In this document: positions 1-64,000 of the stretch, one piece after another
Layout: each line of letters opens with the position of its first letter
Numbering within the stretch: position 1 is the first letter of the stretch
Assembly (NCBI GenBank): GCA_033439295.1
Contig: JAVTLE010000023.1
Location: 1,302,001 to 1,366,000, forward strand
Source: Deuterostichococcus epilithicus
Taxonomy: Eukaryota; Chlorophyta; Trebouxiophyceae; Prasiolales; Stichococcaceae
Direction: 5' to 3'
DNA: 64,000 nucleotides
The notes under the pieces: generated by a model
Databases searched by the model: none
What the model was told of the DNA's origin: nothing
What the model saw: only the letters and a program-made list of their open reading frames with translations
Program-made: the position numbers and the translations under genes

Positions 1-20
1 GTCTAGGACTCCAACTCACC

Positions 21-789
21 ATGGCCGTCTTGCAGGTGCAGACACCGCGTGCAGCGCTGCAGCCGGTGCAGCGCGGTGCTGCCTCCCTCCCAAGGCAGTT
101 CCAGGGCGCTGGCTCGCTTCTCAGACAGCGCACGGTCGCGACGCGGGCCTCGCGCACCACAATTTCAGCCAAGCTTGCAAAGTCACAGGGCCCCCAGCTG
201 CCTGCTGTTTCGGTAAGCCACATCCAATGTGCAAACGTGCTACAGAGCGCAGAAATCATATGCTGCCTCGATCATGCAACAGTCGCCGCAGCCGGGGCAT
301 AGAATGGCACGCAGCATGCCTATGGCGGCGGAGCTGGGTCCACCTGGGCTCAGAAGCTGCACTGAGGTGATCATTGCCCAATGCAGGCGGTCGACATTGT
401 GTCCAGCGGGCTAGGGGCGATGGTGTGCACCTCCTTCTTCGTCAGCCGCGGTCAGGCACGTGCCAGTTTATGGCATCCGCACAACACTTCAGATAGTATC
501 GTGCTGATTGGGCAGTCCATGCGGTCATGCACCAGCGGCAGGGCTTGTGATGATGAGCAAGTTTCATACTCGTGAATTTGTGCAATGCAGGACCCATTCG
601 AGGCGCTCACTGTCACAGCCGTGTCCATTGTCTTGGCGCTGGTGCGGCATTCGAACGCCACGCTTGTCGGCATTGTTTTTGCTCAAGAGCTTCGCATTTT
701 GTTGTTTTCTACAGCAGGCGGCAGCAGCTCGCTCACTTTCGCTTTGCTTCATGCAGGCGCTGAACCAGTTGTTGTTCAGCAGCGAGTGA
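21..789 (+). CDS. Small plastid-targeted membrane protein (unidentified)
   Basis: Four exons can be read: 21-212, 387-456, 591-641 and 757-789, giving about 114 residues ending LNQLLFSSE. The first 60 residues are rich in Arg, Ser, Gln and Ala and almost without acidic residues, as in a chloroplast transit peptide. The mature part is two short hydrophobic stretches, VDIVSSGLGAMVCTSFFV and LTVTAVSIVLALALNQLLF, joined by the polar loop SRGQDPFEA. I infer a small two-span plastid membrane protein. I do not recognise the family and propose no reaction. The second intron appears to begin with GC (CAG|GCACG after 456), which joins RGQ to DPFEA smoothly; the nearest GT would break the frame. The downstream neighbour is convergent. 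Confidence 0.6.
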
Positions 790-1237
790 TGGGCATGAGT
801 GTGTATATGCCCATCCCACCGTCTGTACAACAGCCTTCATGTTGGCCGCGCTCTGTCGTGACCAATGTTGGGAAAGGTCTCTCGGTAGCTGGTTTTAGTG
901 TGGTAGTTGACAAATCTTTGTCAGCACATTTTGTGGGGAGAAAAGCCTGACTGCTCTCGGCAAGTTGTTCGGGAATTGCTGCCTCGGACTTTGTCAGTGT
1001 CTGCAAGCTACTGGGTGCATTCGGTGTATCAGTGTGTAGGTAGATTTGTAAGTCCCAAGGCTCCAGGGCACTGGCGTCAATGCCACCGAGCCAATTCTTC
1101 CGGCACGACCGCCCCCCTCCTCCCTGCCTTCCGAGGCGGGCCGGAAGGATGCAAGCAAGCAAATAAAACCTTTATCCCAGCAGCAGCCAATGCTGGAGGA
1201 GATTTTCCCTCTGTCTTTTTCCATTTCCTTCCAACCG
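790..1237. other. Convergent intergenic region
   Basis: This 3'-to-3' spacer lies between two convergent genes. I see no conserved reading frame or RNA in it; the short open frames look fortuitous. Confidence 0.4.
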
Positions 1238-4200
1238 TCACTCCCAGCCCTCCTCCATAACGCCCTGGTTGCTGCTCTCCTCCTCGGCGGTGTCGGCCCT
1301 CGCGAGCATGCTGCCAAGGTGCGCCGATCCAGGCTGCCACTCGCCGCTGGGCGCTGCCGGCGTCTCCACACCCTCGCCGTCGGCGCCGCTGCCGGAACTC
1401 TGCTCGAAGCCCGCAAAGTCTTGGGCCAGCTGCGTCACGCCAAGATCCGCCAGATCCTCCTGTAGCATGCAGACACAGGGAACTGTTTTCAGCGAGTGAA
1501 CAGCACATTGTGCCGCCCGCCGCGATCACTGGGGCGGTTCCCCAATCCGCCAGATCCTCCTGTAATAAGGAGCGGAGGACGACCGTCTCGTCGTCTGAAA
1601 GTAGAGTGTACCACCTTTCTACGAGCAGTCAACACAGCTCCTGGACCAGCTGCATCACAATCAAGACGCCAGATCCTCCTGCATTCAGTAGCAAGAAAGG
1701 CGACCCTGCAGCGGCGCATCGGCAGATTGGGCCACCTTTTCATCAGCAAACAGCACAAGGAGCTGCTCCGTAGGAGCTGCTCCTCAGGGAGATACGAGCA
1801 TTTATCGCCCAGCTTGGACGTACGGCCATTGCCAAGCCGAAGCATGCCGCCCACCTGTGTGGGCGGCGCGTCCAGCATGTGGCCAGTGCGGCGCAGGAAC
1901 TCCTCGGTGGATTCGATGTAGTGCCCGCCCAGCTCCTGCAGATCCGCGCGCCCCGCCGGGTCTTCCACCTGAAGCGCGGAGTTCGGCGTATCAGCAGCGG
2001 CTTGCCATGCGACCATCGTTCTGCAGGTGTGGCCTGCACCCGTTGTGATGCAGTGCCCGCCCAGCTGCTGCAGGTCTGCGCGGCCCGCTGGGTCCTCCAC
2101 CTGAGTTCCATGTCAGTCACATGTACGCCACCAACTGTGCAATACATCCCCATCCGTGATCCGTTTGCCAGCTCCTGCGGGCCCGCACCCCCGGCCGGGC
2201 CCTCTGCCTAGGGCCCTTCGCCGAGCGCTCAGGACACCGCACCAAGTCACTGCTGTGATGCGATGCAAGCATAGCAGCACGGCGGCGAATGTGCGATTCA
2301 GGTAGAATGTCACAATACTGTCACACTCAACGCGCCAGCCCGCACTTGGTGTCAGCACCCCCACAGTTGCTGGCTGCGGCTGCGCGGTGCGGAGCTGGTG
2401 ACGCGACACAGCGTGCCAGGCCTCTCGGAACGCAGGAGCATTGCATCAGACCCAAGTACGGCGCCAGCTCAATCATGTCAGAACTCGAATTACATGTCGA
2501 CCCGTGCATCACAGCCAGCTCCTCACCGTGACCACGACGTCTGCGGGGTGTGCAGCAGTGCCGTCCAGAGTGATAAGCTTGTAGATCTCCTCGTTGGTCC
2601 ACTCCGGGTACTGCTCGTCCCACGGCTTCTGCAGCCGGGTGTCCGTCCGGTCGTCCACCTGTTGTGGCGGTACGAGAGCGAGCTGAGCACACCAATGCAT
2701 TCGACACATTAGGACGTCAACTGCTGCAGCCTGGCGGACACTGGTTGCAATTGCCACATGTGCAAGGACTGCAGAATGCCGTCGCTCTGGTGCCCTGCAC
2801 CCCGCGGAGTTGGCGTGCAGTCATGCAGGCTGCACCCAGTCAGATGACCAGCCTCATCGCGGCAGGAGCTTTCGGAAGAGGGCGATCTAGCAACCCGGCG
2901 CTCATCACGCGGTCATTGTACGGGTCGACCTCCGTGCAGCAGACGACTTGCAAGCTTTCTAGGACCCTAGACCGTAATCCCTCAAATGCGCACCACGAGG
3001 TTGTCATACAGGCCGACCTCCGAGCGGCGCTCGTTCCACTCTGCCCGCTCCCTCGCCTTGCGTGCCTGCTTCTCGACGTAGGCCCTGCAGCGTGAAACAG
3101 AGGACACGATGCCACTCAGTCCATGCACATCCAAAGGGGAAGGGGGTTCGGTGCCGCAACAGGAGCCCAGCGGAATCCTGCGATGCGCGCGCCTTTGCCA
3201 CATGCTCATGTGGCTCAGCTCTGCGCAGCCGGCTCATGCAGGACCAAGCAAGGAAGACCAGGCGTCAGCTCACGTGCAAGCGTGATGCTGGTCATGAAAG
3301 TCAAAAGAGCCATCTGCACAGGGCCTGGCTGGCGGTGCCGCAGGCTGCGGTGTTTGCTGCCAGACACCGGCAGCACGCTGCAGCGTGTCGCACATCCACT
3401 AAGGAGGGGAAGGCGCATCTGCAATGGGAGATTGCACAGCACAGCGCGCGGCACTGGACCAGAAAGTTGAGCCCGTACCTGGACCCCTCTCGTCCCCTCT
3501 CCGACGTGGCTGAGCGGCGCCTACCAGTCCGGCGGCTCTGTCCCCCAGCCAAAAAGGGACTATATCAAAAGTGCAAGCTAGAGTTCACAACAAACCGTCA
3601 CCTGAACTCCCATTCGTCCCACTCCGGGTTTGTGTACGGCGCTTCCCACTCCGGCGGTTCCGCCGTCGGCTCGAACACTTTCCGGTCCGGGATTGGCATG
3701 ATGCCCACGAAGTCTTTGCGCTCCCGCAGCTCGTCCAGGTTGGGCGCCACGTGTGCGAAAGTCTTGTCGAAGGTGTTGGCCCAGGGCACCTCACCGTCGC
3801 CGGCCACGCTCAGGCCGCCCGTCGGGTCCTCTGCGCGACAGGCGCCGAGGAAGTTTCGGCAGCGTGTAGGGGACCGGCAGAAAACAGGCGTATGAGGTTT
3901 GACAACGCAATGAAACTTGCAGCCATTGCAGTTGACAAAAGGTGGTACAAGCACAGAGCATGCATAGGCAAGAGCATGCGGGAATGGCAACAGCGTGCGG
4001 CGACAACTCACCATTGTTGGAGAACTGCCACCAGTCGACGACCTTCTCCGTCCAGTTTTCGAGGTCGTCCTCATCGTCGTCCTCGCCGCCGACGTTCTCC
4101 TCGTCGAAGCCTGGACACACGATGCCAAATGTTATGGCGGGCGGTGCGGCAGCTTGCCGGCATGCCGCTGACAAGGGCCTGCCACATGCGTTCATCTGAC

Positions 4201-4673
4201 GCGACAGCTGGACTCGTGAGCAATCTCGAGGCCAGCGAACGACACGGCTGCCACGCGCCAGCGCACGTCTGTGCACCCTGACAGCGAGCTCGACGCACAC
4301 TGCGGCGGCAGTGCTCCCTTAATGTGAACGCACAGGCGCGGACGGTCCATGGACCAGGAGTACCTTCCAAGCTGGTGAGCTCTCCATCGTCGTACTCCTC
4401 GTGCTGCTCCTGCTCGACAACCTTGCGAGGCCGGCCCCGTGTGGCCGCTGGCGGCCGGCAGAGCCGCCTGCGCGGCTGCTGCCAAACACGTCTGGGTGCA
4501 GCGGGTCGGCTGCTGCAGAGCGCTGCTGGACTCTGGTGCCTTGAGCCTAGGCTTTGCAGCGCAGGCCGCGACCAGGACGCGAGCAGCTGCCTGCGAACGG
4601 GGTGGATTGCCGACGGTGTGCAGGTACACAGGTGGCTGCTCACGACACCGCTACGCAATGACATATCGGCCAC
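1238..4673 (-). CDS. Plastid-targeted acidic conserved protein (unnamed)
   Basis: About seven exons on the minus strand: 4673-4364, 4110-4012, 3830-3602, 3084-2994, 2658-2528, 1968-1855 and 1459-1238. The junctions keep frame. The N-terminus is basic and Ser/Arg-rich (transit-peptide-like) and leads into the acidic stretch VVEQEQHEEYDDGELTSLE and then FDEENVGGEDDDEDDLENW. The core has WANTFDKTFAHVAPNLDELR, IMPIPDRKVFEP, a Trp/Glu-rich YTNPEWDEWEF, a charged helix VEKQARKARERAEW, and PWDEQYPEWTNEEIYKLI. The tail is acidic and ends MEEGWE. The text looks conserved and plastidic, but I cannot name the family with confidence. The start at 4673 is the upstream ATG in frame with the acidic exon and is uncertain. 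Decayed copies of its last two exon starts lie in the adjacent introns. Confidence 0.5.
1445..1685. repeat. Three copies of the last exon's acceptor end
   Basis: The 20-mer at 1445-1464, covering the start of the last minus-strand exon and its acceptor, is repeated exactly at 1545-1564. It recurs with changes at about 1666-1685. The third copy also shares the preceding 20 or so bases (CCAGCTGC.TCAC) with the exon. Copies 2 and 3 lie inside the intron. Confidence 0.75.
2047..2104. repeat. Intronic echo of exon 1855-1968
   Basis: This 58-base segment matches 1915-1972, the acceptor end of the neighbouring exon, with about seven mismatches and an offset of 132 bp. In the minus-strand frame it still reads EDPAGRADLQQLGGH against the exon's EDPAGRADLQELGGH. 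It retains an AG just before the coding similarity. Confidence 0.8.
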
Positions 4674-4938
4674 CGGCCATCAGCCGTGTAGCTTGACGCG
4701 CTTCGTGATTGTGGGGTTCGAAAACTGACTGACCAGCTCAGGTCGTCCGATGCCAAAATGTGTCGGAACGCCATCTTAAGTCAGGCACAAATGTCTGGCG
4801 CCACGGCTCTACGATTGGCACAGGCCTGTACCGATTACCCTGGTGAGAATGTCGCGTACAGGCGATCAGGCTGCAAGATAGTATCTGCGACAGTGAAGTT
4901 GGTGCCGCTCGCGTTCAGCACCTCGACTAGACAGCAAG
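4674..4938. promoter_or_regulatory. Divergent promoter region
   Basis: This 265-bp gap separates two divergently read genes and must hold both promoters and 5' leaders. I see no specific box. The assignment is positional only. Confidence 0.3.
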
Positions 4939-5835
4939 ATGCTGCCCAACCCAGTAATTGCGCACCCTCCAGAAGCACTGCAACTGCCGGCACATCATCA
5001 GCCGACAGAACCACCCCTAAAGAAGCAGAGAGGCAAGGACGTCGGCAGAGCGGGCGCGGGCGGCAGCGCCACGGAGGAGTGCAGCGCAGCCGGCTGCAAG
5101 GTCACGCTGCCGACCGAGCTGTTCGAGGTGCTGCAGGGGCTACATCAGATTCTCAACATGGACACGTGAGCAGCATGCGTGTTCACATCAGCGGGAGCTG
5201 TGAGACAATGTGCGTGCAATGACGGCTCGCATTTGGCGCTGTCCAGCTATTGACTTGCTTGCTATGTCAGGTGCTCACATCTCGTTGAAATTCTCATGCG
5301 TTGTTCAGCTGGCTCACCTTGCTCTCGGATGCCGAGAGGGACACTCTGCGCACGCACTTACCTCTAGGGGCGGATGACGGGCTGATACAGGTGGAGTGCG
5401 TTCCCTTGTCTTGTATCATCACTGCACACTCCAGGGGTAGCTTGCATGGCTTCATGATCCGTGAGTCGATCACAGAGTACCTCGCTCGATGCAGAGGGTC
5501 TTTGAAGGACAGGAGCCCATCGGCTTTTTCGCTCCGCTGCCGCGACTGTACGCCCAGATGCAGGCTGGTGAGTCTGTCATTTCTGATGCTGCTCGGAGCC
5601 TGCTGCATACTGGCCGCTGTGTTGCTGCGCATGCTCTGTTGCTGCGGCTGCATGGGCGACCAGTCAGCATGTATGCCACACCTGCTCAGGTGAGCTGCAC
5701 CCGCGATCGCGCAAGTACCGAGTCGGCGCCGCCATGCTGAGGCAGCGGGTGCAGATCGCGAAGCTGCGGGAATATCACAATGCCCTCGTAATGAAGGTGC
5801 TGGCAGCAGCCGCTGCGCAAGAGCCAGCAGCCTGA
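4939..5835 (+). CDS. NFRKB/INO80G-like protein, DEUBAD-like domain
   Basis: Exons 4939-5165, 5309-5390, 5495 to about 5570, and about 5728-5835. The spliced text reads TELFEVLQGLHQILNMD, TWLTLLSDAERDTLRTHLP, then RVFEGQEPIGFFAPLPRLYA, and ends KYRVGAAMLRQRVQIAKLRE before YHNALV. The order resembles the N-terminal DEUBAD region of NFRKB, a subunit of the INO80 chromatin remodeller: a helix with W..LL...ER..L...LP, then F.G.P..F..P...L, then a KYR...R.Y.N.L helix. In that family the domain is known to bind and regulate the deubiquitinase UCH37. The protein is short (under 200 residues), so either only this domain is present or further exons are missed. A basic KKQRGK patch before the domain could be a nuclear signal. 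Confidence 0.6.
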
Positions 5836-6916
5836 GCAGCAGCGTGCAGCAGATGAGCGGCAGACAGGCTGATCGCATGCTTGGCGCCAGTTCCAGGGCG
5901 GCTGCGACATTGCAGCAGGAGCGTTCGCCACTGGTGCGGGTTGTTTCGGTGTCAGGAAGCATATGTACTCCTTCGCCCAAACACAGGTTCTGGAGGTGCG
6001 GCTTCTGCTCGGTTGTGGGCGCTGCATGCTGCACAGTGTCGGAGCATACGTCCTGCGAAAGTCAGATTGCCTGTTCTGACAGCCGGAAGCATCTGCCTTG
6101 CAGGTTGCATCCTGGGGTGTCCACCTTACTATGGAGCGTAGTGTTCCCTGCATCAGGGACTTAGGCTTGAGAGCGGCTGCAATTCGCTTCAATCAGGAAT
6201 ACAAATGCTGGAATCAGCATGATAGAGACGATCTCATTCACGGAAAGGGCAACTATGTGCAATCATGTCTGTAACCTCAAGGCCGCGGATGTAAAGCGCC
6301 AATGCACGCTCCCTGCCGCATGAAAAGTGACGCCGCATTGGAAGAATGCTTCAGTCAATCGCAGCTCTGTGCAAGCCAGACGCCCCCCAGCAGTCTGTTT
6401 ATCTCTCGCCCACCGCCGTCTGAACCTGTGAAGGCGCCCGTTGCAGGATTGCAGTGCCCAATTTGCTCCACAGTCCACACCCGATGTGAAAATCTCAAGC
6501 CGCCCTGGAGCAGCCTGCTCCGAGCGTCTGTTCTGCAACTCGCGCAGGAAGTCTTGGGTTTGCGCGGTGTCGTTCGGAAGCGTTACGAGTGTAATAAACA
6601 GCCCGCAGTGTTGTGTGCGCAAGCTGAAGTTGGCCGGCAGCCACTGCACGTTGGGTGTGCACAGATTCTTGAACTGCGGACAGCAGCAAACATAGTCTGC
6701 AGACTCATCGCTTAGCATGCCTTTGATCAGTCACAGCACGTAAGGGCTTCCGGTTCGTCCGTGAAACCAAGACCTCCGTCGAGTGCCTCAGCAGGCGCAC
6801 CCGCGCAAGCGGCATTACAGAAAGCCGTCCGCACTCATGCGTGCTGTACGTTTCCCTTGCTAGGACCCCCGCACGCCTGCCGCTGAGGCAGCGGCAGGCC
6901 TGCAGCGCCTGCCGAC
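5836..6916. other. Intergenic region, no gene seen
   Basis: About 1.08 kb between two genes on the plus strand. It should hold the 3' end of the NFRKB-like gene and the promoter of the polymerase gene. I see no conserved coding text on either strand. Confidence 0.4.
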
Positions 6917-18366
<11,450 letters not shown>

Positions 18367-18992
18367 AGAGTTGTCACGAGGAGAAACGGCGGCCACCGAC
18401 TGCGCAAAGCTCAGAGTCTGTGGCGTGCAACGCCTGCTCTGCAGCACCCAATTTTGTATATAATCAGGCGTCTGCAAATCTGTTGGCGTGCGTGCTACGC
18501 CAAATCTGGTTTCAGTCAACGTGGAACGGTCAGCACACTTGTTTCTGGGTGTGCTGCATATGTAGCGTGTCTTGGATTTGTCAATTGGCTTTTGCTTAGG
18601 CACATCGGTCCACAGATGCGGCAAGAAGTCCTGGATAGTTATGTGCCCATGCGGGAACACGACGCGAGTGTCCTTCCCCTGTAATCGGATGCGCACGTCA
18701 TGTACTGCCAAAGATACATAAGCAAGAGCCAGCCAGCAGCGTGAGGACAAGGGCACCGCCATGGCAGAGGTTCTGACCAAGGCCTGCAGTAAGGTATGCT
18801 TTCGTCCGCAAGAGCTTACACAGGCCATTCAGTGCCAATCCCATCAAAGCGCTGGCGTTGGTACCTTCTGGAAAATCAATGCTGTACAAAGGGTGTTCGT
18901 TGCCTTCCCTGCTATGCTGCCGACGAAAGGCATGTCTTGAATTTCATGAGCAGGGCGCCGCTTTCCGATCCTGTTCCAACATTCACGGTTTC
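18367..18992. other. Convergent 3' flank, no gene seen
   Basis: This 626-bp spacer lies between the ends of two convergent genes and should hold both 3' UTRs. A tiny ATG-initiated frame at 18761 (MAEVLTKACSK then GT) leads to no recognisable next exon. Confidence 0.4.
18680..18684 (+). terminator. TGTAA poly(A) motif after RPC2
   Basis: TGTAA is the usual green-algal polyadenylation signal. This one lies about 314 bp past the RPC2 stop. The assignment is positional. Confidence 0.4.
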
Positions 18993-20815
18993 TCAGGGGT
19001 TGACTTCCCGTGAGGTCCACTCCCGCTGCCCGTCCGCCCCCTGTGAGCTCCGGTACTCAATGCGCCGCTTGTCCAACAGGCTGACATAGTCCACCTGCAG
19101 TACACAAGAGGGACGGGTTGTTGCGTCTGGCTTGTTCATGTCTGGTTCGACTTTCTCACAAGACATGCAACGCGGCCTGCAGCACTGGTGGCGGCGGCAG
19201 CAGCAGTCCATCTTTTGTCAAGTCAATGAGTCCAAAGAAGCAAAATTGTAGGAGGGCTGGTTGGTCAAGAACGGTAGCGCGGGCTGCGATGCGCAGCCAC
19301 AACTGTTGAGGCAGGTTTCAAGGAGAAATCACCTCATCGATGTCGTGCACCACCAGGCAGAAGTGATCCAGCGGCTCACTGTTCTCTGATGGTGACTCCT
19401 GCGCAGTCCAGCAGTTCACTCCAGTCACAGCCAACACATCCTGCCTCTGGACTTATCGTGCATTGGCGTGCTTGGCCGGGTGAGGCCAGTCGGGCAGCGC
19501 CCAGCACCCAGTGACCAGCACCCGGCAATACAAAATATCCAAGATCACCTGGCATCGAAACATCCAATCGCAGCTGCCGCAGCGGCGCACGAGGCCGCAG
19601 AGGGCGAAAGACGAATGCAAAGGACTCTCTGCAGGGACAAGTCGGATCTTTCCGAACAATTCGGACCTTTTTGAAGTCGTCCTCGCTGCTCGTCTCGCGG
19701 TCCTGCCCTGGGTGCGGATATGTGAACTGCTGCCGCGCGCCTGGCGATAGGCCGGACCACATCCGCCGCCGCTCCTGGATTAGCAGATACACAGGCTCAG
19801 CCTGGGCCAACATTACTGTCAGCGGCAGAGGGCCGGTATGTGGAATGCTGCCGCGCGCCCAGCGACAGACTCGATGACAGCCTGCTGAGTTGTCAGCAAC
19901 AAAAGCTGGTGACCTGTGCCTGCCTGGGGGACGGCGCCAATAGGACGCCACTATACTTGCATAGGCGACCCAGCAAGCGGCCATGCAGGCGTCGCAGCAA
20001 GCAGCCATGCACCACCAACAACACAGCAAGGTCTTTGACGTGCTCCAGGAGAAGCAGAGCAACGGCCGCACCTGCAGGAGCGACTCCTCCGTGTGCTCTG
20101 GGCCCACAATGGTCAGCTTGCCATTCAACCGAAACTGCTCTCGGCTGCGCAGCAACATCCGTGAGCAGCTCAGGCGCCCATGCACGGATTGACTTGTTGT
20201 TGCGGCAGAGCAGCGTCCCTCGGTGCGGAGGGGCCGAATCAACGAGCAAACAGGCAGGCAGGCAAGCCACATGGACAACAGTTCGGGGGTCACTCAACAT
20301 TGTGCTGTGTCAGCGCTGCGCCTTCCACTCAGCTACATGACAATCAATCAAAGCAACCCGCCAAGTCTCGTGCAGTGTGTTTGCAATTTTGCGCACCTGT
20401 CCTCCAGATACCAGGCGGCCTCACCCCACGGATTCTCCCGCACCTCCATCATCTTGTTGGTCCTGGATTCACAGAGCATGCGTAGTGGATGAGCATGGCT
20501 GGCCGCGCATGCACGCTGCGCCGAAGAGGGGAAAAGCAGAGGCTCCATTTGGCTTTGGTGCCTGATGGGCGATGTATGTAGCTGAGTTTCCACCTGTTAC
20601 CCTGAGCATGCTCTGCAAAACCATAGAGCTCGCCTTTTGTCGGTGCACCATGTGATGCCGCTATCGCCATAGAAGCCTCGGTGGACCACCGTGCGGTTGG
20701 CCGGGCGCATGTCCTTGCGGATCGTCGCCACCTGGTAGTACTTTGCATATGGCATTTTGTCCTTATTGCTTTTGAGGGCCTCCTCCAGCTTCTGCCTCCA
20801 CTCCGGCGGCGCCAT
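18993..20815 (-). CDS. Pyridoxamine 5'-phosphate oxidase-like FMN protein
   Basis: The minus-strand reading starts at 20815 with MAPPEWRQKLEEALKSNKDK and MPYAKYYQVATIRKDMRPAN then RTVVHRGF. It continues ENPWGEAAWYLED (about 20476-20397), EQFRLNGKLTIVG (about 20152-20081), ERRRMWSGLSPGARQQFTYP (about 19790-19665), EPLDHFCLVVHDIDE (about 19372-19334) and the last exon VDYVSLLDKRRIEY. This order matches the Alr4036-type pyridoxamine-phosphate-oxidase-related family, predicted FMN-binding split-barrel proteins of unknown substrate in plants and cyanobacteria. The motifs W...L..A....P.A.. at the start, RTVV.RGF, and SRRRMW.LS..AR.QF..P.PG are the telling ones. The exon for the usual F.TD.RS segment is not resolved. 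No transit peptide is obvious. A decayed copy of the RMW exon end lies upstream. Confidence 0.75.
19832..19871. repeat. Intronic echo in the PPOX-like gene
   Basis: It matches 19711-19752 around CTGCCGCGCGCC with an offset of 119 bp. On the minus strand it reads SLSLGARQHSTY against the exon's GLSPGARQQFTY. Confidence 0.8.
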
Positions 20816-21566
20816 CCTGCTGCCGCTGCCGCAGATGATGTGCCTGCCTCGGTTTGGAGCGCCGGTATGCTGTTGCGTCGGCCTGCACTTGTGATCAGTA
20901 TTAACCAGTCGGAGAGACTGGCCGAGGCGTTCGGCACGGCAATCGTTTGCAACTTCACTGCCTTTCCGACATGCACGTCATAAATTTTTCCTGGCAGCGC
21001 ACCTGACGGTCGTCAACGAACGCGTGGCTGATCGCAACGCAATGGCGCGCATACGAGCGTGTGTGCAGTTTCGATGCTGAGCGTTGCGTGCAATTACGAA
21101 TTGCGGGACTGATTCGGAGCTGGTCAGAAGGCTGTTCCAAGAGTGCCACGTTGCCCTACTCGTATGTGCCCTATTGGCGCACGGGGCTGATGTTGTTGAG
21201 CAGTCCGCAGGTTGCAGGCGCCAGATGATCGCCCATTGGTTGCTAGCAAATGAGTATTGGCTGATGGACAACAGTCTCCCTGCCGGCGCTTGCACTGCCG
21301 CTTTGTAACAACATGTGGCGAAACCGCCACTGGGTGCTCATGTACACAACAACCTATCATGTCAGTCCCTAGTTCCGAATCTGCTGAACCCTAACGTACT
21401 TGAACATCCCCAGACCGAGATCACGCACTGCCGACAAAGCTGCCAGCAATGCTGACGCGCTGGCAGGCATGGGCGGCGGAGCTGCGGCGGCCGGCCCGCC
21501 GAGCACGGGTGCATTGCTGCGGCGACGACTGATTGCCATGCAGCAGGACAGCAGCTCCAAAGCGGC
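20816..21566. other. Intergenic: promoter and upstream 3' flank
   Basis: About 750 bp between two minus-strand genes. It holds the promoter of the PPOX-like gene and the 3' UTR of the S-acyltransferase. I see no conserved coding text. Confidence 0.4.
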
Positions 21567-24500
21567 TTACGACTCCTGCTGCGCGTCATTGGCGTACTGG
21601 CCCTGCTCCATTTTCAGCAGGCTCATGGACTCCGACTGCTCGTCCTGCAGCACCATTGGCGCCGGCGGCGCCACCGCCGGCCACAGCGTGTCCGTGCAGT
21701 TCTGCCTGCGCCGCAGTAGTGTATCAGCCCGTCAGCCACACGTGGGTGTATGATCGTGCTGCCGTTCAAGCGCCTGCTGCCGTTCAAGACCGTGACCGGT
21801 GGGGCTGCAGTAGCAAGCAGGCGCAGCGGCAGCTGAGACCGCCGTCATGTGCCACCTCTGCGGCCGTCGTGCACAGCAGCAACAGATGTCATGCCATGTA
21901 GAGTGTGGACACGACTCGCCTGCAGCCCCGATCGAAGGGGTTGTTAAATTCGCCGCTGGCATCCTTCATGTAGCGGTACCGCGCCCAATTCGCCAGCTCG
22001 TTGGTCGTCAGATTACGTGACACCTGGTCAGCAACACGAAGGTCATTCGATCAGGCCTTTCGGTCGTCCTTCATGTGACGCCCAGTTAGCCAGCCTGCCG
22101 GTCGTCAGATTGCGCGACACCTGGTAGGGTTTACAGGAGTGCCACGAGCTATTACTCCATAACAAGTCTGGCCACCAACACACGCCGCACGTGCCCGGCC
22201 AGCAGCATTTCAGCACATCTGCTCAGCGTGTTCGCACCTGGCTGGCCTGCGTGACGGCGAGCGCAAGGACGCTGATCAGCATGAAGCCGTCCCCCACTAT
22301 GAAGGCGATCAGCCAGCCGGCTTCGCCGAAGTTGTCGCCATGATGCTGGCTGTACTGCGCATGAAGCCGCACGCAGGCGCAGGCGAGCGCGACCGCCATC
22401 GCCACCGTCTCGACCTGGGGGCAGTCAGTGGGTGACGTCAGCCCCTTGTGAGGCAGTCAACAGGACGCCCAGTGGCAGGTCAGCCAGCAGAGCAAGCAGC
22501 GCCCGCTGGCCCGAGGCTGGCAACAAGGCTGGCACCGACAGGCGGTGCTGCATGTGTTGAAAAACACCGCACGCCTGGATTGGGCCCTGCAGCAAACTCT
22601 AAACCCTAGATAGCGCACCCAGAGGAACATGAGGAACAGGTGGCGGTTGCCTCTTCCTACAACGTTCCCGACCCTGCGGGTGCGGCAGCGCAGGAGTGTG
22701 AGGGCGGGGGACAATGATTGTCCGGTGAGGAGCAGAGTCGTCTTCCAGATAATATGTGAATATGATGGCTGGGGTCACTTGCTCTCTGCCGTGACCATCA
22801 ATAGGTGCACTGAGTTTCACGAACGGATCGCCAAAGATGCCTTGCATTGGCTGCTTGCAAGCTGCCGATGAACAAAATGCATTGAACAGGAGTGATCACC
22901 AGGGGCAGTAGTGGTCGAAGTGGGTCACGCAGCGGTCGGTGATCGCGCAGTGCTTGGCGCGCAGTGGGCGCACGATCTTGCAGCTGACGCACAGCTGGGC
23001 CCAGTTGCCGGCCCACAGCGCCGGCGAGTCCAGCTGCCTGCAACTCAAAGTTCATATTTGAATTCAGACCAACCAGCAGGTCAACCAGTTGATCCTGGGC
23101 AGATAAGACACTGTCGAAGTCCCAAGACGAATGGCTCCAGTCGCCGGCCCGCACTGCCGGTGAGTCCAGCTGCCTGCCGTTTCAGACAGCAGCTATCTCA
23201 ACATGCCCTGGGCGCGAACCCTGAGCTGAGATATTGACCAGTGCTGCAGGCTGTCGGCTCAAGTCGAATTCATAGATGTCACTCAGGGCATAGCCGCACG
23301 ACGCGGTTGGCGGCTCGTGCTAGCCGAGAGAGCTTCGAACAGGAGTTGGCCTTGCGAGTCGCCAAGCTGCATGAGAGGACAGCTGCTGCTGACCTGTACT
23401 GCTGGGCCGCTTCGCCATTGGAGGACGATCGCTTGCTGCCGGCCTTGCCGCCGGCCGTCTTGGAATCGGCTGACTGCCCCCGCGGCACGAACCCTGGGTC
23501 TGCCGTTGTTATCAAATACAGCAGCCAGAGGCCGGCGGAGGCGGACAGCACGACACCGCATGCCCACAGCCGCATCGGCAGGGACGCCGGCTGCAGCCGC
23601 GAGCTCCACACCACCTGCACGGAGGGTGCACAGCAAGAAAAGGATCTCACAGGTGTCAATCCCGCAGATGTACTGCCAGCCTCGTGCAGCCCACACCTCG
23701 TCAAACACGCAGCCACGAGGTGTAGCAATGTCAAAGTGGTATCTGCTCGTTGCTTTTATACTGCTACCTTCCCATTGGGTTCACACATCATACTGGTTTC
23801 TTGTTATACTGATACTTGTATACAAACCCAAAAAGACCCACCTTGAAAACGAAAACGGCTAGCAGACCAAGGACGATGGCCCAGATGACGGGTGCCAGCT
23901 GCGTCTGCGTCAGCCAGGCGAATGCGCTGTGCCTGCCGCACCACCTGTCCCACGCCGAGCTGCCGTGCTCGTGCTCATGCCGCCGTGTGCTGCGCAGCAG
24001 ATCATTGCAGCAGCGTCAGCCGGCTTTGCTCGGTGCTATGTGCCCGTGGCCGAAAGCACCTATGTTGACAGAGACCAGCAGGCCTGAATGCATCGGCTGA
24101 GGGTGTGCAGACCGCTGCGAGAAGCGAGTGTCAGCCCCTGCTGTGCATAAGGCCAAACCACTGCAACAGCCCACAGGGTATGAGCAGAAACAGAGGCTGT
24201 GACTACTGGGACTGCACCGGCGCCACTGCCGGGGACAACCCCCCGACAAAACGACAGCGCACGAGGCAGCGACAAGGGAGCGCTTGCCTGCGGTATGTCC
24301 GCAAGGAGCAGGCCCAGGACTCCGATAGCCCTGCCTAGTTTGAGACGACAGACTGCGCCCGCCCTGAGCACAGATACTTCGCCCTGGCGGTGCCGCTGCC
24401 CAGAAAGTGTTCTTCTGGTCTCATGGGTGCTTGCCCGCGACAGTCTGCGAGATCTGAGGCCCAGGTAGTGGTGCATGTTCATTAAATTTCATGCAGGTTT

Positions 24501-26607
24501 GCGTGTTCCAATGTTGTGTGCTAGGGGTCGACAGAGGACACTTGCCTGCGGTAGTCTGCCAGGTTGAGGCCCAGGTAGCGGTGCCCCTTTTCAACCGCCA
24601 GCTGCGAAGGCGTCGCCCCGGTGTTGTCCTTCGCCAGCAGCAGCACGTCGCTGCCCGCCTGCAGTTTTGAACTCCCAAGATGCGGTCCGTACAGGGTCGC
24701 ACATGCGCCATTGCATCTTTCGCGAGTGCCACAGCCGAAAGGCTTGGTGCACCGGGCAAGCCGGGCCGGATGTCGGCTTCGTCGGGGTGTATGCTGATGT
24801 GCTGTGCAACATGGCAAGCGTTTAATGTTTCAAAGGAAGCATGTCGCAGACAAGATGCGGGGCACCTGCAGCAGGAGCGTGCAGGCCTCTGCGTTGCCCC
24901 TGATCGCCGCCCAGTGAAGCGGGGTGCACCCCTGCACGCAGGAGTCTTGGTCTTGGCAGCAGCGTGAGGTCAGCGGGCAACAACCCGACATCGGATCCTG
25001 GAGGGAGATTCCCATCGAGCACCTGCGGGGCACCTACTGCACCGTGGAGCCGCGACGGTATTGTGTCACTCCTCGCGTCACTCCCGGCCAGTCTCCGTAG
25101 GCCGCTCAGCTTTGCATCGCGCCACCCACCCACCTCCCGGTCGCACAGCCTCCAGCGCGCAGCAATCTCCATTTGCCCACACCCAGCCACTTCTCTGTTT
25201 ATTATCATTATCTTTCCCACCCACCTCTCTGTCCGGCAGGCTCCAGCGCGCGTCCATGACCAGCAGCAGCCGGATCGTGTCGGCGTAGCCCTTGTAGGCC
25301 GCCCAGTGCAGCGGCGTGCGGCCGTCCACGTCCGGCTCGTCCACGTCAGCGTCCCAGCGCAGCGCTACGTGGTAGATGAACGCCGTCTGGCCGTACTGCG
25401 CCGCCACATGGCACACCTGCGTGACGTTTCACTCATTGTCACTTCAAGGTCATTGCCTTTCACGCGGAGATGGATGCCGTCTGGCCGCACTGCGCCGCCA
25501 TGTGCCATACCTGCGGTAGGCTTGCACCAGATGCACGTGGAGACTCCCTTGAGCAACTTTGAGCTTCGTAGCGTTCATGGGCGTCGCAAAGCAGTGGTTC
25601 AGTGCTGGCATGTTGTTGGTTGCACTTCCAGAACAGGAGTTTTTTTGCTTCACGAACCGCCCCTGGCCTGGCCTGTGAGCGCTCGTGCCAGGAGGGCTCA
25701 ACAACACTCAGGCACAGCCTCATGTGTCGGCGATCACGTCGCCGCGAGCTTGCGCCGCGGCAGGGCTGCAAGTGGCGCACCGCTCAAGTCCGGTTTGCTG
25801 CAGCGCTCCGCCAAGGATTCCACCAAGGAGCTGCTTGGGATGGAAAACGCGACCGAGCTCACCGTGTAGCCGCGGCAGTCCTTCGCCTGCAGCGCTGCGC
25901 CCGACCGCAGCAACGTCTCCGCAGCGGACAGCGAGCCGCGCACCCCCGCCCAGTGGAGCGCTGTCTGCTGCGTGCCGTCCGCCGCGTTGACCTGTCGTGG
26001 CATGTCGTGAAGTTGCTGGTGTGGTCTGCTGGCGCCGTGGTTTGCCGCCATGGTGTGCCCCGCCGCGCTTAGGCCAGGCATACATCTGGGGCCACCAGCA
26101 TGCAGTGGGGTGCTCACCTCTGCGCCGTGCTCCAGCAGGTGAGTGCAGCAGGGCACACGGTTGTTGAGCGCCGCCCACTGCAGGGCGTAGTACCCCTGGT
26201 CATCTGGCTGCATGGAGAACTCGGAAAAAAATGGTCAAGCAATGCTGTTCAAATACGCAGGGACGATGCCTCTGGTGCGGTGCACAGCTTGAGAGCAGCT
26301 CGTTCATTTCAGAGTTTTCCTGGAGAGAACAGAGCGTGAGCTGTGTTCTGCAGCTCCTCCAGTGGCACCAGTGGCCGCATTGACTGTAAGCGGCGGCGCT
26401 TCAGGTTGCACACGCATGCAAGCGTCCATCACATACCTGGTTGACCAACTCCGGCTGCTGCGCCACATAGCGGCGGAGCTTATCGTAGTCGCCATAGGCA
26501 CACGCCTTCCATATGCTGTCAACACCTGTGGAGGCACTGGTCAGGTGGCCGTCCGACCGCTGCGCCGTGGCGGACTTGGCGGGGCTGTGCCGCGTGGCCG
26601 TGGCCAT
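21567..26607 (-). CDS. Ankyrin-repeat protein S-acyltransferase (TIP1/PAT24-like)
   Basis: The minus-strand start at 26607 gives [16 protein letters not shown]. Ankyrin repeats follow: [80 protein letters not shown] and [20 protein letters not shown]. Next come a membrane span [18 protein letters not shown], another ([16 protein letters not shown]), [11 protein letters not shown], then the Cys-rich core [20 protein letters not shown] and [13 protein letters not shown]. The last parts are [18 protein letters not shown], a span with [20 protein letters not shown], and the [13 protein letters not shown] and NPFDRG motifs. This is the layout of plant TIP1/PAT24, a Golgi-type palmitoyltransferase. 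The active motif is DHYC, as in yeast Akr1, not DHHC. Two usual zinc cysteines are replaced (HCAIT for HC..C, and NVVG for NCVG). Introns hold several exon echoes. Confidence 0.92.
22064..22125. repeat. Intronic echo of S-acyltransferase exon near 21922-22027
   Basis: The shared run GTCGTCAGATT.CG.GACACC with the CTTCATGT and CCCA.TT.GCCAG blocks recurs 97 bp away. It copies the exon that encodes [20 protein letters not shown]. Confidence 0.8.
23131..23175. repeat. Intronic echo of exon coding [12 protein letters not shown]
   Basis: The block GCCGGCCC.CA..GCCGG.GAGTCCAGCTGCCTG, found at about 23006-23040, is repeated 136 bp away on the acceptor side of the Cys-rich exon. Confidence 0.8.
24282..24475. 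repeat. Two echoes of an S-acyltransferase exon end (true copy 24537-24590)
   Basis: The exon-end block around CTTGCCTGCGGTAGTCTGCC and GAGGCCCAGGTAG, at 24537-24590, recurs at 24428-24475 (offset 110 bp). A more decayed form lies at 24282-24320. The units appear in the same order and orientation. Confidence 0.75.
25467..25513. repeat. Echo of ankyrin exon start 25416
   Basis: On the minus strand the copy reads [15 protein letters not shown] after an AG. The exon reads [15 protein letters not shown]. The offset is 94 bp and the copy is open in frame, so it could act as an alternative exon start. Confidence 0.8.
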
Positions 26608-27176
26608 CGGCCAGCTAGCGGTCGCGTGTCGACATCAGCTCGACGGGGTAGCTCGAACTACTAGTTGATTGGACTGGTATCGGCCAGCGCAAGTCGAGAA
26701 GAGAATGAAGCTGTTCCGAGACCCCCCAGATGGTGAAAGCGTGAAGGCGTTGCTTGCGCCTAAGGTATGGCGTGGCTGAGGTATGGTACTGCTTGAAAAG
26801 CTCAAGCAAAAGCGCTTGTATGATCGATTGAGCGCTGCTACGCTTCGTCTGCAACGTGAGTCAGACTGGCTCTCGTGAATCTGTGAGGTCAGGCCCGCAA
26901 CAGCGGCCACAGTTGCCAGCCACGCAGCACAATCTGGCAGTTGCGGATCGCAAACGACAAGATGGCGTGACCATTCTGGGCCATTCTGCTGAAATACGCC
27001 TACAGGGCGCCCTCCACGCATGCGAGCACTCCAGCCGAGCGCCAAATGGTGAACAGCTCGCACCTAGCCATTCGCATTCTGTCTTGACCTCTGATACTCC
27101 AGTTCTGCAGCGGCAGCATCTGAAGATCGCGCGGCCGCGCCCAGCGTCTTCGCGAGCGCCAGAACAAGGCTGCACC
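26608..27176. promoter_or_regulatory. Divergent promoter, S-acyltransferase / pinin
   Basis: This 569-bp region separates the starts of two divergent genes and so must hold both promoters. No specific element is recognised. Confidence 0.35.
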
Positions 27177-30100
27177 ATGTCTGCAGAACTGGACGTGGAC
27201 AAGCTGCGCAATGAATTGCAGGAGCTCAGCCAACAGAAGCAGCAGGTGAAGCGTGCGTTTTGAGACCTCAACGTGCTGCGCAGGCTGCACGGCTGCGATA
27301 CAAGCAGAAACGCAAGTAGCCCCCTGGTGATTGGGTGCCGAGCAACAACATGATTTCGCACGCAGGTCAACGAGCGGCTGCGCAACTGGGACTCCCGGGG
27401 GCGAGGTAGAGGCTTGGGTCCGGGCGGCCCAGGCCCGGGCTTTGGGCCTGGGCCCGGCAGAGGCATGCAGCAGCGGCTTGCGGAGCCGCCTGGCGGCCGC
27501 GAACGAGATGGGCCTTTCAGCAGGAACGCCCCCAGCTACAGGGACGGGCCTGGAGCCAGGGACGGCCCCGGCTACAGGGACGGCCCCGGATCTCGGGATG
27601 GGCCAGGTTTCAGGAATGGCAACGGCATCCGGGAGCCGACCTTACACCCACGGGAGCCGGTGGGCCGTCACCCCTGACCCTCGTCTCTCATCGGGGGTGT
27701 CTGGCGCACCGGCCTTCAAGGCGCGTCCGCCCACGATTTGGACAGACAATCGAACCATCTCTCTTGTGCATGGCCGCAGGTGCACGCAGTAGCGCCGCTG
27801 CCATCCGGCCCGCCGAAAAAGCTCATGTCGGCCATTGTGGTGAATGGGCAGACGCGCATGCTGCGGCAGCAGGTGAGCCTGGCTGCAAGGCGAACCTGCA
27901 GTAGTCATTACAGTTGCTGCAGTCAGGCATGTGACTGCACGCACCTGCGGGGCATGCGTCCCTTGGAGCAAGACAGCACCCCCTGGTCTATCGCATGGAA
28001 TAAACCGATGCTATGAATTTGGCTGCAAGGACTGCCCGGCAGGGCGGCTGCGACTTTGCCTGCAGTGCATGCGCTGGGTCGAGGCAAACACGTTGTGGCG
28101 TGATTGTATGCAACAAGATCATGCATCCATGGGAGCGCAGTCGGACGGGAGCGCTGCAGCAGCAGAGCCGGAGGATCCTGGCAGCCAGAAGCGGCCAGCG
28201 CCATCGGAGGCCGAGCAGCAACCTGCAGCGCAGAAGCGGGCTCGGCGCATGTTTGGCGCGCTGATGGGCACACTCGCCAAAGCCAGGTGAGAGTGTGGGC
28301 CGTCACCAGCGTCACGCGCAGAGGCGCGCCACATCACGGCCTGCACACTGTCTGAACTGACGCACCATTGCACGCAACACCTAGGCTTGGCAGAGAAATT
28401 GCCCGCAACCTGCTATGCAACTGCGAGAGGGGCAGAGATCCGGAGCATCATGGTGCAACGATCCGCTGGGCAGGTCTCTGCTGTGTGCACAACTGCAGAG
28501 GAGGTGACATTCCCACCCGTGTCGAAGCAGGGGCTATAAACCCCAGTTGGCCTCTATGCAGCAGAAAGAATATATCCAGCAAGGGTGCTGCCAAGTGCCT
28601 CTGCCGAGCGCGCTTTGCAAAGGAGGTGACGTCTCGAACAGTGTCGAGTCAGGTTCTAATGAATCCTAAAGTGGCCTGTTTCGAGCGTGCAGTGCAGAGG
28701 AGGTGAAGTTCCAGCAGAGCGGCGGCGCGGCGAAGCGGCAGGAGGCGATGCAGCGGGTGCGGGAGCGGGAGCGGGAGGAGCGGGCGCGCGCCCGGGAGGT
28801 CGCGCGCCAGAAGGAGGTGGCTGAGAGGTGGGCAGACTATTTAGGGTGTAGGGCTTGGGTTTGTGCGCCCGGGAGGTTGCCTGCCAGAAGGAGGTGGCCG
28901 AGAGGTGGGCTGCCTGGCAGCTGGCTGTTGAATGGCATGTGGGCAGCCATAGCAGGTGGCTGATGAATGGCATGTGGGCATACCTAGCAATTGTTGATGG
29001 ATGGTGCCAGTCGCGCACCGCGCTACTCGATGTCGTTGGGGTGCAATGGAGTTCATTGGATGACGGTCAAAGAGGATGCGTGGGTCATGGTCGAAAAGGC
29101 TGCAGGCAAGCATGCCGCACCGCCAGCCTTCGGTGCCATGTTCGCATCTGAGCGAGCGTCGAGCCACCAGTCAGATCATCTGATTGCCGCGCAGGTCCCT
29201 GCGTGCTGGGGCGTGCGCTGGCAAGCGGGGGTGCTCAGGTGGGAGCCCACGGCAGACGTGAATCGGCCGCAAAACATGATCCACGAACAAACATCCATAA
29301 TTCTAATGCAGGCAAGCAGAGGTTGTCAAGAAGCGGGAGCTCACGGCCATGGCGGACGTCAAGCGGCTTGAAATCATAACGGCGGAGCGCATCACGCACC
29401 GTGTGGTGCTGGCCAACTTCATCCGCACGTCCGCGTCGCCGCCGCTGCACTGGCTGCCCGCGGCGCACACGACAGCCACGGAGGCGCTTCTCGAACAGCA
29501 GCGGGTCGACCTGGACGACTGGAAGGTGAATGCGATCGAACAATGTTAACAACCAACAAGACGCAACAAAGATGAAAAAGGCTGGCTCGTGAAAATAAGC
29601 GCAACGGGGGGGCTGCTCGAGCAACAGGCCAACCTGGACGACTGGCTTGCCATGCATCACCCATGCACTTTGAGACATGCATTGGTCTCGCTCGTCAGCG
29701 AGATTGTGATAGGAGTGAGAGTGGGTGCCGGTCAATTCCGCAGCCGCACTGCTGCCCCGCCGCCGATGCCGACAGCCAATGAAAACGCGGCCTTCCAACA
29801 GCTGAACTGCGTGATGTGGTCTGCAGGTCGCAGCACGCGAGCAGGCTGCATGACATGCAGATGGAAAAACACCTCCTGCCCCCTTGCCCCTGCTGCGCTC
29901 CCGAAAGATTTTCTGAATGCTAGGTAGTGAAACTGCAGCAGTGTGGGCGTGCCGGAGCAGCCTGGCACAAACCCAGTGGTCGGCAGTGGCTGCCGAGCAT
30001 GGACACTGACACTGGCTTCTTTTACCCTAGCAAACCCGGTGCAGCAGGTCGAGGCACCACAACATACTCGTTTGTCGAAGGTTTTGTATCTATGTCCAGA

Positions 30101-31023
30101 GATCGACTGCTCCTGGCTGCTTGTGCGCCAGGCGAAGGAGCTGCTGCGGCTGGACGAGCAGAGGACGAGCATCCTGGCAGCGCGCGCGCCGCAGCTGCTG
30201 CACCAGGCCGGCGACGGCGCCGCCGCCAACGCCGATGCAGGTGTGCCCCTTCGGCAGCGCCTGTATCCGCCGTATGCTGCTGCACTCGGAGGATGCATCC
30301 GTGCACCCTCTTCTTGACTGCAATTGCCTTGCCTTTACATGTCACCAGCGCTCAGGAGGTGGGAGCTTGCGCCATGGCTGCTGTTGGAAAACCTGGGAAG
30401 AAAACTGGTAACCAGGTTGTTGCCTGGCACCGGGGAGGTCGCAACTGCCTGCAATTGCCTGAATGTGCAGACATGGCCGAGACCAATGAGGGGGGCGAGG
30501 CCGGAGCCCCAGGCGCCAAAGGGAGGACGGCGGCGCTGGCAGGCGATGCGGCGGCGGCAGCGACCGATGGAGAGGGCGGCGGCCGCTGGGAGGCAGGCGG
30601 CGCGGGCGGCGGCGGCGGCACAGGAGCAGACGACCGCTGGCAGTGAGAGGCCTTGCTCACGCTGTCCACGAAGAGTCACGCCTCTGGTTCGCTTTGCCGG
30701 TTCGGGAGCCGACCGGCGATGTTGCAGCAGCGGCCGGGTCTCCCCTGGCGCTCCAAGCCATGCGATCCCACGCCCGCCTGTCACGTGCACTTGCAGCACT
30801 CTGTTCTGCGGCCACGGACACTGAATGCTGCCGAAGTCACTGTCCCTGCAGAGACGACGAAGGGGACGCCGCAGGGGGGGACACAGAGGCAGCCTCGGAT
30901 GCGGAGATGGAAGCGGATGCGGAGGCAGCCGTAGAGGCGGATGCTGATCTGGAGGAGGCCTTGGAAGAGGAGGACACCCGGCACGGCCGCGCCGCAGAGA
31001 CCCTGGAGGATCTGCTGCAGTGA
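27177..31023 (+). CDS. PNN: Pinin homologue (spliceosome / exon-junction-associated)
   Basis: Start at 27177 (MSAELDVDKLRNELQELSQQ). Exons include 27177-27245, 27366 to about 27663, 27780-27872, 28141-28286, 28693-28825, 29312-29525, an exon ending 30238, 30471-30642 and 30852-31023. The order is an N-terminal coiled coil, a Gly/Pro/Arg-rich stretch with RDGPG repeats, the pinin signature RRMFGALMGTLAKA, a charged helix (RVREREREERARAREVARQK), KRLEIITAERITHRVVLANF, and a long acidic tail ending TLEDLLQ. RRMFG.L.GTL is diagnostic of the pinin/SDK/MemA domain. Pinin is known as a nuclear splicing factor joined to the ASAP/exon-junction complex. The start is the first ATG in frame with a short upstream leader. 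At least three sets of echoes of exon ends lie in its introns. Confidence 0.9.
28487..28660 (+). repeat. Two upstream echoes of pinin exon start 28693
   Basis: The acceptor block TGCAGAGGAGGTGA recurs at about 28490 and about 28617 with similar following text (CCCGTGTCGA, ACAGTGTCGA). With the true junction near 28693 this makes a ladder of three units. Confidence 0.7.
28864..28910 (+). repeat. Echo of pinin exon end 28825
   Basis: GCGCCCGGGAGGT.GC..GCC and AGAAGGAGGTGGC.GAGAGGT repeat the exon end and donor 76 bp downstream. The copy still reads AREVACQKEVAER then GT. Confidence 0.85.
29606..29645 (+). repeat. Echo of pinin exon end 29525
   Basis: The copy reads LLEQQANLDDW, 122 bp downstream of the exon end LLEQQRVDLDDWK. 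Confidence 0.8.
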
Positions 31024-31662
31024 CTCGCCGGCGCTGACAGGCTCGCTGCGTTGTGCATTGGCCATGACACCACCGGGGAGTGGTGAAAGTTCATCGACGA
31101 CGTTCAGGACAGAAGTGGTCCGCTTTCGCATCGCCCGCCGCGCCAAGTTCATGCAAAACCGTTGCCAATCTCAATCCCCATGTGTGCCTCACGACTGCCA
31201 CTGCCACTCTGCGTCAGGAGGCGGCGAAGCTCGCCCATGACCTGGCTGTGATGCTGCTGTCGAAGCCACCCAGTACCACTTCTTCTGCTTCGTGAAGGGA
31301 AGGGTTTAGCGACCCAGCACAAGCAAATGCACCGCGCGGGTACCATTGTATGTCGCACTCATGTTCAAGGCTTGCCTCCTGCAATTCGCATAGTTGTCGT
31401 CGTTTGATTGCTTGAAGAGCTCAGTGGCGAAGCGTCCACGTTGTTGCCGGAACTGTTTTGGTCACGATTCGTGCCGAGACTGGAAGGGTCTGCCTCGGGC
31501 ATAGAGGTCAGCGGCAGGTCTGCCAAGACTGTCTGTCAGCAACTCCAAATAGACAGGTGATTTCAGTCATGCACCTCAAAACATGCCCGATTGCGCTTTA
31601 CCAGCGGCTGTTGCAATGGCATGTGTCGAGGTGCACGAGAAATTTATGTCATTGCAGGCGCC
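31024..31662. other. Intergenic, pinin 3' flank and RBX1 promoter
   Basis: About 640 bp between two plus-strand genes with no conserved coding text. Confidence 0.4.
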
Positions 31663-32463
31663 ATGGCTGACGTGGAGGACATGGAGGTGGAGAAAGCTGC
31701 AGAGAAGCGCCCAGCAGACAAGAGCAAGAGCAAGGGACCGAAGTCGGGCAAGCGCTTCGAGATCAAGAAGTGGAACGCGGTGGCCATGTGGTCATGGGCC
31801 ATCTGCACGGACACCTGCGCCATCTGCCGCAACAACCTGTACGAGCCCAGCATCGAGTACCAGGCCAACCCCACAGGTGGGCGCATGTCTCAGCGTCAAG
31901 CTGCCTACCCCATGCCGCAGCACGGCACATTTAAAACTGATCATGCTCTGCGTCTCGCCAGGTTGCAGCACGGATTTGCAACTGGGCAGTTGCACCTGTG
32001 CAGCGCCGCAGTTATTTTGAGCACACAGCTGCAGGCGCCGCGTCTTCTCAGATGTCTGGCTGGCATGTGATGTGCAGCATGTGAAGATCGACGGCGCACG
32101 TGGCATTGCATGTGCAAGGCGCTCTGCATCATATCTGTGACGTCCTCAAGCCCTCCTCGACCGCAGGCGACAGCGACCACCCCGGGTTGAGCATCGCGTG
32201 GGGCAACTGCGGCCACGTCTTCCACCTGGACTGCATCCAGCGATGGCTCAAGACCCGGTCAGCCTGCCCCCTGTGCAACAAGGTGCGCCATACCGAGGAA
32301 GCTAGCGCGTGTCCGATTTTCATGTGCTTCTCGCCGACCTGGTGTTTTGCGCCCTTCTGGACGGAGGACGGATGTCGCTGGCTGAGGCATATCGACGCCT
32401 GCGCCGCAGGAGTGGGAGTTTGCCAAGATCGAGAAGATCCTGCCGCAGAGCGGCCTGGCCTAG
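31663..32463 (+). CDS. RBX1: RBX1/ROC1/HRT1 cullin RING-H2 protein
   Basis: Three exons, 31663-31876, 32167-32282 and 32410-32463, give about 127 residues. After a short Lys-rich head comes KRFEIKKWNAVAMWSWAICT, the beta-strand that inserts into the cullin. The RING is TCAICRNN, AWGNCGHVFHLDC, IQRWLKTRSACPLC and NKEWEF. RBX1 recruits E2 enzymes and NEDD8 machinery to cullin E3 ligases. It differs from other RBX1 proteins as I know them. The extra zinc site is gone: IECQA reads IEYQA, the Cys before it is Pro, the Cys before TVAWG is absent, and the second His of HFHC is Asp. The usual CPLD is CPLC, so an ordinary two-zinc RING-H2 remains. The tail KIEKILPQSGLA is longer than usual. APC11 and RBX2 fit less well because the text around the RING is RBX1-like. 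Confidence 0.9.
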
Positions 32464-33079
32464 GCTGCGTCCCCTGGAGGGCCCTGTGCCGGTGAGGCTG
32501 CTACAAGCAGCGAGGAAGAGGATACGAGAGGGTGGAGGCAAGGCCGAGGGGCCGGGTGGCGACACCTGCGGCAGTCCGGAAGCCAGTCACAGTGCCGCAG
32601 TTGTGCCAAACTGCGGATGGTTTGCTGCTTGCTGCCATCCAGCGGTGTGTACATGATAGCGCATGATCAGCGGGGCACTGTCATGTCGAGAGGCAGCTGC
32701 AAATTCGGGCAGCTTGTTTGCTGCCCTGGCTGATTCGACCGCGCTCCATACGGCATGTGCCGATGACAGGAACCAAAGAGGCAGCAATCCTCCTGGCATG
32801 TACAATGCAGACAAAGCGTAGCTCCTGATGTTTCGCTGTGCGATGAAGCAGCGGTCGCATCGAAGCCTCCGCAAGAGCACATGCTCACCTAAGTGTGCAA
32901 GCAATGTCGCAGGCCGTGTGATCGAGGAGTCTGGAAGCTCGTCTCTCTTCTTTGCCACGTCGCTGTACTGTAGTCTCAAAATACACCGCATTGTTGGAAC
33001 TTTAAACTCCCGTTTAGTGCAACCTCAGGCAGGGCGGAGCCAGTTGATCCCGTTGCGACTCTAGCTGCACAAAAGCAGT
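32464..33079. other. Convergent 3' flank, no gene seen
   Basis: A 616-bp spacer between the convergent RBX1 and Der genes. I see no conserved frame. Confidence 0.4.
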
Positions 33080-36000
33080 TCACCGCTGCTGCACATTGAC
33101 CTCGCCGGTGCGGGCGCCCCCGCTGGCCTTGCGGCTACGCCAGTACAGCCGCAGCGGCGTTCCGTCCAGTCCGATGTTTTCCCGCAGCTGCCGCTCCATG
33201 TACAGCCTGGAGCCATCAACCAGCAGCAGCAGTTGAATGACACAACGCCATTGGCTGTCAGAAGATGAACGGCACGATCCTGATGCACATCACAAAGGCG
33301 CCATGCATCTGCACATATTTCTCCAACAATGCCATTGACCAGATGCATGGGCCGATGGACTGCAGGATGATGTGTGCACAATGCGCAGGACGACATGCTG
33401 GAGCATCCACTGAAGCATGGCAGCAAGAAGTACGGCACTGATCGATGCGGCAGCTGCGATGGGCACCTGTAGTCGTCGTTGAACAGCTTGGCGTCGTTGA
33501 CAAAGAACACATACGTTGGGGGCCGCGTCGCCGCCTGCGCAGTGAACAAATTGCGGCACCACTGAGCATACGTTTTCCCGAATGTCTCCTACGCATATCC
33601 ACTGTGGGCTTTCAATCGAGGGAACGAAGCGGAGCACGCACGAGCACGCACAAGGGGTCCACACCTGCGTGGCATAGTAGATGCGCCCCTTGCGGGGGTC
33701 GCCCCGCAGCGAAGGTGGGGACCGCCACCCGACCGCCTCGCGCACCACCAGGTTCAGCGTCGCCGTCGTGATACGCCGCCTGCCAATCAGAAGTCAGTCG
33801 GTCGAAACCTTGCTGCAGGATCAAGAGGAAGTTGCTGCCGCACCACCGGTGCGGCACCACCTGTGAGCATTGCCGTCATGATGCAGCGCCTGCGCCTGCA
33901 TGCACCACCCCAGTCGATGAGCAGTCGGCTATGCCACAGTGCTGCCCACACCACCGGATTTTTAAAGAGTCACTGTCGAGATGCGGCGCCCATACCGCAG
34001 CGCCCCACTCAGTCGGGGTCCAGCTCCAGGGCTGAGGTCTCTGGCTGCCCCACCGGAGCATGGCAGCTGCCGCACCCCACACCCGCAGTGAGTGCAGCCA
34101 AGGCAGGCAACTCGGTTCCTTTGCTCGACCGTTTTTCTAGGCTGGAGAGTCGAGTGTGACGCCGTGCAACGGCTGTACATAGGGATTGTGCTGAGGCACA
34201 CATTGATCCATCAGAGATGACCCTACCACGGCGCACCTGTGCTGCTCGCCAGCGGCGGTCACCGCATCCAACACCTTGGACAGCCGCTGCCCAGTGAGCG
34301 CGCTGGTGAACACCACGGCCGCCCAGCTGATCGGTCGCATCTGCGCCAGCAGGTCCTTCTTGTACTCGTCCAGCGTGTTGGTGTCCTGTGGCCGGCGAAA
34401 ACATGTTCAGACTTCCAGATTAGGGAAAAGGGGATGGACTAGCGCTTGCAAGCAGGACTTGTACTCGTCCAGCGTGCTGGCGTGCTGCGATCACACAGCA
34501 TGTAGCCCCCCCGGGGGGNGGGGCTGATAAGCGTGGCAGAGTGATGAAAGGAGGCTAAGATGGTGCGCACAGTCTTCCTGCGTTTGTGTATCAACTTGCA
34601 CTTTTCAGACGGCAGCGGCCAATCACCTTGTCCTCTATGGCGTCCCACTTGTTGACGACAATCACGCAGGCGCGGCCCTCGGCTGAGATGCGCTCCGCCA
34701 GCCTGCAGTGGATGAACGAGTTCAGAGGCGTCCGTGGCCGCACTGCCCATGTGATATTGCAGCGGAGGGGCATGCACAGGGGCAGCAAAACAGCTGGAGC
34801 AGAGGCCGTGCCGCGGGACAGTGTTGCACTGCGCCGGCTGTGGGCACGGGCACCCACTGACATTTCCGGCGCGACCTCCGAGCCTGTCACTGCACGGTTG
34901 CACTCGCTGTTACCTGAAGTCCTGCTGCGTGACGCCGTCAACGGCGTCGATCACGATGCCCACCACGTCCGCACGGCGGATGGCGCGGAATGCACGGTCC
35001 ACAGACAGGCCCTCAGCGCCGTCGGGGGAGCCTGCAGCAAGGGCAGCGGGGATGTGATGAGGCCTGTTGTCTGTTGAAAAGTGCGGCCCTCCGTCGTCGT
35101 TCCAACTCCGAGCAAATGAGGATTGATTCAGCGCGATGCCACAGCATTCAGTCGTCGCCGTCGGCAGCAGACGTGAGCATCGGCACGCATGTGTAAGAAG
35201 CCTCAGGCGGGTGGCCATTCTTGAGAAAGGCAACCGACGAACTTCCAGAGGCGACCGAGGCAACACGCACCTGCGACGGCCGCGCGGCGGCGGATGCCGG
35301 CGGTGTCGATGAGCTTGAAGGTGCGGCCGTCGGGGAGCTTGATGTCCGTGTCGATTGCATCGCGCGTCGTGCCGCGCATGTTGCTGACGATCGAGCGCTC
35401 CTTGCCTGCAGGGACGAAAGCTACCTAATGATCAAGATCAGAGCCCTAATGATCAAGATCAGAGGAGGGCCGGGCCTCCCTCCCAGCCCTGGCGCGCCTC
35501 AGGTTGATGTCTATGAGCCGCTCCAGCCGGCTTTTGGCGATGTGTGTGCAGCTGGGTTGGGCAGATGCTCAGCCGCAACTGTGCTATATGCTGAGCGCTG
35601 GTGGGTCAGCATTGAGGTGAGAGCTGCCAGCCCTTGCGACCTCTGCCTTTGAACAGCTGTCACTGTGGCATCCGGCGCTTGTGCCCGCGACTGCGCGCCG
35701 CCGAAGTCACCTGTGATGGCATTCACCAGGCTGCTCTTGCCCACGTTGGGGCGACCGACGATGGCCACCGCAATAACCTTCCGGTCGATGTCCTGCTCCT
35801 CGATGGCCTTTGGCGGCGGCAGAATCTGCAACGGGAACAGAGACAATGCATAACCGCACAACCGCTTGAGAGCAGCGCCTCTGCAGCATGACAACGTGGT
35901 CGATGTCCTGTCCCTCTGCCGTTGGCGCTACCTGCGCCAAGGGTTTTTGCTTTTGCGGAGCACCCCTTCCAGTCCACTTCCAGCAACAGAGACTGCCTGG

Positions 36001-39000
36001 CCAATGTCCCTGAGCTTCACCCGCCGTTGGCGGCGGCAGCCACCTGTGCGAGAACAAAGTCACTGCATCACTTCTTATACTTCCTCTACTTTTTAAGCCC
36101 CGCCTGGTCTTTGCCCTGTTTCTCGACCGCCGCTCGAGCCGGCAGCACCTGCGAAAGCAACACGTTTACTGCATCACTGTGAGGAATCACCGCGTCCTGC
36201 TCCACGACTGTCCTTGGCGGCGGCAGCACCAGCGCCATGACCAGTCCGTCTATTGCATCACTCACGATAAACAGATCTGTGCAACCGACATTCGACTCTG
36301 CTAGCGCGCTGAATAGGACACATGCCGTGCAGCGTTCCCATTGACAGCAATGCCCTGCCTCGAAAGGGACCTCGGCCTGCCATTCAACGTAGCATGCGCC
36401 ACTGCATCGTCATGTCCAACAACCCCACGTCATCAAGCTTTCGTCACATCGTCCCTCCGACAGCGCAATAGTGCGGAGACCATCTCGCGATCGGCGCACG
36501 AAAACCGCTGGACGGAGGACAAGGTCAATGTGGTCGCAAGTGCCAGAGAGGCAAATCGCCAAGACCGCCGAAACTGCCATGGGCTGTAGGAACAAGGATA
36601 CGAAGACGAGAAAAAAGGTGAAGAAGAGCAAACATCTTACCTCCAGGAGCGAGTCCATGAGATCGCCGGTGCCGGAGCCGCTGATGGCAGAGACTGCCAC
36701 GGGCTGCAGCCCGAGAGCCCAGAAGTCGGCCGCCTGCTCGTCCGCACGCTGCACGTTCTCGCACTTGTTGACCGCCAGCAACACCTGCGGGTGTGACGGT
36801 GCAAGGAGTCGGTATACATGGTATGGGTGCAATGCGCCAGGGCCGGCCGCGCCAAGCCTCCTGCCGTTCTGTTCAACTGCCTTTGGCAGCTTGATGAAGC
36901 GATCCTCTAGACCAGGTGAACAGCAGCCAACCGACGTGCCTGGTACTCTTTGCGACGCCTTGATGTGACTTGCGGCCAAGCTCATGCCATAGCTGGCCGG
37001 GAATTCCTTTTGCAAGACTGCGGAGCGGCCTTTGCAAAGCGTGATAACCCAAAATTAACCGCCACTGGTTCATACTCGCTGTTCCAACAGGGCTGTCCGG
37101 CTGCTCAATTGGCTCCCCGGCTGCTCGAGTGGCTGCGCAAGGGACTCGTCCTCACCGGCTTCCTGGGGTGCGTCTTTCGCAGCCAAGACACGATCTCCTC
37201 GTCCGCGCCGGTCACGCCGGTCTGACCATCCACAACCAGCACGAGTGCCGCTGCCTCGGCAATGCCCGCTGCCGCCTGCCGCTCAATCGCCTGCATGGGC
37301 GGATCTGGCTGTAAAATCGACTGAGTGATTGTTCCAAAGTCAGCTTCCAATCTGGGATGATGCAATGGGGCAAAGAGTCTGGCCTGCTACAGCTAGGACC
37401 AGGGCCGCCGCCTGCTGCTTGATCGCCTGCACAGATGCATATGTGGAAGTTACAGACAAGTCTGATGCAATGGGATGTGGATCCTGGAACTGCTGGGACC
37501 TGTGTGCGGGCGGCCGCCCCAGCGATGCCCGCTGCTGCGTGCCACTCGACTGCATGGGCACATGAGCCTCAGCGAAGTTCGCGGTTCTGCCAGGTGAACC
37601 CAGACCCCGACGCCATGTGCCCGCCTTGCGCTCATGCAGTTGGCTGCAGTTGGAAGCTTGTGACCCGCCCGACAGAATGCTGCGAGACCAGCGCCTGGCT
37701 GTGCAAAGGACCTGGAAACTCCAGGCCGGCAGCTGCTACTGCGAGCAAGGAGGTGGGCCCCGCTCAGGCCAGGCAGCAATGCCGATGTCACTGATGCTTC
37801 ACAGCCTTTGGCGCCTGTGTGCAAGCCCCTTCAGTAGGGGTGAGCAGTGCGGTTGCAGGACTGTTGTAGCTCGGAAGCAAGCATGACTTTTGTGGAGTCG
37901 ATCCACCCATGTGACTCATTCAGCCGAGCTGAAGTGCTGCCAAGGCTGTGGTTGTATGAACCAATCAGAGAGCAGCGCTTTGCGGCACAGTGCCATCATC
38001 GTGCTGTCAAAGATTGACATGCGAGCGAACTGGATATGTCTAAAGCCAGCCTCCGCATCGTCGGGAGGCCATTTGCGCACCTGCGGCAGCTGGCCGTCGC
38101 AGATCAGGCACATCGTATTTGACTGCCGCGCCTCGGGCAGTAGTTCGCAATTGGCGGTGATTCTGCAGGTTGATGACCGATTCCCCACCTGGGGCAGCTC
38201 GCTGTCGGAGATGAGGCGCATCGCAACCGACTGCTGCGCCTCGGGCAGCTTGGCGGCCTCCGACATCAGACCGCCCGTGTCCACCACCACAAACTCGCGG
38301 TCGCCCCAAAAGGCCCGCGTGTACAGCCTGCAGATACATCAGATCATCGATCAAACATATCAATGAGGGTTTCCAGGCGCAAATGATGACAGTTCCTGTT
38401 CCAATGTGCCCAGCGGCAGCTGCAGCCGAGTTCTGCCGGGATGGTAGCGAAAGAAGCGCAGGTCCTCATTAGGAGTCAGCACCTTGGCGCAAGTCGGAGC
38501 ACCTGGCCATAGCAGCATGCTGCCATATGGTGCATCAAGCAATATGCCATGTGCAAGGGGCACCCACCGGTCGCGGGTGACGCCAGGGAAGTCGTACACG
38601 ATGGCGGTGGCGCTGCCGGTGATGCGGTTGAACAGCGCGGACTTACCCACGTTGGGACGCCCAACCACTGCCACCTGCGTCATTCACAGATTGTCCTGCA
38701 AACTGCATCGTCATGGCCAAATCTGCTGCTGGCCCGGCGCCATGCGCATTCGACGACATAGTTTCTTCCAGCCTGCTGCTGCTTCTGGCCTGAAGCCTTT
38801 GTGGCTGACCTCGAGAATTGAATGCTCACCTTTGGCAGCGACTCGATGGGCAGCTCCTTCTGCGGCGCCCTGCCGTCGCGGCTGCGGCGGCTGACCTTCG
38901 TCGGCAGCTTGCCGCTTCTGGCTCCTCCCACCGCCTCCTCTGTGTCATCGCCTTCCCCTGCTTCCAGCAGCTCGTCTGGGTCTGCGCCCTCGTACACAGA

Positions 39001-39318
39001 CGCCAGCGCCGCAGCGATTTCCGCGGCGTCGCTATCCATCTGCGCCTGCTCGGCGGCTGTGGGCTCTCCAAGCTCGGCTTCCCGGGCGGCGGCGCCAGTC
39101 GCGGCGCAAACGCACCACCGCTGCTGCTGCCGATGCCGCTGCTGGTGGCGCTGCTGCAAGTGATGCGATGCGGACCATGGCGCAGCCGCCTGGGCGCCCT
39201 GGCACCGCTGGCGCGCCGCCCTGGGGATGATGCAATCCGTGAGCTGTGCTGCTGACGCCGGCGCCGCTGTGCACAAAGCGCGACCTGATCCCACGCAGCT
39301 GTGCATTGCGCCCTGCAT
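33080..39318 (-). CDS. DER: Plastid ribosome-assembly GTPase Der/EngA
   Basis: About thirteen minus-strand exons, from 39318-38830 (transit peptide and acidic linker) to 33206-33080. The first G domain has [36 protein letters not shown] and AVNKCENVQ. The second has [40 protein letters not shown] and [11 protein letters not shown]. The KH-like C-terminus has [46 protein letters not shown] and ends EVNVQQR. Tandem G domains plus a KH domain define Der, which helps assemble the large ribosomal subunit. The transit-like N-terminus and the NKCE form of G4 in the first domain point to the plant plastid type. Introns carry at least five groups of exon-end echoes, including a five-copy array. An N lies at 34519, within an intron. 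Confidence 0.95.
34453..34487. repeat. Echo of Der exon start 34385
   Basis: The block CTTGTACTCGTCCAGCGTG, which encodes TLDEYK on the minus strand, is repeated 99 bp away on the intron side, followed by a similar GTGCTG. Confidence 0.85.
35424..35464. repeat. Perfect 20-mer tandem pair in Der intron
   Basis: CCTAATGATCAAGATCAGAG occurs at 35424-35443 and again at 35445-35464, a 21-bp period. The pair is identical, so it is recent. Confidence 0.9.
35896..36262. repeat. Array of four echoes of Der exon start 35825
   Basis: The exon start with its acceptor (CTTTGGCGGCGGCAGAAT|CTG on the plus strand) recurs at about 35896-35940, 36003-36070, 36118-36184 and 36193-36262. Copies keep parts of TCCTG.TCC, TTGGCGGCGGCAG and an ACCTGCG or TGCATCAC tail. 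Spacings are about 114, 106, 107 and 81 bp. Confidence 0.75.
37385..37561. repeat. Two echoes of Der exon start 37290
   Basis: The exon text encoding [19 protein letters not shown] recurs at 37385-37436 and 37495-37561. Shared blocks include ATCGCCTGCA, GCCGCCGCCTGC, GCGATGCCCGCTGC and GACTGCATGGGC. Confidence 0.7.
38079..38144. repeat. Echo of Der exon end 38189
   Basis: On the minus strand the exon end encodes [20 protein letters not shown] and a GT donor. The copy reads [20 protein letters not shown] followed by GT, displaced by 108 bp. It is a full in-frame alternative exon end. Confidence 0.85.
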
Positions 39319-39446
39319 TCGCCTTGTCGCTGTGCTGCCCTGGCTCCGTCACTTGCTTACGAGCAAGAGAATGCTACTGCTGCCGTTGATACCGCTGCCG
39401 ATGCCGCTGACGTGTTTGCAACAACTCGACAAGTAGTCCTGTAGCA

Positions 39447-40533
39447 CTACTGATTCTTCTCTAACTTCTCAATTTCCTCCTCCAAAGTCGGCTCCTGCAC
39501 GCCCTTGGCCTGGTCCTCCTGCGCAGGCTCAGGAGGGTTGACAAGACATTTGGCTACGGGCATCTGGCTGCGGGCATTTGGCTGTGGGCACATGAGAGTC
39601 ATTGTCGTCAGGCTTGTGCGTCTCCAATCGCTGGCATGTCAAAGAAGGCTGGTGTCACCTTGGCCATGCGCTGTGCCTCGTAGAACATGTAGTTTGACAA
39701 TCCCCGGATCGCCCTGCAGCAGGGGCTCGGAACGTGAGCGCAACTAAGACAGTATGACTCTAGGCCGAGTATGTGCATCCCATGACGACCTTGCGAGAAC
39801 AATCGTGTACAGCAAGTCGATTGCAACGCGGTCTTCCAGGAGATGCAAGACTTACGCGTCCTTCTGTTGCTCAATCTGCACTGACACAGCAGCATTTAGC
39901 ACTGCGTGCACTGACATGCATCCTCATCTTGTGTGCGGCGGACCAGCATGGACGAAACAGTATCGTCACACCTTAGCCTCGTCCGTCTCGTTGATGTTCA
40001 GTCTGAAAGCGGTTCGAACTTGAGTCCACAGCGCTGCACGGTGGTTGCTGATGCCGCTCTGCACAGTACAATATCTCCGTCAGCCGCCGCCATGCGCGCA
40101 CCGTGGTCAGGAACCAGTCTCAGGAAACGTTGTGATTGCGCGTGACTGTAGGCTACTTCACCGAGCTAGAGATGTAGTCGGCGAGCCTCAGGCAGTCCCG
40201 GTACAGCTGCGAGTTGAGCAAATTCGTCAGTTGTGCGTGCAAGGACAGCATGGGCATTCCAATTGGCACGCGTGAAAGGTGGCGCATGAGATCGCCACCC
40301 ATTACCTTCAGCACTGTGAACTGCGACTTGTCCATGATGCGAGAGCGCTCATCAGAGGTGCAGACAAGTGTAGTTCCGGAACGTAAGCCCCCTTCACTCA
40401 GGTAGACGAAGGTGCAGGCCTGCGGCCGCCGTTCAGTTGATCGAGTCGGTGCTTGAAAAATCTCTGAGTATCCGCTCGATGCTTCTGAGGCCTGCCATTG
40501 AGTGCAAGCCGTTCCGGAAAAAAAGTTGCTCAC
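39447..40533 (-). CDS. Unresolved gene, possibly VPS13-like fragment
   Basis: Minus-strand coding text is clear but incomplete. An exon within about 40405-40155 reads TTLVCTSDERSRIMDKSQFT, MRHLSRVPIGMPMLSLHAQL and SQLYRDCLRLADYIS. Smaller exons follow: RLNINETDEAK (about 40010-39974), AIRGLSNYMFYEAQRMAK (39713-39659) and the last, EDQAKGVQEPTLEEEIEKLE (39518-39447). The alternation of beta-type strands with LSLHAQL..LL.SQLYRDCLRLADY recalls the N-terminal part of VPS13-type lipid-transfer proteins, but the match is weak and the gene stops much too early for one. I cannot fix the start. It is transcribed away from the MYST gene. Confidence 0.35.
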
Positions 40534-40760
40534 ATCACGTAACCGATGATTCAGAGCGCGGGAAGCTTCCCTGCGTCACCTGCTTCCTTCAGACTCAGTG
40601 CCGAGCAGCAAAGGTCCAGAAGCTCAGCATGTAGTTCCGCTGAAGCACGAAGCTGCCTGTCCTCTCGCGACGCCGCGTGACTGTTGTGGAGTTTGACCTT
40701 TCGTGTGATCCACTGCAACCGCAAGCTCCCTGCAGAGCCTCAAAGAAGGGTCTCCCAGCC

Positions 40761-44367
<3,607 letters not shown>

Positions 44368-44436
44368 GGCAATTTAGCAGTAGTTGGTTATGCCGTGCGG
44401 CGTCCGTTGTGGACATCAGGAATTGTTCCCAGCCAT

Positions 44437-44441
44437 TGTAA
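44437..44441 (+). terminator. TGTAA poly(A) motif after the MYST gene
   Basis: TGTAA lies 70 bp past the stop codon, a normal distance for a green-algal polyadenylation signal. Confidence 0.5.
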
Positions 44442-44661
44442 TCGCTTGACCCGGCATGACACAACGCATCAGCCTGAGTGAGGCTGGAACGGTGTAACAC
44501 TCTCACACACGGTAGTGAAGCTGTGAAGCGGAGAAGAAGTCATTTCAAAATTCCGATAAGATCTCCTCGCGAGCTTGCTGACGCAACTGCCCGCGCCAAG
44601 TTCCGCAATAGGCGATTCTGCCCACAGCCAGGACGACTTGAGCTAAGTTCACGATTCAGTC

Positions 44662-46207
44662 ATGGCCACTATGGTGGCTTGCACAACCGCCGGGGCGGCC
44701 AGGCCAGTTGCAGCTTCAAGGCGCCTGCAGGGGACACGCCCCAAGGCCGCGCCCTTTACGTCGCAGCCCCTGCGGCCGCAACTGCACACCCTGCCTGCAG
44801 GTGCACAGCCGACTGCAGACTAGTTGCAACCGATCGAGACGGTGCATCCATGTGTCGTACTAGGAGATACAACTCAGATCGTTCAGATCACCTCTGTCGT
44901 CGACCGTGGGCACAAGGGCGAAACCCCTCGCGCGGTTGAAGGCGTTGAACACCAACCAGCACCGTTCTGGGACGCCGTGTACGGGTGCATAGCATGCTGC
45001 ACGCGGCCTGCCACGCAGCTGACGGCGGCGCATGGTCGCCCTTGCAACCAAGCAAGCGGCTCTCTGTCTGTGTCTCCACATCCGAGCAAGGCATCGCGGC
45101 GGTAGATTTCAGTCATCACTCAGCTACAAGGCAACGCAACTCCGCATGTTTCAACTGCCGATCTGCTGAGTGCAGGGCGCACGGTTGTGGTGCGTGCCAA
45201 GGAGGTCGACTTCGACCAGCTCCTGATCGACGTGCAGGACAGGGTGAGTCGCACAGCGTTATGCGCACCTTGCAACAGGCTGGTGACACGGCGTTGCATG
45301 CGTCTTGTGCACGCTGTATCTTGCACACTCGGCTCAATACACGCATGCAGTTCGAGGCTGCGGAGAACAAGCCTGTCGTGATCGGCTACTCGGTAGCGGC
45401 CGTATTTGTGTTTTTCTTCGCGGAGTGGTGCGTCTCCCTCCCCCACAGCCCTGCATGTCAGGCAAATCAAACATGTTGGACGGTCTGCATCGTGTGCGCC
45501 AGTGGTTAGAAACACCCACTCCAGCATCCTCTTGACCAATGAGGCTATTAAATGAATCGCAGGTTCATCCACCTTCCGCTCTTCAACGTGGTAAGCGTCT
45601 TGCTAAGCATCGAATGTACTTTGCAATGCCGCAATGCCGCCAGCACTTCCGAAGGCGTCTCTATTAAGTGTTACATGTGCTGACTTGTTGCTTGTGTTCA
45701 GCTCGTCGGCTTCCCCATCGAACTTCTGGGATTACTGCTTTTGCCGTACCTGGGCGTGCGCTACCTCGTGGTGAGCCCCAATTTTCGGATTGCCCGCGTC
45801 CTCACCCAAAGCATTACCTGGGTTTCTGGTTCCACCTCCTGCCGCTCAAGCGATGCTCAGTCCCTCCTGCTGACCGGCGGCGTCTGGTGCTTGCAGGACG
45901 GCGAGGACTGGTGCGTGGATGTAAACCCTAAACCAGGTTTACAGTGAATGACCTGTTTAGGTGCACTCGTGGTGGATTTATAATGTGACTCGTGTGAATC
46001 GGGCCTGAACATGTGGCTGTGCGGCTGCAGGTTTGCGGATGCGTCTGACGCCGCGGTAAGCGGTGATGAGTGGCATCACAACACCCCTGCACAGACAGCA
46101 CTGCACGCAGCGACACTTACAAACATGCATTTCCGTGGCTGATAGGAGTTTCCGGGTGGCTGCAGGACAAAGTCATTGCTCAGCTGCCAGGGCTCAAGAA
46201 GAAGTAA
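44662..46207 (+). CDS. CURT1-like thylakoid membrane protein (CAAD domain)
   Basis: Start at 44662 gives a transit-peptide-like MATMVACTTAGAARPVAASR. The clear later exons are one ending at 45243, then 45351-45427, 45563-45590, 45702-45770, 45897-45910, 46031-46055 and 46166-46207. They read VVVRAKEVDFDQLLIDVQDR, FEAAENKPVVIGY, the hydrophobic SVAAVFVFFFAEWFIHLPL, NVLVGFPIELLGLLLLPYLG, then VRYLVDGEDWFADASDAADK and VIAQLPGLKKK. An amphipathic helix, two membrane spans and a second helix are the CAAD layout of CURT1 proteins, which bend grana margins. This is a family-level inference. The junction between the transit exon and the second exon is not in phase as I read it, so a small exon in 44801-45120 is probably missed. 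Some internal exons are only 14-28 bp long. Confidence 0.72.
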
Positions 46208-46904
46208 TTTTGCACCTGCAATATGTTAGGACGGGCATGCCGCTTGCCAGCCCCCCTCTCCGGGAGGGACCAAGCCCGCGTGAAGCTCCGTGTACCTTCC
46301 TTCAGCCTTTGTTTGCCGAAATTCATCATGATTGGATGCAATTTGTTGTGCCAACAATACTGTAGTGCGCTGAAGCACCGCGCATCAGGGCCGTTTTCGG
46401 CGGCACAGAGAGTAATATGCTCGGCAACAAGGGCAAGCTGTGGTGGCAGCGACAACCAACTTGAGAAACGCCTTTGCGAGGACATGCTGCTCTGGTCGTG
46501 TACCACAGAAGCATGCCCGCCACCGTCAATTGTTAGGAGTCCTACAGACTTCTTCCAAACCGGCGTTTGTAAATGGTTTGTGTTTTCTCCTCCTTTCTAA
46601 TTTGTATCTGCAATAAATGACGTGCTTGCACGGGAGGCCATCAGGTCATTGCCCTTTCACAGCTTCCGTGATGCCGCGGCTTGCAAGTGTCCTACCTCAG
46701 TCTCGCATTGACTGTGAAAACTGCTTCACTGTAGCAGCACGACCAAATTTACGGGTCAGCTCACCCTGGCAGTTTCCCCGACTGTCTGGCCAAAGAGGCC
46801 ATCAACCCATCCCGAGCGTCGTGAGGCTGCAACTCGTCCTGTGATTGCTGGTGTTCGATCTGCGCTTTGGCATCTGCGCCGGCTGGGCGACGTGACAGCT
46901 CACC
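46208..46904. other. Intergenic, CURT1-like 3' flank and RtcB promoter
   Basis: About 700 bp without conserved coding text. It holds a TGTAA at 46568-46572 and an AATAAA near 46612 that could end the CURT1-like transcript. Confidence 0.4.
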
Positions 46905-49900
46905 ATGGCGGGCCCAGCCGTCGTCCGGACGTTTGAGGAGGTGCTGCACATGGCCCTGCCGCCGCCGCATGCATGCGCAGTCGTGCCCTGGACAGGAAAT
47001 GCGTGGCGTCCGGGGCTGAGGTCGTTCGAAAGACTGTCAGAATTAGATTCAGGCCTTCTGATAAGTGCATCTCTGCCCCTGCAGGAAATGGCGTACATTC
47101 ATCAGGAGACGCCGGTCCGGTACCGCATCAATGAGGGAATGGTGCCCGACATGCGTGTGCCCGGCAGGTTTTACGTCAATGAGCGGCTGAAAGGGCTCAT
47201 TTTCGACGAGCTGGCAGCCGCGACGCAACGCGGCGGCCAGGGCGGCTTCCTGCCCGCCATCAAGCAGATCGCCAACGTGGCGGCACTGCCAGGCATTGTG
47301 AAGGTGAGCCGATTTTGGCACAATGCTGTCCTGTGGATGGCTGCGGAGCTCGACCGCTGTGACGGCTGCTGCAGCGCAAGAGCTGCTGGTGTCCAGACAG
47401 CCTCGACTGCGAGCAATGATGTGGGTTTTGTAATTATCCACAGGCGTCCATTGCGCTACCGGATGTGCACTCGGGCTATGGCTTTGCGATCGGCAACGTG
47501 GCGGCATTCGACATGAACAACCCGGAGGCAGTCGTGTCCCCTGGCGGAGTCGGCTTTGACATCAACTGCGGCGTGCGCCTCATCCGCACAAACCTGGTGC
47601 GAGCCTGTGCAATGATTCACCGTCCGGTCTGCACCTAGTGCTGAGAGCTCACCTCGGATAGCAGCGCCCTGATCTGCACTGTCGTGGGTGTCTCCATGCA
47701 CAGCTGCAAGGCAAGCACAGTGCTGCAAGTCGAGGGCCTGGGCTTGACCTACCTCGCCAGCAGTGTGCGCTTCACCCTTGCAGGCTTGCTGGCGCGACCA
47801 CCTGTTGCATTTGCCACTCCAGGCCCTGTGCACAGGTAGAGGCGGATGCGGCAGAGGTCAAACTGAAGCTGACTGTGCCTTGTCTTAACACAAGCCAACT
47901 GACGCCCGCAGATGGAATCGGATGTGACGGAAGTCAAGGAGCAGCTGACGCAGTCGCTGTTCGACCACATCCCCGTCGGCGTTGGTTCCCAGGGCATCAT
48001 CCCGACCACAGCAAAGGACCTGGAAGCCGCGCTGGAGATGGGCATGGACTGGTCGCTGCGGGAGGTGCGCATTTTGGAGCATTCGTGGAGCCTGGATACC
48101 CACTCATCCCGATGTGTCAATTCGCCAAGCAGCGCGCCTCTTCCCCTTCTTGGGTCGCATTCTGCAGGGGACTCGGAGCATGGCCAATACGACATGTCAT
48201 GCCGACTGGAACACGGTCCCACCTTGGACTCGAGCACGAAACATCAGTGAAGTCGAACAGGCTGAGATTTCGCATATTCATGCCCACTGTGCTGCTCCAT
48301 CTCGGCTCTGCACGACGCTGCTGTCTCGCAGCACAGCTGTTCCGCTGTCTGTTGGCGCAGCACTGTGCAAGGAGTGCCGACTCGAGGAGTGTCGGCCCGC
48401 ATAGCCGCTGCAATCGATCTTCAGGCTGCAAACCCTGAATGCAGGGCTACGCCTGGGCGGAGGACAAGGAGCACTGCGAGGAGTATGGCCGCATGCTCAA
48501 CGCGGACCCCTCCTGCGTCAGCCAGCGCGCCAAGAAGCGCGGCCTACCGCAGGTGACAGAATGCAGTTTTAAAACCCTAAAAAGCACTTTTCTGCTGTGT
48601 AGCTAGGTGATGCGGTAGTGTTCTGTTGACTGAGGTGTCAACGCATGCATGGCTGCACACTGGCAAGGATATACGTTGCCTGCCTGTCAAGATGCCAGGC
48701 GTCTCCCGAGCCTTTGCAGGCTCCCATCATGTCTCCCAATCCTGCACAGATGGGCACGCTGGGCGCCGGCAACCACTACGCGGAGATCCAGGTTGTGGAC
48801 GAGATCTTCGATGCGGCGGCCGCCCGCAAGATGGGCATCGAGCAGACGGGCCAGGTCTGCGTCATGATCCACAGCGGCAGCCGCGGCCTGGGGCACCAGG
48901 TGTGCTTTCCTCATCAGTCGTATCCCTCTTCTGGCTCTGCCGCTCCCCGCTGCAGAGGCGCATTGAGCCGAGAGCAACATGAGGTCAGCAACGTGAAGCG
49001 AGTCGCAAGAGCAAGTCGCACATCGTCAGTGCAGAGAGGACTCTACACGAGGATGGAAGCGCTGTCTCGCGCGTGTCTCTACATGCTGTCGATGGTGTCC
49101 GTTATTCTCCCGGCCGGCGCTGCACCGCAGGTGGCGACAGATGCGCTGGTGGCCATGGAGCGGGCTATGGCACGGGACAAGATCGCCACCAACGACCGGC
49201 AGCTGGCCTGCGCACGCATCCACAGCGAGGAGGGGCAGAACTACCTCAAGGTGAAGGGTTGTGGTCCTCTGATGCTACTTCATCATGAGACCGGCGTGGG
49301 GCCCCGGCCATGCCATCGGCGTGGCGTTTCGTAGCTTTGGGCACATCGGCTGCACCCCAGTGTTGCAGTGTTGCTGGCGGGAGATGCTCGGCTGCTTCTC
49401 CTCTGATCGTGCTGATCATGCTGAGGAGCGTGCCGACCACTGCGTCTGTGCATGTGGCGGCGCAGGCAATGGTGACGTGTGCAGCCAACTATGTGTGGGT
49501 CATCCGCAGCAGCATGACCTCCCTGTGCTGCCACCAAGTCTCCTGCACCGACACAAGAATGTCTGCACATGAAACGCAGGCGATGGCGTGCGCCGCCAAC
49601 TACGCCTGGGTCAACCGCAGTAGCATGACCTTCTTGTGCCGCCAGGCCTTCGCCAAGCTGTTCAAGCAGTCGCCCGACGATCTGGACATGAATATCGTGT
49701 ACGACGTCAGCCACAACATCGCCAAGGTAAGCTTGGAAGCTTTCAGAGTAGACTCTCATTTGAGCGGGGTTCAGTCTCATGTTTTCGATTTACAGCCACT
49801 TCCGGGCCATGGCATCTGCTGCGTGCCAGCTTCATTCAGCCTACATCTGCAAGGAGCACCAGGCACATCAAATCCGGGTGCATGCCCCTTGCATCCGCCG

Positions 49901-50961
49901 GCTGTGCCTCGTGTCCTCGCCTTTTCCCACGAGCAGAAGAATGCGCTGCGACCTCCTGCTCAGCTGCTGCTGCCAAAGGCGCAGGTGTTGCCCAGAGCCA
50001 GTCAGCGTGACTCGCCTCATAATTCGCCACATTCCTGAGCAGGTTGAGGAGCACGTGGTGGACGGCCGGCAGATGCAGCTGCTGGTTCACCGGAAGGGGG
50101 CCACGCGCGCATTCCCGCCTCACCACCCCCTGATACCTGTGGACTACCAGTTCACTGGCCAGCCGGTGCTCATTGGCGGCACCATGGGCACATGCAGCTA
50201 CGTGCTCACAGGTGCGGCAGCGCAGAACTCTGATCTTAACCGCCGCTGCATTGCCACTGCGCCACATCGTATCGGGTGCCCTGTGCCACGCCCACTATCA
50301 CGCTCCGCCAGGGCTGCCTGCGGTCACTGAAGTTGACACCCCCCCCCCTTTTGCAGCCTCTCCTTCCTGCAGTCCATGGTCTGCTGTCCATCGCAACGCC
50401 ACTGGGAGCCATCTGCGACCACCACGTTTCAATGGAGTGAGACATTGCCTGGCCCAGGCACGGACAAGGGTATGCAGGAGACGTTTGGCTCTACGTGCCA
50501 TGGCGCCGGCCGCGCCCGCAGCCGCAACAACTCGCGCAATGCGCTCAGCTACACCCAGGTCCTGGATGCGCTCAAGACCAAGGGCATCGCCATCAGGTGC
50601 CGCTCGCTACCGCCCACTCAAGCCGCTGCTGGCTCTCCAATCATTTCGATTCGCCGCTCAAGCGCAATTGTTCTGCTGACGTTGTTCACCTGCAGTGCTC
50701 ACATTGGTTTTGTTACCCACTCCTGAAGATCTTGGTCTGCTGGCAATGCTGAGCACTGCTGAGCACTGCACCTCGATTGCGGGGCTGTCCCCACCTGACC
50801 CAGCACCATGTGAACCCTACAGGGTGGCCAGCCCCAAGCTGGTGATGGAGGAGGCGCCAGAGTCGTACAAGGATGTGACGGAGGTCGTGGACACCTGCCA
50901 CGAGGCCGGCATCTCCAAGAAGTGTGTCAAGCTGCGCCCCATCGGCGTCGTGAAGGGTTGA
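46905..50961 (+). CDS. RTCB: tRNA-splicing RNA ligase RtcB
   Basis: About eleven exons: 46905-46940, 47084-47303, 47444-47596, 47912-48064, 48445-48552, 48750-48899, 49131-49250, 49580-49726, 50043-50211, 50458-50596 and 50823-50961. The text follows HSPC117/RtcB closely: [126 protein letters not shown] and [11 protein letters not shown]. It ends [20 protein letters not shown]. The metal ligand Cys of DINCG, the His of [12 protein letters not shown] and VSHN, and the guanylylated His of CHGAGR are all present. RtcB joins 2',3'-cyclic-phosphate and 5'-OH ends in tRNA splicing and stress-induced mRNA splicing. Frame-open echoes of exon 8 and of the last exon lie next to them. Confidence 0.97.
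49457..49540 (+). repeat. Open-frame echo of RtcB exon 8 start
   Basis: After an intact AG (CGCAG|GCAATGG) the copy reads [20 protein letters not shown]. The true exon, 114 bp downstream, reads [19 protein letters not shown]. The copy has one extra codon but no stop, so it could be spliced as an alternative exon start. Confidence 0.85.
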
Positions 50962-50984
50962 GGGGTCCACAGCGGTGGTGTCAT

Positions 50985-51240
50985 GTGGGGAGGCTGGGCG
51001 GCAGAGCTGGCAGCCTGCCGCGAGGCCTCAGAAAGAAGTGCATTCAAGCTACGCCCCACTGGCGCCACGCTACTCCTTAGTAGCTTCGTCAAGGGCTGCG
51101 GCTTTCGCAGCGACTCGGGTCGGCGGCATGACTGCGGAGCCAAAAGCCTCCTTTTCTACTCCACTGCTCGGCCCGCCACGAGGCTGGCATCAGCAAGATG
51201 TGCGTTGTGCTGCAGCCCAGCAGTTATTCAAGGACTGAGG
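50985..51240 (+). repeat. Two echoes of RtcB's last exon in its 3' flank
   Basis: The coding end [17 protein letters not shown] recurs twice after the stop. The first copy, at about 50997-51070, reads CREASERSAFKLRPTGA. The second, at about 51170-51238, reads ARHEAGISKMCVVLQP then SSYSRT and a stop. Both share the orientation of the exon. Confidence 0.8.
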
Positions 51241-51659
51241 CGGCCACGACGGCCACGATGACGGTGGCACCGATGTGGGAGTCTGTGTAGCATCGTGGTC
51301 AAAAACATGCCTTGACTTGACAGCAAATCCCTCGTTGGGTCCAGACCCTGCTTGGCGGCCTAAAAACTCTGTGTGGTCGGACTTGCAAGCTGCATTCGAC
51401 TGGGCACATCGCCACCTGCTCAAGCGCTGACGTGGTGCTGCGGTGTGCTGCCATATCGCTCTAGTCCCTGAATGCATGTGGGCAGTCGCTGTGGTGTGGT
51501 TTCGGACCTCTTGTAACTGCCTTCCAGTTGAACCTCGACCGACAAGACGAGTTCACAACGCTTTTCACACTGTTGGACATGGCAGCGCACACACCATGTG
51601 GTGAATCAGTATGAGACCTCATCAACCTAGTTCCTCACGATATATCATGCAATCCCTCC
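51241..51659. other. Convergent 3' flank
   Basis: Spacer between RtcB and the F-box gene. A TGTAA at 51512-51516 may serve RtcB. No gene is seen. Confidence 0.4.
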
Positions 51660-53008
51660 TCACAACTCCTCACGAAGTGAGAACGCACAGATGGCAACGC
51701 TGAAGGAGCTCTCCCACTTGATTCTGGCTCTGCTATCTCGGTCAGTGCTGCGGTTTGCAAACACCGCCAGTGCGCCTGCATCCTGCAGGTGTCTGTACAT
51801 GCGCTGCACTGGAGCTGCTTCGAATTCTGACGCCAAATCGCGCACTTCCAGACGTGTCAGGAACGTGAGCTGCAGCAGCGTCGGCTGGTGCACCAGCATC
51901 GAGATGCTCAGGGCCCGCAGCGTGCCCGACAGCGCCGTCAGCGATGCTGGCAGCGCCACCTCTGGGCCAGGCGCCTCCGGTATAAGCGTCTCGTTCACCC
52001 GCAAGATGCGCAGCGAGCGCAGCGCGCTGATGCTGCCCAGCAGCGAGCTGACGCCGGCTTCCCGCAGCTGCAGCACCTCCAGCCTGCTGAGCCTACTGAT
52101 GCACTCTGGCAGCGGGCGCATGTCCTCCTGCGCTGCCTCCATTGCCAGCCACCTCAGAGCCGAGCAGCTGGTGAGCGCAGAGGGAAAGCCGTTCCGGAAG
52201 GCGTTGGTCATGGTGAGGCTCAGCCTGGTCAGGCTGCACAGGTGGCTGACGACTCCGCCGAGATCACCAATGCTGTTCTCGACCCAGACATGTTCCAAGT
52301 CCAGGCGGCGGAGCTGTGTCGGCGCGAGGCGCAGCCACTCGAGGCTGCCGGCGTTGGACAAGCATTCGTGGAAGCTGAGGCACTCCAGCTTTGTCGATGT
52401 GCTCAGCAGGGGCATGAGCGCCTGCATAACCGCCGGCATCGCCGAGGCATCCTCCTCCGGCGGCTCCTGCATTGAGGCAGACAGCCTTTGGCGGTTTGGA
52501 ACATCTGCTGCACGAGTGAGGCAACACCGGAAGGACGCTGTCTGGCTGCGTACATCATGCGCGGCTCCGCATGCACGTGCATCACTCAGCCGCAGCACCC
52601 GCCTCACCCAGGAGCAGACGGCGAGGGATTCGACGGAGGAGACCCTCGGCGCCAGCCACCGCAGTTTGTGCAGTGGGGTCTCAACGACATGTGTTCCTTC
52701 AACAAATGCTTGTGTGCGGAAGACCAGTATAACGTCGCTCCACACGGGGCTGGCCGGCGCATCGCACAGCAAGCGCCAGTGCTTGCAGACGCATCGAACG
52801 TGCTTTGCCCTGCGCATGCACGCAGCGCTTCAGCATGCATTGGTGTTCCTCCTGCGCTCCATTCGTCATGTACCTCTACCAGATGCTTGTGCGTGACACG
52901 GCAATGCAATGCATCTGCTTACCTGTCTTGAAAAGGTACAGCCGCCAGCACCCTCTGCAGCAGTTCTGCGGGCAGGACCTGAATGGTAGTGCGAATCCCA
53001 GATGCCAT
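51660..53008 (-). CDS. F-box / leucine-rich-repeat protein
   Basis: Two minus-strand exons, 53008-52923 and 52809-51660. The small first exon gives MASGIRTTIQVLPAELLQRV then LAAVPFQDR, which joins in phase to AKHVRCVCKHWRLLCDAP. Together these make an F-box (LP.ELL..VL..VP..D......VCK.WR). The rest has leucine-rich repeats: LECLSFHECLSNAGSLEWLR, LRRLDLEHVWVENSIGDLGG, LTRLSLTM, LRWLAME, LEVLQLREAGVSSLLGSISA, LRSLRILRVNETLIPE and LTRLEVRDLASEFE. It is likely a substrate receptor of an SCF ubiquitin ligase, whose RING partner RBX1 is also in this window; substrate unknown. Total length is about 411 residues. An overlapping open frame on the other strand is taken as a shadow because the LRR register is so regular here. 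Confidence 0.85.
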
Positions 53009-53560
53009 GGTTATCGCTAAGCTTTCATGCAGCAAAAGTACGCGGTGCGCGGCAACTGAGACATTGCCTCACGGTAACCGGCTCCGGCTGCGGTGACTGA
53101 GCGACACGGTTCCACCCGTTGGGTTTTCCCACATTTTTAAAAAGTCCGATCGTGCTCACTTTGATCTCATGCTGCGCATGCTGCGTGGGCCAGCGACCTG
53201 ACTGCCGAGAAAGCGGCCAGTTGGCAATTGTTGTTGATCCTTCAACAAAAACGATTCGCATGCTGTTCCGTGCGTTGGAAGGTAGCTGAACAGGGTACCG
53301 TTGCAACATCGGCAGGCGACCCGCACGACGACGTCTCTGACCAAATAACCTGCGCGTCCAGTCACGCCAGCTCCTTAGGTACATACAACACCATCTGCAG
53401 GCAACTCTTTAAGGTTATGTTGCTTGCACAGTCGAAGCGTGTCAGGTGTCCTGATAAGATGTGGACTTCAAATGCACGCATGCCATAGCCTTGCTTCGGA
53501 CTGGACGCTGTTGCTAAGGTCACACATCTGTGCAGGCGCTCAAGGGCGCACTCAATACAC
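53009..53560. promoter_or_regulatory. Divergent promoter, F-box / BRCT-BAH genes
   Basis: A 552-bp gap between two divergent starts. I see no named element. Confidence 0.35.
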
Positions 53561-56500
53561 ATGGCGGAGGGCGGGTCAGTCGCGCGGGACTGCAGCGCCG
53601 CCCGACTGCCAGCCCAGGCGCTGCCGCGGTCGGACAGCCGCACACTGCCGCTGGAGGAAGACGGGGTGAAGGCCGACTCTGCGGCACCCACCGAGGTGGC
53701 TAGCGTGGCGTGTGTCGCGACACAGATCGCAGAGGAGCCGGCATTGGTGACTGCGACAGTGGTGCTCGAGACAGCAGCGGCAGAGACAGCAACGGTCGCC
53801 ACAGCAGCGATGCACACGGAGGTGGCCTCCGGCGCCGCACCATACCTTGCGACGCAGCAGATGCAGCACGGCACGGCAAGCGACGGCACAGCCGCGATGG
53901 CGGATGCTGCTGCAGTAGACGGCGCGAGAGTGCCAGCCGATACCGCCGCGGCAATGGGCGCACCGGCCAGCGCCACTGCGCCTGCGCCGCCGTATGGCAG
54001 TGCATATGCGACAGGCACCGGCGCGACAGCGGCCCAGTTAGCGCGGCTGCGTGCCACCGAGCTGTTGCCGGGTCAGTCATCTCAGGCAGCAATGGCGCTC
54101 ACAGCTGTTGAGCCATCTGGCGGAGCTTTGCCCATCCCGGCGCCTGCCTCGGAGGCTGCGGTGGCTACAGCGGCTGCGGCAGGTGACATGGCGGCACGAC
54201 CCAGGAAAGGGGAGCGGCACTCAGTGGCGCATCCTGCTGTGAGCCCGGCGGCAGCAGAAGGCGAGCCTGCATCCTGGCGGCAGCCGGCTCCAGCCAAGGG
54301 ACAGCACGGCGGCCCAAACGACGATTCGGCAGAGCACCCAGTCACCATGCCACAGCAGCATCTACCGCCAGCTGCAAGCACCAAAGCGGCAGCCCAGCCG
54401 TCAAGCTGGCCAGCGCAGTCAACGGCGCCGTCATCACAGGCGCCCGCAGTGTTGTCAGCCATGGATGTGGCCACTGCGCCCGTCACAGACGGGTCCAGCC
54501 CGCCAGTCCAGCTGCCGCCAACAGCCATGGCTGCCACCGAGCTCGCTCGGACCCCCCTATCGCCCGCGGCTGAGGTTGCCGTGCTAGCGGATCGGCAGAT
54601 CAGGACGCAGCAGCAGCAGCAGCAGCAGGCGCAAACATCAGTAATTTCGTTCGAGGGGCATCAGCCAGACAGCTTTGACGCCAATGTCATGATGCAGCCA
54701 TCGCAGGCGCCACTGCTGCTGACGTCTGAGGGCGGCTCGGATGCCCAGCCATCAGAATTTGAGGCGCAGGTGGCCGCCGCTGGCGCCCAGCCATCGTGGC
54801 TGTCGGTGGCCGTCTGTCAGAGCACAGCGCTACAGAGCATGCCGCATAGTAGAGGGCGCCTTGACACAGAGGTGGCGGCAGCCAGCCAGCATCAGCATGC
54901 GCCGGTCGCAGCCACGCCAGCGGCGGCAATTCCTGCGTCAGCGACGCCCGCCGCAGCTACGCCAGTCGCTCAGGCCAGCGTAGTCCGCCCCGTGCAGCCG
55001 ACGGCCGGCGGATCCGTGGCGCCGGCTGGCGCCCCGGATGCTGCAGCTTCGCCTGTCAGCCGCATCCAGGAGCCGATGCGAACCGCCGCCGTTCAGACCC
55101 CCTGCAGCCTGCCGCTCAGCGGGCCTGGGGCTGGAACGAGCACAGCCGGCGGCGGGTCAGACAGCGCGGGTGCTGCCGCGGCAGCAGTGGCGGCACCTGC
55201 CCGGGGCCGCATATACATGTCGTTGCAAGCTACGGCGCGGCAGAGGGACGCCGCCTTCAGTGCGCTGCTGGCCAGGTTCCTGACACAGGGTGACGAGCTG
55301 GCGGGCCTCGATTACTCCGACTGCGTGGCGGCCGACGAGGAGGTGGCTCGGCTGTGCGCTGGGGACGTCCAGGTGCGTTCGTTTTTGAGATCAACAATTG
55401 GTTCTGTTCCTTTTACTAGCTGCCCCAACGACCCTGCACCCCGTCCGCTTGCGCTGCACGCGCACAAGCCTCTGGCATGAGCATGCGCATGAGTTTGTGG
55501 GCAGCCTGTTTGGTTCACATTCAATGGGGCGAGCGAGCTCATGCGAGGGATCGGTGCAGGAGGCAATGTCAAAGCACTAACAGAGTGCATTGCGCCAAAG
55601 ACTTGCGAACGGTCCTGACTGATTGGCTCTCCCCGCCTGGCTGCAGCTGAAGGTGCAGTGGGAGGCCCTGCTTTGGGAAGCGCGCCAGTTTGGCCACCTC
55701 GAGCCACTGAGCTTCCAGGGCGGCGCATCGGCAGCGTCACTGGCAGGCGCCGGCGCAGAGTCCGAGGTGATTCTGCGTTTTGCTCATTCTTTGTTCTAGA
55801 GCCTTTCCAAGTGGTGTAGCAGGTACAAGGTGGTATGGCATGATGTTGTGCAAGCACTGGTTCCGAAGCCTCGGGACAGCTGGCAATAACTAGACCAACG
55901 CGTCGAGCTCTCTTTTGCGAGTGCAGTGAGTGACTGTTGGAGGGACAGTTTCGACTCTGCTCGCTCCACCCCCCGAGTTCTGCTGCGATGGGCACAGTAT
56001 GGCATGATGCTGCAGGTGTCATGGGATGCCGGAGGGGCAGTGGAACCTGTCGAGGCGCTGGATCCTGAGCAGCAGGTGTCGCTCACCGCTGGCAGTCCCT
56101 CGCAGTCTGCGGCTGCGGTTGTGGCGGCGGTCCGCAGCCAGCTGGCAGCTGCCTCTCAGCTGGCAGCTTGGGGTGGCGACCCAGCCGCACCACCAAGCGC
56201 AGGCGGCTCACCCACCCTGCCGGCGCTCCTCGAGTCGCCGGGCTTGCCGCCAGCGGCCCCTGCTGCCTCCTGCCAACTGCAGGCCGTGCCCCCGACTGCC
56301 GAGGGGCTCGCCGCTGCCGCACCAGTGGCTGCTACACCAGCCGCCGCTGGCGCTTCCGCTGCCGCGGCTGCCGATGCAGCCTTGGCCGCGTCCCAGCCGG
56401 GACCGTGCTCCCCGCAGGGCGGCAGCTGGGACGCCTCGCTCAGCCTGCGGCTCACTGGCCAGGCATCGGGCCAGCGCGCTGACACTCCGCAGCTGCCGGG

Positions 56501-59500
56501 CACAGTGCTGCAGCTGCCGTCGACAGTGCGGCTGCTGCAGGACATCAGGGACAGTGCTTCTCAGCCGTGTCACGATGGCGGCGCCAGCGTGCTTTCTGCG
56601 TCCTTCGCCCCTGAGGTAGCCACGCAGCTGGAGCAGCTGTCCTCTCCGCAGCAGCCACCGCCGCGGGCGGCCACCCGACAGCAGCGCCAGCGGCGGCCGG
56701 GCAACGGCTTGCTGAGCTCGGACTCGGTGGCCCAGCCGGCGGCGGCGCTGCTGGCGCTGGCGCCGCACCCGGTGCAGCGGCCGCCCCGGACCTGGCAGCC
56801 GCGGTGCCGGCGGGCAACGGCGGGCCAGCGGAGCAGCCGCGCAGCGGCGGCACCAGACTCCAGGCCGCAGCGGCATCAGAGACGCAGGACGTGCGGGAGG
56901 AGGCGGCGCCTGGTGCGGCCGCCGACTCTGGAGAGGCAGAGGTGCGCTTGCAGTGTGCCATCAGAGCAATGCACGCAAACCTACACTCGTACACACACGA
57001 CTCCCGGCCTAAAAGAACAGCTGTCTGAAAGTTCTGCGGAGGCGACTGTGCAGGTGCAAGAATCAACTTCGTGGCTGTGCGCCCGCAGGAGGTGTCGTCG
57101 CGGATGTCCCCGGCGCCGGACGGCGTTGCGCCAGGCGCTCACATACAGCTGGCGCCGCAACATGCGGCGACGAAGGCACAGCCCCCCGCCACGCAGGCGC
57201 CCGCCGCTGCCACCCAGTTCGACTCGCTCCTAGCAGCCGAGCAGCTGCAGAACATGCACGCCGCTGGTGGCGCGGTCGCCATTGATGCCGCCGCCGCCGC
57301 CGCTGCCCCCAAGGCCGCCACGCCTGCGACGCCGCCTGTGGCTGCGCCCTTGGCTACGCCGCAGCAGTCGCTGGGCTGCGGCGTCGATGGCGTGCCCGCA
57401 ACGGGCGCCACGCCGGCGGCGACGCCTCTTGGGGAGACCCAGGCGCATCAGCGGCGGCAGCAGCGGCCAGCTGGGGCGCCCGCCTCAGGCGCCGACCTGC
57501 TGTGCTCTTGGGTGTCTCCTACCCAGCAGGAGCAGGCCCGCAGGTGGGCTTCACCTACGCTGCACCCGACTGCACTCTACGACGCCATCTCACCTTCCAC
57601 TTGCCTAAGGCATGCAACCCCCACACTTTCAAGTCTGACACCGCGACGATCTGCGTGCCAGGCACACGGTGCCTGCACAGCCACTGCTTGCTTCCGATGC
57701 CCTTCTGGTGTACTGCTGCAGGAGGCGGCTGGACAGCGGCAGCGACCCGGCCAAGCACAGCTCAGAGGACGAGGTCACAAAGCGCGGCAGCCAGCCCGGC
57801 GTCCCAGCTGCAGCGGCGGCGGAGGCCGGCGTGGCAGGCGGACGGGAATCTGACCGNCCAGCTGGCCGCGCCGCCGCCTCGCAGCCGCCGGCCAGCCCAC
57901 TTGGCGCAGCCGTGCCGGACTCTGCCGATCCGGAGCAGCTGCCGCGCCTCGGGGCGGCCGCCGATGCTGCCGACATGGAGCGCCAGCTGGGCAGCGACCC
58001 GGACGNGCAGCCGGCGCCGCAGCCGGGTCCGCGAGCGGGGACGGCCGGCCGGTCCGAGCTGGCCGCGGTGGAATTGGCGGCAGCGGCAGCGGCGGATGTG
58101 CCGGACCCCGAGGATGTTGTCATGCCTGATGCGCGGCCACAGAAGGTGATGCCGATTGAAACAATGCGCAACAGTCTCAAACCCCAGCCGGTGTGGAATG
58201 CTTGCTGGACAATTCTTCTCACTGCAGATGTACCATCGTAGACATCATCGAGCAGCTTGCCCTGCATGGACCGCAGAGCATCCAGCAATTGTCAATGTGG
58301 GTGCCTGAAGGGGCCTCGTTCTCCTCTGTAGGCGACCGGCAAGCGCAAGGGCCGGGCGCCGCCGGCGGTGCCGCCGCAGATCCGCAACGTGCGCCGCGAG
58401 CTGCTGACGTCCTCGCAGCAGGGCCGCCCCCAGGCGCCGCGGCGCGCCTCGGCGGCCGGCCATCGCTGTGCCGTGGGACCGGCTGCGGTTGTGGCGTCAG
58501 ACACCCACGAAGGTGACAAACCATCAACTGTTCTCAGTGAAGCCAGTCAACAACCAGCTTTGCAGCGGCCTCTGAGCGGCTGGCTTGCTTGCGGTCCTCT
58601 GCAACTCTGCCTATGCATGCGTCATATCGTACTCAAGCAGCTCGTGTGTGGCCTGTCAAACTGCCAGGTTACGCCATGTTCGCCTGATCAGCCCCGTGAG
58701 TGCTTGGTACGTGCAGCCGGACCGGCCGGTGCCGCCGCTCGTGCCGCTGCGGCCCGCCCCGGCGGCGTGCGGCAGCAGCCCCGAATGTCCCAGCGCCAGG
58801 CAGCAGAAGGCCGCCGTGTGTCGCTGCCGGCGAGTGCCGGCGCGCAGGAGCCAGAGGATGAGCACCCCGTGCGCAATGCGCGCCGCCGGCTGAGCATGGG
58901 CGCCGGGCCGCTCAACTCTGGAGCGCCCCTAACCAACGAGTATGGCGATGCCAACAGCGACCCATATGGGTGCGATCCTTGGCAGTGACTGGATAGAGTT
59001 GACTGCTTCCAAGGACGCTCCAGGCATTGTAAGCCCGGAGCCCGTGGACGTAGGATGAGCCTCTGCACTCGAGCGTAGGTAACTGAAGATTCGCACAACT
59101 TTGCAGGCAGGTTCAGACACCGTGAGGTTATGCGGATGATTGACCTGTGGCCAATTGCTTTGCAGGTTCCAAGCCACAGCCAGCCAGGCCCATGATGCCC
59201 ACCTCTGTGGCCCGCCCGGCGCAAAGGCGGCCGCTGCCACGGCTGCGCACGCCGCGCCCGCAGCCGCCGCCGCGCCACCTGCCGGCGGCCGCACAGAGCG
59301 GCCCGCCACACGCCGCGGCNGCGGCGCGCACCAGCGGCAGCCCTCGATCAACGCGATGCCGGTGGCGGCGCCGTCGCCGGCCGTAAAATCCGGCGCTTCC
59401 ATTGCCGGCAGGTCGGCCGCTGGACGGTCACCCACGCCGCGTCGGCGGCGGTCGCCTTCTNCCGNCCGCAAGCGGCTGGAGAACGCCTCGCCGCCGGCCT

Positions 59501-62500
59501 CGCCCGCCAAGCGCCGCCTGCAGCTGCAGGTCAGCAACACCAACGTTTTTTCCAGGCTGCAAGTTCCATAGATTGCTGTATAACAGGCCGATTGTCATGA
59601 TGGCGGGACATCGTTTGTCCCCCTGAGGCCTTTCAAGTCCCCAGCAGCGCGACCGCACCTCTTGCAACCGCAGTGTGTCTGACTTCCCAGGTGAAGGGGC
59701 GGGACGGCGGCAGCGCCAGTGCCGGCGGGCAGGGGCTCGCCAAGCGTGCCCAAACAGCGGCTGTGCCACCGCCGCTGGCGCATCAGCGCTCACTGCGGGC
59801 CATCCGGCAGCCCGCCAGGCATGCGTGTCGATATACCAGGGGACTGTGGGAGCACCACGCTGGCTGGCTGTCCGCCTGGAATGTGGCCCTCTGACGCTGG
59901 GAGCCTTGCCCAGCTCTGCTGGGCGAGCTACCAGGACAGACAAGGATTACCAGCCTGGCATCAAGAGCAGTGGTCGCCGCAGGCGTCGCAGTGCTTCCGC
60001 ATGGTTGCGCAGCTCGGCTTGAGTGCAAATCACATACACCTAACACATACCCTGTAAGGTTTGCAACAACCTGCTGCAGGTTTTCTGGCGGCGCCAAGGA
60101 CTCACAGGATGAGCCGCTGCGGTGGGGCCGCCGCTCAGGCGGCCGCAGGCCCCGCACCAGGTGCGCAGCCTCGCATCTCGTAATGCATGCCTTTGCACCC
60201 TGTCCAGTACAACAGATCCAGATGCATCACTAGAGCCAAGGGCATCATCATCATCATGACATCATCCTCAGGGCTTTGGGGCTCAGCGCTCCGAGCTTGC
60301 CGAGCCCCGCTTCTGTTCTGCCTCCAAAGTGTACGAGTACGTGCAGCCTGAACAACCTTGAAGCACAAGTTCCAACCTGCAAGAGTCTGTGCAGGGCCCT
60401 GGACAGCCCTGCCTCCAGCCAGGACGATGACGAGGCGCTGCCCGCCGGCCTCGCCGCCGTGCTCGGACGGCCGCCGGCACCCGGCTCGCCCGCCGACTCC
60501 GGCGGCGCCGAGTCCGACGGCGGTGGCCTGGAGCTGCCTGCAGACGGATCGCCCGGGGACCTGGCCATGCCGTCTGAGGAGGCCGAGGAGAAAGCAGGGG
60601 CAGGGGAGCAGGAAGCTGAAGAGGCCGGCGGCAGCCAGGTGCGGCCAACTCTTAATGGCTTGGTGAAAGTGCTGAGATCACACGTGGCTTCTGAGTGGTT
60701 GTCTTCACCTTTAATTATCAGGCTTTCGGTGACTGCAACAGCTTCCACACGACCTGCATGGCATGTCGCTCAACAAATGCCAATGCAACGCGGCCATGTG
60801 TGCCGGCGGCAAGAAAGATGTGCGGCAGGCTGTGACTGAGATCAGTGCCATGTGCGTGTGTGCAGGACGATGCAGCGCCGCCGCCACTGGGCTGCTCCAA
60901 GTGCCGCTGGTCCAAGGGCGGTTGCGGGCAGTGCCGAGCGGCCCACGATGAGGCTCTTCAGGCGCGCCTGTCTGCGCCTTCCTTCTCTGCTGTCTCGACT
61001 GCAGAGTCTCTCCTGGCCATCAGGGTGTCCTGAGGGCATCAATCGTGCAGGGTGCATGGTGCTCGCACACACACACTCAGCTGGCTGAGGATATGTTCCG
61101 AGCCCACCTGTTTTTTTGCATCAAGACCTGGCGTAGAGTGCCTCGGTCTCGAGCCCCGCTGACATCAGACGGCTCTCCTCCAGGCGGGGGAGGGACCGCA
61201 GGCCGGGTCGCCCAAGCGGCATGCCCGCACGCGTCGCGTCAGTGACGTCCCCGCGTCCCCGCCGCCCCCGCGGCAGCAGCCGCCTGCAGGCCGGCGAGCA
61301 TCTGGCGGCGCCGCCACCGCCGCCAAGCATGTCAGGCAGCACGACCAGCAGGCGGGCCAGGGCGCGGCTGCGGCGCAGGCGTCCTTGTCAGCGCTGGCGC
61401 AACGTCTGCGGCGGCGGTCCAGCGCGGGCGGCGCCGCCGCTGTCAGCGGCAGAGCCAGCGACAGCAGCGGCATGGAGTCTGGTGGCAGGGCCAGCGGCAG
61501 CGGCAGGGCGGGCAGGAGGGGCGGCCTGTGGAGCAGCGGCGGCGTGTTTGGCGGCATGGCCTTCCTGCTGACAGGCGTCGCCGGCGACGCGGACGACAAG
61601 CGACGCATCGCGCAGCTGATCACGGATCATGGCGGGGTCGTGCTGCAGGAAGTGCCCGCCGACGAGGTACAAAATAAGCATACCAAAATCTCGAAACTAC
61701 TTTCCACTGGACCATGCATATCCGCTGTCCGTGCGAGCAAGCAGGAGATCGTCGAGTGGCAGCTGTCACTGCCTACAGTGCCCAGTGAACTTCACGAACA
61801 TCTGCGAACTTGTGAGTCGGTGTTCTTTCCCAGCATGTCCCCAGAAGGGCGTAGTTGCGGCGGCCGACACCGCCACCGTCATCATGGACAGTGCCGATCA
61901 ATCCCTGTGAACATCTGTAAGGACACTTGAATGCATCCTTTCCGGAAATGTCTCCTGTCTGTCCACAGGAGGGGGTGGAGGTGGCGGCCGTCATCGCGGA
62001 CCGAGCGGTGCGTACGCCAAAGTACCTGTTCGGCGTCACCCGCGGCTGCCAGATCCTCAAGGCGACACACCTGAAGGTGAGCTCCAGTCGGGCACAAACA
62101 GGCTCAGGTAATAGATGTACAGAGTCCTGCGGCTGCTTGTCGGTGCACCTGCAGGATCCGATTCCTGGCGCCAGGTGACGGACGCAGACGGAGTCTGGGA
62201 TACGCAATGCAAGCCGGTGCGTGACAAGAGCAGCGTGGTTGGGATCACACGCCCGGCCACACTGCGCAGGTGTGCGTGGCTGCGGGCAGGTGGGTGCCGC
62301 CGCAGTCGGCGGAGACGCTGGCCGCGGCGCTGCCGGCGGCGCCGCGCGTCTTCGCGGGCGCCCGCCTGGCGCTGCACGGGCCGCCGTCCTTCGTGAAGGG
62401 CTTCGGCCTGCAGCTGGAGTACGCGGGTAATCAAGTTGATAATTTTGAAGAAAAAACTATAGGGGGTTCGTGGCACCTGCGCGTGCATGCAGCTGCTCGG

Positions 62501-64000
62501 GGCCAGCCAACACCGGTGCCGACGCTGTCGTGCCTCGAGGCGACGGTGCTCGGTGCTGTGTCGTCGCCAAATCAGTGTGTTGGACGGACAGATGAGGCTC
62601 CCCTACAAAACCGTAAACTCGTGTCTGCCTGTTGCAGGTGCGGTGATGGTGCAGGCCGCCGTGACGCCGCAGGCGAAGGGCGGGCGGCGGGCGGCAGATG
62701 CGGCAGCCAACCTCTGTGACGCCATCATCTTGGGTGAGCAGATCTTCAGAGGGTTGCAGGCCGTGACTCAACCTCGCCCCTGATAACTGCACTGCGCACT
62801 GCGCTGCAGCCTGTACCTCGGTCCGCACTGCACAATTGGTGCAAGCCACCAGCGGCCCCCGACAGCGGCACTGCCTTTTCTCATCAGCAAGGCCGTCTCT
62901 TACTGCAGAGAGCGAGGAGCCGGAGGGGGCAGAGGCGGCACGCGCGCTGCAGGAGGTGCAGCGCTCGGCGCGGCGCTGCCGCATCCCGGTCCACCCGCGC
63001 GAGTGGGCCATCCAGGCGCTGCTGGACCGGCGCCGCCCCGCCGAGCTGGCGCCGCCGCCGCCCCGCGGCAACGGCCGCGTCGCCCCTCAACAGCAGCAGC
63101 AGCAGCAGCAGCAAATGCGGGAGTCGCCTGCGCGCAGCTCGCCAGACGGTGCCAGTGGCAGGGATGGCGGCGGCGGGGCTCCAGGCGATGCGCGAGGGCA
63201 GCCTGCGACAACGCCGCACCGCGACCGCAGGAAGTCTGCGGCGGCTGCCGGCAGAGCGCAGCGGGCACCGGCGGCGTCCACGAGCCGCCACGGCCATGCC
63301 CCGACGCCAGAGGTGGCTGCGGCGCCATCCGACACCTATGATGGAGGCGACGCCAGGTGCCTGGAATCCCGCACGCACCCCTTCACCCCTGCCCTGCTGA
63401 ACATCACACTGCCCACGCATTGGTGGCCTCATGCAAGTATGCGGTTGCGCGATTCTGCCAGGCGGTGGAAGACACCCGGCGGGAGTGGCTCCAGGCTCCG
63501 GCTGCTGGAGCGGCAATGGGCGTTGAAAACACGACCTCCCACTGCCGCAGGGACGATGCAGATGCGGATGATGGCATCGCGCCGACGCAGGAGTGGTCGC
63601 AGCCGATGGCGCCGGCGCCAGCGCGCTGGCTGGCCGCCGCCGCGGGACCACCGCCGGCGCTGGGCCTGCCTGCCACCCCCTTCCGCACCTACTACACCGG
63701 CTTCGAAAAGGTGGTCACACAGTCTCTGATCTGTCCTTTCGTGTGTGTTTAAAGCAGGTTCGCAGGCGGACGGCCTGAAGCCTTCCGACCTGGTCAAAGC
63801 CTCCTTGCTGTCGAGAGCAGCAGCCCGCGAGTAGCAGCCAAGTGCAATGACAGATAGCACCGACACAAGGGAAGACCGGCTGTGATGTCCCGCCCTGCCA
63901 CTACAGGGCCGGCTGCGGGTGGAGGTCGGAGACGCCGTAAAGCTGGCCGCCGCGACAGGGGAGACGTCAGAGACGGTGGCGCAGATCCAGGCTTTGTGGT
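53561..64000 (+). CDS. Large Ala/Pro-rich protein with 53BP1-like BRCT pair and BAH domain (partial)
   Basis: The first exon, 53561-55372, encodes about 604 low-complexity residues rich in Ala, Pro, Thr and Gln. Later exons (55647-55766, 56016 to about 56940, about 57091 on) stay disordered and include possible nuclear text such as ATGKRKGRAPPA and KRLENASPPASPAKRRLQLQ. Exon 60866-60961 carries GCSKCRWSKGGCGQCR, a compact Cys motif. Exons 61184-61666, 61969-62076, 62270-62426, 62638-62733 and 62909-63356 give GGMAFLLTGV, DDKRRIAQLITDHGGVVL, ADRAVRTPKYLFGVTRG, ARLALHGPPSF and IPVHPREWAIQALL, which fit a tandem BRCT of 53BP1 type. Exons 63551-63710 and 63907 onward read FRTYYTGFEK, RLRVEVGDAVKLAA and VAQIQALW, the start of a BAH domain, cut by the window edge. 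I infer a chromatin or DNA-damage protein. The frame seems to change near 56760-56810, so a small intron or sequence error lies there. Five N bases fall in this gene. Confidence 0.6.
54608..54628 (+). repeat. (CAG)7 microsatellite coding poly-Gln
   Basis: Seven CAG units in frame within the long first exon, encoding a Gln run. Confidence 0.9.
61836..61890 (+). repeat. Intronic echo of BRCT exon start 61969
   Basis: The copy has CCAGAAGGGCGTAGTTGCGG and CGGCCGACACCGCCACCGTC, resembling the acceptor plus EGVEVAAVIAD coding text about 127 bp downstream. The preceding ATGTC.CC is shared. Confidence 0.65.
63091..63111 (+). repeat. (CAG)7 microsatellite coding poly-Gln
   Basis: Seven CAG units flanked by CAA give nine Gln in frame between the BRCT and BAH parts. 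Confidence 0.9.

Follow-up and report, generated by a model that had tools for sequence, protein, structure and literature searches.

The 64-kb stretch of DNA analysed here (the window), from a eukaryotic and presumably algal genome, contains five genes that could be modelled by PDB and Pfam homology on both strands, giving 54 exons and 49 introns. On the plus strand lie the 21 C-terminal exons of RNA polymerase III subunit 2 (RPC2; 10325..18367), for which phmmer searches of PDB gave human and yeast RPC2 as the best matches, a MYST acetyltransferase gene (42311..44367; seven exons modelled; Pfam zf-MYST and MOZ_SAS) and the gene for the tRNA-splicing ligase RTCB (47085..50961; ten exons modelled; Pfam RtcB). 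The minus strand carries five modelled ankyrin-repeat exons (24546..26207; Pfam) and a Der/EngA-type double GTPase gene (33467..38674; 11 exons modelled; Pfam MMR_HSR1 and KH_dom-like). Once joined, the exons of these splice models give open reading frames. The modelled introns start with GT in 46 cases and with GC in three, and their 3' ends were picked at AG. A DHHC domain match was seen near 22.9-23.0 kb, further along the same strand as the ankyrin exons. Pfam found nothing on the minus strand of positions 1-10000, and Rfam gave nothing at the gathering score.

All five genes have introns that hold decayed copies of the edge of a neighbouring exon, here called echoes. Within RPC2, the ends of exon 2 (10794-10840) and exon 11 (13852-13879) recur on the plus strand at 10919..10964 (offset 124, with the donor GCAG|GCGTGC) and 13928..13955 (offset 76), while exon starts are echoed at 15827..15847 (exon 15, offset 89), 16984..17060 (exon 18, 17111-17186, offset 127; with a score of 57 the strongest echo of the set) and 17832..17866 (exon 20, 17939-17973, offset 107). 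Exon 14 has two echoes of its end, at 15356..15401 (offset 94) and 15463..15510 (offset 200), the second with an echo-echo match that scores 17, and a copy of an internal part (15169-15215) that lies at 15031..15077 (offset 138) and lacks the junction. In intron 12, the echo of the exon 12 end (14250-14316) is located at 14436..14501 (offset 185), and between it and the junction sits an inverted echo of the same exon (14255-14302) on the minus strand at 14374..14421, which is 48 nt long at 81% and has a reverse-complement score of 30, against a non-adjacent maximum of 17.

The echoes of the Der gene all lie on its own minus strand. The end of exon 2 (38189-38248) is copied at 38081..38140 (offset 108), and two echoes of exon 3 occupy 37377..37547, one of the exon start (37510-37547) and one of a part 34 nt inside the exon (37377-37413). 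Further echoes correspond to the end of exon 4 (36524..36569, offset 129) and to the starts of exon 9 (34458..34483, offset 99) and exon 10 (33837..33889, offset 110). The start of exon 5 is represented by an array of four echoes (35898..36226), some of which have the intron sequence before the acceptor in common, as judged by eye. Also on the minus strand, ankyrin exon 3 is echoed at its start (25462..25510, offset 94, CCGCAG|GTAT) and at its end (25134..25171, offset 91, GGAG|GTGGGT, score 16). The plus-strand MYST and RTCB genes show one intronic echo each, namely of the end of MYST modelled exon 1 (42413-42444) at 42493..42524 (offset 80) and of the start of RTCB modelled exon 7 (49584-49644) at 49473..49533 (offset 111). 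In addition, the RTCB 3' flank (50991..51292, plus strand) contains two decayed copies of the terminal exon (50991-51112 and 51172-51292), which score 28.9 and 35.6 where shuffle maxima were 21.6 and 17.0; the alignment of the last copy continues for about 42 nt beyond the stop codon.

Several comparisons confirmed that exon echoes are genuine in this window. An ungapped scan with +1/-1 scoring and a cut-off of at least 18 returned 46 local direct-repeat pairs at offsets of 30-450 bp, but only two and none at the distant control offsets of 2030-2450 and 7030-7450. Self-blastn of the window revealed 28 direct matches less than 400 bp apart, 22 of them at 60-150 bp, while three Markov shuffles gave no direct match below 400 bp. 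Counted without redundancy, 33 pairs in the window score at least 18 at 60-200 bp. Eighteen repeat pairs fall inside the five modelled gene spans and the remaining pairs have no exon assignment. Repeats more than 5 kb apart were few (two direct beyond 10 kb, none at 5-10 kb and two inverted, counts that exclude four and two in the last distance bins of the self-comparison). Of the 98 comparisons, 17 between an exon and its adjacent intron reached 18, where 0.12 were expected from 2548 non-adjacent exon-intron comparisons. Echoes at this cut-off occur in 14 of the 49 introns, or about three in ten (RPC2 7/20, RTCB 1/9, MYST 1/6, Der 4/10, ankyrin 1/4), and masking the matches and repeating the search brought the set to 25 blocks scoring at least 15. 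The preliminary description spoke of at least nine unrelated host genes on both strands; the five modelled genes, each with at least one echo, are indeed unrelated and distributed over both strands, which supports the claim for these five.

The geometry of the echoes was largely as the preliminary description had it. The offset is short, 76-138 bp in 15 of 21 blocks, and the orientation is that of the exon in the 17 direct echoes among the 98 comparisons, the exception being the one inverted copy in RPC2 intron 12. Measured to the exon edge, the blocks are 21-90 nt long (mean 50, n = 21), and the spacer between junction and echo is 43-119 nt (mean 62 over the 17 of 21 blocks with spacers of at most 130 nt). 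The splice junction is usually carried along: 19 of the 21 blocks scoring at least 17 fall within 12 nt of it, although two of all 25 begin further into the exon, 34 and 43 nt from its edge. By eye, similarity mostly ends 3-16 nt past the junction, and in a position profile of 21 of the 25 blocks the identity on the intron side falls close to background at about 12 nt and stays there. Introns with an echo are also longer (median 331 nt, n = 14) than those without (239 nt, n = 35). Each echo adds 148 ± 14 bp, or 96 ± 25 bp in introns with no or one echo, in agreement with the proposed lengthening of introns, and the figure is possibly inflated because long introns contain more sequence. Three other origins were considered and rejected: cDNA insertion, since the blocks run by eye into splice motifs and not into the next exon; target duplication by mobile elements, since the spacers have no notable sequence in common; and introner elements, since in the 64 kb covered repeats more than 5 kb apart were few and the best all-against-all score between spacers of different introns was 13, near the means of 7-12 of random intron pieces.

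Across the 21 of 25 blocks that score at least 17, mismatches amount to 13.4, 16.4 and 24.4% at codon positions 1, 2 and 3, with 97 transitions and 69 transversions. As expected, this pattern fits a neutral copy set against a constrained exon, and it bears out the claimed decay of the redundant copy in unrelated genes on both strands. It also bears on the idea that the echoes are old tandem duplicates, the exon part of which was kept alike by gene conversion from the exon. While such conversion would account for the exon-limited similarity and the similar divergences, the third-position excess indicates independent drift, the mismatches are unclustered (30 adjacent pairs against 32.5 expected, p = 0.74) and the longest match runs are 13.05 against 11.98 (p = 0.08), so that we regard it as very unlikely.

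Many echo splice sites still score within the range of true ones. Twelve of the 21 rated sites (from 25 blocks) score no lower than the 10th percentile of true sites, in a rating that took the best site within 4 nt and therefore flatters the echoes; competing splice sites, as originally proposed, find support to that extent. Ranked among true acceptors, two Der exon 5 acceptor echoes fall at the 82nd and 100th percentile. The echo donor of Der exon 2 scores 11.8, above the 8.6 of the true donor, and would, if used, insert 108 nt that keep the frame and contain no stop. These sites could be taken to mean that the echoes are functional alternative or mutually exclusive exons. Yet the junction offset is divisible by three in only 5 of 21 cases, with no frame preference, the copies are partial and they mismatch at about 15% of codon positions 1-2, which makes this reading highly improbable. 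The same level of difference, together with some indels, is unlike that of coding alleles. With copies that are specific to the adjacent exon, we therefore give hardly any credence to an assembly artefact in which alleles or overlaps were laid in tandem, even though the window contains six Ns.

The divergences of the echoes are similar, with a spread of 0.064 where counting error alone would give 0.060. Simulated steady births gave a spread of 0.105 (p = 0.001). Only two of 21 echoes are young (below 10% divergence), a deficit that by itself was not significant in the age simulation (p = 0.07). Echo events thus look to be clustered in one past period, and the genomic habit suggested in the preliminary description would be a past burst and not a steady process.

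The mechanism put forward there, tandem duplication of segments across the junction followed by decay, was partly supported. Neutral copies, direct orientation, mostly short offsets and longer introns all agree with it. However, if a tandem unit of about 100-110 bp crossed the junction, the intron halves of both copies should be homologous as well. For 21 of the 25 blocks, junction-anchored intron flanks scored not significantly better with their own than with mismatched partners, both at donors (means 7.1 and 6.5, n = 9, p = 0.14) and at acceptors (7.3 and 6.5, n = 12, p = 0.17). By comparison, simulated tandem copies with 0.15-0.20 substitutions per branch gave flank means of 8.6-19.3, at least 10 in 23 of 27 settings. 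Spacers matched the intron beyond the echo in none of 20 blocks at p < 0.05 (from 21, one spacer above 260 nt being excluded), and an earlier extension test of the repeats had weak power for large indels. Intron-only windows scoring at least 15 numbered two, both in the Der array, against five expected. Gapped intron-only windows showed no excess at 13-16 and above 16 only one Der array, and at a cut-off of 12 there was a mild excess of overlapping windows (39 against 24.6); about 50-bp repeats that diverge on both sides are hard to detect in such windows, which limits their power.

Plain tandem duplication of about 75-140 bp may nevertheless have been hidden by faster non-coding turnover, with only the exon part staying visible because its functional copy is constrained. 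The clustered offsets and the lengthening of introns by about one unit favour this, and the acceptor spacers of 43-86 nt would fit a full branch-point and acceptor region. Moreover, simulated flanks at 0.30 substitutions per branch average just 8.8, and non-coding homology is visible in two places, in the array at Der exon 5 and in the 3' flank of RTCB, even if the non-coding part of the first RTCB copy alone scores 8.0 against a shuffle mean of 6.9. Given the flank, spacer and intron-only results, we consider plain tandem duplication possible but rather doubtful.

The concentration of blocks at exon edges could alternatively reflect a splicing-linked process that placed copies of exon edges, splice signals included, in the neighbouring introns, genome-wide and in a burst. 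Speculatively, nicks at the edges of hybrids of spliced RNA with DNA might yield copied blocks that end near junctions. In line with this, the blocks hug the junction, intron-side identity is soon lost, 9 of 12 rated acceptor echoes begin after CAG, and at a score of at least 15 there are 24 exon-intron pairs and three intron-intron pairs, each of these three between echoes, with comparable opportunity for both kinds. Against it, the side that was copied in the RTCB terminal-exon copies lacks a splice junction, and none of 21 blocks was seen by eye to continue into the next exon. We know of no precedent for splicing-linked copying of exon edges and judge it unlikely.

The reading we tentatively prefer, with somewhat less than even confidence, is that the echoes go back to a burst of duplicative insertions in the past, direct repeats with filler, made by staggered-break repair. 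Each event would add about 100-150 bp at an exon edge, as a direct repeat of some 50 bp of exon edge and splice signal around about 60 bp of unrelated sequence. Offset nicks would make a staggered break, fill-in of both ends would duplicate the overhang, and a filler patch would be put in before joining; in RPC2 intron 12 this filler would contain the inverted exon 12 copy. As long as splicing went on using the outer site, the protein would be unchanged, and the inner copy would therefore become intron and decay neutrally. We infer the staggered breaks, the filler and the use of the outer site, whereas the copies, their geometry, their neutral decay, the longer introns and the similar divergence are seen directly. 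As this repair requires, direct repeats of about 50 nt enclose spacers that do not resemble the intron past the echo. A search of the window for filler sources gave nothing beyond chance apart from the inverted RPC2 exon 12 copy, and spacers matched their own exon only in other echoes, in that inverted copy and in one match of 14. Against this reading, random staggered breaks should also leave intron-internal repeats and longer intron shares in junction blocks, and the non-coding homology seen in the Der array and in the 3' flank of RTCB is what plain tandem duplication predicts.

Vaughn and Bennetzen (2014) reportedly described patch-mediated repair in rice, filler included. CST/Pol alpha fill-in generates small tandem duplications from staggered breaks (PMC8355091). 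Such staggered-break systems resemble the echoes in their short duplicated overhangs, and they are not known to be concentrated at exon edges or to come in a burst. In potato RdRp, a short tandem genomic duplication crosses an intron-exon boundary and both copies inherit splice signals, a documented case that also lends weight to plain tandem duplication; it is a single young event with clear intron and exon homology that created a new intron (PMC4974935). The echoes, in contrast, are many, older and partial, with a mostly unrecognisable intron part and no new coding exon. AGGT intron gain (Hellsten 2011, as cited in PMC4974935) likewise involves short duplications with AG|GT junctions, but in that process the new intron is itself made from a duplicated piece of exon, whereas the echoes lie inside introns by an existing junction. 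Tandem or mutually exclusive exons (PMC9013439) also duplicate exon sequence beside the exon and are chosen in alternative splicing, unlike the partial, decayed and mostly out-of-frame copies found here.

Partial exon duplication may have been reported in Haematococcus. It is absent from the searched passages of three genome papers (PMC7617258, PMC6330051, PMC10400597), and the titles and abstract openings of the literature searched, which covers few subscription journals, contain no description of pervasive exon-edge copies.

How introns grow and new or alternative exons originate is an open question. With three in ten sampled introns bearing echoes of similar age, and pairs of similar splice sites about 110 bp apart, echo-rich introns would offer a natural experiment in splice-site choice and in duplication mechanism. 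If genome-wide, the restriction to exon edges is one that ordinary tandem duplication does not explain. Should the splicing-linked reading be true, gene structure itself, and not chance, would target duplications, which would lengthen introns and plant competing splice sites.

Relatives were searched for in genome and viral contigs. The RTCB search of genome contigs returned five loci with archaeal or bacterial titles and one Verrucomicrobiaceae-titled contig, which encodes an RTCB interrupted by apparent introns. That contig (11.6 kb) has no direct repeats scoring at least 18 at 60-200 bp and is an unfair control, because some of its apparent introns are below 30 nt. Viral contigs held no relatives of the N-terminal RPC2 part or of MYST; the C-terminal RPC2 part matched seven IMG/VR contigs at 35-42%.

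Local direct repeats are concentrated at short range in the window. An ungapped scan over all offsets returned 46 pairs scoring at least 18 at 30-450 bp, versus 2 and 0 in two distant ranges of equal width, which bears out the proposal that decayed copies of exon ends (here termed echoes) lie in the adjoining introns. By self-blastn, 28 direct matches were found within 400 bp, and for 22 the offset was 60-150 bp; three Markov shuffles yielded none within 400 bp. The offsets of the 33 non-redundant pairs at 60-200 bp ranged from 76 to 200 (median 110); about 75-185 bp, in many genes, had been suggested beforehand. A three-copy array at 1915-2209 (offsets 132 and 107) is echo-like by eye; no gene model covers this region, the minus strand of which gave no Pfam match. 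Tandem arrays shorter than the echoes, with periods of 10-36 bp, also occur in the window, and a perfect tandem repeat of two identical 21-bp copies, likewise shorter, lies at 35424-35464 in a Der intron.

Exons of RPC2 were located by translated homology to PDB, and those of MYST, RTCB, Der/EngA and the ankyrin gene by translated homology to Pfam domains; exon edges were fixed from the translations, picking GT or GC and AG. The resulting 54 exons and 49 introns have open frames, with 46 GT and three GC donors. In 17 of the 98 adjacent exon-intron comparisons the score was at least 18, where 0.12 was predicted from 2548 non-adjacent comparisons. The genome scale given in the preliminary description extrapolates from these five genes, all in one 64-kb window. 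Fourteen of the 49 introns carry at least one echo at this threshold. When gap penalties were lowered and exon edges of 60 nt were compared, 21 of the 98 scored at least 15 (1.0 expected). A single inverted copy was found, in RPC2 intron 12; it scored 30, and the highest non-adjacent score was 17.

Echo-bearing introns exceed the others in length (median 331 versus 239 nt, P = 7e-5). By regression, each echo corresponds to a gain of 148 ± 14 bp; the estimate is 96 ± 25 bp when the fit is confined to introns with no or one echo. What an event added was therefore apparently the echo plus the spacer separating it from the junction, not the ~50-nt block alone, with the reservation that longer introns also give echoes more room.

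Tandem duplication of ~100 bp across the junction had been the proposed origin. If a 110-bp unit includes ~50 bp of exon, ~60 bp of intron must occur twice. Over 21 of the 25 echo blocks, in-register intron-side identity for donors was 0.31 at 12-20 nt from the junction and 0.21 at 20-30 nt; for acceptors the corresponding values were 0.36 and 0.28. Exon-side identity at 20-30 nt was 0.78 for donors and 0.62 for acceptors. Junction-anchored gapped alignments of intron flanks did not differ significantly from mismatched pairs (7.1 versus 6.5 for nine donors; 7.3 versus 6.5 for 12 acceptors), and none of 20 spacers resembled the intron beyond the echo, which argues against this origin. In simulations of tandem duplication with 0.15-0.20 substitutions per branch, the copies averaged 8.6-19.3, with at least 10 in 23 of 27 settings; raising the rate to 0.30 per branch and allowing small indels lowers the average to 8.8, a value that leaves some room for plain duplication with fast non-coding turnover. 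Local pairs scoring at least 15 inside gene spans comprised 24 exon-intron and three intron-intron pairs, with similar opportunity; the latter are all echo-echo, evidence that divergence in both copies need not prevent detection. Among 779 overlapping intron windows in the gapped test, a score of at least 15 was reached twice, each time in the Der array, against an expectation of 5; at 12 or more the count was mildly in excess (39 versus 24.6).

Two loci look partly like tandem duplication. Upstream of Der exon 5, some of the four array echoes (35898-36226, minus strand) have intron sequence before the acceptor in common, as judged partly by eye. In the RTCB 3' flank (50991-51292, plus strand), where the copied side of the terminal exon has no splice junction, the alignment of one copy continues ~42 nt beyond the stop codon, with a score of 35.6 where shuffles reached at most 17.0. 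Taken by itself, the non-coding stretch of this copy scores 11 (shuffle mean 7.8, maximum 14.2), and that of the other copy 8.0 versus a mean of 6.9. Either copying proceeded in more than one way, or intron halves as a rule decay faster than we inferred. Of three mechanisms weighed, our tentative preference, held at somewhat less than even confidence, is a duplicative insertion that includes filler, of the kind associated with staggered-break repair; plain tandem duplication with fast non-coding turnover is rather less likely, and a splicing-linked process copying exon edges is improbable. All three need continued use of the outer splice site. As precedents, one report describes a single junction-crossing tandem duplication in potato RdRp (PMC4974935), and another shows that when staggered breaks are filled in, in cells of mouse and human, small tandem duplications arise (PMC8355091). 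The literature searched yielded no account of exon-edge copies as a pervasive feature.

Across 21 blocks, mismatch rates at codon positions 1, 2 and 3 were 13.4, 16.4 and 24.4% (P = 0.0013); transitions between echoes and exons numbered 97 and transversions 69. This pattern is expected if the copy decays freely and the exon, under constraint, undergoes synonymous change. Mismatches were not clustered within echoes (P = 0.74). A past burst of copying is likely, albeit from a small sample, because divergence among echoes has an SD of 0.064, near the counting error of 0.060, while a simple simulation of steady births gave 0.105 (P = 0.001) and one common age of about 0.2 per site fits. Against that simulation, the shortage of echoes below 10% divergence was not significant alone (P = 0.07).

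Judged from site scores, echo and true splice sites would likely compete, because 12 of the 21 echo sites that were rated, each by the best site within 4 nt, score no lower than the 10th percentile of true sites, and because the echo donor of Der exon 2 (38081-38140, minus strand) outscores the true one (11.8 versus 8.6), equalling or exceeding 98% of true donors. Splicing there would insert 108 nt, keeping the frame open and introducing no stop codon. Five of 21 junction offsets are divisible by three, and alternative exons are therefore not indicated in general.

At 54001-64000, G+C is 0.64-0.72 versus ~0.60; open frames there are long, and local repeats scoring at least 18 number just three, all weak. 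Five plus-strand frames within 51691-63726 had no Pfam match at E ≤ 0.01; a minus-strand frame of 385 aa (51663-52817), with a leucine-rich-repeat match below the Pfam cut-off, overlaps a 401-aa plus-strand frame. In the RTCB search of genome contigs, a contig filed under a Verrucomicrobiaceae MAG (L006) carried RTCB interrupted by apparent introns (L006:4707-6571), probably reflecting eukaryotic contamination of the bin.
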